Positions 1-64,000 of a DNA stretch of 64,000 nucleotides are shown here, one piece after another (the first letter of the stretch is position 1; every line of letters starts with the position of its first letter). The notes under the pieces are model-generated. The model had not been told where the DNA came from. It was given only the letters and a program-made list of their open reading frames with translations, and ran no database searches. The position numbers were made by a program, and so were the translations under genes. The stretch is taken from NCBI GenBank assembly GCA_005778355.1, contig SXON01000017.1, forward strand, positions 36,511 through 100,510, read 5' to 3'. This stretch comes from Pseudomonadota bacterium (GTDB lineage Bacteria > Myxococcota_A > UBA796 > SXON01).

Positions 1-2
1 GC

Positions 3-257
3 CTCGAGGTGCACGCCAAGGTCGCGCTGCCGACCTGGGGCCTGCTCTTGCCGCAGATTGACGACGACACGCTTCGACACGACGCCGAACGCATGGTCGA
101 GCGCCTGTCGCGACCGGACGAGCCCGCCGAGGCGCTGGCCCGCGATGAGTACGACCTCACGCAGCGGCTCATCACGCACGGCGGCTGGGCGCGCAGCGAG
201 CTTCGGTGGATCCAGGAGCTCAACAGCGGCGCCGCCATGGTCATCCAGGGCGGGTAG
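3..257 (+). CDS. C-terminal part of a hypothetical protein (truncated by window start)
   Basis: Open frame from window edge to TAG at 255-257; no family recognised. Confidence 0.5.
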   Translation, partial: LEVHAKVALPTWGLLLPQIDDDTLRHDAERMVERLSRPDEPAEALARDEYDLTQRLITHGGWARSELRWIQELNSGAAMVIQGG

Positions 258-284
258 GCGGCGCGCCCGGTTACTTTCGCGCCG

Positions 285-1361
285 ATGCCTCGCCCGAACG
301 CCCTGCTCCTCACCCCGCTGTTCTTCCCTCTCGTCGCGAGCGCGGGCCCGAACGATACCGTCCCCGAGGGGCGGCGTGTCGCCATCGTGGTGGGTGTTTC
401 CAGCTACGAGAAGCTCCCGGCCGAGCTCCAACTCGACACCCCGCGCACCGAGGCGGCTCGGGTGGCGGCCGCGCTCGAACAGTCCGCCGGCTACAACGAG
501 GTGCGCCTCCTCACCGATGCCAGCGCCACCACCGGCAACATCCAGGCCATCCTCGCCGAGGAGTTGAGCAAGGAGGTGGTCTGGAAAGACCTCTTCCTTT
601 TCTACTTCGTGGGCCACGGGGTGGGCGGCGACTTTGGCGACCCGCGGCTATTGCTCTACGACAGCGATCCGGAGGCGCTCGACACCACCTCGCTCTCGGT
701 GAAGGAGTTCGCCGCCAGCTTGCAGAAGTGGGTGCCAGCCAGCCGCTACGTCGTCGTGACCGACGCGGCGCACGACCAGTCGCTGAACGGCTTGGTCTTG
801 CTGGGGCCAACGGGCAACGACTGGCCGGTGATCGGCCAGCAGAGCTTCATGATCTCCTCGGCCGCGCCCCGGCAGCCGGTGCAGGCGGGCGTGTTTTCCA
901 AGGCCTTCATCGAGGGTCTGAGCGGCCAGGCCGACACCAACGGCGATGGCGTGATCACCGGGTCGGAGATCAACACCTTCTTGATCCTCGCGGTGCCCAA
1001 CGCCACGGGCGGTCGCCAGCTGCCCACGGTGCAGTCGAAGTACGACCCCGGCATCGAGATCGTCGATCGGCGCAAGCCCGACGGAACCGTCGTGGAAGGC
1101 CCCAAGTTGCCCACGCACCGGGTCGACAAGGCGAAGTTCATCTTGCCCACGGGCACAAGCCAGAAGGTGCAGTGCCGCGAAACCCAGCCCTACGCCTGCG
1201 ACCCCTCCTGCTACCTCTTCGACGTGCTCGCCGGCCCCTGCGCCGTCTGGGCCACGGTCGACGGCAAGGAGTACGAGGCCACGGTCGACGTGCTCACGCG
1301 CGGGCTCTACCGCTGCGAACTGAAAGACCAGTCGCTGGGGTGCGTGTCGCCGGCGCCGTGA
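285..1361 (+). CDS. Caspase-like (peptidase C14 fold) protein, probably catalytically inactive
   Basis: RRVAIVVGVSSYEKL..LQLDTPRTEAARVAAALE..LFLFYFVGHGVGGDFG, then VVVTDAAHDQS where DACHSG is expected, then ADTNGDGVITGSEINTF; N-terminal signal-like segment. Confidence 0.75.
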   Translation: MPRPNALLLTPLFFPLVASAGPNDTVPEGRRVAIVVGVSSYEKLPAELQLDTPRTEAARVAAALEQSAGYNEVRLLTDASATTGNIQAILAEELSKEVVWKDLFLFYFVGHGVGGDFGDPRLLLYDSDPEALDTTSLSVKEFAASLQKWVPASRYVVVTDAAHDQSLNGLVLLGPTGNDWPVIGQQSFMISSAAPRQPVQAGVFSKAFIEGLSGQADTNGDGVITGSEINTFLILAVPNATGGRQLPTVQSKYDPGIEIVDRRKPDGTVVEGPKLPTHRVDKAKFILPTGTSQKVQCRETQPYACDPSCYLFDVLAGPCAVWATVDGKEYEATVDVLTRGLYRCELKDQSLGCVSPAP

Positions 1362-1370
1362 TCCGCCAGC

Positions 1371-3965
1371 TCAGTGCTCGTCGCCCGCGTCTTGCAGGTA
1401 GCCTAGGCTCTCCAGTGCCTCCTGGTCGCCCTCCGACACCGCGCCGCCGTCTTCGGGCGCGTCGATAGTGTCGGCGGGGATGAGCAGCCAGCCCTTCTCC
1501 ACGGCGTAGCGGGTGTCGCCCGCGAGCCGCCCCGGGTTGAGCATCGTCGCCTTGTTGCCCGACATCGCCAGCGTGCCATCGGGGCAAGGGTCCGCCTCGC
1601 ACTGGATCCACCAGGTGTGGGTGCGCGCCTTTTCGCCCGGCTCGAAGGTGACCGTCCTGCGGTCGGCCGAGACGGTCACCTTGCCGATCTCGTCGGGCAG
1701 CACGGCAGGTCGTTCACCCCACTCGAGGTTGGCACGGATGCGCGCGTTCCACTCGGGGTCGAGGATGCCGGCGGCGGCGATCGGTGCCTTGAAGCTCGCC
1801 GTGGTGGTGGCGACAGTGGTCGGGATGCGCAGGCGCCAGCCTGGGCGCACCGGCACGCCGGTGGCCTGCGCCAGGAGTGCCCGGTAGTTCCCCACCAGCG
1901 ACTTGTCGCCCATGCGGAACAAGTCGTTCGTCTCGCCGGGATCGGCGGCAAGGTCGAAGAACTCCTCGCGGCCGCTGGCGGTGTGGAGGATGTACTTCTT
2001 GTCCTTGTAGACAACCCCCCAGCGATCACGTTCGTAGCGCATGTGGCCGAGGGGGAGGGGACGCTCCACGAGGGTCGTCTCGAGGGCGGCCTGCTCGGCC
2101 GCGCGCGCCTTGTCGACGAAGGGGCGCAACGAGACGCCATCGGTGGCGGGACGCTTCTCAGCAGCGACACCGAGGAAGTCGAGGACGGTCGGGACGATGT
2201 CGGCGAGCGACACCGGCTGGTTCACGCGGGGCGCGCCCTGCCAGCCCCCCGGGGGACGGATCGCGAGCTCGGTGTGAACCAGTTCCTGGAAGAGGCTGTG
2301 GTTGTGCTCGAAGCCGTCGTGGTCCCAGAATTCCTCGCCGTGGTCGGTGTGCAGGACGGTGAGCGTTTGCCCGGGCATCTTCTCGACGGCAGCGAGGAGT
2401 CGCGACACCTGGTGTGCGGTGTAGGCCACCTCCGCGTCGTAGGCGTTGCGGATCCACGCCTTGCCCGAGTCGCCGAGGTCGCGCTCTTTCATGATGCTGA
2501 GGATCTGCCAGCGATTGAACTTCGCGGGGATGCCCTTGGGACGTTCCTTGCCCTCCTGGAACTTGTCGGCCCAGCCGAGGGGCGCGTTGTAGAAGGTGTG
2601 CGGATCCATGAAGTGCACGAACAAGAAGGCGTCTTCCTCGTCGTGGTTGCTCAACCAGGCGAGTGCGCGTGCCACCTCGTCCTCGCCGCGGGCGCCATTC
2701 TCGTACTCCCAGTGATCCATGCCGCGCGCGAAGCCAAAGCGCGGAACGAGGTGCACGTTGCCGACGACACCGGCGGTGGCCAGCCCCTCGGCGTGGAGGA
2801 TCTCGGCCAGCCGAGGCGAGCTCTTGGCTTCCTTGGGCCAGCGCCCGGTGAAGGCGGTGAGGAACGAGGGCTTGGTGCGCGGCGCGGGCGAGTAGGCGCG
2901 GTCGAACTGCACCGACTGCGCCAGCCACTGGTCGAGCTCGGGCGACGTGGCTCGCCCGTAGCCGTTCGCGCCCAGCGCGTCCCAGCGAAGGGTATCGATG
3001 CCCACCACGAGCACCCGCCGCGGCGGTGCGGCCTCGGCATCGACGAGCGTCGGCGTCGTCACTGCCACGTAGTCGCCGGTCGCATCGCCGCCGGGGTCGG
3101 TGCTGAAGCGAAGGGTGGCGGTGCCCGGGGCCTCCCGATCCAGCCTGACCTCGACGGTCTGGTGCTTCTTGGCGGGATCAACCTTGCCTGACCAGACTTC
3201 CTTGCCGTCCACCTCGATCTTGAGCGTGGCGCCGTTTCCGCTCGCCTGTCCGGACACGGGGTCTTCGAGGAGGCCATGGCCGAACTTCAGGATGCCCTTC
3301 CTGGGCAACTCGACGCTGAAGGAGGCCGAGGCGGGCGCGGGGAGGTATAGCGCCGGTCGCGACACGCGCTCGACCATGTAGGTGGTGGTCGCGAACTCAG
3401 CGGGGGTCAGGCCCGAGCCAGCGAGCTGGCGTTTCTTCACGGCGGCGGCGAGCTCGTCGACGACTACCTCGGCCGGCTTGGCGAGTTCGTTCGGGTTGCT
3501 CTTGCTGACAATCACCACGCTGCCGTGGTCGACGTACCATGTCGCGACGCTAGCCTTCGTGGGCGCGGAGATCGTGGTGTTGAAGGGCACGTCCTCCCCT
3601 TCGACCACGAGCCGCGCGCCCATGGGGGCGTAGTTCGGCCGCGGCATGTTGGTGGCGAAGGGAAGGGGGGTGGTGTAGGCACGCATGCCGCCTCGGCGTT
3701 CACCCTCGTCTTTCCAGGGGCCTGAGAGGATGAATCGCCCGGCCTCGGCAGCGGCCGCGCCATCGGGGAAGATGAGGTTGGCTTCCGCGAGGTGATCGAG
3801 GGCCCGCCAACGGAGGGCCTTGTTCCCGGTCTCGAGGTTCACCGTCGGCTGCTCGGCGGGCGCTGTCGGCGGCGTGACCACCTCAGGCACCAGCGAGGCG
3901 GCTACTTGCGAGGGCGTTTCTTCTTTCTGGCCGCAGGCCAGCATCGCGAGGACGAGCGTGATCAT
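1371..3965 (-). CDS. Sulfatase/alkaline-phosphatase-superfamily lipoprotein
   Basis: Lipobox LVLAMLAC; RRVLVVGIDTLRWDALGANGYGRATSPELDQWLA..SPAPRTKPSFLTAFTGRWP..LHTDHGEEFWDHDGFEHNHSLFQELVHTELAIRPPG. Confidence 0.88.
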   Translation of the reverse strand: MITLVLAMLACGQKEETPSQVAASLVPEVVTPPTAPAEQPTVNLETGNKALRWRALDHLAEANLIFPDGAAAAEAGRFILSGPWKDEGERRGGMRAYTTPLPFATNMPRPNYAPMGARLVVEGEDVPFNTTISAPTKASVATWYVDHGSVVIVSKSNPNELAKPAEVVVDELAAAVKKRQLAGSGLTPAEFATTTYMVERVSRPALYLPAPASASFSVELPRKGILKFGHGLLEDPVSGQASGNGATLKIEVDGKEVWSGKVDPAKKHQTVEVRLDREAPGTATLRFSTDPGGDATGDYVAVTTPTLVDAEAAPPRRVLVVGIDTLRWDALGANGYGRATSPELDQWLAQSVQFDRAYSPAPRTKPSFLTAFTGRWPKEAKSSPRLAEILHAEGLATAGVVGNVHLVPRFGFARGMDHWEYENGARGEDEVARALAWLSNHDEEDAFLFVHFMDPHTFYNAPLGWADKFQEGKERPKGIPAKFNRWQILSIMKERDLGDSGKAWIRNAYDAEVAYTAHQVSRLLAAVEKMPGQTLTVLHTDHGEEFWDHDGFEHNHSLFQELVHTELAIRPPGGWQGAPRVNQPVSLADIVPTVLDFLGVAAEKRPATDGVSLRPFVDKARAAEQAALETTLVERPLPLGHMRYERDRWGVVYKDKKYILHTASGREEFFDLAADPGETNDLFRMGDKSLVGNYRALLAQATGVPVRPGWRLRIPTTVATTTASFKAPIAAAGILDPEWNARIRANLEWGERPAVLPDEIGKVTVSADRRTVTFEPGEKARTHTWWIQCEADPCPDGTLAMSGNKATMLNPGRLAGDTRYAVEKGWLLIPADTIDAPEDGGAVSEGDQEALESLGYLQDAGDEH

Positions 3966-4011
3966 GGCGCGCGGGTGCTAACCCGCCCCCCCGCGCGATA
4001 ACTCCGCCCGC

Positions 4012-4488
4012 ATGGACACCACCCTCGAGACCACGCTTGCCACTTACGTCTACTTGCTCCACCGCGCCGGCATCGACGCGCCCTCGCTGGCGGCCGCGCT
4101 CGGCGCCATCGACGGCGGCGACGAGTCTGCGGTCAGCACGCTCGTGGCCGGGATGCGCCAGGGCGCCGGCCCGGAACACACACTCAACAACCTGTTCGGC
4201 CTCGATCGGCTGATCCGGGTCGAGTACGCCGAGGACCGCGCGGGGCGTGTCGCTGCCCTGCGACGCGCGTTGTTCGGGGTCAGCCTCCCCTTCCTCGCGC
4301 GGATCGTGCATCGTGACGATGGCAAGCTCGTGGACCGCTGGGTGATCGTGGAAAGCTTCGCCACCACGGTGAAGCTGCTCGACCCGAACCCCTGGGACGA
4401 CAAGGAGGAGGAGCACGAGCTACCCCTGGTCGACTTCCTCGTTCGCTGGGAACTGTCGGGGGCCGAGGTTACCGGCGTACGCGGCTAG
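4012..4488 (+). CDS. Hypothetical protein
   Basis: 158-aa ORF between flanking genes; no recognised family. Confidence 0.6.
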   Translation: MDTTLETTLATYVYLLHRAGIDAPSLAAALGAIDGGDESAVSTLVAGMRQGAGPEHTLNNLFGLDRLIRVEYAEDRAGRVAALRRALFGVSLPFLARIVHRDDGKLVDRWVIVESFATTVKLLDPNPWDDKEEEHELPLVDFLVRWELSGAEVTGVRG

Positions 4489-4494
4489 ATCGCC

Positions 4495-5481
4495 TTGGCC
4501 CGCTACCTGCTCACCGGCGCGACGGGCTTCGTCGGCGCCAACGTGCTCCGCCATTTGCTCGCGCGCGGCGACACGGTTGCCTGCGTGGTGCGCAAGCCCA
4601 ACCTCTGCGTGGAGGGCCTGCCTGTCGACCTCGTCACCGCGTCGATCACCGACGTCGACGCGATGGCGCGAGCGATGGAAGGCTGCGATGGCGTCTTCCA
4701 CGTGGCCGGGATCTTCGACCCGGGACCAAAGGGCGAGGACACCATGCGCGCGTTGCACGTCGATGCCACGCGGGTCCTCCTCGACGCCGCGACGCGGGCA
4801 GGCGTGAAGCGCTTTCTTACCTGCTCCTCGTCGTGCACCGTCGGCTTCGGTTCGCTGGCAAACCCCGGCAACGAAGACACGCCCATCGACGCCGAACGCA
4901 TCTACGGCAAGCGAGGCGCCTTGCGCGCCTACTACGAGACGAAGCTCGATTCCGAGCGGCTCACCGCCGAGTGGGGCGGCGTGGTGGTGTGCCCCGACTA
5001 CGTGCTCGGCGCCTGGGACGTGAAGCCCACCAGCGGGCAGCTCCTCTTGACCATCGCACGTGGAACGGTGCCCTTGTACCCCGGGGGCGGGAAGTGTTTC
5101 GTCGACGCCGACGATTGCGCTCAGGGCCACCTGGCCGCGCTCGACCGGGGACAGGCCGGGCGTCGTTACCTGCTCGGGAACTGGAACCTCAGCTACAAGG
5201 ACTTCATGCGCATGTGCGCGCGTGCCGTGGGCAAGCGCGGTCCCTGGGTGAGGACGCCGGGGCTCCTGCTCGACGCGGCAGGCGTCGCCGGGGCGGTGCT
5301 GGCCCGGGTCGACGAGCACCGCTTTGCAGGCCTCGAACGTCATGTGCTGCGCGCGATGGCGCAGGAACGTTATCGGACCGGCGAGCGGAGCTGGACCGAG
5401 CTCAACGTGCCGCGCACCCCGATGGAAGCGACCGTCGAGAAGACCGTCCGCTGGTTCCGCGATCACGGGTACATCCTGTAG
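4495..5481 (+). CDS. NAD-dependent epimerase/dehydratase (extended SDR, dihydroflavonol-4-reductase-like)
   Basis: YLLTGATGFVGANVLRHLLARGD; GCDGVFHVAG; TTG start. Confidence 0.9.
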   Translation: MARYLLTGATGFVGANVLRHLLARGDTVACVVRKPNLCVEGLPVDLVTASITDVDAMARAMEGCDGVFHVAGIFDPGPKGEDTMRALHVDATRVLLDAATRAGVKRFLTCSSSCTVGFGSLANPGNEDTPIDAERIYGKRGALRAYYETKLDSERLTAEWGGVVVCPDYVLGAWDVKPTSGQLLLTIARGTVPLYPGGGKCFVDADDCAQGHLAALDRGQAGRRYLLGNWNLSYKDFMRMCARAVGKRGPWVRTPGLLLDAAGVAGAVLARVDEHRFAGLERHVLRAMAQERYRTGERSWTELNVPRTPMEATVEKTVRWFRDHGYIL

Positions 5482-5486
5482 CGGGA

Positions 5487-5514
5487 AGGGGGGCACCCCT
5501 GCAGGAGCCCCCCT
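5487..5514. terminator. Candidate bidirectional hairpin between convergent genes
   Basis: AGGGGGGC-12 nt-GCCCCCCT, 8-bp stem at the junction of + (ends 5481) and - (ends 5513) genes; no clear U tract. Confidence 0.45.
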
Positions 5515-6481
5515 ACCGCGGCCAACCTGCCGCGCGCCGCAGGCTACGGGCGTCAGGCAACGAGCGTGCTCGTGGCACGCTCGTCGGGCCGCTCTCCCCC
5601 TTCCGGCGACGTTGGGCCCACGGCCCAAGCATCAGCAGCAGCGGAACTGCGGAACCGTCGTCGCAACCGCAGGTGGGACAGTCGTACTCCTCGGTACTGG
5701 CGCAGGGGAGCACGTGTAGCTCGAGGGGATCCCCCTCGGAGGTGGTGTACATGGCGCCGTCGCTCCCGACAAAGACAGCCTCGCCCTGCACCTCGCCCAC
5801 GAGGTCGATCTCTTGCGGGTCGGCACCCCAGTCCACCTCGCAGCCGCGCCATGCCAGCGCGCGGGTCGCGGTGCGGAGCACCACCAGCGCCCCGGTGCGG
5901 TCGACGGCTCCGCCGGTGATGGGCTCGCCCACGTCGATCTCGGCCTCCTCTCGGAGGGTGGCGGCCTCGCCGTCGCAGCTGAGCTCGCGGGCGTAGTAGA
6001 CCTTTCCCCCCGAGTCGTTCTTGGTGACGACGCGGACGCTGCCGTCGGGGTAGACGAGGAGCGCCTCGGCGTCGTGCGACTCGCCATCGTCGTAGACCAG
6101 CGGGCAGTTGTCGGCGCTGAGGCGCGCGTCGTCGGTGACGGCGACCTTCCAGAGCGTGATCGCGTCGCGCGACTCGTCGTTGTCGCCGATGTCGGCGATG
6201 AAGATGCACGTGCCCGTGGGGCAGTCGGCGGCCGCGAGGTCTTCCCAGTCGGTGTTGCTGGCGCCGTCGATGCGCTGCTCGCCGAGGTAGTTGCCCTCGA
6301 TGTCGAAGGTGTAGAGCAGGGCCTCGCCGCCGGCGTCGCCGATGGTGAGGAACTCGTCGTTCACCATCACCACGCCGGAGGACTCCGACGAGGGGATGTC
6401 CTTCACTTCCACCACGGTGGGCGGTTCCCAGGCGGCGCACACGTCTTCGGCCAGAGCCACGGTTAGGACAGCGATCAGCAT
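5513..6481 (-). CDS. Secreted hypothetical protein (beta-propeller-like) with C-terminal Cys/TM/Arg tail
   Basis: MLIAVLTVALAEDV signal; SESSGVVMVNDEFLTIGDAGGEALLYTFDIEGNYLGEQRIDGASNTDWEDLAA; C-term CPTCGCDDGSAVPLLLMLGPWAQRRRKG. Confidence 0.75.
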   Translation of the reverse strand: MLIAVLTVALAEDVCAAWEPPTVVEVKDIPSSESSGVVMVNDEFLTIGDAGGEALLYTFDIEGNYLGEQRIDGASNTDWEDLAAADCPTGTCIFIADIGDNDESRDAITLWKVAVTDDARLSADNCPLVYDDGESHDAEALLVYPDGSVRVVTKNDSGGKVYYARELSCDGEAATLREEAEIDVGEPITGGAVDRTGALVVLRTATRALAWRGCEVDWGADPQEIDLVGEVQGEAVFVGSDGAMYTTSEGDPLELHVLPCASTEEYDCPTCGCDDGSAVPLLLMLGPWAQRRRKGESGPTSVPRARSLPDARSLRRAAGWPR

Positions 6482-6962
6482 GTGGGCGCTGCACTTTATC
6501 GCCTGTCCCGCGCAGCAGCTTGGGATCGAGCTTCCCGAGGGGGGTGCCAAGGGCATTTCCCACGAGGATCTACGTCGCGACGTGCGTCTCCTCGTGGAAA
6601 CGACAGACCCCACGCGGGCCTTCCTGGAGCGCATGGTGCAGATGAAGTTCGAACCCGCGATCGACATGCCGGCCTGCGTGCAACGCGGCAGCGGCTCGGA
6701 CTACCGAATCGGCGTGTCGCGACCCGCCAACGCCATGGAGGCCACCGCCCCCGCGGCCGTCATCTCGATCGCCAAGGCCTGGGACCTCGGAACGCCGCCG
6801 CCCCGGCGACTGCTCGTCTGCATGGGCACGGAGTACGCGGCCGACACTTGGGTTGCCCCGCTGGTGGACGATCCCACCCTCGACCCGGCCACCGTGAACT
6901 ACACCGCGCTCGCCGAGAAGGTGCGCGTGCTGTACGCCGAGATCGACGGCGCCGCTCGCTAG
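6480..6962 (+). CDS. Hypothetical lipoprotein, faintly M28-peptidase-like
   Basis: MWALHFIAC lipobox-like; RPANAMEATAPAAVISIAKAWDLGTPPPRRLLVCMG. Confidence 0.6.
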   Translation: MWALHFIACPAQQLGIELPEGGAKGISHEDLRRDVRLLVETTDPTRAFLERMVQMKFEPAIDMPACVQRGSGSDYRIGVSRPANAMEATAPAAVISIAKAWDLGTPPPRRLLVCMGTEYAADTWVAPLVDDPTLDPATVNYTALAEKVRVLYAEIDGAAR

Positions 6963-7252
6963 TAAACCTGCGCCGAGGCCTCGATCGCTCGTACCTCGGC
7001 GTCGATCTCCGCGGTGAGCTCCTTGATCGCGGCGGCCTCTTGCTGGATCCAGGCCATGCGATCGGGTCGCTCGGCTTCCGGCGCAGCGCGGAGCTCGTCG
7101 ACCTTGCCCTCGAGGTCCTGAGCGCGGGCCGCCACGTCGCGGGCGCGCTCAGCCACCGCGCCGACCCGCAGGGCGAGCGCCGCCGAGGGGCTGTCGATGG
7201 GGGCTGGGCCCGGGGGCTCGGGCGGGCAGGCGAAGAAGAGCGCGAGGAGCAC
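6959..7252 (-). CDS. Small predicted lipoprotein (helical)
   Basis: MLLALFFACPPEPPG lipobox; 97 aa; follows the histidine kinase gene on the same strand. Confidence 0.7.
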   Translation of the reverse strand: MLLALFFACPPEPPGPAPIDSPSAALALRVGAVAERARDVAARAQDLEGKVDELRAAPEAERPDRMAWIQQEAAAIKELTAEIDAEVRAIEASAQVY

Positions 7253-7273
7253 GCTGCCGACTATCGCGCCCCG

Positions 7274-8773
7274 CTACTTCGAAAGCGGGAGCCAGATGGA
7301 GAAGCGGCTCCCGGCGCCCTCCACGGACTCGAGTGAAACGCGACCCCTGTGGGCCGACACGATGCCCGCCACGATGGCGAGCCCGAGACCGCTCCCCTCG
7401 GTTCGCCGTGAGAGCAGGTTGTTCGAACGATAGAACTTGTCGAAGACGCGGCGTTGCTCCACGAGCGAGATGCCAGGGCCATCGTCCTCCACGGCGAAGT
7501 TGACGCCGCCAGACTCGGCGCGGGCGAGCAGGCGGATCTTCACCTTTTCGCCTCCGTACTTCCGGGCGTTGCCCAGCAGGTTGATCAGCGCCTCCGCCAC
7601 CGCGTCGGCATCGGCCAGCACCCGGGGAAGGTTGTCGGGCACGTTGACCACGAGCCGATCGTCGCCATCGAGGTCGTGGGCGCGGAAGGCGTTGACCGCG
7701 CGCGCGACGATGTCGCAGGGTCGCTGCGGGGTCATCTCGTAGATGCGGCGCCCCGCCTCCATGCGAGCCCACGTGAGCACGCGTTCGATCTTCTTGCTGA
7801 GGCGCTCGGTCTCCGCCGCGATCACGTCGAGACACTCCTGCACGCGCTCGGGGTCCTTCACTCGGCCGGACTGGAGTGTCTCGACGAACATGCGGATGGA
7901 GGTGAGGGGCGTTCGGAGCTCATGCGAGACATTGCTGACGAAGTCGGTCTGGAGTCGCGACAAGCGTACTTGCTGAGCGATGGCGCGTCCCATGATGATG
8001 ACGCCCACTACCGTAGCCGCAAAGAGTAGGATCATCGTCCATCGGAGCGCGCTGTCCGCCGGCGCCTCGCGGGCCGCGGGCGGGTCGACCTCCACGCGCC
8101 AGTGGGCGAAGGGCGGCGCGAGCGGGCGCATCACGAAGGGCTCGTCTTCGAGGAGCTGCAGGGCCAAGGCGCGGCGTAGCGCGTCGAAGCTCACCGGCTC
8201 GCCCGCCGGGTCGGCGGCGAGGGCGCGCAGCCGGTAACTCGCACCCTCCGTGGAGTACTTCCGGCCGACGATCTCGGGGATCACCACCGCATCGATCGCG
8301 GCGGCATCAATGCGATAGGCCACCACTAGGCCCTCCCGAAGTCGCGACACCGCGAGTGCGGAGTCGTCTCCCCCGGAGGCCGTGACGAAGCTCACCGGGG
8401 CGCGCTCGGAGAGCACCAGGGCAGCGGCCGCGGCATCCGGCGGCGCGTCTGGGTCGTCGAGGGTCCAGACCTTAGAGACAAGGCGGCTCTTTTCGCGGTA
8501 GCCCGCGGCGGTTTCGCCGAGCGCCTCGGCCGGCACCGCCGAGAGCGCTCGGCGCACGCGGTCGTCCTCCGCCGCCAACGCCGCCAGCACCTCGGCCTCG
8601 AGGTCGCGGGCCTGCAGGGCGTAGCGCTCGTGCAGGCGCCCTTCCTCGGCGTCGGCGCGGTCTTTGATGCCCGCGAGGCCGTAGGCGAGCAGCGCGACCG
8701 CCGGCGCCACCACCAGCACCACCATCGCCCAGAAGACCCGTCGCCGGGCCATCGACTCGCCGAGTGTGGGCAC
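7274..8773 (-). CDS. Sensor histidine kinase
   Basis: Two TM segments; VSNVSHELRTPLTSIRMFVETL H-box; VEDDGPGISLVEQRRVFDKFYRSN..GSGLGLAIV; start may be the internal ATG at 8752. Confidence 0.93.
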   Translation of the reverse strand: MPTLGESMARRRVFWAMVVLVVAPAVALLAYGLAGIKDRADAEEGRLHERYALQARDLEAEVLAALAAEDDRVRRALSAVPAEALGETAAGYREKSRLVSKVWTLDDPDAPPDAAAAALVLSERAPVSFVTASGGDDSALAVSRLREGLVVAYRIDAAAIDAVVIPEIVGRKYSTEGASYRLRALAADPAGEPVSFDALRRALALQLLEDEPFVMRPLAPPFAHWRVEVDPPAAREAPADSALRWTMILLFAATVVGVIIMGRAIAQQVRLSRLQTDFVSNVSHELRTPLTSIRMFVETLQSGRVKDPERVQECLDVIAAETERLSKKIERVLTWARMEAGRRIYEMTPQRPCDIVARAVNAFRAHDLDGDDRLVVNVPDNLPRVLADADAVAEALINLLGNARKYGGEKVKIRLLARAESGGVNFAVEDDGPGISLVEQRRVFDKFYRSNNLLSRRTEGSGLGLAIVAGIVSAHRGRVSLESVEGAGSRFSIWLPLSK

Positions 8774-8840
8774 CGTCAGGAGCTATCCCGCGTAGCCGGG
8801 ATCGCAGCCGCCGCAGCGCGCCCGGAATACCGCCCGGCCC

Positions 8841-11342
8841 ATGAACCTCAGCCGCGTGCTCAGCACCGAGATCCTCCCCGTCGTGGAGCGGCCCAGCCGC
8901 TACCTCGGCACCGAGCACAACGCCGTCCACAAACACGGCGCGCGGGTGCGCATGGCGCTCGCCTTTCCCGACCTCTACGACCTCGGACTCGGCAACCTCG
9001 GGCTCCACATTCTCTACGCCGTGCTCAACCGCATCGACGGCGTGTCGGCCGAGCGGGTGTACGCCCCGGCTCCCGACATGGAGCGCGAGCTGCGTTCTCG
9101 CGGGCTCAAGCTCTTCGGCGTGGAGAGTCGCGACGAGCTCTGCGACTTCGACGCCATCGGCTTCACGCTGCAGTCCGAGCTCACGTTCACCAACATCTTG
9201 AACATGATCGACCTCGCTGGGTTGCCGCTCCGCACGGTCAACCGGCACGAGGGGCCGATCGTGCTCGCCGGCGGTCCCGCCGTGTTCAACCCCGAGCCGC
9301 TCGCGCCCTTCATCGACGCCTTCGTCATCGGCGATGGAGAAGACGTGGTGACCGAGATCGCAAAGGTGCTCGCGGAGCATCGTGACCGGGGGGCCCGCTT
9401 GCTCGCGTTGTCGCGACTCGAGGGTCTCTACGTGCCCGCGCTCTACCCGATGGACACGTTGTCCGACGGCCGCATCGTCCCGCCGCTCGACGCGCCGAAG
9501 ATCCGCAAGCGCACCGCGCGCGCCCTCGACGGGAACAACTTCCCCGTTGATTACATCGTGCCTTTCACCGAGCAGGTGCACGACCGCGTGTCGCTCGAGG
9601 TGCTCCGCGGTTGCACACAGGGCTGCCGCTTCTGCCAGGCCGGCAGGACCACGCGCCCGGTGCGGGAGCGCACCGTCGACGCCGTGGAAGACCTGATGAC
9701 GCGCACCCTGGCCGCTACCGGCTACGAGGAGGTGTCGCTGGTGTCGCTGTCCACCTGCGATCACAGCCGCGTCCGCTCGCTCGTGGAGCGCACCTCGACC
9801 CTGGCGAAGTCACAGCACGTGGCGCTGTCGCTCCCATCTCTCCGGCTCGACAGCTTCTCCGTGGAGCTGGCTGACATGGCCTCGTCCACCCGCCGCACCG
9901 GGCTCACCTTCGCCCCCGAGGCGGCCTCGCCGCGCCTACGCGCCGTCATCAACAAGTGGATCCCCGACGACGACCTCATCGAGATGGCCACCGCTGCCTA
10001 CGAGAAGGGCTGGGAGCACGTCAAGACCTACTTCATGATCGGCCTGCCCACCGAGCGTGAGGAAGACATCGTCGCGATCGCGGACTTGTGCGCACGCACG
10101 CTGGCCGCCGGGAAAAAGAAAAACCCGCGGGCCATGGTGAACACCGGGGTGAGCACCTTCGTGCCCAAGCCGTTCACGCCCTTCCAGTGGGCGCGACAGA
10201 TCGGGATCGAAGAAACTGAAGCAAAACAGGCGCTTCTGTTGCAGAACATCAAGCGTCACAAGAACATCAAATTCGGGCGCCACAAGCCCCATGAGACTTT
10301 CCTCGAGGGGCTCGTGTCTCGTGCCGACCGGCGCGCGGGCGACCTCATCGAGGCAGCCTGGCGCCACGGGGCTCGCTTCGACGCCTGGGGCGAGCACCTC
10401 GACTTCGGTGCCTGGCAGCGGGCCATCGAGGAGGTGGCCTACGACTGCGACGACGCGCTGCGCGAGCGGGCTCTGGACGAGCGCCTGCCCTGGGATCACA
10501 TCGACATCCACATCCCCAAGGCCTGGTTTGCCGCCGACTACGAGCGGGCGATGCAGTTGCAGCACGCGCCCGACTGCCGCGCGAAGAAGTGCCACGATTG
10601 TGGTGTGATCGACGTGGAGCGGGCGCTTTGTGCGCACATGCTCCGCAACAGCATCGAGGGGCGCAAGGCGGAGAAGGCGTGGACCAGGACGCCGTTGACG
10701 CCGGCCGCCGAGCCGTTGCCGGTGCAGCGCGTGCGTTTCCGCGTGGGACGCGAGAGCGACGCACGTTTCCTCGGCCACCTGGAATGGCAGAACGCCTGGC
10801 AGCGCGCCTTGCGCCGTGCGCGGGCACCGCTGGCCTACTCGCTGGGCTTCCATCCTCACCCACGGGTGGACTTCTCCTCGGCGTTGCCGAGCGGGGAGGA
10901 ATCGCGTGCCGAGTTCATGGACGCGAGGCTGGTGCGGCGCGTCGACGTGGCGGCGCTGGTGAGCGCCCTGCGTGCCACGGTGCCGAGCGGCTTCCTGGTG
11001 CTGGGCGGCGAGGAGGTGCCGCTCGACGCGGCCGCCACGATGGGTGAGGTGAGGGGATGGCGCTACGAGCTTGTCCCCGGCTTGCCCATCGAGGTCGCTC
11101 GGGACGCGGCTGAACGAATTGATGTCGCGACGTCGTTGCCGGTGACTCGGCGTTCGAAGTCGGGGCCGATCCAGGTCGACGTGCGCCCGATGGTCGACCA
11201 CATCGCGGTGCGCGAGGATGGGGTGGTGGAGCTCGATCTCGGCATGGTCAATGGAAAGCCAGGAAAAGCTAGGGAGATCGTGGAATTGATGCAGCTACCG
11301 CCCACGACACGCGTGGTGCGCACCGAGGTGCGATTTCGCTGA
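8841..11342 (+). CDS. Fused TIGR03960-type radical SAM protein and TIGR03936-type (DUF2344) domain
   Basis: LEVLRGCTQGCRFCQAGRTTRPVRERTVD CxxxCxxC; C-terminal RVRFRVGRESDARFLGHLEWQNAWQRALRRARAPLAYSLGFHPHPRVDFSSALP. Confidence 0.93.
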   Translation: MNLSRVLSTEILPVVERPSRYLGTEHNAVHKHGARVRMALAFPDLYDLGLGNLGLHILYAVLNRIDGVSAERVYAPAPDMERELRSRGLKLFGVESRDELCDFDAIGFTLQSELTFTNILNMIDLAGLPLRTVNRHEGPIVLAGGPAVFNPEPLAPFIDAFVIGDGEDVVTEIAKVLAEHRDRGARLLALSRLEGLYVPALYPMDTLSDGRIVPPLDAPKIRKRTARALDGNNFPVDYIVPFTEQVHDRVSLEVLRGCTQGCRFCQAGRTTRPVRERTVDAVEDLMTRTLAATGYEEVSLVSLSTCDHSRVRSLVERTSTLAKSQHVALSLPSLRLDSFSVELADMASSTRRTGLTFAPEAASPRLRAVINKWIPDDDLIEMATAAYEKGWEHVKTYFMIGLPTEREEDIVAIADLCARTLAAGKKKNPRAMVNTGVSTFVPKPFTPFQWARQIGIEETEAKQALLLQNIKRHKNIKFGRHKPHETFLEGLVSRADRRAGDLIEAAWRHGARFDAWGEHLDFGAWQRAIEEVAYDCDDALRERALDERLPWDHIDIHIPKAWFAADYERAMQLQHAPDCRAKKCHDCGVIDVERALCAHMLRNSIEGRKAEKAWTRTPLTPAAEPLPVQRVRFRVGRESDARFLGHLEWQNAWQRALRRARAPLAYSLGFHPHPRVDFSSALPSGEESRAEFMDARLVRRVDVAALVSALRATVPSGFLVLGGEEVPLDAAATMGEVRGWRYELVPGLPIEVARDAAERIDVATSLPVTRRSKSGPIQVDVRPMVDHIAVREDGVVELDLGMVNGKPGKAREIVELMQLPPTTRVVRTEVRFR

Positions 11343-11365
11343 GCGCGCGTGATAGACGCGCGGCC

Positions 11366-12511
11366 ATGTTCGTGCTGAGCGAAGAGCAGAAGGCCCTCGC
11401 CGAGGCGGCCCGCGCCGCTGCGGTGGCGCACGTGGCCCCCACGGCCCGGGATGACGACGAGAAAGAGCTGTTTCGCAAAGAGCTCTTCCAGAAGCTCGGC
11501 GAGGCCGGCCTCTGCGGCGTGCCCACCCCCGAGGCCTGGGGAGGGCTCGGGCTCGGCTACCTCGACTACGCCGTCGTGCTCGAGGAGATCGCCAAGGTGA
11601 GCGCGTCGTATGCGGTCACCGTGGCCGTCAACGGCCTGCCGCAGGTCATCCTCGCCCAGTTCGGCACCGACGCCCAGCGCGCCCAGTGGTTGCCACGCCT
11701 GGCGGCAGGCGAGGCCCTCGGCGCCTTCGCGCTGTCTGAGCCCTCCTCCGGCTCCGACGCGGCCTCGCTCCGCACCACCGCCGTGCGCGACGGCGAGCAC
11801 TACGTGCTCAACGGCACCAAGTTCTGGATTACCCACGGCGGCTACGCCGACGTGTACGTGGTGATGGCCCGCACCGGGGGGCCCGGTCCCAAGGGCATCG
11901 GCGCTTTCCTGGTGTCGAGCGACACGCCCGGCCTTTCCTTCGGCAAGAAGGAAGAAAAGATGGGGATGCGGGCTTCTCCCACGGTCGAGGTGATCCTGGA
12001 GAGCGCGCGCGTGCACGCGAGCAACCTCATCGGCGGCGAGTCGGAGGGTTTCCGCTGTGCCATGAGCGCGCTCGACAGCGGGCGCATCACGATCGGCGCC
12101 ACGAGCGTGGGCCTCGCGCAGGCCGCGCTCGACGCGGCGGGCGCCTATGCCTGCCAGCGCAAGCAGTTCGACACGCAGATCATCGATTTCCAGGGCGTGG
12201 GCTTCATGCTGGCTGACATGGCCTGTCGCGTGGAAACCGCGCGCCTGCTCGTTCACAAGGCGGCGTGGCTGCGCGACCAGAAGTTGCCCTACTCTCACGT
12301 TGCGGCCATGGCGAAATGTGTCGCGACCGACGCCGCGATGTCGGTGACCACCGACGCGGTGCAGGTGTTCGGCGGCTACGGCTACACGCGCGAGTACCCG
12401 GTCGAGCGCTACATGAGGGACGCCAAGGTGATGCAGATCGTCGAGGGCACCAACCAGGTGCAGCGCGTCGTGATCGCACGTCACCTGAAGCGTCACTATG
12501 GCGAGGCGTAG
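11366..12511 (+). CDS. Acyl-CoA dehydrogenase
   Basis: AFALSEPSSGSDAASLRTTA; AVQVFGGYGYTREYPVERYMRDAKVMQIVEGTNQVQRVVIARHL. Confidence 0.96.
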   Translation: MFVLSEEQKALAEAARAAAVAHVAPTARDDDEKELFRKELFQKLGEAGLCGVPTPEAWGGLGLGYLDYAVVLEEIAKVSASYAVTVAVNGLPQVILAQFGTDAQRAQWLPRLAAGEALGAFALSEPSSGSDAASLRTTAVRDGEHYVLNGTKFWITHGGYADVYVVMARTGGPGPKGIGAFLVSSDTPGLSFGKKEEKMGMRASPTVEVILESARVHASNLIGGESEGFRCAMSALDSGRITIGATSVGLAQAALDAAGAYACQRKQFDTQIIDFQGVGFMLADMACRVETARLLVHKAAWLRDQKLPYSHVAAMAKCVATDAAMSVTTDAVQVFGGYGYTREYPVERYMRDAKVMQIVEGTNQVQRVVIARHLKRHYGEA

Positions 12512-12568
12512 CGTGCACGCGCAGCGCCACCCCGGTAAGCTCTCGCACTCCCTGTCCCGGTCGCGTCG

Positions 12569-14470
12569 ATGAAGGTCTGCTCGCTCTGCAAGAATAGCTA
12601 CGAGGACTGGGTCGAGTTCTGTTTTCAGGACGGGCAACCCCTCCTGGCGGGTGCCGCCTCGCCGGCTGGTGCCACGAGCGGGTCCGCGCCGCCGCCGGTT
12701 TCACTGCCGGTGGCACCTCCGCCCGCGGTCAGCACCGTCCCGAGCAGTGTTGCGAGCGCGCCGTCCCTTGATCCCGGTGCGTCGGCAGACTGGGACGCCT
12801 TCGATGCCCCCGAGCCGACGCTCATCCGGATGCAGCGGCTCGCTGCGCAGCAGGGCCCCGGCGGCGCCCCCGCCGTGCTCCCCAAGGTGATGCAGCCGGC
12901 GCTCGGCGGACTGGTGGCACCGGCGCCCCCGTCTCGCCCGGGGTTCGGGTCGGGAGGCGCACCGAGCGGCGTGGCATCTGGCGCCGACACGCCCGACTTT
13001 GCCGCGCCCGGGTTGCCGCGTGGTGGACTCGGCGCCCGCCCGCCGAGCCCCGTGGACGCACCGGAATCTTTGCCCGCGCCACGCGCCGTACCGCCGCCCG
13101 TCCATGGGATCACGGCGGTCCCGCTCTCGGAACTCGAGGCCGAACCGGCGAGCACCGCCGAGGTCTTGAAGGCAGAGGCGCGCCAGGCCGAGGAGGCGCG
13201 TGGCGAGTCGGGCAGCCTGGCTCCGGTCGTGCCGCTGTCGCGACCTGCCGTAGCCAAGTCCGAGTCGAAGTCCGAGTCTGCTGGGCCCGAGTCCGACGGG
13301 CTGGGCGGCGACTTCTTCAACGAGAAGCCGCGCGAAGACGAGGACCAGAAGGCCACTGTGCCGATGTACGCGGCGCAAGCGGAAGATCGTGAGCGCGAGG
13401 TGCGGCCGCAACCCACCCGGTCGTCGAGCGGGCGCCCGCAGCCCGCGAGCAAGGACCGCGACGACGGTGGCATGGCGGCCCCGGCCGCAGCTGGAATCGG
13501 ACTCGCGATGATCGGCGCGATCGGCGCTGGCGTGCTGGTATTGGTGCTCGGCGGCGTCTTGTGGATGAAGATGAGCGCCGACAAGGCCGACGTGGTCGAC
13601 ACCACCCCGCCCCCGGCCGAGGTCAAGCCGCCGCCGAAGCTGGAACCGGCACCGCCGGTCGAACCGCCGCCCGTCGAGCCGTCGCCCGTCGAGCCGTCGC
13701 CCGGGGCGGTCACCGATCCCGGCGAAGCCGGGGACGACGGTAGCGACGCAGGCCTCACCGCGAATCCGAGCGCGACGTCCCCGACGCCCGGCACCGCCAC
13801 GCCTGGGGGCGCGGCGCCCAAGCCCGGGGCAGCCACCACGCCCGGAGCCACCACGACCCCGGGCACCAAACCGGCCACGACTCCCGCCACCGCGGGTACG
13901 GCCGCCAGCAGCACGGCGCCGAAGTCGGGCACCACGCCTCCCTCGGGCACCGGGGCGGCCTCGCCCTGGGGGACCGTGACGCCGTCGACGGCGCCAGCCG
14001 CGTCCACCACGTCCGACAATCCCTGGGGCACGGCGTCGCAAGTGTCCACGGGTACCCTGCGGATCACCAGCGACCCGACAGGCGCCACTGTCTTCGTCGA
14101 CGACAAGCCCTACGGCACCACGCCGTCGTCCGTCGACCTTCCCTACGGCAAGCACAAGGTGCGGCTCAGCCTCGCCGGGCATCGTACCGAGTCGAGCGAC
14201 GTCAACCTCAACGTGGCGTCGATGTCGGTGCCCTTCCGGCTCACGCCTGAAGAGATCACCGGCATCATCAACGTGTTCGGCCCCACCGGCGCATCGGTGT
14301 GGATCGACGACCACGACATGGGCCCGCTGCCGGTGAGCGTGCAGGTTCGCGAGGGCGTTCACGGGCTGAAGCTCATCCAGGCCGACGGCAAGTCCTGCTC
14401 GTCGAGCCGCGACGTGCGCTTCACCAGCGGTGGACGGCCGCTGGCGATCAACCTACAGCCCTGCGGCTAG
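12569..14470 (+). CDS. Zinc-ribbon-like, single-TM, PEGA-domain protein with Pro/Thr-rich linker
   Basis: MKVCSLCKNSYEDWVEFCFQDGQPL; one TM (AAGIGLAMIGAIGAGVLVLVLGGVLWM); TGTLRITSDPTGATVFVDDKPYGTTPSSVDLPYGKHKVRLSLAGH. Confidence 0.85.
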   Translation: MKVCSLCKNSYEDWVEFCFQDGQPLLAGAASPAGATSGSAPPPVSLPVAPPPAVSTVPSSVASAPSLDPGASADWDAFDAPEPTLIRMQRLAAQQGPGGAPAVLPKVMQPALGGLVAPAPPSRPGFGSGGAPSGVASGADTPDFAAPGLPRGGLGARPPSPVDAPESLPAPRAVPPPVHGITAVPLSELEAEPASTAEVLKAEARQAEEARGESGSLAPVVPLSRPAVAKSESKSESAGPESDGLGGDFFNEKPREDEDQKATVPMYAAQAEDREREVRPQPTRSSSGRPQPASKDRDDGGMAAPAAAGIGLAMIGAIGAGVLVLVLGGVLWMKMSADKADVVDTTPPPAEVKPPPKLEPAPPVEPPPVEPSPVEPSPGAVTDPGEAGDDGSDAGLTANPSATSPTPGTATPGGAAPKPGAATTPGATTTPGTKPATTPATAGTAASSTAPKSGTTPPSGTGAASPWGTVTPSTAPAASTTSDNPWGTASQVSTGTLRITSDPTGATVFVDDKPYGTTPSSVDLPYGKHKVRLSLAGHRTESSDVNLNVASMSVPFRLTPEEITGIINVFGPTGASVWIDDHDMGPLPVSVQVREGVHGLKLIQADGKSCSSSRDVRFTSGGRPLAINLQPCG

Positions 14471-15381
14471 TCGGTCACGGCGTTGGCCAGCACCACGCTG
14501 GCGTAGCTGCCGACGATGGCGGCCGCGACGAGCTCGGGCCGATGCGCAGCCGCCGTGCCGGCCGCGTAGGTCATCGCGGTGGCCGCCGGGACCGCGATGG
14601 CCACGGCGAGGAGGCCGCGGACAGGCTTCTTGTCGGCGAAGGCGGGGTAGCCGGGGAGGGGCACGTAGACGCGCGCGTCGACCAGAGGCTCGGACAGGGC
14701 CGGGAACGACGCTGTGGCGACCGGGGCCATGGGGGCCGACAGGTATATGGGGTCGGGCACGATGCCGAGGAGCGCGTGCGCCGCCGCCTCGATCTCCGCC
14801 TCGTCGCCGAAGCCGCCGCCGGGAAGGGCACTGGCGCCCGGGGCCTGGAGCACCGAGGCGCGCCGGCTCGCGGCCGGGGCGTCGACCCAGCCGCTCGCGA
14901 GGGCCAGTTCCACCTGTCCTGAGGTGCTGCCGATGGCGCCCACCACGAAGATGTCGATGTCGAGCGCGCTCACCGCGACGCGGGCGCAGGCGAGGTCGAG
15001 CCCGCAGCTCATGGCGGCGCGGGCCTCGGGACCGTCGGGCACGACGACCTCGACCCTGGGGACCCGAGCCATCGCGGCGCGGACATGCGCGGTCGCGATC
15101 TCCGCGTCGAGGCCAAAGGACGGCGAGGGCTCGACCGTCGACCACACTGGCGCCACGAGCACCCGCAGGTCGCGCTGGCCACTCCACTCGACCGGCGTCG
15201 CGACGCGCATGGTGTTGACATCGGTGAAGGGAATGCGCATACGCCCCTGCGGCGTGCGCAGTTCCACCCCCCGGTCGGTCGTGTCGATGACCTCGCCCAC
15301 GACAGTGCGGCCGTCGAGCAGCACGACGTGGCGGAACTCCCCGGCGCGCGCCGCCGAGACGACCAGCAGAGCGACGAGCAT
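14467..15381 (-). CDS. Hypothetical secreted protein
   Basis: MLVALLVVSAARAGEFRHVVLLDGRTVVGEVIDTTDRGVELRTPQGRMRIPFTDVNTMRV; start refined from ORF track. Confidence 0.7.
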   Translation of the reverse strand: MLVALLVVSAARAGEFRHVVLLDGRTVVGEVIDTTDRGVELRTPQGRMRIPFTDVNTMRVATPVEWSGQRDLRVLVAPVWSTVEPSPSFGLDAEIATAHVRAAMARVPRVEVVVPDGPEARAAMSCGLDLACARVAVSALDIDIFVVGAIGSTSGQVELALASGWVDAPAASRRASVLQAPGASALPGGGFGDEAEIEAAAHALLGIVPDPIYLSAPMAPVATASFPALSEPLVDARVYVPLPGYPAFADKKPVRGLLAVAIAVPAATAMTYAAGTAAAHRPELVAAAIVGSYASVVLANAVTD

Positions 15382-16040
15382 CACCACTCGACGTCTCCGC
15401 AGCGCTCGGGCTCCTCGCCCGCGGCCAGCGCGGCGACGGTCCACGCGTAGGGAATGTCGAGCGTGGCGTCGTCGGGGGCAAAGGCCACGGCGACCATCGC
15501 AAAGCGCCCCGGCTCCACCAGCGTGGCCCAGTCGTTGACCGGCGTGGAGGGGGCGAAGCCCATGATCAGGTCGTCGCGCGTGGTCCAGGCGCGGGCCGCT
15601 AGGCCGCAGCTATCAAGGTCGAAGGCGAGTAGATCGACTCGGGCTTCAGCGGAGGAAGGCTCGATGTGGGCACACAGGGCGCCGCTCGCCTGGACCTCGA
15701 TCACGCGCCAGTCGGCGTCGCCCACGTAGTCGCCGACGGGCTCGGTGGGGAAGGCGCTCGGCACCCCCGCGCAGGCCTCTCGCGCCGGAACCTGGGCGGG
15801 ACCCCATCCCGCGCCACGCAGCTTGCCGGCGAGGCGAAAGGCCATGCCCGGGGGCAGGATCTCGACGGCGGCCACGAGCGGACTGTCGTCGACGGCGTCG
15901 TCGCGCGGGCCGGCCTCGCTCCAGCTCAACTCCGGGGGCTCAACGAGCACCACGGCCTCGGGCGGGGCGCCGCCGGTGTCGGCCCGGGCAAGCCCGCCGA
16001 GAGCAGGCCAACCATCGCAAGCGGCGAGGAGCGCGATCAT
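15381..16040 (-). CDS. Hypothetical lipoprotein
   Basis: MIALLAACDGWPALGG lipobox; stop overlaps next start (TGATG); start refined. Confidence 0.7.
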   Translation of the reverse strand: MIALLAACDGWPALGGLARADTGGAPPEAVVLVEPPELSWSEAGPRDDAVDDSPLVAAVEILPPGMAFRLAGKLRGAGWGPAQVPAREACAGVPSAFPTEPVGDYVGDADWRVIEVQASGALCAHIEPSSAEARVDLLAFDLDSCGLAARAWTTRDDLIMGFAPSTPVNDWATLVEPGRFAMVAVAFAPDDATLDIPYAWTVAALAAGEEPERCGDVEW

Positions 16041-16094
16041 CGGCTCCGGGGGATACCCCAGCCGCCGCCGATCCGCACGCGATAGCTTCGTGGA

Positions 16095-17237
16095 ATGTCG
16101 CGTCGAGTGGTGATCGATCTTGCCCAGTTCATGCGCTCGCCGGCCGGCGGGAGTGCCTTGCGCCGACGTTGGCTCGATGGCCTCGCCCGCCTCGCGCCGC
16201 TGCACGCGCGCGCCGTGGCGGGCGACTTCCCGCCCCGACTCCCGAGCGCCGAGGCGTTGGCGGAGGCGACGGCCGCGCTGGCGAAGGGCGCCTTCGGCAA
16301 GGGTAAAGCTGGCATTGCGGTGCTGGGCCAGCCGGGCGCTCTCGGCAGCCTCAGGGCATGGCTCGCCGCATGCGGAGGGGAGGGGATTCGCCTCCACGCC
16401 GCGCCACCCGAGGACGAGGCCGCCAAGACGTGGCTGGCCCTGCTCGGGCCTCCCTGGATCGACGCTGCGGTGGAGCGGGCGGCCGAGCGCGGGGTCCGGG
16501 TGGCCGTGGCCACCGGTCGCGTGGACGGCGAGACGATCGAGCCTCCATCGAAGGGGGTCTGGATCGACGATGCGCACGCCGGCGACGCGCGGCTCGGGGC
16601 GCTCGGGCTGGCCACGCTCGCGACACTTGGCGCCGCCGGAATCGACGTCGCGGGGGCCCTCGTCGGCGCCAGTGAGGTTCGAGCCCAGATCGACGGGCCG
16701 CCCGGGGTCGACAATCCGGCGTGGTCGCTGGCGCGGGCGCTGCGACTCTGTGAAACGGACCTCGGTCGCGACAGTGTCATTCACGTAGCCGGGGAGGGGA
16801 GGCTCGTGGCGCTCGCCGCCTGGGCGGCGCGCGTCCAAGTCGCCACGGTGGGGACGCTGCGTCGAGATGGGACCGGCCGCGCGCTGCCTGCGGTGGCCGA
16901 GGCCGGCGACGAGGAGTGGCTGGAGTCCCTGGTCCACGGGCCCCGCGCGCGCGTGATCGTGGCGTGGACGGCTGGTCCCGACGTGCACGGGGGCGTGGCG
17001 GCGCCGTGGATCGCATGCGCGACCGAGGCTGGTCAGGTGGTCTTGCGGGTGCGCCTCGGCGCGCTCGACGCGGCCAGCGTCGGCGCCGCGATGACCCTGT
17101 GGCTGCGAGCGATGGCTTGCCTGGCCCTCCTGGAGGAGAGCGAAGCCGTGCCCTTGCTCTCGGTCGCGCGTCTCTACGACGCGATGGAGGCGGGCTCGGG
17201 CACGCGCGGTATCGACGAGGCGAGGCGGGTAGATTAG
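16095..17237 (+). CDS. Degenerate glucose-6-phosphate-isomerase-like protein (putative)
   Basis: NPAWSLARALRLCETDLGRDSVIHVAGEGRLVALAAWAARV resembles PGI-type NPA..L...AGRDK; no clear catalytic motifs. Confidence 0.55.
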   Translation: MSRRVVIDLAQFMRSPAGGSALRRRWLDGLARLAPLHARAVAGDFPPRLPSAEALAEATAALAKGAFGKGKAGIAVLGQPGALGSLRAWLAACGGEGIRLHAAPPEDEAAKTWLALLGPPWIDAAVERAAERGVRVAVATGRVDGETIEPPSKGVWIDDAHAGDARLGALGLATLATLGAAGIDVAGALVGASEVRAQIDGPPGVDNPAWSLARALRLCETDLGRDSVIHVAGEGRLVALAAWAARVQVATVGTLRRDGTGRALPAVAEAGDEEWLESLVHGPRARVIVAWTAGPDVHGGVAAPWIACATEAGQVVLRVRLGALDAASVGAAMTLWLRAMACLALLEESEAVPLLSVARLYDAMEAGSGTRGIDEARRVD

Positions 17238-17261
17238 ACCGCCGACCCCGCTGGATCGCCC

Positions 17262-18074
17262 GTGGCCGACGAAGAGAAGAGCCCGAACGCCGCTGCCGAG
17301 ACCGAGCCGCCGCCGCAGGAGGAGCAGGACTACCTGTTCAAGGCGCAGGTCGCCGGCACGGAGTTCATCCTCCGGTACTGGAAGTACGGCTTCTACGTGC
17401 TGGGCGCGGTGTTGCTGGTGGCGCTCGGCTGGGGCAGCTACCAGTCCTGGTCGCAGTCGCGGCGCGAGGCGCAGTTTGGGTCCATCGCGGCCGTCGCGTA
17501 CAAGATGCCGACGGTCAACCAGATGGCCCTCTACGGCCTCGCGCCGAAGGACGACCCCAACGACACCGCCCGGCAGGCCACGCTGGTAGAGGGTGCAAAG
17601 CGCTTCCAGGCCTCGGCCGAGTCCGCATCGGGCTCGGCGGCGGTCTACGGCTATTTGCAGGCGGCCGACGCCTATAGTCGCGCTCAGGATGCCGCGAACG
17701 CACGCGCGATGATCGAGCGGGCCACGAAGCTGAGCGCGCCGGACGTCGCGAAGTTCGCCGCCGACGCCCAGTGGGCGGCGCTCGTGGCCAACGAGGGGAA
17801 GGTGGCCGAGGCCGAGACCTACCTCCGCGAGATGGCGGGCCGATACACCGGTTTCTTTGCGCAGGAGTCGCTCCTGCGGCTTGCGTCGATTCAGGCCGAC
17901 GCGGGCAAGACTGCAGAGGCCAGGGTCACTGTCGAGGAGCTGCTGAAACGATTTGAGAGCCCCGCGCGCGCGCAGGAGGTGGCAGCCATCGCGGCCCGAG
18001 TGGGTGCGACAGCCCCTGCGCCATCCGCTGAAGCGCCCGCAGCGGCACCGTCGGGTGCCGGGGCGCCGGGTTGA
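17262..18074 (+). CDS. YfgM-like single-TM TPR protein
   Basis: GTG start; FILRYWKYGFYVLGAVLLVALGWGSYQSW; TPR-like C-terminal part; 4-nt overlap with downstream PQQ-repeat gene. Confidence 0.7.
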   Translation: MADEEKSPNAAAETEPPPQEEQDYLFKAQVAGTEFILRYWKYGFYVLGAVLLVALGWGSYQSWSQSRREAQFGSIAAVAYKMPTVNQMALYGLAPKDDPNDTARQATLVEGAKRFQASAESASGSAAVYGYLQAADAYSRAQDAANARAMIERATKLSAPDVAKFAADAQWAALVANEGKVAEAETYLREMAGRYTGFFAQESLLRLASIQADAGKTAEARVTVEELLKRFESPARAQEVAAIAARVGATAPAPSAEAPAAAPSGAGAPG

Positions 18075-19357
18075 ACGGGGTGTCGCTGGCCGCCAGCGTG
18101 GTGGTCGGGGCGAGCCTGTTCGGCGCCGCCTGGCTCGACGAGACCTGGCTCGGCCAGGCGTGGTCGGCGGCCGACCTCGGTCACCAGGTCGCCCAGGTCC
18201 CGAGCGCGCCTGCGGATGGGCTCGGCGCCACGCCGCTCTTGCGGTGGGCGGTCAGTCTGCCCGGCTTGCCGCGACCAGTTGCGGCGCCGGTGGAGCCTGC
18301 GACGCCCGTGGTGAACGGCGCGGAGATCTACGTGGGCTACAGCGGGGCACACGCCCTGCTGGTGCTGGGCCGTCGCGATGGGAGCCTCGTCGACTCCCTG
18401 GAGGCTCGTGCCCCCGTTGCCTCGGCGCCGGTCTTCGCGACCGACGACCAGCTCGTTTTCGCCGATGCCGCAGGCTACACCTCGGCGTGGACGCGCTCGC
18501 CCGGGGCGCCGTGGAAGCGGGCGTGGGAACACTACAGCGGTGCGCCGATCCTCTCGTCGCCCCGGGTCGTCGATGGCGTGGTGTACATCGCCAACGTCGA
18601 CGAGCTGGTGTACGCGCTCGACCTTGCCTCTGGTGAACTCCGCTGGCGACACCAGCACAAGCTCGACGCGGCGCGAACTGCGGCGCTGGAGCTGTTTGGC
18701 GCGCCAGCCCCTGCCGTTGCGGGCGACACCGTATACGCTGGGTTCTCCGACGGTTTTCTCGTGGCGCTCGACCGGGCCAGCGGCTCCGAGCGATGGCAGG
18801 CGCAGGTAGGGGAGGGGACGTACCCCGATCTCATCGGCGCCCCGGTTCCCCTGCCCCAGGGGGGCGTCCTCGTGGGTGGCTACAGCAAGCCCCTGATGCG
18901 GCTCGACACCGCCACCCGGAGCCCCGCCTGGCGCCTGGACATTGGGAGCGCCGCGGCCGCGCTGCTGGAGGGAGAGATCGCCTACCAGCCAGGCGCCGAC
19001 GGCCAGCTGCGGTGCATCGACACCCGGACCGGGGAACAGAAATGGACTTGGGACTCCGGTAGTTCTGGACCACTCTTGACGCCGCAATTGACGCGTCAAG
19101 GCTTGTTGGTGGCCAGTACTGACGCGACGATCTACCTCCTCGACCCGGGCACCGGGGCGCGGACCTGGTCACTCGATGGCGCGGCCGTGGGTACCGAGAA
19201 CCTCGGCGGCGTCTCGTTCACCGGCTTCGCCGCGAACCCTGGCCTCGCAGGCGACGAGATCTACGCGGTGAGCAACGGCGGCAAGCTCTACGCCTTGCGG
19301 GGACGGGCGCCGGTTGCTGGGCCTAGCCCTGTGCCCTGGGTGGACGCGGAACCGTAG
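18071..19357 (+). CDS. PQQ-repeat beta-propeller protein (BamB-like)
   Basis: TTG start; GEIYVGYSGAHALLVLGRRDGSLVDSLE, DGVVYIANVDELVYALDLASGELRWRHQ, DTVYAGFSDGFLVALDRASGSERWQAQ repeats. Confidence 0.82.
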   Translation: MNGVSLAASVVVGASLFGAAWLDETWLGQAWSAADLGHQVAQVPSAPADGLGATPLLRWAVSLPGLPRPVAAPVEPATPVVNGAEIYVGYSGAHALLVLGRRDGSLVDSLEARAPVASAPVFATDDQLVFADAAGYTSAWTRSPGAPWKRAWEHYSGAPILSSPRVVDGVVYIANVDELVYALDLASGELRWRHQHKLDAARTAALELFGAPAPAVAGDTVYAGFSDGFLVALDRASGSERWQAQVGEGTYPDLIGAPVPLPQGGVLVGGYSKPLMRLDTATRSPAWRLDIGSAAAALLEGEIAYQPGADGQLRCIDTRTGEQKWTWDSGSSGPLLTPQLTRQGLLVASTDATIYLLDPGTGARTWSLDGAAVGTENLGGVSFTGFAANPGLAGDEIYAVSNGGKLYALRGRAPVAGPSPVPWVDAEP

Positions 19358-19427
19358 CTTGGGCGCGGAAGCGTGCGACTTCGGCGGGAGTAGGGTCTCG
19401 TCCCAAGTGGAACACCCCACCCTCGGC

Positions 19428-19458
19428 GCCGATGTCGGCCCGGTGGGCCGACATCGGC
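19428..19458. repeat. Perfect 14-bp inverted repeat with 3-nt loop
   Basis: GCCGATGTCGGCCC-GGT-GGGCCGACATCGGC. Confidence 0.9.
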
Positions 19459-19613
19459 CGCCGGTAGCCGACGTGCGCACGCACCAGCGATGTGAAGCTT
19501 GGAACTGGGGCGCATGTCGGCGACCGGCGGCGCCCCACTGCAAACCCACACTCAAGTTGACATAATATCTATTATCGGGTGTTGGGGAGGGCGGGCGAGG
19601 GGAGCCCCGGCGT

Positions 19614-20276
19614 TCAGGGTTCACGTTCCCCGAGGCCCACGGCGCACAGGCCTCCCAAGGGACAATCTCCACAGCGCGGCGCGCGCGCGGTGCAGCGGTA
19701 TCGACCGAGCAAGACCCCGCGGTGCCCGAAGGCGGGCCACTGGGTCTGGGGCACCACCTTCATCAGGATCGGCTCCACCTTCTCGGGCGTCTTCTCGTCC
19801 TGCCAGCCCCAGCGACGTGTCACCCGGAAGACATGGGTATCGACGGTGATGCCGCTCGAGATGCCGAAGGCCGTGCCGAGAACGACGTTCGCGGTCTTCC
19901 GGGCCACGCCCGGCAGGCTCACGAGCGCGTCCATCAGCGGGGGCACTTGGCCGCCGTGGTGCTCGACGAGCAGCTGCGCGGTGCGGATCGCATTCCGGGT
20001 CTTCTGGCGAAAGAAGCCCGTTGGACGAAGCACATTCTCCATCTCACTCGCATCGGCCAGGGCCATGCTGGCCGCGTCGGGCCAGCGTCGAAAGAGCGTC
20101 GGCGTGACCTTGTTGACCATCACGTCGGTCGACTGGGCCGAGAGCTGCGTGGCAACCAGGAGCTCGAAGGGATCACGGAAGTCAAGCTCGCAGCGGGGGT
20201 CGGGCACGGCCTCGGACAACGCGGCCAGCCACGGGGCAACGTCGCGGGGGGGAGCGGGCTTCTTCGGGCGCGGCAT
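19614..20276 (-). CDS. nth: Endonuclease III
   Basis: LLVATQLSAQSTD; LPGVARKTANVVLGTAFG..VDTHVFRV; C-x6-C-x2-C-x5-C [4Fe-4S] (CTARAPRCGDCPLGGLC). Confidence 0.96.
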   Translation of the reverse strand: MPRPKKPAPPRDVAPWLAALSEAVPDPRCELDFRDPFELLVATQLSAQSTDVMVNKVTPTLFRRWPDAASMALADASEMENVLRPTGFFRQKTRNAIRTAQLLVEHHGGQVPPLMDALVSLPGVARKTANVVLGTAFGISSGITVDTHVFRVTRRWGWQDEKTPEKVEPILMKVVPQTQWPAFGHRGVLLGRYRCTARAPRCGDCPLGGLCAVGLGEREP

Positions 20277-21370
20277 CAGCGACGGCGGGAACGCAGCAGA
20301 GTCGCGAGCCCGAGCAGGCCGGAAACGGGGAGGGGTCCCGCGCCGTTGCAGCCCTCGCAGCCCTCGGGATCGGACTTGTCCCCTCCCCCGGTGTCGCCGG
20401 CGGTGTCCCCTCCCCCGCTGTCGCCGTCATCGACGATCGGCGCCTCGCCGTCGCAGTTGCGGTCGACACCGTCAGACTCGTCGGCCGTGCTCCCCGGGTA
20501 GATCTCCGCGTCGGCGTCGTTGCAGTCGGTCTCGACGGGCTCGCCGTCGCCGTCGGCGTCGAAATCGTCGTTGCCGAGGCAGTCGCTATCGACCCCGTCG
20601 TACCAGAGGTCGATGGCACCCGGGTAGGCGTCGTCGTCGTCGTCGTCGCAGTCTTCATCCACGGTGTAGCCGTCGCCGTCCATGTCGTAGTCGTCGTCGC
20701 CCGCGCAGTCCTGGTCGATACCGTCGTAATAGGTCTCGTCGGCACCGGGGTAGATCGTGGCGTCGGTGGGCTCGCAGTCCTCGGCGTCCTCGCTGCCGTC
20801 ACTATCGGTGTCGGTGCCCGCCCAGTCCGCCACGACCGCGTCGACGCCCACGGTGCCGGAGCCGGCGAGCGTGAGCAGACCGAGGTAGCCATTTGGCGTC
20901 GTGACGGGGCAATCGGTGAACGATCCGTACTGGAAAAGCCCGTCGTGGTACACCTCGATCTCCGTGCCGACGAGGGAGATCGCGAGCGTGGAGCTCGAAG
21001 CCGCCGGGAGCGGGCCGTCGTGCTGGATCTCCTCGCCGTCCTCGGAGTCGGCCAGGTAGGTGTCGCCCTCGCCAAACAGCACGGCGCACCAGCCGCCTGC
21101 GTCGTCCATGGCGTACACGAAGCCGACGGTGCCCTGGTTGTCGATCGTCAGGGCGATCTCCATGCTGGTGACGCCCACGCGGGCGGGCACGTCGATCACG
21201 AGGTCGGGGCCGACCTCCGCGCCCTGTCCGTAGAGCACGCCGTCGCTGATCGCCCAGCTCCCGTCGACCTCGGTCCATGCCGACAGGTCGCCGTCCTCGA
21301 AGTCGGCAGACAGTTCCTCGTAGGCGAGCGCGCGCGGCGACGCGAGCAACATCAGGCAGTGGGCAAACAT
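20276..21370 (-). CDS. MopE-like Asp-rich putative metal-binding-repeat protein with lectin-like N-terminal domain and MYXO-CTERM-like tail
   Basis: YDMDGDGYTVDEDCDDDDDDAYPGAIDLWYDGVDSDCLGNDDFDADGDG.. repeats; C-term CEGCNGAGPLPVSGLLGLATLLRSRRR; start refined. Confidence 0.8.
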   Translation of the reverse strand: MFAHCLMLLASPRALAYEELSADFEDGDLSAWTEVDGSWAISDGVLYGQGAEVGPDLVIDVPARVGVTSMEIALTIDNQGTVGFVYAMDDAGGWCAVLFGEGDTYLADSEDGEEIQHDGPLPAASSSTLAISLVGTEIEVYHDGLFQYGSFTDCPVTTPNGYLGLLTLAGSGTVGVDAVVADWAGTDTDSDGSEDAEDCEPTDATIYPGADETYYDGIDQDCAGDDDYDMDGDGYTVDEDCDDDDDDAYPGAIDLWYDGVDSDCLGNDDFDADGDGEPVETDCNDADAEIYPGSTADESDGVDRNCDGEAPIVDDGDSGGGDTAGDTGGGDKSDPEGCEGCNGAGPLPVSGLLGLATLLRSRRR

Positions 21371-21488
21371 CCGGTCTCCGTGGGCGTCCACCGCCAGCAT
21401 ACGGCCCTGGCCGCTCGCCGGGAAGTCCCCTCCCCGCGTTGACGGGTCACGGCCCCCGGCGTACCCTGCCAACCTCCCCCGCCGACGC

Positions 21489-22553
21489 ATGCTGATCCTG
21501 TCTCTAGCGCACGCTGCCAGCATCACGGAGCTCCCCCCCTTCCTCCGGGGCGACGTCGTGATCGGCTACCAATACGACCGGTTGGCCGGCTCCTTGTCGG
21601 AGCACGGGCTCAGCGCCGACGACGACGTGGAGGTCGGCCAACGCGCCGTCCAGTCGCACGACATGAACTACGGGCTCGCCTTCTCGGTCGCGCCCGGGGC
21701 TGCGCTCACCGTCACGATCCCCCACACGATCTACAAGTCGGTGGGCGTGTCGGAGTGGAGCCAGATGGTGTACGACCCGGCCACGGAAACGGGCACCTAC
21801 CTCGGCACCGCCACCGAGGCCGACGCGGTGGTGAGCGAGGGCAGCGGCGTGCAGGGCGTCTGGATTGGCGCCAAGGGCACCCCCTTCGCCGAGGCCTTCG
21901 CCGGCCGGCGCAACCGGGCCACGTGGATGGTAGAAGGCGCGTTGCGCACGCCCTCGGCGAACAGCAACTGGTACACGATCACCGAGCCCGGCCCCATCGA
22001 CGGCGCCATTGGCGAGCGCGGCGCCGGTGAGGGCGGCCTCGCTCTTCATGTCGGGACGGCGGCCTCGACCACGTTCGGGCGCTCCGAGCCCTACGTGGCC
22101 CTGTCCTGGACCGACACCCTCGCCACCGAGATCACGATCACCGGCGATGATGGCGCGGTCATCGATGGCTCGGCCAAGGTCGACCCCGGCGGCGTGTTCG
22201 ACGCGCGCTTCGGCACCGAGCTGGTCGCGGGCGTGAACGAGGCCTCCGGCGCGCGCACGGCCTTCGACCTGCACCTGCGCGGTCGCTACACCGGCGCCTC
22301 CAAGCTCCCGACGGGCACCGAACTGCCCGCCGTGCTCGTGCCCGAGGCGGGCATCGTTCAGCAGGCGGAGTCGATGGAGATGGGTGCGGGGCTCGCGCTC
22401 AACCTGCGCTTCTTCAAGTACATGGAGCTCGACATCTACGGCGACGGCCTCTACCGCCTGCCCCAGCGCATCGAGCACCCCTACCCGGTGTACACCGGCG
22501 GCGACACCGTGCACGTGATCACCGGGGCCAACGTCGTGATTCGGGTGCGGTAG
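21489..22553 (+). CDS. Putative outer-membrane beta-barrel protein
   Basis: MLILSLAHAAS signal; repeated amphipathic strands; LNLRFFKYMELDIYGDGLYRLPQR. Confidence 0.7.
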   Translation: MLILSLAHAASITELPPFLRGDVVIGYQYDRLAGSLSEHGLSADDDVEVGQRAVQSHDMNYGLAFSVAPGAALTVTIPHTIYKSVGVSEWSQMVYDPATETGTYLGTATEADAVVSEGSGVQGVWIGAKGTPFAEAFAGRRNRATWMVEGALRTPSANSNWYTITEPGPIDGAIGERGAGEGGLALHVGTAASTTFGRSEPYVALSWTDTLATEITITGDDGAVIDGSAKVDPGGVFDARFGTELVAGVNEASGARTAFDLHLRGRYTGASKLPTGTELPAVLVPEAGIVQQAESMEMGAGLALNLRFFKYMELDIYGDGLYRLPQRIEHPYPVYTGGDTVHVITGANVVIRVR

Positions 22554-22588
22554 ACGGCAGGTTGGCAGCGTGAGGATCCCGCGAAGCG

Positions 22589-22921
22589 CTACCCGTCGAA
22601 GGCGTTGTCGATCCAGCGGACCATGCCGTCGTGATCCACCATCGCAACGAGAAACGCGCACTCGCGACGTGGTTCCCCGTGCACGGCGAGCCAGGCGCGC
22701 GCGGCTTGCCGCAGCAGACGCTGTTTCGGGAAGGCCACCGCGTCGTCGCCGAGAGGGTCGGTAGCGTCGCGGAGCTTCACCTCGACGAAACGCGTCGCTC
22801 CGTCGCGAGTGACGACGATGTCGAGTTCCCCTCCCCCACCGCGCCAGTTTCGCGCCCACTCCGTCCAGCCCGCGTCAACCAGCGCGCGGGCGACATGGTC
22901 CTCGGCCTCTTTGCCGGTCAA
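22589..22921 (-). CDS. yraN: YraN/UPF0102 family endonuclease-like protein
   Basis: GKEAEDHVARALVDAGWTEWARNWRGGGGELDIVVTRDGATRFVEVKLRD; next to rplS. Confidence 0.88.
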   Translation of the reverse strand: MTGKEAEDHVARALVDAGWTEWARNWRGGGGELDIVVTRDGATRFVEVKLRDATDPLGDDAVAFPKQRLLRQAARAWLAVHGEPRRECAFLVAMVDHDGMVRWIDNAFDG

Positions 22922-22965
22922 GACGATTGACTCGAGCGCCCGGCCGGTCGATCCCGGTCCTGGGC

Positions 22966-23313
22966 CTAGTTGAGGCTCGTTTCCTTGAGGCGCGCGGACT
23001 TGCCGGAGCGCTGGCGGAGGTAGAAGAGCTTCGCGCGCCGCACGTCGTGACGCACCTTGACTTCGATGCGCTCGATGGTGGGGGCGTACACCGGGAAGAT
23101 GCGCTCGACGCCCACGCCGAAGCTGGTCTTGCGGACGGTGAAGGTGGTGCGCGGGCCGCCCTGGCGGATCGCGATGACGGTGCCCTCGAAGACCTGCACG
23201 CGGCTCTTCTCGCCGTCGGTGATCTTCACGTGCACGCGAACTTCGTCGCCCACGGCGGCTTCGAACTTCTTGTCGGCGAGGGCCTCGCGCTCGAGGGTAG
23301 CAAGGGTGTTCAT
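22966..23313 (-). CDS. rplS: 50S ribosomal protein L19
   Basis: [64 protein letters not shown]; start refined. Confidence 0.97.
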
Positions 23314-23360
23314 GGGGGTATCCGGAAAGCAGCGCCGTCTATGCGATAGCGTCGGTGTCG

Positions 23361-24335
23361 TCAAGAGTTGGGCGCACGGCGAGGCGGCGGCTCCCCTTCC
23401 CTTGCGAGGACCACCGGTCGCTGGCCCGGGGCCACCACGCCCACCACCTCGCGCCCGTCCATCAACACCATGGCACCGCTACCGGTCAGCGGCGGCGACG
23501 TGCCGCCGGTGAGCAGGCGGCGCAGCTCAATGGGAGAAAGCGTCAGTTTCTGCAGGTGACCGAGGGCCGTCGATGCGGGGATCATCCAGGGCTGCAGCCC
23601 AGAAACCACGTCGGCGCGCTCCCGCCAGGCCACTCGGTCGTCGCCGCGCTGAGGGCGGAGCACGCGGACCCACTCAGGCGAACCGGCCACCACCGAGCTG
23701 AGGCGCGACATTGAAACGGCGGCCTCCAGCGTGAAGGGCCCGCTCGCCTCGCGTCGTAAGTCGCCCAGATGCGCCACGGTGCCGAGCGCCACCCCGATCT
23801 CCTCGGCAATCACGCGCGCGTAGGTGCCGCGACTACACCGAATTCGCACGCGGATAGTCGCCGCCTCGTGCCCAAGCAGCTCCATCGCGTGGAGCGTGAT
23901 CTTTCGCGCCTTGGCCTCGACCTCCTGCCCGGCCCGGGCGTAGTCGTAGAGCGGTCGCCCCGCGATCTTGACCGCCGAGTAGCGAGGCGGGGTCTGCTCA
24001 CGCTCGCCCACCATGTCCGCGAGCACGGCTTCCACCCGCTCCCGTTTGACGGTCGGCACCGGCGCCTCGGCCACCACGCGGCCGGTAGGGTCGCCGGTGT
24101 CGGTCTGGCTGCCGAGCACCACGGTGGCGTCGTACACCTTCTCGCGCTCGTCCAGGAACGCGATGAGCCGGGTGGCGCCGCCCAGGGCGAGCGGGAGGAC
24201 CCCGGTGGCGAAGGGGTCGAGGGTGCCGGTGTGACCCACCTTCTTCAGGCCGGTGACGTTGCGGACGATCGCGACAACGTCGTGCGAGGTGACCCCCGGC
24301 GGCTTGTCGACGACGAGGAAGCCGTCGCTGATCAT
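23361..24335 (-). CDS. truB: tRNA pseudouridine(55) synthase TruB
   Basis: [41 protein letters not shown]. Confidence 0.97.
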
Positions 24336-24691
24336 TCTTCGGGCAGCCGCTCGCGCGCGAGGCGAGCGAAGAGGTCGTCCATGTGGGCAGCGTACTCCAC
24401 GTTGGTGTCGAGCTCGAAGCGGAGCTCCGGCGCGTGCCGGATCCCAAGAGCTCGGCCCACGGGGCCGCGAATCTGCGGGGCGACCGCCTTGAGGCCCTCG
24501 GCGATCTGGACGCGATCACCGATACCGCCGAAGGGCAACCACTTGATGCGGGCGACCGAGAGGTCGTCGTTGACCGCCACGGAGACGATGCTGATCATCC
24601 CCACGCGAGGGTCGGAAACCCCGCGCTGGAGCAAGGCGGTGACCTCCTCCTGGACGCGGACGGCGATTCGATCGGCACGGCGAGCTGACAT
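24332..24691 (-). CDS. rbfA: Ribosome-binding factor A
   Basis: RADRIAVRVQEEVTALLQRGVSDPRVGMISIVSVAVNDDLSVARIKW; overlaps truB start; start refined. Confidence 0.93.
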   Translation of the reverse strand: MSARRADRIAVRVQEEVTALLQRGVSDPRVGMISIVSVAVNDDLSVARIKWLPFGGIGDRVQIAEGLKAVAPQIRGPVGRALGIRHAPELRFELDTNVEYAAHMDDLFARLARERLPEE

Positions 24692-24701
24692 CGGCCGCGC
24701 G

Positions 24702-26336
24702 CTATCCGCGCCGCTGGCTCTCCTGCAACTCGGCGACCTGCGCTTCGAGTTCCGCGATGCGATGCCGCTGTTCCTCGAGCTGGCGCCGGAGGTGGCGCAC
24801 CAGCGTCGTGCCGCGGCCCAGCATGTCGGCCTCGTCGAGCTCAGCGGCGGCTGCGGCGGGGGCCTCAGCGCCGCCGCGACGGGGGCGTGGCGGCCTCCCC
24901 GTGGGTGCGGGCGGGGCACCGGGCTGGTCGAAGACACCGTTGCCCCTGGGCTGCGGCACGGGCGGCGCGACGGCGGCGACTTCTTCTGCGGCCTCCTCGG
25001 GCTCCGGAAGCGCAAGGTCCTCGACAGCGGGCAGCACCTCGCGGGCGAAACTCATGTCCACCGAGGTGATCGCATCGCCCACCGCGCGGTGGATGCTCAC
25101 GTGCTCGGTGGACTTTCGATGGGATGGCAGGTCGACGGAGAACGCCGCCTCCTCGTCCTCGTCGGTAAAGCCGGCGAAGGCGGCCACAGTGGGGCTCGGC
25201 AGGGCGGCGGGCGCTGGCGCTGCCGGGGGCGGCGGAGCGATGGGCTCGGTGGCGAGCCGGTCCGCACTGTCGCCGAGCACGAGGGCCTCGGCGTCCTCGT
25301 TGCTTTCAGCCTCGCCGAGCGCCAGCGATTCGGCGTCCTCGCTGCCATCGGCCTCGCCCAGGGCGAGCGCTTCCGCATCCTCGCTGCCGTCCGCCTCGTC
25401 GAGGGCCAGGGTGTCGCTGTCGTCGGTATCCGGGGCGGGCGGCGGGGGTGCGTGCACCCTCGGCGCTGGAAGACCGGGCATGCGCGGGAGCGACGGCTCG
25501 GGCGCGTCGAAGGCGGCCAGGTCGGCTGTGGTCGCGGGCGGGGCGCCTCGGCGAGGAAGCTGCCGCTCCGGGAAGGCCTCGCCCTCATCGACCAGCGTGC
25601 GGCTGTTCACGAACGCGTCGTCGTTGTCGGCTCCGTCCTGCTGCCGCGCCGCACGCCCCTTTCGGCCTCCGCCCTTGGCGAAAGCGACCTCGTGGGTGTC
25701 GGGCGCCAGGACCCTCGGTGGTTCGCTCTTGACCAGTGGCGGGTCGACGGGCACGACGGGCGGGATCTCGGTGACCTCGCCGTTTGTCCTGGCATCAGTG
25801 AGCGACGGGCGACGGGCGGCGGGCACGGGCCCGGTGATCGAGTCGAGCGCACTGTCGGGGTCTTCGTCTTCCTCCGAGCGGAGCGTGAGACTGTCGAGTT
25901 CCTGGCGCAGCTCATTGAGCGAGGGGCGTCGCGACTTTGGCTTCGGCGCCACGGTGGGCGCTCCAGTGGGGGCCACGGCGAGAAGGAGGTACCGGAACCC
26001 GCCCTCGCTCACCACCTCCAATTCGTGCCAACGATCCACCTCAACGCGCTCGAGCGCAGCGTCGTCGAGCCGCGACAGCTGGTGCCCCTGTCGCGCGCGG
26101 CCGCCGTCCCACACGAGGATGAACCGCGTGGTGCGGAGCTGCTGCATCGACAGCCGCTCTTCCAGGCCGATCTGGCGCGCGGGTGGGTCGATCAAGACGC
26201 CCGGCCGCGAGACGCGAAGGATTCCCTTGCCCTCGTGCACCTCGAAGCGCAGCGCAAAAGGGTTCTCGTTCACGCCGAGGCGTCGCAACCATAGGCGAAA
26301 CTTGGGGGGCTGGGCCTGGGATTCAGCGGGCGGCAT
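24702..26336 (-). CDS. Hypothetical protein with acidic tandem repeats and C-terminal coiled coil
   Basis: LALDEADGSEDAEALALGEADGSEDAESLALGEAESNEDAEALVLG; LVRHLRRQLEEQRHRIAELEAQVAELQES. Confidence 0.8.
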   Translation of the reverse strand: MPPAESQAQPPKFRLWLRRLGVNENPFALRFEVHEGKGILRVSRPGVLIDPPARQIGLEERLSMQQLRTTRFILVWDGGRARQGHQLSRLDDAALERVEVDRWHELEVVSEGGFRYLLLAVAPTGAPTVAPKPKSRRPSLNELRQELDSLTLRSEEDEDPDSALDSITGPVPAARRPSLTDARTNGEVTEIPPVVPVDPPLVKSEPPRVLAPDTHEVAFAKGGGRKGRAARQQDGADNDDAFVNSRTLVDEGEAFPERQLPRRGAPPATTADLAAFDAPEPSLPRMPGLPAPRVHAPPPPAPDTDDSDTLALDEADGSEDAEALALGEADGSEDAESLALGEAESNEDAEALVLGDSADRLATEPIAPPPPAAPAPAALPSPTVAAFAGFTDEDEEAAFSVDLPSHRKSTEHVSIHRAVGDAITSVDMSFAREVLPAVEDLALPEPEEAAEEVAAVAPPVPQPRGNGVFDQPGAPPAPTGRPPRPRRGGAEAPAAAAAELDEADMLGRGTTLVRHLRRQLEEQRHRIAELEAQVAELQESQRRG

Positions 26337-26448
26337 CAGCGGCGCGCAAGTGTATCGCGCCCCGCCGCGCGGGTGTGACCACGGTCAATCGGCCGTTGCC
26401 ACGGCGCCCTGTCGTCACTACGATGGCGAGCAACACGGGAGTTCGTCC

Positions 26449-26640
26449 ATGGGGGTCGCGCGAAACTTGATCAAGGGCCTGAAGGACAAGGTCCTCGACC
26501 GCTGGGGCGAGAAGATCGTCACCAACCTCGGCGACACCTCCTCCGACGCGCCCAACAAGTTCTCCGAGCCCAAGCGCAACCTCTACGAGGAGATGGAGAA
26601 AGAGGGCAAGATCGAGAAGAAACCCGGCGGCGACCGCTAG
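26449..26640 (+). CDS. Small hypothetical protein (63 aa, charged)
   Basis: MGVARNLIKGLKDKVLDRWGEKIVTNLGDTSSDAPNKFSEPKRNLYEEMEKEGKIEKKPGGDR; start refined. Confidence 0.65.
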   Translation: MGVARNLIKGLKDKVLDRWGEKIVTNLGDTSSDAPNKFSEPKRNLYEEMEKEGKIEKKPGGDR

Positions 26641-27398
26641 CGCAAGGACGCGCAGTAGCTCGACGTGTTGTCGAAGTAGTCGTGCATCGCGTCGAGGATG
26701 GTGTTGGTGATGAGTGGGTCGTCCTGGTCGGAGTCCGCCGTCACGCCGAACTGCCGCCACATGCCGTACACGTGCACCACCCCCTCGTTCGACGGGTAGA
26801 AGACCTCGATCTGGTAGTCCTGCTCGAAGTGCATCTCCTCTTCCTGGCAGTCCGCCGGGTTCGGTGCCCAGGTACGGGTCGCGTAGGCGGGCGTGTCCCA
26901 CTCGCCCTCGATGCGCTGCACGCCGCCGTGGATGGACGTGGTGTATCCGCCGAACAGCGGGATGGTCACCGAGTAGGTGGTATCCCAGTACAGAACCGGC
27001 GTTTCTCCTGAGAAGTACGCCTCGTCGTCGGTGGTGTAGCTGCGCTCGTAGGCGGTGTAGTTGTCGGGGTACACCTCCTCCTGGTGGAGGTTGGTCAGCG
27101 CCTTCTCCAACTCGCCGTCGGAGCAGGCCAGCACGTCGACCACGTAGAAGCCGGTGGCCTTGCTCGGGTCGGCGTCCCACCCCACGTCGACCAGCGCCGC
27201 CTCGTCGTCAGTGATGTCGGTGAAGGTGCCCTGGAGCGGGAACTCCTCTGGATCGAAGGTGCTCGATACGGCGACGGTGGCCTCGGCCATCGCGGTGAAG
27301 TCCTCGCTCGCGTAGTGCTGCCAGGCGAGGTGCATGAACTCGTCGAGGGTGGGCGGGGCGGGCGTGTCTTCCACGCAGGCGAAGAGGAGGGTCAACAT
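26637..27398 (-). CDS. Hypothetical lipoprotein
   Basis: MLTLLFACVEDTPAPPTLDEF lipobox; 253 aa. Confidence 0.75.
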   Translation of the reverse strand: MLTLLFACVEDTPAPPTLDEFMHLAWQHYASEDFTAMAEATVAVSSTFDPEEFPLQGTFTDITDDEAALVDVGWDADPSKATGFYVVDVLACSDGELEKALTNLHQEEVYPDNYTAYERSYTTDDEAYFSGETPVLYWDTTYSVTIPLFGGYTTSIHGGVQRIEGEWDTPAYATRTWAPNPADCQEEEMHFEQDYQIEVFYPSNEGVVHVYGMWRQFGVTADSDQDDPLITNTILDAMHDYFDNTSSYCASLR

Positions 27399-27422
27399 CG
27401 GCGCGACGTTAGCATCGAGCGC

Positions 27423-28874
27423 ATGTTGATGCTCGCTGCGCTCGCCTTCGCGGGGACGGTTCGTCCCGATGGTGCCCCTTCTGCGACTCCGGTCGCGACC
27501 GACTCCGTGCTCGCGCAGGTCGACTGGTCGCAGGCCGGCGGAGAGACCGTCGAGTTCTTGTCGCGACTACTCCAGGCGAAGTCGACCAACCCGCCGGGGA
27601 ACGAGACGCTCGCCATCAGCGTTGTCGCCGAGAAGCTTCGCGCCGAGGGCATCGACAGCGAGGTGATCGAGTTCGCCCCTGGGCGTGCTTCCCTCGTGGC
27701 CCGGCTCGAAGGCGCGGGGTCCGACAAGCCGCTTTGCCTCCTGAGCCACGTGGACGTGGTACCCGCCGAGGCCGAGCGCTGGAGCGTCGACCCCTATTCG
27801 GGCGTGGTGAAGGACGGGTTCGTCTGGGGACGAGGCGCGCTCGACATGAAAGGCATGACGGCGGTCGAGGTCATGACGCTGGTGACGCTGAAGCGCCTCG
27901 GTACGCCACTGAGTCGCGACGTCGTCCTACTTGCAGTCGCCGACGAGGAAGTTGACGGGCGTGGCATCGACGCGGTGATCGCGCAGTGGGACGAGATCGG
28001 CTGCTCGCACGTGGTCAACGAGGGAGGGCTCGGCCTCGAGAACCTCATCTTCGACGGCCAGACCTTTCACGCGATCTCGGTGGCCGAGAAGGGCGCCGTC
28101 TGGCTCAAGATGATCGCCAGCGGGGCGCCCGGGCACGGCAGCACGCCGGTCCCCGGGCGGGCACCTGAACACCTCGCTCTGGCCTTGCAGAAGCTCGCTG
28201 AGCGCAAGGACGTGGTGGTGTGGAGCGACGCGCACCTCGAGACCTTCCGCCGCGCCGGTCGCGGAGGCGGCGGCATGAAGGGGATGATCCTCTCCTCCCC
28301 TGCCCTCACCAAGTTGCTCGCGAAGAACTCGTTGTTGTCGATGCCGCCGATGCGCGCCACGCTCACAAACACCGTGAACGTCACCGGTTTTTTCGGCGGC
28401 GAGCAGCCCAACGTGGTGCCGAGCGAGGTGGGCGCGATCCTCGATTGCCGCATCTTGCCGGGCTTCATGCCGGAAGACATCGTGCGCGAGCTCATCGCGC
28501 TGGTGGACGACCCCGCGGTGCGCTTCGAGATCCTCAGCGCCTCGACCGGGAACGAGAGCCCCTGGGACGATCCTTTCTTCGACGCGCTCGCCCGGCGTGC
28601 GGTCGAGGGCGAGGACGGCGCGGTGGCGGGCCCGGTGCGGAGCCCCGGCTACACCGACAGCATGGCTCTCCGCCCGCTCGGGGCGCGCGCCTACGGCTAC
28701 GTGCCCTTCGTCATCGACGGCGAGCTGCTCGGCACCATGCACGGCGACGACGAGCGCGTGCCGGTAGCGGAGGTGCACGCGGGCTTGCGTCGCCTCGCCG
28801 CGGCAGTGCTCGACGTGAGCCTCGCGAGGCCCGAGGGCCCGATGGGGTCGCCCCGGCCCGCTGCGCCTCGGTAG
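27423..28874 (+). CDS. M20 family metallopeptidase
   Basis: LCLLSHVDVVPAEAERWSVDPYSGVVKDGFVWGRGALDMKGM; start refined. Confidence 0.94.
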   Translation: MLMLAALAFAGTVRPDGAPSATPVATDSVLAQVDWSQAGGETVEFLSRLLQAKSTNPPGNETLAISVVAEKLRAEGIDSEVIEFAPGRASLVARLEGAGSDKPLCLLSHVDVVPAEAERWSVDPYSGVVKDGFVWGRGALDMKGMTAVEVMTLVTLKRLGTPLSRDVVLLAVADEEVDGRGIDAVIAQWDEIGCSHVVNEGGLGLENLIFDGQTFHAISVAEKGAVWLKMIASGAPGHGSTPVPGRAPEHLALALQKLAERKDVVVWSDAHLETFRRAGRGGGGMKGMILSSPALTKLLAKNSLLSMPPMRATLTNTVNVTGFFGGEQPNVVPSEVGAILDCRILPGFMPEDIVRELIALVDDPAVRFEILSASTGNESPWDDPFFDALARRAVEGEDGAVAGPVRSPGYTDSMALRPLGARAYGYVPFVIDGELLGTMHGDDERVPVAEVHAGLRRLAAAVLDVSLARPEGPMGSPRPAAPR

Positions 28875-28886
28875 CTTGGCGCCTCG

Positions 28887-29456
28887 CTAGGCCTCGGGCT
28901 CGCTGGGCGCGGAGTACACGCCGATGATCACGCGGGCCGGGCGGATGAGCTTGCTGCCTGCGCGGTAGCCCTTGGAGAACACGTTGAGGACGATGTTGTC
29001 TTGCGAGGCGTCGGCGACGGGCATCGAGTGGATGGCCTCGTGCAGGTTCGCGTCGAAGCGCTCGCCTGCCTGACCCACCTCCACCATGCCGAGCCCGCGC
29101 AGCGCGTGCATGAACTGGTCGTACACCATGTGCAGGCCCTCGGCGGCCTCGGGCGCCGCGTCCTTCACGGGAGCGATGCTGCGCTGCAGGTTCTCCACGG
29201 GCTCGAAGACCGCGGCCACGACCTCCGCCCGTCGAATCTCCTCGCGCACCGCCGCGTTGCGCTCTAGGCGCTGCTTGGTGGACTCGATCTCGTCTTTCGC
29301 CTGCTTGTAGGCGCTGCTCACTTGCCGGAGGCGCGCCTCCATGTCGGCGAGTTGGGCGCGGAGCTCCTCCTCGACGGTGGGATCGGCCAGCCCCACGCCC
29401 CCCGCGGATTCATCCTCGCCGTCGTTTCTCGTCACGCCCTGTGCATCGCGGCTCAT
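28887..29456 (-). CDS. grpE: Nucleotide exchange factor GrpE
   Basis: C-terminal GMVEVGQAGERFDANLHEAIHSMPVADASQDNIVLNVFSKGYRAGSKLIRPARVIIG after coiled coil; start refined. Confidence 0.95.
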   Translation of the reverse strand: MSRDAQGVTRNDGEDESAGGVGLADPTVEEELRAQLADMEARLRQVSSAYKQAKDEIESTKQRLERNAAVREEIRRAEVVAAVFEPVENLQRSIAPVKDAAPEAAEGLHMVYDQFMHALRGLGMVEVGQAGERFDANLHEAIHSMPVADASQDNIVLNVFSKGYRAGSKLIRPARVIIGVYSAPSEPEA

Positions 29457-29522
29457 CCAGATCGCCTCTCTCGCGGCCGGGAGGATAAGCGCCGGGCCGC
29501 CTGTGTCAAGCCGAGGATTGGA

Positions 29523-30791
29523 GTGGAACGCCAGAACCGACTGTTGACGATTCTCGCCGTTATTTTGCTCGTTCTCGTGGCGGTGCTCGTGCTCGCGCCG
29601 CCCGAGGAAGAGGGCGACGTAGCGGCCGACGACGATGCCCCCCCGCAGTCCAAGCTCTTCGACTACAAGCGCGACGAGATCAGCGTCGTCACGCTCGACG
29701 GCCCGGGCGGTGAGATTCGCTTCGAGAAGGGCATGGAGGGCTGGCGGATGACCAAGCCCCGGGAAACCGCCATCGACGAGACGAAGCTCACCGCCATCCT
29801 CGATCGCTTCGAGACGCTCAAGCTCGAGGACCGCACGCTCGACGGCAAGCCCGAGGACTACGGCCTCGACGCCGAGCGCCGCGTCGACCTGCGGATGGAG
29901 AAGCCCGACGGCACCGTGTTCTCCGTGATCGTCGGCAAGGACACGGCGGTGGGCTACCGCACCTACGCGGCGAAGGCCGACGGCGCGCCGGCACAGTTGC
30001 TGTCGAGCAAAGTGTCGGACCTCGTGCAGAAGGCGCCCGACGACTTCCGGAGCAAGCGCCTCGTCGACTTCTCGCCCACGAGCGCGCGTCGCATCCGCAT
30101 CGTCGATGGCAGCGCCGAGCTGGTGCTGCGGAAGGACGAGCATGGCTGGTGGATGGGCGACGGCGGTCCGCGTGCGAGCGGCGACAAGGTCGGCGACTGG
30201 ATCGCGGCGCTAGCCGGCGCCCAGGCCGAGGCCTTCCTGGATGGCCGCGCGCCGAGCGAGCTCGGCCTCGACAGCCCTGCAGCCGTGCTGTCCGTGGAAG
30301 ACGACGGTGGCACCCACACCCTCAAGCTGAGCGCTCGGGACATCGACGGCGCCTACGCGCTCGCGGGCGACGTGCCGGTGCGCGTGTCGGTGAGCGACCT
30401 CGACAAGCTCCTGGTAACGACGGGCTACCTCGCCACCACCGTTCTGGAGGTGCAGACCTGGATGGCGCAGTCGGTGGAGGTGAAGCTCGGCGACAAGAGC
30501 CTCGTGGCCAGCCGCAAGGAAGGGCAGTGGGTCGACGCCGCCGGCAAGCCGGCCGAGAAGGTGGACGACGTGCTGGAGGCCATCGCCCAGGCCAGCGCCG
30601 ACCGCAGCGGCTCGCTCGCCTACACGGGCAGTTGGGGACGGATCGCGGTGGGCCTGGGCGGGGACAAGGGCGAGGTCGTCAGCATTGGCGACGCCCTGCC
30701 CGGTGGCGGGCGGGTGGCCCGTGACGAGGCCGGCGGCCCCCCCTTCCGCATCGACGACGACACGCTCGGCGCCATCGCCGCCTCGCTCTAG
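29523..30791 (+). CDS. DUF4340-like membrane-anchored protein
   Basis: GTG start; N-terminal TM; ISVVTLDGPGGEIRFEKGMEGWRMTKPRETAIDETKLTAILDRFETLKLEDRT. Confidence 0.75.
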   Translation: MERQNRLLTILAVILLVLVAVLVLAPPEEEGDVAADDDAPPQSKLFDYKRDEISVVTLDGPGGEIRFEKGMEGWRMTKPRETAIDETKLTAILDRFETLKLEDRTLDGKPEDYGLDAERRVDLRMEKPDGTVFSVIVGKDTAVGYRTYAAKADGAPAQLLSSKVSDLVQKAPDDFRSKRLVDFSPTSARRIRIVDGSAELVLRKDEHGWWMGDGGPRASGDKVGDWIAALAGAQAEAFLDGRAPSELGLDSPAAVLSVEDDGGTHTLKLSARDIDGAYALAGDVPVRVSVSDLDKLLVTTGYLATTVLEVQTWMAQSVEVKLGDKSLVASRKEGQWVDAAGKPAEKVDDVLEAIAQASADRSGSLAYTGSWGRIAVGLGGDKGEVVSIGDALPGGGRVARDEAGGPPFRIDDDTLGAIAASL

Positions 30792-30815
30792 GCGGCCGTC
30801 GCTGCGGGGCGGTCG

Positions 30816-32165
30816 CTACTGTCGCGGCGGCGAGTCGGTGTCGCGAGGGAGGATCTCGGGCGACACGAGGCGCACGTCGCGGAAGCGACCTTCGCGGAGT
30901 CCCAGTGCGATGGCGCGTCGCGCGCGCCGCTCCCCCCAGGCCCCCGTCCCGAGCGCGATCGGCAAGAGGAAGAGCGCGTTCGGATCGACGAGGGAAAGCG
31001 CGCCGCCGAGGATCGCGCTGCTCACCGCGAATCCGCGCAGGAACCAGAACCAGCCCACCGCCGCGACCAGCCGCTTGCTCCCACGCACTGCGAACCACTC
31101 GGTGTCGGTGGCCTCGCGGCGTGCCTCACGGGCGAGCGCCGTCGCCGCCCGCAGTTGGCCTCGCGACAGGGCGAGGATCGCCCGGAGCAGGGACAGCGCC
31201 GAGCTGCGCATGCGGGGTCGCGACAGCACGGCGTCGACCAGGCCCCCTTGGTCCTGCGCGAGGAGCGCCACCGCGAGGAGGTAGCCAGAGAGCGCGTCGT
31301 TGGGCCGTTGGAGCGCGGCGTAGCGCGCGGCAAACTCGGCCCGTTGGGGCTCTGAGGCGAGCAATCCGGCCACCGCCACCGCGTTTCCGACCCCGAGACG
31401 CTCCGGCGAGCGCTCGAACTCGGCCTCTAACAGCCCCAGCGCGGCCCCCGCCCGGCCCTCGACCAGCGCGGCGAGACCAGCGCGCATTCCATCCGCGTCG
31501 ACCATCTCGGCCGCGTCGCCCGCGTCTTGCCCGATCACCCCCGTGGGGCCCGGCCAGGCCTCTGTTCCCGCCAGCACCAGAGCGAGATCCGGCGACAAGT
31601 AGGCCAGGTAGAGGTGCTCCGCCCCCGGCTCGTGGGTGGCGGCGCGTAGGCGCGCGAGGTCCCGCTCGAGCGCTGCGCGTGAACGGGAAGCGTCTCGCCC
31701 GTCGAGCCGGTAGGCGTAGAGCAAACAACCACGAGGCGCGACACCTCCCCGCACCCAGAAACACTCGCCTGCGCCCTTCTCGACGAAGGCGAGGTCGATA
31801 GCGGCCGCGCCGAGTCCCGCGTGGGCCAGCGCCCGGCGCAGGAAAGCGGCGATGTCGGCGGCCAATGGCGTCTGCAGGAGCGCGCTTCGCGAGCTGTCAC
31901 CGAGCTCACCGAGGCCGGAATGTTCCAGGTAACTCCGACGAAGTTGATCGATCCGCCGACCGCAGTGCGCGATCTCGGCGTCGACCGTCTCGGGGTCCTC
32001 GTAGCGAGAGGGGGCGGTCGCGATGCGACGATGGTACAGCCGCACCGCCTCGTCGAAAGTGTACCGGCGCACGAGGTTGTCGCGACCGACGATCTCCACG
32101 GGGAACTCGACGGTCTGCGAGTAGTCTTTCCTCTGGTATCGGCGCAGGCGGGGCGACCGGTCCAC
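30816..32165 (-). CDS. Hypothetical protein with two C-terminal TM segments
   Basis: N-term YQRKDYSQTVEFPVEIVGRDNLVRRYTFDEAVRLYHRRI; C-term TM segments. Confidence 0.75.
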   Translation of the reverse strand: MDRSPRLRRYQRKDYSQTVEFPVEIVGRDNLVRRYTFDEAVRLYHRRIATAPSRYEDPETVDAEIAHCGRRIDQLRRSYLEHSGLGELGDSSRSALLQTPLAADIAAFLRRALAHAGLGAAAIDLAFVEKGAGECFWVRGGVAPRGCLLYAYRLDGRDASRSRAALERDLARLRAATHEPGAEHLYLAYLSPDLALVLAGTEAWPGPTGVIGQDAGDAAEMVDADGMRAGLAALVEGRAGAALGLLEAEFERSPERLGVGNAVAVAGLLASEPQRAEFAARYAALQRPNDALSGYLLAVALLAQDQGGLVDAVLSRPRMRSSALSLLRAILALSRGQLRAATALAREARREATDTEWFAVRGSKRLVAAVGWFWFLRGFAVSSAILGGALSLVDPNALFLLPIALGTGAWGERRARRAIALGLREGRFRDVRLVSPEILPRDTDSPPRQ

Positions 32166-32172
32166 AGAAACC

Positions 32173-32724
32173 TCAGCGTGAAAGATACCACCGGGCAGCG
32201 AGGAGCGCGCCGGCCAGCGCGATCACCGCGAAGGTACCGCGCTCGCTGCGGAACGCCTCGCGGGCGCTCCACCGTCCCCCCGAGGGGGCCGTGCGGGGTA
32301 GCCATCGCGACACGCGGGTGCAATAGTCCGCGTAGGGCGCTCCGATCTGCGCGAGCAAATTCGACTCCTCCCAGCGGACGATGAAGGCGTAGTGCAGGCC
32401 GATGGCGGGCACGAGGACGAGCGCGGCGGGCCATGCGAAACCGCCGACCGCCGCCCACAAGAAGGTGTTTCCCACGTAGAGTGGGTTGCGCAGCATCGCG
32501 TAGGGCCCGGAGTCGACCAGCGACCCCACTTCGGCACCCCGGGTGCGACTGCGGCGGCCGATGTGACCCACGGCCCACAGGCGAATCCCCTCGCCCACTA
32601 GCAGGCAAGCAAGCGCCGGCCAGCGAAACGCGGGCTCCGGGATCAGGGCCCCGAGCGCCAGCGGCACCGGCATCCAACCGCGGTGGCGGAACAAGGCCCC
32701 GCCCACGGCCACGGCACCGGGCAA
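32173..32724 (-). CDS. Isoprenylcysteine carboxyl methyltransferase/PEMT-like membrane protein
   Basis: LVDSGPYAMLRNPLYVGNTFLWAAVGG..EESNLLAQIGAPYADYCTRVSRWLPR. Confidence 0.88.
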   Translation of the reverse strand: MPGAVAVGGALFRHRGWMPVPLALGALIPEPAFRWPALACLLVGEGIRLWAVGHIGRRSRTRGAEVGSLVDSGPYAMLRNPLYVGNTFLWAAVGGFAWPAALVLVPAIGLHYAFIVRWEESNLLAQIGAPYADYCTRVSRWLPRTAPSGGRWSAREAFRSERGTFAVIALAGALLAARWYLSR

Positions 32725-32727
32725 CGT

Positions 32728-35700
32728 CTAGAGCTGGCCCTGGGCCACGCGCGCGCGGATGGCCTCGTGCACCTTGTCGTAGTCCTCCACGCCGCCGGGT
32801 CCGATGGATGACTGCCAGCTCACGTCGGCGGCGACCGCAGCGTTGAAGCTCTCCTTTGCCGCCACGGCGTCGCCACAGGCCTGGCATGCTACCGCCCGCA
32901 CGAGATGCAGGGCCGCCGTCACGTCGGCACGAACGCCCTCGAGCGCGAGACCGCGGTCGGCGAAGCCGGCCGCCTCTGGCCAGTCCTGGCGTCGTAAGGC
33001 GAGCTCGGCGAGACGGACCAGCGCGACGGGTTGGCTCGCGTCGAAGGCCAGGCTCTTCTCGTAGTGCTGGCCCGCCTTGTCCGGCATCTTCATGTGCTGG
33101 TCGAGAACCAAGCCCTTGGCCAGATAGCTCCCGGTCACGTCGCTCGGCTCGTGCGTGTGGTAGATGATGTTGTTGTAGACATTGAGCAGGTTGCTCCAGT
33201 CTCCCTGCGACGCCATCACCAGCGCGAGGCCCTTGAGCGCCTCCACGTCGTTGTTGCGCAACTCGATGGCCTTGGAGATGCGCTTGCGCGCGCGATCGAG
33301 GTGACCGAGGTGGAACTCGGTGATGCCGAGGCGCGCGTAGGTGCGGGCGAGCGTCTCGGTGTTGCCCATGCCGCCGGTGAGTTGCATCACCTGCTTGAGC
33401 ACCTTCTCCGCCGCGCCCCAGTCCTTCGCCGCCATGTGCAGCGGCGCAACCGCGTCGAGCGAGGGCAAGTGGGTGGGGTTGAGCTCCAGCGCCCGGCTGT
33501 AGCGCTGGATGGCGCCCACCGGATCGCCGGAGCGCCGAAGCGCCTCGCCGAAGCGGAAGAAGAACGTCGCGCCCTCGATCGCCTCGTCGAGGTCGTCGTG
33601 GTCGCGCGCGATCTCCGTGGGCTCCATCCGGCGAAACAACTCTGCCGCGGCGGCGAAGTCGCCGGCTTCGAATGCAAAGTCTGCCCGGAAGCCGAGGGCG
33701 TCGGCGTGATCGGGGACGATGGCGAGCAGGTCGTCGTAGATCGCGGCGGCGGCGGCCTTGTCGTGCATCACATCAACGCGAATCCGCGCGGCGCGCGCGA
33801 GCGCATCGGCCTTCTCCGCGGGCGAACCCGCGACCTTGGCGCGTCGCACGAGCAGCTCCACCAGCCGGGGGTTGTCGCCCCGGCCCGCGAGCAGCCGCTC
33901 CATGCCCGCGAAGGCGGCCGAATCGGCGTTGGGCCCGGTCGTGGCCTTCTCGTAGAAGCCGAGCGCATCGTCTTCGCGACGCAGGTGCTGCGCGCAGGCG
34001 TCGCCGAGACGGCGCAAGAGCGCTGTGCGATCCTTGCCTTCGGTGAACGCAAGGTAGGCGCGACCGTGGTCGACGAAGCCAGACCAGTCACCCACGGCTT
34101 CGGTGAGCGTGGACAGGTGCGCGAGGGCGTCCTTGTCGTTGGCCGCGAGATCGAGCACCTTCCGCCAGGCGTCGATCGCCACCCCGCGGTCGCCCAGCCT
34201 CTCTTCCCACGTGCGCGCGATCTCCGCGAACTTGTCGGTCTTGGCGCGTCCGGTGCACAGCGCCGCTTCCTGCGCCAGCACCCCCACCACCGCCTGCCAG
34301 TCGGCGGCGGCGGCTGCGAGCCTGCGAAGACCGCCCAGGGCCTCGATGTCGTCGGGGACGTGGTCGAGCGCGCGCGCGAGCGCGTTGCGAGCGCCCTCGG
34401 TGTCGCCGGCCCGCTCGAGGAGCTCGGCACGACGGCGCTGCACCCGCGCCGCGTCGGCCGGCGTGGTGGACTTCTTCGCAAGCTCCTCGAGGTACTGTCC
34501 CGCGAGGGCCTGCTCGCCGCGCGCGGCGGCGATACGCGCGAGGGCTTCGAGCACCTCGGTGTCGCCGGGTCGCGACGCATGCAGCTCGCGGTAGGTCGTC
34601 CACGCCTCGTCGCTCTCGGCGAGCTTCTCGGCTAGCACCCAGCGAACACGCCCGGCGAGCTTGTCAGCAAGCTCACCGCTCGCGTCCGCGAGGCGTTCAC
34701 GGAGGGCGGCGAGGAGACCTTGCCAATCCCCCAGACCTTCGAGGCCGCGCTCGATGCGCAGCTTCCAGGCCAGGGGGATCGGCGAGACTGCTTCCTGGAG
34801 CCGCCACTCGGCGACGGCACCGGCGAGATCACCGGCTTCCTCGAGCGCGTCGCCGAGCGCGACGGTATTGCCCAGGAGGCCGTAGGCTCGGCGGAGACCG
34901 TCGGCGTCCCTCGCCCGCACCAGCGCGGCGCGGAGCCCGTCGAGCGCCCGCCCCGCGTGGGGGTCGGCCTCGAACGCCATCCACCACGCGGCGAGCGCGG
35001 CGTCCTGGTCGCCCAGCGACTCGTGCAAGAGCGCCGCCTCGGCGGCATGTACCGAGCGAATCCCAGGGTTCAAGGCGGTGTTCGCCAGCGCGCCGTGCGC
35101 GAGCGCGCGGGCCGCGGGGTCGCGGGCGACCTTCAGCAACGACGCCGCGGCCTCGGGGCTGGTGCCGTTGTCCATGGCGCGAACGAGCAGGCGCGCCGCG
35201 CCCTCCGCGTCGCCCAGGGCGTTCTGTCGCAAGCGAGCCGCATCGAGAGACTCACCGGCCCCCGCCTCCTGGAGGGCGCGCAGCGCTTCCTCGGGGTAGC
35301 TCGTGGCCTCGGCCACGCGCGCGAGGGCCCAGAGCGGTCGCCCGGCCACGGCCGTGGCACCGAGGACCTCGGACAGGCCGCGGAGCAGGTTCTCCGAGGC
35401 GCTCCCATCGCCCGTCAACGCGTCGCTCGAGAGCTCCGCCACACGCACGAAGCAGCGCACGCGCTCCGCCTCGTCGCGGGTGACGGCGGCACGCTTGAGG
35501 AACAGCTCGACGAGGGACTCGGGCTCGCCCGCAGACCAGGCCATGCGCTCGGAGATGGCGACGGCGCCAGGGTGGGCGGCGTCTTCGCGAAGCACTTCCC
35601 TCGCGAGTTGGCTCGGGTCGGCATCAGGCAGCCGCTGGGCGGCCTCGGCGGCGGCGTAGAGGCGCCAGTGACGCCGGGCCACGTCTTCACTCATCTCGGC

Positions 35701-38286
35701 CTGGCCACGCTCCAGGCGGTGGTACTGCGACCAGTCGCCCTGCCGCGCCGCCAGTTCCTTGTTCAAGAGCACGGCCGGCAGGAAGCCGGGCGACACCTCG
35801 AGGCACTTCTGCAAGCAGGACACGGCCCCGCTCAGGTCGTCGGTGCGGTCGGCGAGCACGCGGGCGGCGCGGTACGCCAGGCTCACCGCCTCGTTGCTGT
35901 CACGCGTGGCGATTGCCGCGCCGCGCAAGACGCGAGCCAACTCGGCCCAGTTGCCCTTGGCTTCCATGGCTCGGGTGTAGGCGTCGAGGCTCGGCGCGAA
36001 GTCGGGCTGCGACGAGAGCGCGAGGAGGTACTGCTCGAGGCCGCGGGGTTCCTGGCCGAGGCGGAACTCGTACACCGCACCCGCGCGGTGCCGCTGGAGA
36101 GCAACCGCGGCGGGCTCCTCGGCCAGGATGGCGCGCTGCTCGTAGATCGCGGCGAGCTCGGCCCAGGCGGACAGGCGCGTGTACACGCGCTCGAGGCCCT
36201 CGAGCGCCGGCAAGTAGCCGGGCGCAACGTCGAGCACGCGCTCATAGTGCTTGCGCGCGGTGGCCTGGTCGCCAAGGGGACCCTCGCAAGTTTCGCCCAT
36301 GCGGTAGAGCACGGTGACCATGAGGCCCGGGTCGGTCAGTCGCGACAGCCGCGTCTCGAGGAAGCCGACCAGCTCCGACCACGCGCCCCGCGCCTGGAGC
36401 ACGCGCAGCACGCTCTCTGCGGCGGGCGCTGCGGCGGGGTCGTCGCTCGCAGCGCGGAAACAAGCGAGCGCCTCGTCGGTGCGACTGAGTCGCGACTCGA
36501 GCACGAGGCCGCGGCGGTACTCGAGGAAGCTGCGCGCCTCCGCGGGGGCGTGGCCGATCTCCTCGGCCATCGAGGCGGCGAGTTCGTCCCAGGCCTGCGC
36601 CTCCTCGCACCATGCGTGGTACTCGTGCCGCACGTCCGCGGCCTCGGGTGCCGCGCCGACTGCGGCGCGGTAGCACGCTCCGGCCCCCTTCTCGTCGAGC
36701 AACTGCACGCGATGCAGGCGCCCCGCTCGCGCCAGCCACCAGGCCGCGTCCGCACCCTTGGCCTGTGTGGCGAGCCGGGTGCCCTCGTCGCGGTAGAGCT
36801 GGGCCAGCGGCGCCCAGGCGCCCTGCGACTTGTAGCGCCGTTCGAGGGCGAGGAAGACCGCTCCGTTCTCGCCGTCGGCGGCCCGCGCCTCCTCGGTGGC
36901 CACGATCGCGTCGGCCACGCGACCGAGTTTTCGCTCGAGGATGTCGGCCCGCTCGAGGTGCACCTGGGCGGCCACGCTGGCCACCTGCAGGCGCGCGAGA
37001 CCATCCAATGCGGCCAGCTCGATGTCGGGGTCGGCCGCGGCACGACCCAGCTCACGTAGGACGACGAGAAGCCCCGGCTCCTCTGGGTACTTCGCACGGT
37101 TCTTGGCCAACTCGGCCCGTGCGAGCGCCTCCTGACCGAGCTGGTCGCGCACCACGCGTGCCGCCTGGACCATCGCCTCGGCGGCGGCGGGGCCCGTCGT
37201 CAACTCGGCGAGCGTCTCGAAGCCGAAGCGGGCGGCGTCGCCATCGCCCACGGAGAGCGCCACGGCCACGCGGTCGCGCCACCAGGCCGGGTCGCGAGGA
37301 CGAGCCGCGGTGCCGGCAGCGTCGAGGAAGGTCTTGGCGCGATCGAGGTCGACGGCACGCGTACGAGCGAGGTGGGCTGCCGCGCCGTACAGCAGGGCGG
37401 CGGTTTCGCCCGAGCTGGCGGCGGCAGCCGCGCCAAGGGTATCGACCACGTCGATCCAGGCGGTGCGCTCGTCGGCCGGCGGCGTCCACGCGAGGTGGGC
37501 GGCGGCGGCCACCTGCTCGACGGCAGCCTCCTCGGGCGTGCTCGCGACGGCGGGCACGTCGACCACCTCAGTTTCCATCGCGTCTTCGTTGGTCACGACG
37601 GGGAGGATCGACATGCCGGCAGGGAGCGACCCGGAGGCGGCGGCGGCCTCGGCCTCGGAGACGGCGACCGTCGGAGCGTCCTGGTCGGGAAGGGGCGCAG
37701 TCTCGCTCACCGGCAACGCCGCCACCTCTGGATCCGTGGCGTTGCCACTGGACTCGATGGAACTTTCGGCAGGGGGCTCGACGGCCACCTCGGCCGCCGG
37801 CTCGGGGTCGGGCTCGGGCACCACCGTGGCCGAGGAAACGGCGCTCGTGCGGGGGGCGTCGGCGGGTGCAGGGCCAGCCACCTCGGCCTCGGCGCGGGCC
37901 GGCTCGACGAGGGCGTCGGCGGCGTCTTCCTCCGCCAGGATCTCCGCCTTCGACTTGCGCTTGTACACGCGGGTGGCCTGGTCTTGCATGGCGCGGGCGG
38001 CGCGGCGCGCGTCGGCCTCGAGCTGGGCCTGGCGTGCGTCTTCCTCGCGTTGCTTCGCCTCTTCCAGCTTGCGCTTCTCGTCGGCTTTCTTGGCCTCGGC
38101 GGCGCGGGCTTCCTCGGCTTTCTTGGCCTCGGCGGCGCGGGCTTCCTCGGCCTTCTGCGCCGCGGCCTTGCTCGCGTCCTCGGCTGCGTCGGGCTCGTCG
38201 AAGCCAGCGGCAGGGGCCTCGTTGAACCAGTCGTCGAGGTCGCCGAAGCCTTGGTTCGGGTCGGTCGGGGGAGTCTTTCGCGACAT
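32728..38286 (-). CDS. Giant TPR-repeat protein (1852 aa) with KAEEARAAEA-repeat N-terminus
   Basis: Many TPR-like helices (YYEKSLAFDASQPVALVRLAELALRRQDWPEA etc.); Ala/Lys/Glu-rich N-term. Confidence 0.87.
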   Translation of the reverse strand: MSRKTPPTDPNQGFGDLDDWFNEAPAAGFDEPDAAEDASKAAAQKAEEARAAEAKKAEEARAAEAKKADEKRKLEEAKQREEDARQAQLEADARRAARAMQDQATRVYKRKSKAEILAEEDAADALVEPARAEAEVAGPAPADAPRTSAVSSATVVPEPDPEPAAEVAVEPPAESSIESSGNATDPEVAALPVSETAPLPDQDAPTVAVSEAEAAAASGSLPAGMSILPVVTNEDAMETEVVDVPAVASTPEEAAVEQVAAAAHLAWTPPADERTAWIDVVDTLGAAAAASSGETAALLYGAAAHLARTRAVDLDRAKTFLDAAGTAARPRDPAWWRDRVAVALSVGDGDAARFGFETLAELTTGPAAAEAMVQAARVVRDQLGQEALARAELAKNRAKYPEEPGLLVVLRELGRAAADPDIELAALDGLARLQVASVAAQVHLERADILERKLGRVADAIVATEEARAADGENGAVFLALERRYKSQGAWAPLAQLYRDEGTRLATQAKGADAAWWLARAGRLHRVQLLDEKGAGACYRAAVGAAPEAADVRHEYHAWCEEAQAWDELAASMAEEIGHAPAEARSFLEYRRGLVLESRLSRTDEALACFRAASDDPAAAPAAESVLRVLQARGAWSELVGFLETRLSRLTDPGLMVTVLYRMGETCEGPLGDQATARKHYERVLDVAPGYLPALEGLERVYTRLSAWAELAAIYEQRAILAEEPAAVALQRHRAGAVYEFRLGQEPRGLEQYLLALSSQPDFAPSLDAYTRAMEAKGNWAELARVLRGAAIATRDSNEAVSLAYRAARVLADRTDDLSGAVSCLQKCLEVSPGFLPAVLLNKELAARQGDWSQYHRLERGQAEMSEDVARRHWRLYAAAEAAQRLPDADPSQLAREVLREDAAHPGAVAISERMAWSAGEPESLVELFLKRAAVTRDEAERVRCFVRVAELSSDALTGDGSASENLLRGLSEVLGATAVAGRPLWALARVAEATSYPEEALRALQEAGAGESLDAARLRQNALGDAEGAARLLVRAMDNGTSPEAAASLLKVARDPAARALAHGALANTALNPGIRSVHAAEAALLHESLGDQDAALAAWWMAFEADPHAGRALDGLRAALVRARDADGLRRAYGLLGNTVALGDALEEAGDLAGAVAEWRLQEAVSPIPLAWKLRIERGLEGLGDWQGLLAALRERLADASGELADKLAGRVRWVLAEKLAESDEAWTTYRELHASRPGDTEVLEALARIAAARGEQALAGQYLEELAKKSTTPADAARVQRRRAELLERAGDTEGARNALARALDHVPDDIEALGGLRRLAAAAADWQAVVGVLAQEAALCTGRAKTDKFAEIARTWEERLGDRGVAIDAWRKVLDLAANDKDALAHLSTLTEAVGDWSGFVDHGRAYLAFTEGKDRTALLRRLGDACAQHLRREDDALGFYEKATTGPNADSAAFAGMERLLAGRGDNPRLVELLVRRAKVAGSPAEKADALARAARIRVDVMHDKAAAAAIYDDLLAIVPDHADALGFRADFAFEAGDFAAAAELFRRMEPTEIARDHDDLDEAIEGATFFFRFGEALRRSGDPVGAIQRYSRALELNPTHLPSLDAVAPLHMAAKDWGAAEKVLKQVMQLTGGMGNTETLARTYARLGITEFHLGHLDRARKRISKAIELRNNDVEALKGLALVMASQGDWSNLLNVYNNIIYHTHEPSDVTGSYLAKGLVLDQHMKMPDKAGQHYEKSLAFDASQPVALVRLAELALRRQDWPEAAGFADRGLALEGVRADVTAALHLVRAVACQACGDAVAAKESFNAAVAADVSWQSSIGPGGVEDYDKVHEAIRARVAQGQL

Positions 38287-38387
38287 CAGGCCACTCCGCG
38301 GGCAGTAGATGAGAGGGCCGCGATGTAACCGTCCCGGCGCGACGGGGGCATGTGCGCGCGTTGGCCTTTGCTAGGGCTTGGCCTTTG

Positions 38388-39830
38388 CTACGGTTTGATG
38401 GGTACCGCGGCGAGGATGAACTTGATGTCGCGATCATCGAAGTAGAAGCCGCCGCCGCCGTAGGCGGTCACGTAGCCGTACTTGGCGCCCATCAGGACGC
38501 TGTCGAGACCCGCCTCGAAGTACAGGTGGCGCCAGGGCAGGAATCGCATGTTGACCTGCAAGTTCGGCGTGCCGTCGAGCACTGGGTAACTACCATAGGC
38601 GAAGTCGAAAATGTCTGCTCCAACCATGAGCTTGTCGCGAAACAGGTAGTAGTCGAGGCCGAGCCCGCCTGCGTTGTCCTTCACCCCGAAGCGCAGCACC
38701 GCGTCGTTCCACCGCCGCGCGAACTGGAAACTGAAGCGGTAGCCCGGCTTGACGACCAGCTCTTCGTAGCTTGTGCCAAAGTCAGGGAACACGTGCTCTT
38801 CGCTCGAGATGCTGCCCTGCGGGTGTCCGGCCAGCTCGAACACGTACCAGTGATCCTCGGCCGGCATGAAACGTACACCCATGCCTTGTCGCGACCCTCC
38901 CGCGACGGGGTTCTCAGCGAGCAGAGGATCGCTGGGATCCGTTCCAAAGTAGAAGTCGCCGCGGTAGTACACTTCTGTCTTGATGCGCGACACGTCGCCT
39001 ACGAGGTCGTTGACCTGCCCGAGGGTGTCGTTCACGGCCACGATGGTGGAGTCGTCCTTGAGCAGCTTGCCGACCGTCCCCTCCCCGGCCTGGATGCCGG
39101 CCGTGATCTTCTCCACGTTCGCCAGCGTCGCGTCGAGCTTCTCGGTGGCGGCGCGAATCTGGGCCATCTCGGCATCGACGTCGCCGCCGGTCTTGTCCAC
39201 CACCTGCTTGAGCGCCTCGCTCACGTCCTTGAGGTTCTGCGCGATGATGGCGATGTCGTCGGAGTTGGTGGCCGCGATGGTGCGGAGTTGCTCCGAGAGG
39301 ACGCGGATGTTCTCGATGGTGAGCCGCAGGTCTTCCCGGGTGGCCTCGTCGCCGGTGATGTCGCGCACGTCGCCGGTGATGGCCTTCACGTCGCCCGAGA
39401 TCGCGTCGACCTGGCGGAGGACTTTCTCCATGTCGGGAGGCATGTCGGCCGTCTTGAGCATGTCGCCCGGTTGCATCATCTGGGTGGACGTGCCCAGGAC
39501 GAGGCGCACGGACTTGTCGCCCAGCATGCCCTCGGATTTCAGGGCCACGTAGCTGTCGACCGGCACCTCCACGCTGTCGAGCACGGCGAGCGTGAGCCGC
39601 GCGCTATTGCCCACGAGCTCGAGGTGATCGACGTGCCCGACGATGACGCCCGCCACGCGGATGGGGGTGGTGGCGAAGACGCCCTCGGCCGTGGGGAACT
39701 CGGCATACAAGGTGTAGGGGTCGCCCGACTCGCCCGGCTTGTCGTCGGTGCGGATGATGCCCCAGCCCACCGCGGTGAGGACGAAAAGGGTGAGGAGGCC
39801 GACGCGCAGCTCGGTGCTGAAGCGGAACAT
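38388..39830 (-). CDS. MCE/MlaD family protein with C-terminal beta-rich (barrel-like) domain
   Basis: MFRFSTELRVGLLTLFVLTAVGWGII..YTLYAEFPTAEGVFATTPIRVAGVIVGHVDHLEL; long helical region; beta-strand-rich C-term. Confidence 0.88.
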   Translation of the reverse strand: MFRFSTELRVGLLTLFVLTAVGWGIIRTDDKPGESGDPYTLYAEFPTAEGVFATTPIRVAGVIVGHVDHLELVGNSARLTLAVLDSVEVPVDSYVALKSEGMLGDKSVRLVLGTSTQMMQPGDMLKTADMPPDMEKVLRQVDAISGDVKAITGDVRDITGDEATREDLRLTIENIRVLSEQLRTIAATNSDDIAIIAQNLKDVSEALKQVVDKTGGDVDAEMAQIRAATEKLDATLANVEKITAGIQAGEGTVGKLLKDDSTIVAVNDTLGQVNDLVGDVSRIKTEVYYRGDFYFGTDPSDPLLAENPVAGGSRQGMGVRFMPAEDHWYVFELAGHPQGSISSEEHVFPDFGTSYEELVVKPGYRFSFQFARRWNDAVLRFGVKDNAGGLGLDYYLFRDKLMVGADIFDFAYGSYPVLDGTPNLQVNMRFLPWRHLYFEAGLDSVLMGAKYGYVTAYGGGGFYFDDRDIKFILAAVPIKP

Positions 39831-39862
39831 GGACGGCGCGGAGCATAGCGCGGCGCGATACC

Positions 39863-42800
39863 GTGGGCGCCGTGCTGGGCCTGCTCGTCGCCGCCGTGTG
39901 TTCCTCCGTGGCGATGGCCGCCTCCTGGGATCCCGACCTTCGCTGGCAAACGCTCACCACCGAGCACTTTCGCATCACGTTTCACGGGGGCGAGGAGCGA
40001 ATCGCGGTGGAGATGGCGGCCGCGGCGGAGGAGGCCTGGGCGGTCCTGGTGCCGGAGATTGGCAACGAGCCGCGTACACCCATCGACATCGTGCTGGTGG
40101 ACTGGACCGACAGCGCCAACGGCATGGCGCAGATCCTCCCCAAGAACATCATCACCATCTACGTGACCCAGCCCACCGGCGAGAGCACCCTCGGGCTCTA
40201 CGAGAACTGGAACGAGGCGATCGTCACTCACGAGCTGGCGCACGTGGTGCACATCGATACCGTCGAGGGCCTGCCTCGGGTGGCCCGGTGGCTCTTCGGC
40301 TCGCTCATCAGCACCCACCAGGTGGCGCCGCTCTGGACCGTGGAGGGTTTTGCGACCTTCGAGGAAACACGACACACGGTCGGCGGCCGCGGGCGCACGC
40401 CGGGCGTGGACATGATCAAGCGGGCCTCGGTGCTGGAAGATCGGTTCCCGCCGCTCGGCAACATGGACGGTTTCGTGGCTCTGCCGCCCGGGGGCAACCT
40501 CCGCTACCTCTTCGGCCAGGACTTCATGCAGTACGTGGCCGAGAGCCGTGGCATGGACAAGTGGTCGGAGTGGATTCACCGCTACGGCGCCTCCGTGCCC
40601 TTCTTCCTTCCGGCGAAGCGCACGTTCGGCGATAACTTCGTGAAGTTGTACCGCGAGTGGAAGGCGCACCTCACCGAGCGCTACGAGCTGCAGGCCGCCG
40701 CCGTCCGCGCCGAGGGCGAGACCCCCATCGAGTGGCTCTCCAACGAGGGGATCTCCTGCGGCGCGCCGGCCTGGGCACCCACGGGCGAGCGGCTCATTTT
40801 CAGTTGCAGCGACCCGCGACGCGGAAGCGCCATCTGGACCAGCGACGGCAAGACCGCGAAGATCCTGTCGAAAGGTAAGTACGCCGACGACATTAGCTGG
40901 CGCGACGACGGCAAGGCTTTCGTGTATGCGTCGATGCACGTCGACGAGTTGTACACGGTGGTCGACGACGTCTTCATGTACGACGTCGACAAGAAATCGT
41001 CGCGACAGCTGACCGATGGCAAGCGGGCCCGCGATCCAGCGCTCTCGCCGGATGGCACGCGCATCATCGCGGTGACCAACGAGCTGCAGGACAACCAGCT
41101 GGCCGAGCTCACCATCGACCAGCGGCTCTTGCCGATGACGACGGTCGCCGACGGCACGCAGTTCAGCACGCCGCGCTTCTCCCCTGACGGCAAGACCCTC
41201 GCGGTGAGCGTGCACACGGGCGGCAAGCGCGATCTCTGGCTCTACGGGACCGACGGCACCCCGATTCGCCCGCTGACGAACGACATGGCCCTCGACGTGC
41301 AGCCCGCGTGGAGCACCGACGGCCGCTGGCTCTACTTCGCCTCCGACCGGTCCGGGATCCTCAACGTCTACGCGGCCGATCTCGCCGAGGAACGCCTCTA
41401 TCGGGTGACCAACGCGGTCATCGGCGCCTACGCCCCCTCCCCTCACCCCTCGGGACAGTCGCTCGCCTTCCTCAGCTACACCTCGATGGGCGCGCGCGTG
41501 GCCACGATGGCGCTGGATCCCGCTAAATTCAAGGATCTGGGCGCGCTTCCCTGGGCGGCTCGCGGCGTGCCAGGCGAGTTCGAACGGGATGGCGAGGAGC
41601 CTGAGCCTCGCGCGCTGGCGGAGGCCCGCGCGGAGCGTGCCGCGAAGAAGGCGAAGAAGGAAGGCGATTCTGCCCCCGAGAGCGCGGCGGTCGAGCCGGT
41701 ACCGGGCGCACAGCCCTACAACCCGCTCCCGACGCTCTTCCCGCCTCGTTTCTGGGTGCCCGGCGCGCTTTTGACCACCACGGGCGACGACTGGGGCTTC
41801 TACCTCGCCGCTTACACAGGCGGCGTGGATGTGTTGCGCCAGTATGGCTACTCCGCCTACGCCACCTACCGCACCGACGCCGATTTCCTCGGGGGCGGCG
41901 CTTCCTTCACCGTCAACAAGTGGCGCACGGTGCTCGCGGCTTCGGGCGGCACCTACGTGACGCCATATGGCACGATGTACGCCTATAGCTCACCCCCGGC
42001 CGACGGCGGCGCGTGGATCCCGAGCATCGAACAGACGAGCATCCGCTACTGGGACCACCGCACCCGTGGCGGGATGTCCGGCTACTACCCGCTCGACGAT
42101 AAATCGGGTTTCAGCTTCTCCTATCGCGGCGAGCTGCGAGAGCCGAAGGACGAACTCCCAGGCGACGTGTACTATGGCGCGCTGCCCACGCGAGGCTTCT
42201 TCTCCACGCTCACGGCGGGCTGGTCGCGCGGCTCGGGTGAGAGCTACGCGCTCTCCATCTCGCCCGAGAAAGCACGCGTTCTCGGCGCCGGCATCGAGTA
42301 CACACCCTGGTGGCTCGGCAGCTGGAACTACGACGAGGAGAACGCCCCGCAGGCCTTCGACCAGTTCCAACTCACCGGCGAGTGGCGCGAGTACAGGCCT
42401 GCGCCGTGGTTGCCCAACCACGTGTTCGCGCTCAAGGCGAGCGGCGGCCTCTCCGTCGGCAGCAAGTTCCGCTACGGCAGCTTCCGGCTCGGTGGTTCTT
42501 TCTCGGAGAACGGCATCACGGTGATCCCGCAGGAGTGGCGTTCTCTCCGTGGGTTCTACACGGGTACCCGCAACGGGGAGACCTACTGGCTGGCCAGCGG
42601 GGAGTACCGCTTCCCGGTGCTCTACGTGGAGCGCGGCGTGGGCACCATCCCCTTCTTCATGCGCAACGTGTCGGGTGCGCTCGTGGTCGACGCGGGCAAC
42701 GCCTGGGACGACGCGGACGAGGCGGGGATCGAGAACTCTCTCGTGGGTGTGGGCGCCGAACTACGCGCCTCGGCCATCGCTTTCTACGGAGTTCCCCTGT

Positions 42801-42895
42801 ACGGGCGGATGGGCTACGCCTTCTCGGTGCTTGGCGACGGCATCCCGATTGGTTCGCTCGACGGGCTCTACTTCGAGGCGGGGACCTCCTTCTGA
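39863..42895 (+). CDS. Peptidase-MA-like metallopeptidase + TolB-type propeller + C-terminal beta-barrel
   Basis: AIVTHELAHVVHID (HExxH); RDPALSPDGTRIIAVTNE, FSTPRFSPDGKTLAVSVHTGGKRDLWLY; C-terminal barrel strands ending YFEAGTSF; GTG start. Confidence 0.85.
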   Translation: MGAVLGLLVAAVCSSVAMAASWDPDLRWQTLTTEHFRITFHGGEERIAVEMAAAAEEAWAVLVPEIGNEPRTPIDIVLVDWTDSANGMAQILPKNIITIYVTQPTGESTLGLYENWNEAIVTHELAHVVHIDTVEGLPRVARWLFGSLISTHQVAPLWTVEGFATFEETRHTVGGRGRTPGVDMIKRASVLEDRFPPLGNMDGFVALPPGGNLRYLFGQDFMQYVAESRGMDKWSEWIHRYGASVPFFLPAKRTFGDNFVKLYREWKAHLTERYELQAAAVRAEGETPIEWLSNEGISCGAPAWAPTGERLIFSCSDPRRGSAIWTSDGKTAKILSKGKYADDISWRDDGKAFVYASMHVDELYTVVDDVFMYDVDKKSSRQLTDGKRARDPALSPDGTRIIAVTNELQDNQLAELTIDQRLLPMTTVADGTQFSTPRFSPDGKTLAVSVHTGGKRDLWLYGTDGTPIRPLTNDMALDVQPAWSTDGRWLYFASDRSGILNVYAADLAEERLYRVTNAVIGAYAPSPHPSGQSLAFLSYTSMGARVATMALDPAKFKDLGALPWAARGVPGEFERDGEEPEPRALAEARAERAAKKAKKEGDSAPESAAVEPVPGAQPYNPLPTLFPPRFWVPGALLTTTGDDWGFYLAAYTGGVDVLRQYGYSAYATYRTDADFLGGGASFTVNKWRTVLAASGGTYVTPYGTMYAYSSPPADGGAWIPSIEQTSIRYWDHRTRGGMSGYYPLDDKSGFSFSYRGELREPKDELPGDVYYGALPTRGFFSTLTAGWSRGSGESYALSISPEKARVLGAGIEYTPWWLGSWNYDEENAPQAFDQFQLTGEWREYRPAPWLPNHVFALKASGGLSVGSKFRYGSFRLGGSFSENGITVIPQEWRSLRGFYTGTRNGETYWLASGEYRFPVLYVERGVGTIPFFMRNVSGALVVDAGNAWDDADEAGIENSLVGVGAELRASAIAFYGVPLYGRMGYAFSVLGDGIPIGSLDGLYFEAGTSF

Positions 42896-42904
42896 CTTTG
42901 GGGC

Positions 42905-43140
42905 GGCCCCGCCCGGCCCTGTGTCGCGACACGGGGACCCCCGACCGCCAGGTGATCCCGGTGCCCGGGGGCTCTCACTCGGCCTTCGGCCGGGGGATCC
43001 TGTCACCCCTGGCGTCCCCATCGGCTTCGCTGCGCTCCGCGATGGGGCGCGCCAGGGGTGCCACCCCCAGACCATGACTAGGGCCCCGGGCACCTCGATC
43101 ACCTCGGCTCGACCCCGCTGCTCTCGGGCCGGACGGGGCC
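42905..43140. repeat. Nested imperfect palindrome (three pairs of arms)
   Basis: 42905-42919/43126-43140 (14/15), 42951-42970/43084-43103 (18/20), 43004-43023/43040-43060 (20-21 bp, one bulge). Confidence 0.8.
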
Positions 43141-43192
43141 TCGATCAGGTCGCGCGGGACAGCCGGGTGACGGCGGATTCCCTGCCCTACGA

Positions 43193-43996
43193 CTACAGGT
43201 CCATCTCGAAGCTGCCCTCGCTGCGGCAACCGTACTCCACGATCTCCAGGGCGAAGTCGCCACTGGCGTAGTTGCCGCTCGTGTTGGCTTCGCCCGACAG
43301 GCCGAGGATCAAGGAGATGCCGAACTCGCTCATGTTGCCCGAGCAGGTGAAGTCGCGACCGGAGGAGCTGCACTCCAGCGTGAGCGGGATGCTGCCGGCG
43401 ATCGTGGTCGCGATCTCGAACTCGCCGCGGCTGTCGTTAGTGCAGGTGACCGTGCCGGGGAGGTCGCTCACCATCCCCTCGGCGCCACAATCGTCCAGGC
43501 TGAAATCGAGGGAGATGCCCCAGTCACCCTCGTCGAGCGGGCAGCCGGTCGACCCGCTGCCGGTGTCCGTGTCGGTGTCGCCGCCGGTGTCGGTGTCGGT
43601 GTCGCCGGTGTCCTTGCCGGTGTCGTCGGGATTCCCGGTGTCGTCTGGCCGGCCGCCGCAGGCCTCCTCGTCGGGGTAATCGTCGCCGAGGGCGTTGAGC
43701 AGGTCGTCGCAGGCCTCGTCGCAGGCCTCGGCCTCGTCGGCATCGTCGTCCCAGCAGGAGCCGTCGGCACCGTAGCGGTCGGCCGCGTCGTCGTACTCGT
43801 CGGGCGACACCGCCGCCACGCAGTCCAAGTAGTCCTCGCAGTTGTCGGTCTGCTCGAAGGACTCGCCCTCGGTGTCGTGGGTGTCGTTGGTGTCGCCGTC
43901 GTTTTCGAAGGGATCCTTCTCCTCGTCGGCGGTGTCTTCGGTGGCGCCGGTACAAGCGAGGATCGAGAGACCAAGCACAGTAAGGACACGACGCAT
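43193..43996 (-). CDS. Acidic lipoprotein with DTGDTDTDTG linker
   Basis: MRRVLTVLGLSILACTGATEDT lipobox; GKDTGDTDTDTGGDTDTDTGSGSTG; start refined. Confidence 0.78.
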   Translation of the reverse strand: MRRVLTVLGLSILACTGATEDTADEEKDPFENDGDTNDTHDTEGESFEQTDNCEDYLDCVAAVSPDEYDDAADRYGADGSCWDDDADEAEACDEACDDLLNALGDDYPDEEACGGRPDDTGNPDDTGKDTGDTDTDTGGDTDTDTGSGSTGCPLDEGDWGISLDFSLDDCGAEGMVSDLPGTVTCTNDSRGEFEIATTIAGSIPLTLECSSSGRDFTCSGNMSEFGISLILGLSGEANTSGNYASGDFALEIVEYGCRSEGSFEMDL

Positions 43997-44089
43997 GGGC
44001 GCTCCGGGCAGCGCAGTATGCCCTCTGCGCGGGCGCTTGTCAGCCAGGGCGGTGTCTGAAGGATACGTTGACCCGTCAAGAGGTGACCC

Positions 44090-46069
44090 GTGTTGCTCGC
44101 CCTCTCCCTCGCTGTCGCCGCCGACTGGCGGGACGCCATGGCTACCGGCGACTGCAACACGGTGATCGCCAGCTTGACCGCACCAGAAGCGCCGGTGGAG
44201 TCTCTCGCGCTCGCCCGCTGTCTCGACGAGCGGGGTGACGACGGCCGCGCCATCGAGGTGGCCAGCGGTATCAGCGACAAGTCCCTGCTTCCCTACGCGA
44301 AGTTCGTGCGCGCGCGAGCCCTCCTGGACCGGGAGCGCGCCGACGAGGCGGTGACCACCCTCGACGGCGTGGCCCTGCCGGGCTCTGAGGACGAGCTGCT
44401 TCGCGGGCGGGCGCTGGTGCTCGCGGGCCGCTCCCTCGAAGCCCGGGACGGCCTCCGGGCCCTCCTCGAGGTGCAATCAGTAGCCCCGGAAGCTCGTTTC
44501 TGGCTGGCCGCAGGTGCCGACGACCGCGGCGAGAAAGACGCGGCGCTGGCCGCCTACCGCGCCGCCTGGACCAAGCACCCGATGTCGCCCTGGGCCGATC
44601 GTGCCGCCACGCAACTGGCGAAACTGGGATCCCCCGTCCCCGACTACGGCACGGTCGATGGGCGCGCGCTCGCCCTCGAACGCGCCAAGGCGCTCATCGC
44701 GCAAAAACAGGCTCCAGAGGCCATCCCCCTGCTTGATGGCATCGCCGCGAAGGACCCCTTCGACACCGAGGACGAGCGCGTTTTCCTCGCCGACGCGTTC
44801 TTCGACGGCAAGGCCTACGCGCGCTCGCGCGACCTCTACGCGGCCTTACCTTCCACCCGCAGCTCCCCGCGGCACTACTTCCAGTATGCGCTCGCGACGG
44901 CACGCGCCGGGGACTACGACGCTGCCGAGAAGCTCTACGAGGGGCTGGTCGCGGCTCACCCCTCGTCCACCCAGGCCGACGAGGCCAGCTTCAAGCCCGG
45001 CTACATGAAACACGACGCCGGGGAGCTGCAGGGCGCCATCGACGGCTTTCGCGCCTACTTGTCGAAGTATCCAAGCGGCAAGTTTGCCGGCGATGCGCGC
45101 TGGTTCATGGCCTGGGACCTCCACCGCCTCGGCAAAGAAGTCGAAGCCATCAACGAGATGGAGAAGCTCACCGGCGCCTACCCTCAGGTCGATATCGCCG
45201 TGGCCGCCCGGTACTGGCGGGCCCGACTCAAGGGCGACCGGGCCGGTCTCGAGCAGGTGGTGACCCTCTACCCGGAGACCGGCTACGCCTGGTTCGCGGC
45301 CCAGAGGCTAGGCAAGACCTACCCAAAGGTCGACATCGGCGAGACCCCTCGCCTCGCCCCCTCCTGGGTGGCGTCGCGAGCGGGCCTCTCGACGGCGATC
45401 GCGCTGGTCGACGCCGGCATGGCCGACTGGGGACGGCCCCTGCTCGCCACCCACAAGGAAGCCGCCGCTGCCAACGTCGCCACGGCGGTCCCCTTCGCGG
45501 CCCTGCTCGTGCGCGCCGAGGACTACGCGGGCGCCAAGGCGCTCGCCTGTCCCCACAAGGGCAGCCCCGGCGCGATGGTAGGTTGCCTCCCGCGGCCCCA
45601 CGTCGGCACCGTCGACCAGATCGCGCGGCAGCACGGCCTGGAGCCGCTCTTGCCCTATGCCATCATGAACGCCGAGAGCGGCCTCGATCCGCGCGTCACC
45701 TCGCCGGCGGGGGCGATGGGGCTCATGCAGCTCATGCCGCGCCTCGCCGAAGACCTCGCGCGCGACCAGATCCCGGGCTTCTATCCAGAGCAGTTGTACC
45801 GCGCCGGCGTCAACGCGCGACTCGGGACGACCGAGCTCTCGCTCTTGCACTCGTCCTTCTCCCGGGCGGCTGTGCAGCCCTCGCTGCCCCTGGTGATCGC
45901 GGGGTACAACGGGGGCAAGGCGGCGGTCGAGCGCTGGCTCGGCACCTACACGACACCGCCCGAGGCCGACGAGTTCGCCGAGAACATCAGCTTCACGGAG
46001 ACTCGTCGCTACGTGCGCCGGGTCCTCGGCTACCTGCAACAATATCGCCGGGCCTACGGGGATTCCTGA
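44090..46069 (+). CDS. Soluble lytic transglycosylase (Slt70-like), TPR N-terminus
   Basis: LEPLLPYAIMNAESGLDPRVTSPAGAMGLMQLMPRLAEDLAR; VIAGYNGGKAAVERWL. Confidence 0.92.
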   Translation: MLLALSLAVAADWRDAMATGDCNTVIASLTAPEAPVESLALARCLDERGDDGRAIEVASGISDKSLLPYAKFVRARALLDRERADEAVTTLDGVALPGSEDELLRGRALVLAGRSLEARDGLRALLEVQSVAPEARFWLAAGADDRGEKDAALAAYRAAWTKHPMSPWADRAATQLAKLGSPVPDYGTVDGRALALERAKALIAQKQAPEAIPLLDGIAAKDPFDTEDERVFLADAFFDGKAYARSRDLYAALPSTRSSPRHYFQYALATARAGDYDAAEKLYEGLVAAHPSSTQADEASFKPGYMKHDAGELQGAIDGFRAYLSKYPSGKFAGDARWFMAWDLHRLGKEVEAINEMEKLTGAYPQVDIAVAARYWRARLKGDRAGLEQVVTLYPETGYAWFAAQRLGKTYPKVDIGETPRLAPSWVASRAGLSTAIALVDAGMADWGRPLLATHKEAAAANVATAVPFAALLVRAEDYAGAKALACPHKGSPGAMVGCLPRPHVGTVDQIARQHGLEPLLPYAIMNAESGLDPRVTSPAGAMGLMQLMPRLAEDLARDQIPGFYPEQLYRAGVNARLGTTELSLLHSSFSRAAVQPSLPLVIAGYNGGKAAVERWLGTYTTPPEADEFAENISFTETRRYVRRVLGYLQQYRRAYGDS

Positions 46070-46081
46070 TACGGGCGGCCC

Positions 46082-47263
46082 ATGGCCATCCGCATCCTCC
46101 TCGGCCTCGTGGCCGGCGCCCTGCTCGGGGCCCTCGTGGCCCCCGAGGCTCCCTGGCTGATCGAGTACTTCGCACGCCCGGCGGGGCAACTTTTCATGCG
46201 GCTCCTGCTGGTCCTGGTCATGCCGCTCGCCGCGGCGGCGCTGGTGCTCGGCGTGGCGGAGCTCAAGCCTGGCTCCATCGGGCCTGTGGCCCGCCGGGCC
46301 TTCGCGCTCACCCTCGGGCTCACCGGGGCGGGCGTCGCCATCGGGCTCTTGCTCGTGACCGTGGTGCACCCCGGTCGGGGCGTAGACCGTGCCGCGCTCC
46401 CCGCGGGCGACGCGGTGGCGCCCATCACCGGCTCCCCGGTCGACACCTTCGTGCAGATGGTGCCCGACAACGTGATCGCCGCTGCCGCCAAGGGTGAGCT
46501 ACTCGGCGTGTTGATCGTCGCCGTGCTCGTGGGCCTCGCGCTGCGGCGCACCGAGAACGCCGAGCCCTTCCGCGCCGTCGTGCAGGGCCTGTTCGATGTG
46601 CTCGTCCAGGGCGTGCAGATGGTCATGTGGTTGGCACCCCTCGGGGTGGCCGGGCTCACCGCCACGATGGTGGCCAAGACTGGCCTCGGTGGGCTCGCCC
46701 CGCTCGCGCGCTTCGTGGGCGTGGTGCTCGGCGCGATCCTGGTCCAGGGGCTCGTGGTGTACCCGCTGGTGCTCAAGCTCCTCGGCAAACGATCGCCCCT
46801 GTCGTTCTACCGCGCCGTGCAACCGGCGCTGGCGATGGCTTTCTCCACGGCGTCGAGCGCGGCTACATTGCCGACGACGCTGCGCGTGGCGGAGACCGAG
46901 CTGCGGCTCCGCCCCGACCTGGCGCGCTTCGTGCTGACGGTCGGCGCCTCCGCCAACCAGAACGGGACGGCACTGTTCGAGGGGGTCGCGGTGCTCTACC
47001 TGGCGCAGCTCTACGGGGTGGACCTCTCCCTCGCCCAGCAAGGATTCGTCGTGCTCGTCGCCGTGGCGGCCGGCGTGGGCACGGCCGGGGTGCCCGGCGC
47101 GTCGATGCCGGTGATCGCGGCCCTGGCCGCCTCGCTCGGGATCCCGCCCGAGAGCGTGGGCGTGCTGGTGGGCATCGATCGCTTCCTCGACATGTGTCGC
47201 ACCACGCTGAACGTGGCGGGCGACCTCGTGATCGCGGCCGCCCTCGACGAACCGGGGCGTTAG
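46082..47263 (+). CDS. Dicarboxylate/amino acid:cation symporter (DAACS family)
   Basis: AFSTASSAATLPTTLRVAE; TVGASANQNGTALFEGVAVLYLAQLYGVDLSLAQ; GVPGASMPVIAALA. Confidence 0.94.
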   Translation: MAIRILLGLVAGALLGALVAPEAPWLIEYFARPAGQLFMRLLLVLVMPLAAAALVLGVAELKPGSIGPVARRAFALTLGLTGAGVAIGLLLVTVVHPGRGVDRAALPAGDAVAPITGSPVDTFVQMVPDNVIAAAAKGELLGVLIVAVLVGLALRRTENAEPFRAVVQGLFDVLVQGVQMVMWLAPLGVAGLTATMVAKTGLGGLAPLARFVGVVLGAILVQGLVVYPLVLKLLGKRSPLSFYRAVQPALAMAFSTASSAATLPTTLRVAETELRLRPDLARFVLTVGASANQNGTALFEGVAVLYLAQLYGVDLSLAQQGFVVLVAVAAGVGTAGVPGASMPVIAALAASLGIPPESVGVLVGIDRFLDMCRTTLNVAGDLVIAAALDEPGR

Positions 47264-47287
47264 ACGGCCGGCGACCCGGAGTCCCGC

Positions 47288-47794
47288 ATGCTCGAGCTGA
47301 ACATCAACGGTGCGATCCACAAGGTCGAGGTCGACCCGAACACCCCCCTCTTGTGGGTGCTGCGCGACACGCTCGGCCTCAAAGGCACGCGCTACGGCTG
47401 TGCCATGGGCCTCTGCGGCGCCTGCACCGTGCATTACGACGGGATGGCCGTGCGGTCCTGCGTGCTGCCGGTGGCGGCCTGCGCCGGGGTCAAGATCGTC
47501 ACCATCGAGCACCTCGATCACCCCGTCCAGGACGCGTGGATCGAGCACCAGGTGCCGCAGTGTGGCTACTGCCAGTCGGGCCAGATCATGGCCGCGGCGG
47601 CGATGCTGAACCAGAACCCGCGCCCGAGCGACGCCGACATCGACGCCAGCATGACCAACCTCTGCCGCTGCGCCACGTACCACCGCATTCGCAAGGCGAT
47701 TCACGCCTGCGCCGGCAACATGGCCGTCCCCGAGCCGGCGGTCGAGGTTGCGATCGACCCGCCCGCCGCGACGCCGGGCGGAGGTGCGCAATGA
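47288..47794 (+). CDS. (2Fe-2S)-binding oxidoreductase subunit (isoquinoline 1-oxidoreductase alpha-like)
   Basis: [81 protein letters not shown]. Confidence 0.94.
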
Positions 47795-49934
47795 GCGCCG
47801 TCAACCTGTCGCGACGCGCGATGCTCGCCTCGGCGGCTGGCCTGGTGGTCGGCTTCGCGATGCCCGGCTGCGCCCACCTGCCCGTGGTCGACGACACCAT
47901 CGGACTCGGGCTGCCCCACCCCGGCGAGTCGCACGATCTGAACGCTTACGTGCGCGTGGCGCCCGATGGCACCGTCACCTTGCGCATGGGCGCCAGCGAG
48001 ATGGGCCAGGGCGTGTACACCTCGCTGCCGATGATCCTCGCCGAGGAGCTCGATGCCGACTTCGCCCGCGTGCGCGTGGAGTCCGCCCCGGCCGACCGGG
48101 CCTACCAGCACCTCAACGTCGATTACCCGGGCTCCTCGCAGGTCACCGGCGGCAGCCTCTCGGTGCGCGGCTACTGGGCGGCCCTGCGCGAGGCCGGGGC
48201 TGCGGCTCGAGAGATGCTCGTGGCGGCGGCGGCCTCGCGCTGGGGCGTGTCGGCGGCTGACTGCGTCACCGGGGCGGGCACGGTGCGATCCGGCGACAAG
48301 TCAGCCACCTACGCCGAGCTCGCCGCCGAGGCGGCGCTCTTGCCGGCGCCATCGAAACCGCGGCTGAAAGACCCATCGCAGTTCAAGTTGCTTGGCACCA
48401 GCCCCCAGCGGCTGGACTTGCCCCCCAAGGTGAACGGCACGGCCGTCTTCGGGGCTGATCCGCAGCTCGACGGCATGTTGCACGCCACGATCAAGCACTG
48501 TCCTCACCACGGCGGCACCTTCGTGGCCCTCGACGACGCGGCGGCGCGGAAGGTGCCCGGCGTGGTCGACATCTTCAAGGTCGACGGCATCGAGGCCGTG
48601 GCGGTGGTGGCCGAGCATTTCTGGGCGGCCAAGAAAGGCTACGAGGCCCTGGTCGTCACCTGGGACGCCGGCCCGAGCAAGGGGCTCGACAGCGTGAAGG
48701 TGTCAGAAACCCTGCACGGTTCGCTCGACCTCGGCAGGAAGGCCTGGAAACACGGCAACGCCGTGGGCGCCACGACGATCGAGTCCACCTTCGAGGTGCC
48801 TTACCTCGACCACGCCCCCATCGAGACGCCCACCGCCCTGGCCTGGGTGCAGCCCGACCGTTGCGACATCTGGGCGCCCACGCAGGCGCAACAGTTCGTG
48901 CAGATGAACGCCGCCCCCATCGCCGGGCTGCCCGCCTCGAAGGTGTTCATTCACACAACCTTCCTCGGCGGCGGCTTCGGACGCAAGGGCTTCTGGGACT
49001 TCACCGACGCGGCGGTGCGGCTCTCGAAGCACACCGGCAAGCCAGTGAAGCTCATTTACACGCGCGAGGAGGCCTTCGCCTTTGGCTACTACCGTCCGGC
49101 CACCGTGGCGCGCTTGCGGGCCGGACTCGGTGCAGACGGGTTGATCCACGACTTCTATGCGCAGATGGCGAGTCAGAACATCGGCCAGATGCTCGTCCCC
49201 GAGTTCTTGCTCGGGCTCGAGGCCTTCATTGGCACGGTCACCGACGGCGTGATGCACCACCCCTACGGCGTCGCCAACTCGCAGGTCGACTACGCGCGGG
49301 TGGAATTGCCGATCCCGGTGGGCTGGTGGCGCTCGGTGCACGGGAGCCACAACGGCTTCATCATGGAGAGCTTCGTCGACGAGTGTGCGCTGGCGGCGAA
49401 GGCGGATCCCATCGAGTACCGTCGCAAACTGCTCGCGGACAACCCGCGCTTCCTCAACTGCTTCAACATGGCGGTCGAGGCCGCCGGTCCCCTCCCCGCC
49501 GGGCAGTCGCGTGGCGTGGCGATCTTCAAGAGCTTCGGAAGCATCGTGGCCGAGGTCGCGGACGTGAGCGTGAGCGGTGGTGGCCAGCTCAAGGTGCACC
49601 GGGTGACGGCCGCGGTCGACGCCGGGCAGATTGTTCATCCCGACACCATCAAGGCGCAGGTGGAGAGCGCGATCGGGCATGGCCTCTCGATGATGCTCGG
49701 CGAGGCGATCACGCTTGTCGATGGCGCGGTCCAGCAGTCGAACTTCCACAACTACCCGCTGATGGGCATCGCGATGATGCCCGACGTGCAGGTGGTGATC
49801 GTCCCCTCGCGCGAGGCCCCCGGCGGCATCGGCGAGGTGGGCCTGCCGCCGCTCCCGGGGGCGGTGTGCAACGCGATCTTCGCGGCCACCGGGAAGCGCA
49901 TCCGTAAGCTACCGCTGGGCAACCAACTCAGTAG

Positions 49935-49938
<4 letters not shown>
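47791..49938 (+). CDS. Molybdopterin-dependent oxidoreductase large subunit (isoquinoline 1-oxidoreductase beta-like), Tat signal
   Basis: [72 protein letters not shown] overlap with the 2Fe-2S gene. Confidence 0.94.
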
Positions 49939-51950
<2,012 letters not shown>

Positions 51951-51990
51951 GGGGTAGGCTCCGGCGGGGCTGAGCGGCTAACTAGGCGAG

Positions 51991-53688
51991 GTGATTCGCG
52001 CGTGGTGGGACCGAGCCCTCGTGGTCGTCGCGAGCGTGCTCGGGTTGCTCCCCTTCGCCCGGGGGCTCGCCGAGGGCGAGATCCCCGGCCAGGCCAGCGT
52101 CCCCCTCGACGGCGCGCACACCCTGTTCGTCTACGAGTACGTGCGCCAGGCGCTGCTCGGCAACGTCGACCTGCTCCACGCCGACGCGATGTGGTACCCG
52201 CTCGGGCGCCCGTTCTTGCTCGGCATCCAGAACGTCATCGACGCGGTGATCGCCGCGCCATTCCTCGGCGCGCTCGGCCTCCAGCACGGCATGGCGGCCT
52301 TCGTGGCGGTGGTGCTGGTGAGCAACGGCCTCGCTGCCGGCTGGATGGGCGAGCGCATCGGCGGACGCGGTGTCGCCGGGCCCCTCGCGGCGCTGGTGGT
52401 GGCCTTCGCGCCCTACGCGTGGTGCGAGACGCAGATGGGCCGGGTGACCCAGGCCGTGCTTGCGCCGTTGTGCCTCGCCCTCGGCTTCGCGTGGACCGCC
52501 ACGCGGCCCGACGAGTCGCGACTTCGTCCCGCCTTCTTCTCGGGCTTGTGGCTGGCGGTCGCGGCGCTGGAGTACTGGTTCTACGGCTTTTTTGGTTGCA
52601 TTGTCGTTGGCGGGCTCTACCTCGGCGCGATGCTGGGCCACGGGCGCCTCCACACGGTGCGCGCCCTCGCCGTCACCGCGCTGGTCCCTGGGCTCATCGC
52701 CGCCCCCTTCGCCCTGTACGTCGCGAGCACCTGGTCCGAGATGCCCGGCGCGAACATGGAGTCGCCCGTCCCCAACGCCACCCGGCTCTTCGCAGGGTTT
52801 CCGGGTCGCGACGCGCTCCGTACCGCGATGTACGTGCCGCAACTGCTCTTCGGCGTGGCGCTCCTCGGCCTGGCCACCCGTGAGCGCGCCCGACTCGGCG
52901 GTATCGTGCTCGCGATGCTTTTCCTCGTGGGCGTGGCGGTGGGTGAGCGCGTCACCATCGGCCCCATCGAGGGGGTTCACACGCCTCTGGCGCTCTTGCG
53001 TGAGCTCCCGGGGTTCCACCGCTTCTGGTGGCCCCATCGGGCGCTCGCAGGGGTGGTGGTGGGCGCGGCAGCCTGCGCGGCGGCCTGCGCGTCTGCGGGG
53101 AGGCGCCCTCGCGCTCTTGCCATGCTCGGCGTCGGGCTCAGCGTGGTGCAGGCGCTCCTGACCCCCGGGGAACTCACGAGCTGGAAGGCGCCCCGGCGCC
53201 CGATGTGGGCCGACGCGCTGCCCCCCGGGCCGGTGCTCCTCCTCCCGATGCTCGACCCCGACGCGGGCAAGCAGTTCCTCAGCCAGTGGGCGCAGCACCA
53301 TCGCCCGATGGTGAACGGCATGTCGATGTGGGACGACTTCCTGTGGCCTGCCGACTTCAAACAATGGGCGAGACAACAGCCGTTCATCGACGCGCTCCTC
53401 GGGATCGAGCGCTCGCGCCCCCACGGTCGCCGCGCGGCGCAGCCCAACGTTCTCGCCTCGCCCAACGGCGGTGCCAGTGCCCCCACGGTGAAGCTCGACG
53501 CCGCCATCCGGAGGGCCGAGAAGCTCGACAGCGACGACCTCCAAGACCTCGCGAACCTCGGCGTGGTGGGCATCGTCGCCCACCTGAGCCGCACGCCCAC
53601 CGAGGCGGTCGACTTGTTGACCCGCCTGGCCGGGCCCTCCCAGGGCAACGACAGCTTCGCCTGGTGGCCCCTCCCCCCGCCGCGGTGA
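51991..53688 (+). CDS. Polytopic membrane protein (glycosyltransferase/YfhO-like architecture)
   Basis: Many hydrophobic TM segments, 565 aa; GTG start. Confidence 0.75.
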   Translation: MIRAWWDRALVVVASVLGLLPFARGLAEGEIPGQASVPLDGAHTLFVYEYVRQALLGNVDLLHADAMWYPLGRPFLLGIQNVIDAVIAAPFLGALGLQHGMAAFVAVVLVSNGLAAGWMGERIGGRGVAGPLAALVVAFAPYAWCETQMGRVTQAVLAPLCLALGFAWTATRPDESRLRPAFFSGLWLAVAALEYWFYGFFGCIVVGGLYLGAMLGHGRLHTVRALAVTALVPGLIAAPFALYVASTWSEMPGANMESPVPNATRLFAGFPGRDALRTAMYVPQLLFGVALLGLATRERARLGGIVLAMLFLVGVAVGERVTIGPIEGVHTPLALLRELPGFHRFWWPHRALAGVVVGAAACAAACASAGRRPRALAMLGVGLSVVQALLTPGELTSWKAPRRPMWADALPPGPVLLLPMLDPDAGKQFLSQWAQHHRPMVNGMSMWDDFLWPADFKQWARQQPFIDALLGIERSRPHGRRAAQPNVLASPNGGASAPTVKLDAAIRRAEKLDSDDLQDLANLGVVGIVAHLSRTPTEAVDLLTRLAGPSQGNDSFAWWPLPPPR

Positions 53689-53754
53689 GAAAGCAGTCAG
53701 GGCCTCAGGCAGAGTCTTGCGCAGCCGATACCGGTCCGGCACGATTCCGCCACG

Positions 53755-54513
53755 ATGCGCACAAGCTGGACATGGACGAGCCCTCACCTCGACGCCTCGA
53801 TGTCGGTGGCCCGCTGGGGCTACGCGGGCAAGCCCTTCCTCCTCTTCCCCACGGGCGGGGCCGACCATCTCGACGTCGAGCGCTTCAAGCTGGTGGCCGC
53901 GCTGGCGCCCCTGTGGGAAAATGGCCGAATCAGGCTGTATAGTGTCGATAGCGTGTGCCGACGCGGATGGCTCGCGGAGATCCCGGCCGCCGAGAAGATC
54001 GGCTGGCAGGTGCGCTACTCGAAGTTCGTCGAGGACGAGGTCTTCCCGCTCATCGAGTACGACGCCGGGCCGCAGAGCGTGGGCGTGGGCGGCATCTCGC
54101 TCGGCGCCTACCAGAGCTGGCTCGCCGCCACGCGGCGCCCCGACCGCGTAGACCTGTGCGTGGGCCTCTCGGGGACGTACTTGATGGAACGCCGACTCGA
54201 GGGGTTCTGGAACGAGGACTGGTACTTCCACGACCCGCGACAGTTCGTCGCCGGTCTCAGCGGTCCCCTGCTGGCCCAGCTTCGGCGCGGGCGCTTCGTC
54301 TTGGGCATCGGGGAACGCTACGAGAATCCCGCCTACACCGACGGGGCGGCCGAAACGCTCGACCGGGCCGGTGCCCGCGTCGATGTCTTGAAGTGGCGCG
54401 ACCCGGCCGGGCACGACTGGCCCACCTGGCGCACGATGTTTCCGACGATCCTCAGCGCGACCGTCCCGGCGGCTACGCCGCTCGTTCCGGAGCTTCCAGC
54501 CACCGTCTTGTGA
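53755..54513 (+). CDS. Alpha/beta-hydrolase (putative esterase)
   Basis: GGISLGAYQSW GxSxG; FLLFPTGGADHLDVER; DPAGHDWPTW His region. Confidence 0.85.
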   Translation: MRTSWTWTSPHLDASMSVARWGYAGKPFLLFPTGGADHLDVERFKLVAALAPLWENGRIRLYSVDSVCRRGWLAEIPAAEKIGWQVRYSKFVEDEVFPLIEYDAGPQSVGVGGISLGAYQSWLAATRRPDRVDLCVGLSGTYLMERRLEGFWNEDWYFHDPRQFVAGLSGPLLAQLRRGRFVLGIGERYENPAYTDGAAETLDRAGARVDVLKWRDPAGHDWPTWRTMFPTILSATVPAATPLVPELPATVL

Positions 54514-55762
54514 AGAGCATGACCACGGGCGCCGCCAGCGTGAAGGCGCCGATGATGAGCCACATCGTCTCCGGATCGCGCGCGCCCTCGGCCGGGCAGT
54601 AGCGCGACAACATCCAGCCGGAGATGATCGCCGCTACTGGTTTGGCGAGGAACAAGGGCACCTCCGAGAGGCCCATGTACGACGACTCGCGACCGCGCGG
54701 GGCGATGGTGGCGGTGTACTCGTAGAGGCGCGGCGACCAGAGAATCTCGCCGATCGACAACACCACGATGAATGTGACACTCGCCGCTATGGTGGTGGAC
54801 AGCGCCATCGCGAAGACGGAGATTGCAGAGATCACCGAGCCGAAGACGATCACCGGGTAGGGCGGAAAACGCCGCGTGAGCGCGGTGGCCGCCGGGGTGA
54901 GGAGGATCACCAGGAGCGGGTTGAGCGACCAGTAGTAGGCGAACTCGAAGTCGTCGCCAAAGCTGCGGAGCGTGTACTTCGGCCAGGTGAGGTGCGCGTG
55001 CTGGAAGATGAGGCGCACGAGCGTCAGCAAGCCGACGAACGCCATGAACACCCAGAAGGCCTTCTCGGCGAGCACCTCCCGCGCGATGAGTAGGGGGTTG
55101 CGCTCACGATTGGCCGCCGGCGCCGCGGCCCCCGGGGGCGACTCGCGCATGAGCAGCGCGAGGAGCACGTTGATCGTGGAACACACGCCGCCGACGAGGA
55201 AGATACACTGGGCCGCGCTCAGTTGGAAGGTCCCGAGCGTGACGCCGGCTTTGAACCACTCGCGGAAGTTGGTGATGATCGGGCCCTGTGACAACGACCC
55301 GAGGTTCATCACCACGTAGTAGAGCGAGAAGCCGAAGGCGACGGCCGCCGGGGCGGCAAAGTTGCGTACGGCAGCGTTCATCGTCGGCTTCATCGACCCT
55401 ACGCCCCACACGCCGAGGGCGAGGGCCACGTAGGCGGCCGGGAGCGAGGGCGAGAAGGCGAGCAGTAAGCGCCCTACGGCGGTGGACAAGGCCGCGATGA
55501 GGAGCGCGCGTTTCACTCCCATGGCGTCGGCGATGAAGCCGGCCACGAATACGAAGATCGAGATGGCGCTCGTCCACGTTCCGGTCACGCCCGCCGCCCC
55601 CTCGTCGCTGAGACTGAAGTCGTCCGACAGGTAGAGCGGAAGCATCGAGTACATCGTGAAGTACCCGACGCTCTCGAGGAACTTCATCAGGTATACAATC
55701 CACAGCTCGCGGGGCGAGGTGGCGAGCGCGCGCAGGTCGGAACCGAGGGAGGCCACGGACAT
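54473..55762 (-). CDS. MFS transporter (POT/PTR-like)
   Basis: YFTMYSMLPLYLSDDFSLSDEGAAGVTGTWTSAISIFVFVAGFIADAMGVKRALL; 12 TM-like segments. Confidence 0.9.
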   Translation of the reverse strand: MSVASLGSDLRALATSPRELWIVYLMKFLESVGYFTMYSMLPLYLSDDFSLSDEGAAGVTGTWTSAISIFVFVAGFIADAMGVKRALLIAALSTAVGRLLLAFSPSLPAAYVALALGVWGVGSMKPTMNAAVRNFAAPAAVAFGFSLYYVVMNLGSLSQGPIITNFREWFKAGVTLGTFQLSAAQCIFLVGGVCSTINVLLALLMRESPPGAAAPAANRERNPLLIAREVLAEKAFWVFMAFVGLLTLVRLIFQHAHLTWPKYTLRSFGDDFEFAYYWSLNPLLVILLTPAATALTRRFPPYPVIVFGSVISAISVFAMALSTTIAASVTFIVVLSIGEILWSPRLYEYTATIAPRGRESSYMGLSEVPLFLAKPVAAIISGWMLSRYCPAEGARDPETMWLIIGAFTLAAPVVMLFTRRWLEAPERAA

Positions 55763-55793
55763 CGGCGCAGGCTATCGCAGGCCCACCGCCGAG

Positions 55794-56654
55794 GTGCTCG
55801 TGCTCCTGTTCTTGTTGGCCTGTCCCAAGCCTGCCGAGCCCCCGGCGATGGGCAATGCCTCGATCTGGAGCGAACCGAGCCCGAGCTGCCCCCGGCGTGG
55901 TGACGATCCGCCGGCGTGCCCCGCGGGGAGCGCGCTGGGATCGTCTCCTGAGCTGCCCCTGGAGTGGGGGGTCATGGCCGCGGGCAACCGCCTGTGGGGC
56001 GACCGCCTCGCCTGCGCAGACGGCAGCATCGCCGCGTACCAGCGCCTGGGCAACGTGGGCGCGGCGCCCGTCGAGTCGAGCTCGCCGCCCTCCGGGGCAC
56101 CGCGATTCGGTCCCGACGTGGTCGACCGGTGGTCCGTGGACTGTGGCGACGGCCCCACGACGCTCTACACCAACCTGTACCGCTGCGGCGAGATCTGCCT
56201 GCCGGGCGGCCTGCGCATCGTCCCCGGTGCCACGGCCAAGGAGATGGAGGCGATGAGCGCGGCGGCCGAGGCCAGGGACATGGTGGCCATGCACGCCGCA
56301 GGCGAGCGACTCGTCGGCGTCGGCCGCGACTTCGAGGTCACCTGGCTGGTGGCCGCATCGGTTGCCGAGAGCGCCGGCGACTGGTCGAATGCGGTCGCCT
56401 ACTGGCAAGGCGCCATCGGCATCCTCGACACCGCGAGCAGCCGGGCGTCGCTGGCTGAAGCGCTCGCACGATCGGGTCGCGACGTGGAGGCGCGGCTCGA
56501 GCTCAACACCTTGCTGGCTCGGTATGGCGACAGCCCGCTCCGGCCCCAGCTCGTTTGCACCCAGTCGCTGCTCGAGACCGACCGGCAAAGACAGATGGCG
56601 CTCGCCGAGGAAGCTTGCACTGGGGGTTGGCCGCGTTGCTGTGGTTCGCCTTGA
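55794..56654 (+). CDS. Hypothetical lipoprotein
   Basis: VLVLLFLLACPKPAEPP lipobox, GTG start refined; Cys-rich middle; TPR-like C-terminal half. Confidence 0.68.
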   Translation: MLVLLFLLACPKPAEPPAMGNASIWSEPSPSCPRRGDDPPACPAGSALGSSPELPLEWGVMAAGNRLWGDRLACADGSIAAYQRLGNVGAAPVESSSPPSGAPRFGPDVVDRWSVDCGDGPTTLYTNLYRCGEICLPGGLRIVPGATAKEMEAMSAAAEARDMVAMHAAGERLVGVGRDFEVTWLVAASVAESAGDWSNAVAYWQGAIGILDTASSRASLAEALARSGRDVEARLELNTLLARYGDSPLRPQLVCTQSLLETDRQRQMALAEEACTGGWPRCCGSP

Positions 56655-56737
56655 TGTTTATGACACACGTGGGTGTGTCTTTCGGCACGTGAGTCGGTCA
56701 AAAAGCCGCCCTGCGCGCAGGCACGTACCTTGCAAGA

Positions 56738-58627
56738 ATGGGCCGCATGACCGACCGCCTCAGCCCCGACATCGACGAAATCCTGGCCACCCACCACGCG
56801 CTGCTCAAGCGCGAGATTCCGCGTCTCTCGGCCGCCTGGCAACAGATCGAGGCGCCCAAGGCTCTGACGGAACCCTGGCTCCAACTACTGGCGGTCTTGC
56901 TGCCTCATCTCGACAAGGAGGAGCAGATTCTCTTCCCCTTGTGCCGCGCGATGGACCAGGGCGACGCGCCGCTTGGCTGCGGCGTGGAAGCACCCATCAA
57001 GCAGATGGACTACGAGCACGACTGCATCACCACCCTGGAGGGGTGCCTGCGGAACGCCTCGGTGCAGGCAGGCAAGTACGAGCCCGATCTCCTGGCGATG
57101 CTCGACGACCTTGCGGTGCACGCTCGTCGCGAGTCTGACGACCTGTTTCCGCGCGCGGTGCGACGCGCCCACCAGCTCGTGGCCGGGACGGCGACCGCCG
57201 TCGACGTCGACGACGCCGAGCCCACACCGGCCACGCCGCTCCGGAACTTCGCGCTGCCCGAAGGCACGCGCCTGGTGCGCGACACGCGTGGCCGCTGCAA
57301 CGAGTGCCTCGCCGATGTGCCCGCCCGGGTGGTGCGCGACAACGCCGAGGCGCGACTCGAAAAACTCTGCCCCACGCACGGGATCACCACCCAGCTGATG
57401 TCGCACGCGCCCGACAGCTGGGAGCGGCTCGACCGCTATTACTTCAAGGTGAACGCCGAGTGTTACCCTCAGCGCGACTACATCGTGCGGATGACGGAGA
57501 AGTGCAACCTCGATTGCCCGATCTGCCTCGCGCGCGCCAACCAGGCCGAGACGCCCGATCTGGGAATCGACCGCTTGCGCGACCTCCTCAGCGAACGTCG
57601 GGGGATCAAGGTGGATCTCATGGCGGCGGAGCCGACGCTCCGTGAAGACCTGGAGGACTGGATCCGCGCCGTGAAGTCGCGCGGGGGCATCGCCGCCCTA
57701 CACACCAACGGCCTGAAGCTCGCCAACCGCGCCTACGCCGAGAAGATCCGCGCTGCGGGGGTCGACGAGGTCTTCCTCCAGTTCGACGGCCTCGACGACA
57801 ACGCCAACAAGGTGCTTCGCGGGCGCCCGCTCAACAAGGCCCGCCTCGCCGCGCTGGAGAACATGCGTGAGCTCGGCATCGCCACCTCGCTCATCGTGGT
57901 GGTGGCCAAGGGTGTCAACGACAAGGAAGTGTCGCGGGTGCTGCGTTTCGCGATGGAGCCCCGCAATAGCCACGTGCGCGAGGTGTTCTTCCTCGGATTG
58001 CGCATGCTCGGCAGCGCGCGTCACGCGGCGTCGGAGGGCGAGGGTCTCTCCGCCTCGATGCTCATGCCCGACGAGATCATCGATCTCTTGACAGAGCAGG
58101 AGCCCTCGATCCGCCGCACCGACATCGAGAACTTCAACAAGCTCTACTTCGCCATGTTGTCTACCTTCAAGGTAAAGAAGTGCTTGTACGTGCAGCACTA
58201 CATGATGGTGCGCGACGGTGAGGGCGGCGGAAAACCCATCTCCGACTTCCTCGACCTCGACGCCCTCGGCGTCGCTGCGGATCGCTACGCGGAGGGTTTC
58301 GAGGACCACCCCAACTTCGCGAAGGCGCGGCTCCTCGCCTCCCTCGCGCGCAACGGGGCCAACCTCAAGACCCTGGGCATGCTGGGCGATCTCGCGCGTC
58401 TCGAGCGGCTTTTTCAGACGGGCATGAACCTTGGCGAGGTGCCGGGGCGCTTCCTCATCCTCGGCTTCATCACCGCCTGCGACCCCAACAACTTCGACGC
58501 CCAGGTGGCGGTGAACTGCGGAAAGGGCGAGATGAGTGCCGACGGCGGCTTCGTGGAGAGTGGCGCGGTTGCAAATGTGCTTCGCGAGGCCCGCTTTGAT
58601 CGCGACCTCGGCGGAGAATCGACGTAA
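56738..58627 (+). CDS. Hemerythrin-like (HHE) + zinc-ribbon-like + radical SAM fusion (COG1964/Tes-like)
   Basis: ATHHALLKREIPRL..LLPHLDKEEQILFP..YEHDCITTLE..HARRESDDLFP; CNECLADVPARVV..KLCPTHG; RMTEKCNLDCPICLARAN CxxxCxxC. Confidence 0.85.
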   Translation: MGRMTDRLSPDIDEILATHHALLKREIPRLSAAWQQIEAPKALTEPWLQLLAVLLPHLDKEEQILFPLCRAMDQGDAPLGCGVEAPIKQMDYEHDCITTLEGCLRNASVQAGKYEPDLLAMLDDLAVHARRESDDLFPRAVRRAHQLVAGTATAVDVDDAEPTPATPLRNFALPEGTRLVRDTRGRCNECLADVPARVVRDNAEARLEKLCPTHGITTQLMSHAPDSWERLDRYYFKVNAECYPQRDYIVRMTEKCNLDCPICLARANQAETPDLGIDRLRDLLSERRGIKVDLMAAEPTLREDLEDWIRAVKSRGGIAALHTNGLKLANRAYAEKIRAAGVDEVFLQFDGLDDNANKVLRGRPLNKARLAALENMRELGIATSLIVVVAKGVNDKEVSRVLRFAMEPRNSHVREVFFLGLRMLGSARHAASEGEGLSASMLMPDEIIDLLTEQEPSIRRTDIENFNKLYFAMLSTFKVKKCLYVQHYMMVRDGEGGGKPISDFLDLDALGVAADRYAEGFEDHPNFAKARLLASLARNGANLKTLGMLGDLARLERLFQTGMNLGEVPGRFLILGFITACDPNNFDAQVAVNCGKGEMSADGGFVESGAVANVLREARFDRDLGGEST

Positions 58628-58693
58628 CGGCGCCCCGTGCTTCCGAGCACGCTCGCCGCAGCGGATTAGCGGGTGCCTTCTCACGGAGCGTCC

Positions 58694-59281
58694 ATGTTTG
58701 CCTTGCTGCTCGTCCTCGCCTGCGCCGAGGATCTGTCTCAGAAAGCCCCGGCCGCGAAGGTGGAGGCGCCTGCCCCGAAGGCCGAGGCGCCCGCGCCCGC
58801 GCCTGCGCCGTCGGGCACGGGCCTGGCCATCGATCCCGCGCGCTCGACGATCTCGGCGAAGGGCGCCAAGATCACCAAGACGCATGACATCAACTTCCCC
58901 GACTTCGGCGGCACGCTCAAGGTCGAGGGCGAGAAGCTCGTGGGTGTCGAGGTGGTGGTGAAGATGGCCGCGCTCATGGCCGACAGCGAGAAGCTCACCG
59001 GTCACCTGAAGAACGAGGACTTCTTCTCGGTCGACACGATGCCGGAGTCGAAGTTCGTGGGCACGGTGACCGACGGCACCGTCACCGGCGATCTCACGCT
59101 TCACGGCGTCACCAAGCAGCTGAGCTTCCCCGCTACCGTCAGCATCGATGCGGCGACGGTGTCGGCGGAGACCGAGTTCACCATCAACCGCCAGGACTTC
59201 GGCGTGAGCTACCCGGGCAAGCCCGACGACCTCATCCAGGACTCGGTGGTGCTCAAGGTGAAGCTGGTCGCCGCGCGGTAG
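58694..59281 (+). CDS. YceI family lipoprotein
   Basis: MFALLLVLACAED lipobox; HDINFPDFGGTLKV..MPESKFVGTVTDGTVTGDLTLHGVTKQLSFPATV; start refined. Confidence 0.9.
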   Translation: MFALLLVLACAEDLSQKAPAAKVEAPAPKAEAPAPAPAPSGTGLAIDPARSTISAKGAKITKTHDINFPDFGGTLKVEGEKLVGVEVVVKMAALMADSEKLTGHLKNEDFFSVDTMPESKFVGTVTDGTVTGDLTLHGVTKQLSFPATVSIDAATVSAETEFTINRQDFGVSYPGKPDDLIQDSVVLKVKLVAAR

Positions 59282-59285
59282 GGCG

Positions 59286-60008
59286 CTACCTCTTCTTCTT
59301 CTTGGACTTTGCGGCGGCTTCCGCGGCCGCCTTGGCGGCGGCCTCCTCGGCGGCCTTCTTCGCGGCTTCCTCCGCGGCGGCCTTGGCGGCGGCTTCCTCG
59401 GCGGCCTTCTTTGCAGCCTCCTCGGCGGCCTTCTTCGCGGCTTCCTCGGCAGCGGCCTTGGCCGCGTCCGCCTCGGCCAGGGCCTTGAGCTTGCCGAGCC
59501 CCACCACGAAGTCGGCGCTCACCATCTCGTTGAGCTTCTTCGCCGGGAAGAAGAGGCTGGCGGGGAAACCCCACTGCGTGACGTCCTGCCACTCCACCTT
59601 CGAGCCCGCGCCGCTGGCGGTCACGGTGATGCGGCCCTTCGCCGGATCTTTCGACTTGCCGAACCAGGTGTCGTAGGCGATCCCGGCGTTCTCGTTGACG
59701 GCGGTGAGCGCCAGGCGCCCGGTCATGAGCACCTTGCCGTCCCAGCTCATCGTGTGGCCGGTCTTGCCGACGTCACCGCTGAAGGTCCAGGTGGCGCCGG
59801 GGTCGCGGTCCTTCGACCACGCGGTCCAAGTGGGCCAGGTGTTGAGGTCCTGGAGGTAGGACTGAACGAACTGCGGGGCGGCCGCAATCTCGGTCGACTG
59901 GGTGACGACCACCACGCCCTTCTCGGGGATGGCGGTGCTCGGCGTGAGCACGTCGATGGCGAGGGGCTTGGCCTCGGCGAGGCTCAGGGCGAGAAGGAGG
60001 GCGAACAA
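59286..60008 (-). CDS. SRPBCC-fold protein with long A/K/E-rich helical tail
   Basis: IAAAPQFVQSYLQDLNTWPTWTAWSKDRDPGATWTFSGDVGKTGHTMSWDGK; tail AAKAAAEEAAKKAAEEAAKK..AAAKSKKKKR; TTG start inferred. Confidence 0.82.
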   Translation of the reverse strand: MFALLLALSLAEAKPLAIDVLTPSTAIPEKGVVVVTQSTEIAAAPQFVQSYLQDLNTWPTWTAWSKDRDPGATWTFSGDVGKTGHTMSWDGKVLMTGRLALTAVNENAGIAYDTWFGKSKDPAKGRITVTASGAGSKVEWQDVTQWGFPASLFFPAKKLNEMVSADFVVGLGKLKALAEADAAKAAAEEAAKKAAEEAAKKAAEEAAAKAAAEEAAKKAAEEAAAKAAAEAAAKSKKKKR

Positions 60009-60085
60009 GGTGGACTCCGGGTTGGCGTCGCAGGGTAGGGCATCCGGCCGGGGTCGGTCAAGCGCCGACCGGATAGCGCTTCGCC

Positions 60086-60541
60086 ATGTTGTTGTTCTGC
60101 GCGGCGGCCATGGCGGCCACATTTCCCACCCTCGACCTCTTCACTCTCGAGGACAAACGCCTCAAGTTGCCCGCCGACATCGGCAGCGCGCGCGTGGCGG
60201 TGCTCGTGGGTTGGTCTCGTGCACAGGATGACGATCTGCACGCCTGGACGGGGTACTTCCTTCGCTACAAGGCAGAGTTCTGGTCGCTGCCTCTGGTCGG
60301 CAACCTCGGGACGGTCTTCGACGCGCCGGTGATCATGGGGCTGCGCGCCGGGCTCGATGCGGATCGCGAGGCGCGGACTGTCCCGGTGTTTCTCGAGCCG
60401 CCCGACCTGAAGGCGCCGCTGGCTTCGGACGCGCAGTTCGTGGACGTCTACGTGGTGTCGGGCGACGGGAAGATCCACCTGCACGAGCGCGGGCCCTTCG
60501 CCGACGGCAAGGCGCAGAAGGTGGTGGCGGCGGTGAAGTAG
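60086..60541 (+). CDS. Hypothetical secreted protein (possibly thioredoxin-fold)
   Basis: MLLFCAAAMAATFPTLDLFTLEDKRLKLPADIGSARVAVLVGWSRAQDDDLHAWTGYFLRYK. Confidence 0.65.
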   Translation: MLLFCAAAMAATFPTLDLFTLEDKRLKLPADIGSARVAVLVGWSRAQDDDLHAWTGYFLRYKAEFWSLPLVGNLGTVFDAPVIMGLRAGLDADREARTVPVFLEPPDLKAPLASDAQFVDVYVVSGDGKIHLHERGPFADGKAQKVVAAVK

Positions 60542-60741
60542 GCGGACGGCCACCTGCCGCGGGTTCGGCTCTCGGGTCACGTCGAGAGCACGCTGTCGCG
60601 ACACTGGAGCGCGCTCGACTTCGGTGCTACCGGGGTCGCTGTCCCACGCTTCCGGGCCAAGGTGGCTCAGGTCGCGACACGGTGCCTCATGGCACGCGAC
60701 CGACCGTCTTGACTTGCGCGGGGCGAAGGTGAGCGTGCGCT

Positions 60742-60817
60742 CGCGGCGGGACCTCGCGTCGGGTGGTACGTCGCTCGCATGAGTGGCAGAAACCCGCGAC
60801 GCTGGTGTCGCGACATG
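60742..60817. repeat. 76-bp direct repeat, copy A
   Basis: 71/76 identical to 60878-60953; ends in CGCGAC-GCTGGT-GTCGCG hairpin. Confidence 0.93.
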
Positions 60818-60877
60818 TGTCTACTTTGCGTTCCGCGACGCGTGGTTGCCTACACCGCTCGAAGGCCACCCCGCGCG

Positions 60878-60953
60878 CGCGGCGGGACCTCGCGTCGGGT
60901 GGTACGTCGCTCGCACGAGCGCCAGGAACCCGCGACGCTCGTGTCGCGACATG
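60878..60953. repeat. 76-bp direct repeat, copy B
   Basis: 71/76 identical to 60742-60817. Confidence 0.93.
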
Positions 60954-60981
60954 AAATGTGGAGGTCATCCAGCAGTTTTTG

Positions 60982-61152
60982 AGACACTCCCCCCAGTCAT
61001 CGGGGAAAAAATAGGACTCGAAGCCCCGGGAAGCCTGGTGGCCCAACCAGCGAACGCCGACAATGCTGTGGGGACCCAGACCACAGACCCTGTTTCAGGC
61101 CAAAAAAGGCACGCGAGTCCTATTTCTTCTAGGATGACTATGCCGAGTGTCT
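60982..61152. mobile_element. Candidate MITE-like element with 39-bp imperfect terminal inverted repeats
   Basis: 60982-61020 vs reverse complement of 61114-61152: 31/39 match, inner 12 bp AAATAGGACTCG/CGAGTCCTATTT perfect; possible GTTTT flanks at 60975-60979 and 61154-61158. Confidence 0.5.
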
Positions 61153-61305
61153 TGTTTTCCGGGGGATGAGTGGATCCCGATCGTCCGCGGGCCCCTGCGC
61201 GGCTCCGTAACGGGCGTGAGCGTGCTGCGGGGGCCTTCTTCCCGGCCTCACCTTGGTCGTTGACAGCGCTCACGCGCGGCCTGGTCGCTGCATAGAGTGC
61301 GCTCG

Positions 61306-61773
61306 ATGTTCTTCCTCACCTCGCTCGCGGCCTCAGCGGAACCGATGTGGACCGTGACCGTCGATCCCCTCACCTTCGCCCTCGGCTTTGCGCACGTGCA
61401 GGTTGAAACGGCCTTCCATCCTCGCTTCTCTCTCTACGCCGGCCCGTCGCTACGCCTCTACGACTCCTTGCTCGGCGAGCCCGCCGGGCCGTACCGCGGC
61501 TACGGCGCCGAGGCCGGCCTCCGCTGGTTCTTCCACGGTCGTGCGCCGGAGGGGGGCTGGCTCATGGCGCGCGGCGTGCTCGCGTGGGTAGACAGCGCTG
61601 AACCGGGCATCGGTGGCTACACCAGCGCGCTCGCGGGCTACACCTGGGTGGCGGACTTTGGCCTCGTCCTGGCCGGTGGTCTCGGGGTGTCGTGGTTCGA
61701 CTACGGTCCCGCCGGCGTCGGCATCCACGGGGTGCTGCCTGCGGCGCACACCAACGTGGGCTGGGCGTTCTGA
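61306..61773 (+). CDS. Small outer-membrane beta-barrel-like protein
   Basis: MFFLTSLAASAEP signal; amphipathic strands; C-terminal NVGWAF. Confidence 0.7.
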   Translation: MFFLTSLAASAEPMWTVTVDPLTFALGFAHVQVETAFHPRFSLYAGPSLRLYDSLLGEPAGPYRGYGAEAGLRWFFHGRAPEGGWLMARGVLAWVDSAEPGIGGYTSALAGYTWVADFGLVLAGGLGVSWFDYGPAGVGIHGVLPAAHTNVGWAF

Positions 61774-61817
61774 AGGACCGACTACCCATGTACCTTTCGC
61801 TCGCGACGAGCGGCCGC

Positions 61818-62174
61818 CTACACCACGACATCGACGTACATTCCCGGCTCCGCCGTGATGATCGAGCTCGCGACGATGGCCTCGGCCACGAGGGCCGCGG
61901 CGGACGTGGCGTCGGTCGCGACCCCAGTGGACTCGACCACCGGGCTCTCGACGGGGGGCGCCGGCGCCGTGGTGGTGGCCGTCTCGTCAATGGCTGCCGT
62001 GGCCTCAGGCGAGAAGCTCACCTCCACGGCGGGGGTGCTGGCCGCAGCCGCGCGCCAGTGGGCGCGCGACGGGGAGCGACCCTCGGCCTTGGCGGCGTGA
62101 ACCTCAGCGGCTCGGGCCTGGCCGCGCACGGCGGGGCCGCCCTGGTGTCCGTTACTCGAGTCAACTGGGCGCAT
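61818..62174 (-). CDS. Hypothetical protein
   Basis: 118 aa; Ala/Val/Thr-rich; weak support. Confidence 0.4.
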   Translation of the reverse strand: MRPVDSSNGHQGGPAVRGQARAAEVHAAKAEGRSPSRAHWRAAAASTPAVEVSFSPEATAAIDETATTTAPAPPVESPVVESTGVATDATSAAALVAEAIVASSIITAEPGMYVDVVV

Positions 62175-62225
62175 GAGGTCTCCGTGGTCCCCTCCCCTTC
62201 GGAAGAAGCACTTGGCACTTGAGCC

Positions 62226-62582
62226 TCAACGACCGCGCCACCGGTCCGTTTCGCGACGCTCGCGCTTCGTGGGGCGCCCGGCCCCGGCCTCGCGCGAGGC
62301 CACCTCGAGTGTCCGAGCAGGGCGCGGCGGCGTCAGATCCTCGTAGAGCAGCCTCGCGACGGTTGCGGGGCCACGCACCGCGCTCGGGACGAGCACCCGC
62401 GCGAGGCGTGGCCAGTCCCCCACACGCACCCGCAGCTCATCGCCGGGACGGACCGCCCGCGCAGGCTTCACCGCCTCGCCGTTGACACTCACGTGCCCCG
62501 CGTCGCACGCTTCTTTCGCCTGCGACCGGGTCTTGTAGAAGCGAGCGGCCCAGAGCCACACGTCGAGGCGGACGGTGTCCAC
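62226..62582 (-). CDS. hslR: S4-domain RNA-binding protein (Hsp15/HslR-like)
   Basis: VRLDVWLWAARFYKTRSQAKEACDAGHVSVNGEAVKPARAVRPGDELRVRVGDWPR. Confidence 0.92.
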   Translation of the reverse strand: MDTVRLDVWLWAARFYKTRSQAKEACDAGHVSVNGEAVKPARAVRPGDELRVRVGDWPRLARVLVPSAVRGPATVARLLYEDLTPPRPARTLEVASREAGAGRPTKRERRETDRWRGR

Positions 62583-62664
62583 GGCGGTGACGTAGCTCGG
62601 GCGGAGCGCTGGGGCCAGGGGGTCGGGAGGGGCTCGAAAGGCGTCCCCGAACCGAAAGGACCGA

Positions 62665-62711
62665 AAGGTGTCGGAGGTTAAGGGTTAAGACTTGGCTGTT
62701 GACGTGTCAAC
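62665..62711. repeat. 47-bp direct repeat, copy 1
   Basis: AAGGTGTCGGAGGTTAAGGGTTAAGACTTGGCTGTTGACGTGTCAAC, 44/47 identical to copy 2. Confidence 0.95.
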
Positions 62712-62805
62712 CGTGACGCCGCCCCCACACGAGCACCGCGGCGGCCCGGGTCAGACAAACGATCAAGCCGCGTCGCTATGGACCGCAAGTCCCGCAGGGT
62801 TCCCT

Positions 62806-62852
62806 AAGGTACCGGAGGTTAAGGGTTAAGACTTGGCTGTTGACGTATCAAC
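62806..62852. repeat. 47-bp direct repeat, copy 2
   Basis: AAGGTACCGGAGGTTAAGGGTTAAGACTTGGCTGTTGACGTATCAAC. Confidence 0.95.
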
Positions 62853-63009
62853 GCCACGCCAGCCCGACGCCTGCAACCTCGCGCCCGGCCAACTCGGGGG
62901 CTTGTCGAGTCGGCCCGAATCGCCCGCCGTGGTGCTGAATCCCGTCGTGGCGTCGCGGGCACCGTGGGTTCAGACCCCGGATTCGTCGCCAGCGGGCTAG
63001 CGTCACCCC

Positions 63010-63657
63010 GTGTGGCCGTGGACCCGCAAGCCAGCTGTCCCGTCGCCTGACGAGGCGTGCTCGTTCTGCAATCGAACGCGGGCTGACGTGCGTGTCCTGG
63101 TAGCGGGCGACACCGCGTCGAACTGTGACGCCTGCGCCGCGTTCTCGGTCGGACAGCTCGACTACCCGAATGACGAGCTCGCGCAACCGGGAATGCGCGT
63201 GCTCAGGGCGTCGCTGAAGGAGATCCTGGCACGCATGGGTCCCGACGTGCCGCACCGGGTTTCAGGCCCCGTGCTCGGGGCTGCGGCGGCGCTGGCCGCC
63301 TCGTTGACGGAGCGTCACAACCTCTCGATCGAGGCGATGCGCCTTCGCAATGGGCCAGCGGCGCTCTTTCTTCTCGACGTCCCCGGGGGCCACGCCCACG
63401 ATGGTGCTCAACGCCGCCTCGTACTGGATCGGGCAGGGCGATGCTGCAAAAGCAGCCGAACGGGTCCGCGCAATCGACATCACGGCGCTCCCGGTCGTCG
63501 ACCAGGCCCATCGCCACCTCAACCTGGCGTCGGCGCTCCTTTCCTGCGGCGGCGACGAGGCCGGGATCGAGGCGCTGCTGGTCGCTGCGGAGGCCGCACT
63601 CGACGAGGCCGCGAGCGACCCCTACGCGACCGCCTGGCGCGTGTGCGTGCACAATAG
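63010..63657 (+). CDS. ClpX-type C4 zinc-finger-like N-terminal domain protein (3' part of the ORF probably out of frame)
   Basis: ACSFCNRTRADVRVLVAGDTASNCDACAAF; GTG start; coding character appears lost after about 63385. Confidence 0.6.
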   Translation: MWPWTRKPAVPSPDEACSFCNRTRADVRVLVAGDTASNCDACAAFSVGQLDYPNDELAQPGMRVLRASLKEILARMGPDVPHRVSGPVLGAAAALAASLTERHNLSIEAMRLRNGPAALFLLDVPGGHAHDGAQRRLVLDRAGRCCKSSRTGPRNRHHGAPGRRPGPSPPQPGVGAPFLRRRRGRDRGAAGRCGGRTRRGRERPLRDRLARVRAQ

Positions 63658-63889
63658 CCGCGGCGACCTCGCGCTCCGCCGAGGCGACGCCGCAGGCGCC
63701 CTCCAGCACTTCCAGGCCGCGCTCGCGGGCGGGGCCAGCTACGACGCGGCCACCCACCGGCGGGTGGGCGACGCGATGCACGCGATGCAAGACGACGACG
63801 GCGCGAGGCAGGCGTGGACGTCCGCCTTGGCGGCGGCTCACCCCGACACCCCGCTCGCCGCACAACTACGAGCCCGCCTGGGATCTTGA
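63350..63889 (+). CDS. TPR-like protein, possibly continuation of the zinc-finger ORF after a +1 frame change
   Basis: VLNAASYWIGQGDAAKAAERVRAIDITALPVVDQAHRHLNLASALLSCGGDEAGIEALL..GDLALRRGDAAGALQHFQAALA. Confidence 0.65.
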   Translation: MGQRRSFFSTSPGATPTMVLNAASYWIGQGDAAKAAERVRAIDITALPVVDQAHRHLNLASALLSCGGDEAGIEALLVAAEAALDEAASDPYATAWRVCVHNSRGDLALRRGDAAGALQHFQAALAGGASYDAATHRRVGDAMHAMQDDDGARQAWTSALAAAHPDTPLAAQLRARLGS

Positions 63890-63923
63890 CGCCCACGGCA
63901 CCGGCGTATACATGGGCGGCGAT

Positions 63924-64000
63924 TCCCGCTTAGCTCAGCTGGTTAGAGCGACGGACTGTTAATCCGTAGGTCCTGTGTTCAAGTCACAGAGCGGGAGCCA
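63924..64000 (+). tRNA. tRNA-Asn (anticodon GTT)
   Basis: 77 nt cloverleaf: TCCCGCT/AGCGGGA acceptor, GCTC/GAGC D stem, ACGGA-CTGTTAA-TCCGT anticodon arm, CTGTG-TTCAAGT-CACAG T arm, encoded CCA. Confidence 0.97.

What the first reader, a model, noticed from the sequence alone, without database searches (positions are those of the whole stretch)
1..64000. HIP1-like over-represented palindromic octamer GTCGCGAC
Seen: by eye I count about 38 GTCGCGAC sites across the window (e.g. 108, 6574, 9127, 42923, 60595, 60671, 60807, 60943), in coding and intergenic DNA. At about 68% GC a composition-only estimate gives about 2-3. The same-composition sibling GTCGCGAG/CTCGCGAC seems much rarer per strand. 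Sites inside genes often need codons unusual for high GC, e.g. 9126-9134 AGT CGC GAC (Ser-Arg-Asp) and 27553-27567 TTG TCG CGA CTA CTC (LSRLL), which suggests selection on the DNA word itself. Established: cyanobacterial HIP1 (GCGATCGC) is a comparable highly iterated palindrome associated with methylation. Inference: this lineage has its own iterated palindrome, possibly a methyltransferase or nucleoid-protein target.
Basis: partly seen in the sequence, partly recalled or inferred. Interest (0 to 1): 0.72.

Follow-up and report, generated by a model that had tools for sequence, protein, structure and literature searches.

The report
Iterated palindrome GTCGCGAC, conserved site-by-site
One uncultured lake bacterium and a few relatives carry the 8-letter palindrome GTCGCGAC thousands of times at positions that evolution has kept, much like the unexplained HIP1 word of cyanobacteria, and the three richest genomes also share a DNA-methylase gene beside a likely methylation-damage repair gene.

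Summary
The window has exactly 38 GTCGCGAC (third-order Markov expectation 7.6). The genome has 3,410 (516/Mb), the highest density among 379 genomes of the phylum. In coding DNA it is 7.5-fold above a synonymous-codon shuffle, in all three frames, about equally dense between genes, and not carried by repeats. The signal is the exact octamer. Sites are kept in place between sister species: 30/39 conserved against 34% for same-composition octamers. Silent positions inside sites are nearly frozen. Within the genus the word is patchy: strong in one three-species clade, moderate in G006 and in G007+G009, no excess in five species. So it behaves like a cyanobacterial HIP, with a different word and host group. 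The three richest genomes alone in the genus share a syntenic cytosine-5 methyltransferase followed by a MIG-like (T:G mismatch) HhH-GPD glycosylase. This is the best candidate for a methylation-linked mechanism, but the trio is one clade, the recognition word is untested, and the moderate genomes lack both genes. The HIP-like word and its constraint are shown; the methylase link is inferred.

The parts
107..114 (.). GTCGCGAC site
   Evidence: not conserved in G010/G008
2399..2406 (.). GTCGCGAC site
   Evidence: conserved in G010 and G008
3356..3363 (.). GTCGCGAC site
   Evidence: conserved in G010 and G008
3541..3548 (.). GTCGCGAC site
   Evidence: conserved in G010 and G008
6574..6581 (.). 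GTCGCGAC site
   Evidence: changed in G008
6716..6723 (.). GTCGCGAC site
   Evidence: conserved in G008
7954..7961 (.). GTCGCGAC site
   Evidence: conserved in G010 and G008
8341..8348 (.). GTCGCGAC site
   Evidence: conserved in G010 and G008
9127..9134 (.). GTCGCGAC site (AGT CGC GAC in frame)
   Evidence: T2 to C in both relatives
9410..9417 (.). GTCGCGAC site
   Evidence: conserved in G010
11124..11131 (.). GTCGCGAC site
   Evidence: conserved in G010
12320..12327 (.). GTCGCGAC site
   Evidence: conserved in G010
13237..13244 (.). GTCGCGAC site
15197..15204 (.). GTCGCGAC site
   Evidence: conserved in G008
16765..16772 (.). GTCGCGAC site
   Evidence: conserved in G008
25928..25935 (.). GTCGCGAC site
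27492..27499 (.). GTCGCGAC site
27560..27567 (.). GTCGCGAC site (TTG TCG CGA CTA)
27913..27920 (.). GTCGCGAC site
31217..31224 (.). GTCGCGAC site
32079..32086 (.). GTCGCGAC site
34569..34576 (.). GTCGCGAC site
36339..36346 (.). GTCGCGAC site
36489..36496 (.). GTCGCGAC site
38888..38895 (.). GTCGCGAC site
   Evidence: conserved in G010 and G008
40999..41006 (.). GTCGCGAC site
   Evidence: conserved in G010 and G008
42923..42930 (.). GTCGCGAC site (inside a dispersed intergenic repeat)
43352..43359 (.). GTCGCGAC site
   Evidence: conserved in G010
47808..47815 (.). GTCGCGAC site
   Evidence: conserved in G010 and G008
50149..50156 (.). GTCGCGAC site
   Evidence: conserved in G010 and G008
52515..52522 (.). 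GTCGCGAC site
   Evidence: conserved in G010 and G008
52805..52812 (.). GTCGCGAC site
   Evidence: G6 to A in both relatives
56476..56483 (.). GTCGCGAC site
   Evidence: conserved in G008
60595..60602 (.). GTCGCGAC site
60671..60678 (.). GTCGCGAC site
60807..60814 (.). GTCGCGAC site, in a 94-nt direct repeat spaced 136
60943..60950 (.). GTCGCGAC site, in the second copy of that repeat
61915..61922 (.). GTCGCGAC site

Best explanation
GTCGCGAC is a HIP-class word: a short palindrome multiplied throughout the genome and held in place by a constraint acting on the DNA word itself, not on protein or RNA. Shown: genome-wide excess, exactness, independence of reading frame, position conservation, and restriction to part of one genus. 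Inferred: the word is methylated. In the densest clade the best candidate writer is the 570-604 aa cytosine-5 methyltransferase 'A', and the glycosylase gene downstream removes the T from T:G mispairs left by deamination of 5-methylcytosine, so the methylated word does not decay. Since T2/A7, which no cytosine repair protects, are conserved too, something must also favour the whole word: either selection on methylated sites as marks (for example strand discrimination in mismatch repair, as Elhai proposed for HIP1) or biased repair or conversion towards it. My confidence by step: HIP-class word about 0.9; methylation-linked about 0.6; A as the cognate enzyme about 0.4. The score below is for the statement as a whole.
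For: Word: 3,410 sites in the genome; highest density of 379 genomes of the phylum; 443 vs 59.5 by codon shuffle in the trio, all frames; one-mismatch variants near or below Markov expectation. Conservation: 30/39 (G000-G010) and 17/25 (G000-G008) vs about 0.33 for same-composition octamers, p 4e-8 and 2e-4; per-position identity 0.91-0.99 inside vs about 0.79 in flanks; third position of TCG 51/51 in sites vs 0.69 elsewhere, CGA 0.84 vs 0.53 (both directions pooled). Genes: methyltransferase A syntenic in the three densest genomes and, of 379 genomes, only there plus G021. Downstream glycosylase: best solved relative 1kea, described as a possible G-T mismatch repair enzyme; shares F22, R25, Y120 and NF at 140-141 with it and lacks MutY Q182; close copy only in the trio within the genus. 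Its best-scoring plasmid relative overlaps the end of a DNA cytosine methyltransferase gene in Thermus. Precedent: HIP words go with cognate methyltransferases in cyanobacteria (PMC4390886).
Against: G006, G007 and G009 are 3.7-4.9-fold enriched without methyltransferase A or the MIG-like gene; no PF00145, PF01555 or PF02086 cluster fits the enriched/unenriched split. The trio is a single clade, so the co-occurrence is one evolutionary event; it also carries trio-specific methyltransferases B and C. The relative of A in G021 has no enrichment of the word, but it has no glycosylase beside it and its specificity may differ. No methylation data. The glycosylase has S and W where MIG has A50 and L187 (PMC2714593).
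Confidence: 0.5

Rival explanations
1. A non-enzymatic DNA-binding protein (nucleoid, segregation or replication factor) common to the six enriched species binds GTCGCGAC, and selection keeps sites for it; the methyltransferase is coincidental.
For: Six species in three separate places of the genus tree are enriched and no surveyed methyltransferase family fits all six. Flank shows only a weak T/A preference at -1/+1.
Against: Recognition is all-or-none over 8 bp, unlike most regulator or nucleoid-protein sites. Gaps are close to random (CV about 1.1) and density is similar in genes and between them, so no positional role is visible.
Confidence: 0.25
2. Relic: an ancestral factor enriched the word across the genus; it was lost in some lines (sites decaying in G006, G007/G009, gone elsewhere) and kept in the trio.
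For: Patchy distribution on the tree; in G007+G009 the one-step variant GTCGCGAT is somewhat raised (27 vs 12.5) and is the state of both non-conserved reverse sites.
Against: Moderate genomes are still 4-fold enriched; G007-G009 conservation 4/8 vs 0.27 is too few to decide. GTCGCGAT is also raised in unenriched genomes (1.6-2.2-fold).
Confidence: 0.12
3. Pure mutational bias or gene-conversion by-product: repair linked to the methylated word creates and restores it, with no benefit to the cell.
For: Elhai proposes a methylation-directed repair ratchet for HIP (PMC4390886); word density is independent of coding; a T:G glycosylase-like gene sits beside methyltransferase A.
Against: Simple T:G repair protects only cytosines, yet T2/A7 are also conserved: 0.906 against about 0.4 for A or T at silent positions elsewhere.
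Confidence: 0.12
4. DNA uptake or recombination word (DUS- or chi-like).
For: Short word about once per 1.9 kb.
Against: Perfect palindrome, no strand preference; uptake machinery not examined.
Confidence: 0.05
5. Artefact of composition, codon usage, protein repeats or mobile repeats.
For: The genome is 69% G+C and has many Asp-rich repeat proteins that inflate other octamers.
Against: Codon-shuffle ratio 7.5, five congeners near 1.0; 3 of 267 sites share flanks.
Confidence: 0.01

Closest known systems
HIP1 (GCGATCGC) and alternate HIPs of cyanobacteria (Elhai 2015, PMC4390886)
   Same: Exact GC-rich palindrome, most over-represented octamer, about 500/Mb (HIP range about 500-2500/Mb), patchy among relatives.
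   Different: Different word, different host group; GCGATCGC is not enriched here (30 vs 36.3). The candidate methyltransferase is paired with a glycosylase; no cognate methyltransferase is proven and none found for the moderate species.
Mig.MthI, T:G mismatch glycosylase of Methanobacterium (structure 1kea; PMC2714593)
   Same: HhH-GPD single-domain enzyme of about 220 aa with Fe-S cysteines, shared F/R/Y/NF residues; next to a cytosine methyltransferase gene, as I recall for Mig.MthI itself.
   Different: Residues at the A50 and L187 positions are S and W; a distant relative by sequence; activity untested.
ScmA/VsrA of Caulobacter (PMC12907096)
   Same: Solitary cytosine methyltransferase with an octamer-length palindrome and thousands of sites, plus a repair protein for 5mC-to-T.
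   Different: YGCCGGCR is only slightly above random there and the repair protein is a Vsr endonuclease, unlinked; no Vsr was found in this genus.
Dcm/Vsr of E. coli
   Same: Methyltransferase gene followed by a T:G repair gene.
   Different: CCWGG, Vsr nuclease family; a much weaker effect on site frequency (from memory).

Membership tests
HIP (highly iterated palindrome) | Exact palindromic octamer that is the most over-represented 8-mer | tested here: met
HIP (highly iterated palindrome) | Density about 500-2500 per Mb | tested here: met
   516/Mb in this genome, lower edge of the range in PMC4390886; G010 457 and G008 444, just under it
HIP (highly iterated palindrome) | Occurs in all frames and in intergenic DNA, not repeat-borne | tested here: met
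HIP (highly iterated palindrome) | Cognate methyltransferase present in the genome | tested here: inconclusive
   Candidates A and B in the trio; specificity unknown; none found for G006/G007/G009
HIP1 proper (GCGATCGC, cyanobacteria) | Word GCGATCGC over-represented | tested here: not met
   30 vs 36.3 expected
Mig.MthI-type T:G glycosylase (for the linked gene) | HhH-GPD domain, no MutY C-terminal domain, best structural relative MIG | tested here: met
   PF00730 and HHH only, 220-236 aa; 1kea 3.7e-27
Mig.MthI-type T:G glycosylase (for the linked gene) | Thymine pocket residues A50 and L187 | tested here: inconclusive
   S and W, neither MIG nor MutY; the methyltransferase-linked Thermus homologue has A and W
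Mig.MthI-type T:G glycosylase (for the linked gene) | T:G excision activity | not testable with these tools
   Needs enzyme assay
MutY | V45/Q182 type pocket and score above the curated mutY cut-off | tested here: not met
   S/W; 129 bits vs 286.5; a separate MutY-type protein exists in the same genome
Vsr / VSP repair | Vsr domain PF03852 | tested here: not met
   0 of 11 genomes
Type II restriction-modification for GTCGCGAC | Restriction enzyme next to the methyltransferase and target word avoided | tested here: not met
   Neighbours of A are an E1 dehydrogenase, a CarboxypepD_reg protein, the glycosylase, HutD and FeoB; the word is enriched. Enzyme C does sit next to an Eco29kI-type nuclease

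The most novel reading that the evidence does not exclude
A cytosine methyltransferase and a MIG-like thymine glycosylase form a two-gene module that writes and protects an iterated palindrome, so a HIP has arisen outside cyanobacteria with a built-in repair partner that lets thousands of 5mC sites persist.
Probability: 0.3. Interest if true: 0.8.

Novelty: new variant of a known kind. Interest (0 to 1): 0.62.

Why it matters
The function of HIP1 is still unsettled. Here a HIP-like word is strong in some species and shows no excess in close relatives of one genus, with sister species near enough to see each site kept. That makes the competing ideas (methylation mark, repair ratchet, protein site) testable by gene-content and methylome comparison, and offers a concrete methyltransferase plus glycosylase pair to test.

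Tried and rejected
Repeat-borne origin. Codon or amino-acid origin; the other high octamers ACTGCGAC, ACAACGAC and TGTCGGTG sit in Asp-rich protein repeats or simple repeats. Regular spacing: gaps near random. Vsr. The roughly 300 aa PF00145 enzyme present across the genus does not distinguish enriched from unenriched species. Tyr at MutY position 120 was first taken as MIG-diagnostic and dropped, because the genus's own MutY has it too. My first clustering of methyltransferases misread minus-strand hits; it was redone. Literature searches found no report of GTCGCGAC as an iterated word among the results listed.

Full report
OBSERVATION. The window holds exactly 38 GTCGCGAC, against 7.6 from a third-order Markov model; the siblings GTCGCGAG and CTCGCGAC occur 9-10 times per strand. 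The genome (6.6 Mb, 252 contigs, 85% complete, 6% contaminated by the tool's figures) holds 3,410, one per 1.9 kb, against 194 for the reversed word. In about 400 kb sampled it is the most over-represented 8-mer (213 vs 54).

CODING CONTROL. Shuffling synonymous codons within genes gives 24.7 expected against 186 observed in G000, with excess in all three frames (40/13.4, 65/6.8, 81/4.5); the last frame needs the codons TCG and CGA. Density is 516/Mb in genes and 690/Mb between them. Pooled: trio 443/59.5, G007+G009 73/19.5, G006 24/5.1, five other congeners 12/12.1. Genes were called with a simple composition rule, so gene boundaries are approximate.

EXACTNESS. Against the Markov model, variants one base away lie near or below expectation in the trio, with a weak T/A preference at -1/+1 (2.2-fold). 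Against the codon shuffle some one-step variants are 2-3-fold up, as expected around an abundant word. Only 3 of 267 sites share flanks. Gaps are close to random.

CONSERVATION. Between G000 and G010 (alignments of at least 80% identity) 30 of 39 sites are kept, against 34% for same-composition octamers (p 4e-8); between G000 and G008 17 of 25 (p 2e-4). G010-G008 17/22 is not above its high baseline of 68%, and G007-G009 4/8 is undecided. Identity is 0.91-0.99 at positions inside sites and about 0.79 in flanks; silent third positions in sites are kept at 0.76-0.95 against 0.38-0.77 elsewhere (pairs counted in both directions). These are the strongest grounds for a constraint on the DNA word.

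DISTRIBUTION. Among 379 genomes of the phylum G000 is the densest, followed by G010 and G008. A two-gene tree places enriched species in three places: (G000,(G010,G008)), G006 (sister to unenriched G001) and (G007,G009). G008 and G010 match contigs deposited as 'Deltaproteobacteria bacterium' MAGs VGRE01 and VGRQ01 by contig number and length; the isolate names suggest lake depth samples. The phylum is not named by the tools; Myxococcota is my inference.

CANDIDATE MECHANISM. The trio alone in the genus has a 570-604 aa cytosine-5 methyltransferase (A), syntenic, followed by a 220-236 aa HhH-GPD glycosylase and HutD. The glycosylase is not MutY by curated cut-off or pocket residues; its best solved relative is the G-T mismatch enzyme 1kea. 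In Thermus plasmid NZ_AP025616 its homologue overlaps a DNA cytosine methyltransferase gene and has the same F, R, Y, NF and W residues. PADLOC matches it to a 'Type II nicking endonuclease' model. Two other trio-specific methyltransferases exist: B, with no recognised restriction enzyme among the neighbours I scanned, and C, next to an Eco29kI-type nuclease; CCGCGG, which I recall as the Eco29kI target, is depleted in the trio (738 vs 1,300).

LIMITS. The link between methyltransferase A and the word rests on one clade and on gene neighbourhood. G006, G007 and G009 are enriched without it. No methylation data exist. Draft, possibly contaminated assemblies mean that absence of a gene is weak evidence.

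VERDICT. A real, position-conserved HIP-class word in a new host group (new variant of a known kind). The mechanism is a ranked hypothesis, not a finding.

Noticed in passing
window 42900-43146: A dispersed intergenic repeat of about 245 bp with many copies in G000 and also in G010 and G008; it holds the site at 42923.
   Followed up: partly
window 60724-60817 and 60860-60953: Two 94-nt direct repeats spaced 136 bases, each ending in GTCGCGACATG.
   Followed up: no
trio coding DNA (G000, G010, G008 loci): GTCGAC is 1.8-fold above codon shuffle (1063 vs 600) and GGTCGACC 124 vs 55 in the trio; GTCGAC is near expectation in congeners. A possible second favoured word.
   Followed up: no
trio coding DNA; G001: Strong avoidance of CGTACG (70 vs 276) in the trio and of CACGTG in G001 (1 vs 34.8), suggesting restriction systems.
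   Followed up: no
L173:12276-13935: Eco29kI-type restriction enzyme next to methyltransferase C.
   Followed up: partly
L113, L114, L208, L214: A CcrM-like methyltransferase (for the G000 copy) and a D12-family methyltransferase lie a few kb apart on the same contig in G000 and in G010.
   Followed up: no
L168, L169, L170: The glycosylase is 100% identical between G008 and G010, while their methyltransferases A are 70% and 80% identical to that of G000, which hints at replacement of the methyltransferase alone.
   Followed up: no
trio coding DNA: ATGTATCA (both strands counted) occurs 22 times against 0.5 expected; unexplained.
   Followed up: no
window 19614-20276: Endonuclease III (nth) gene, above the curated cut-off.
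   Followed up: yes
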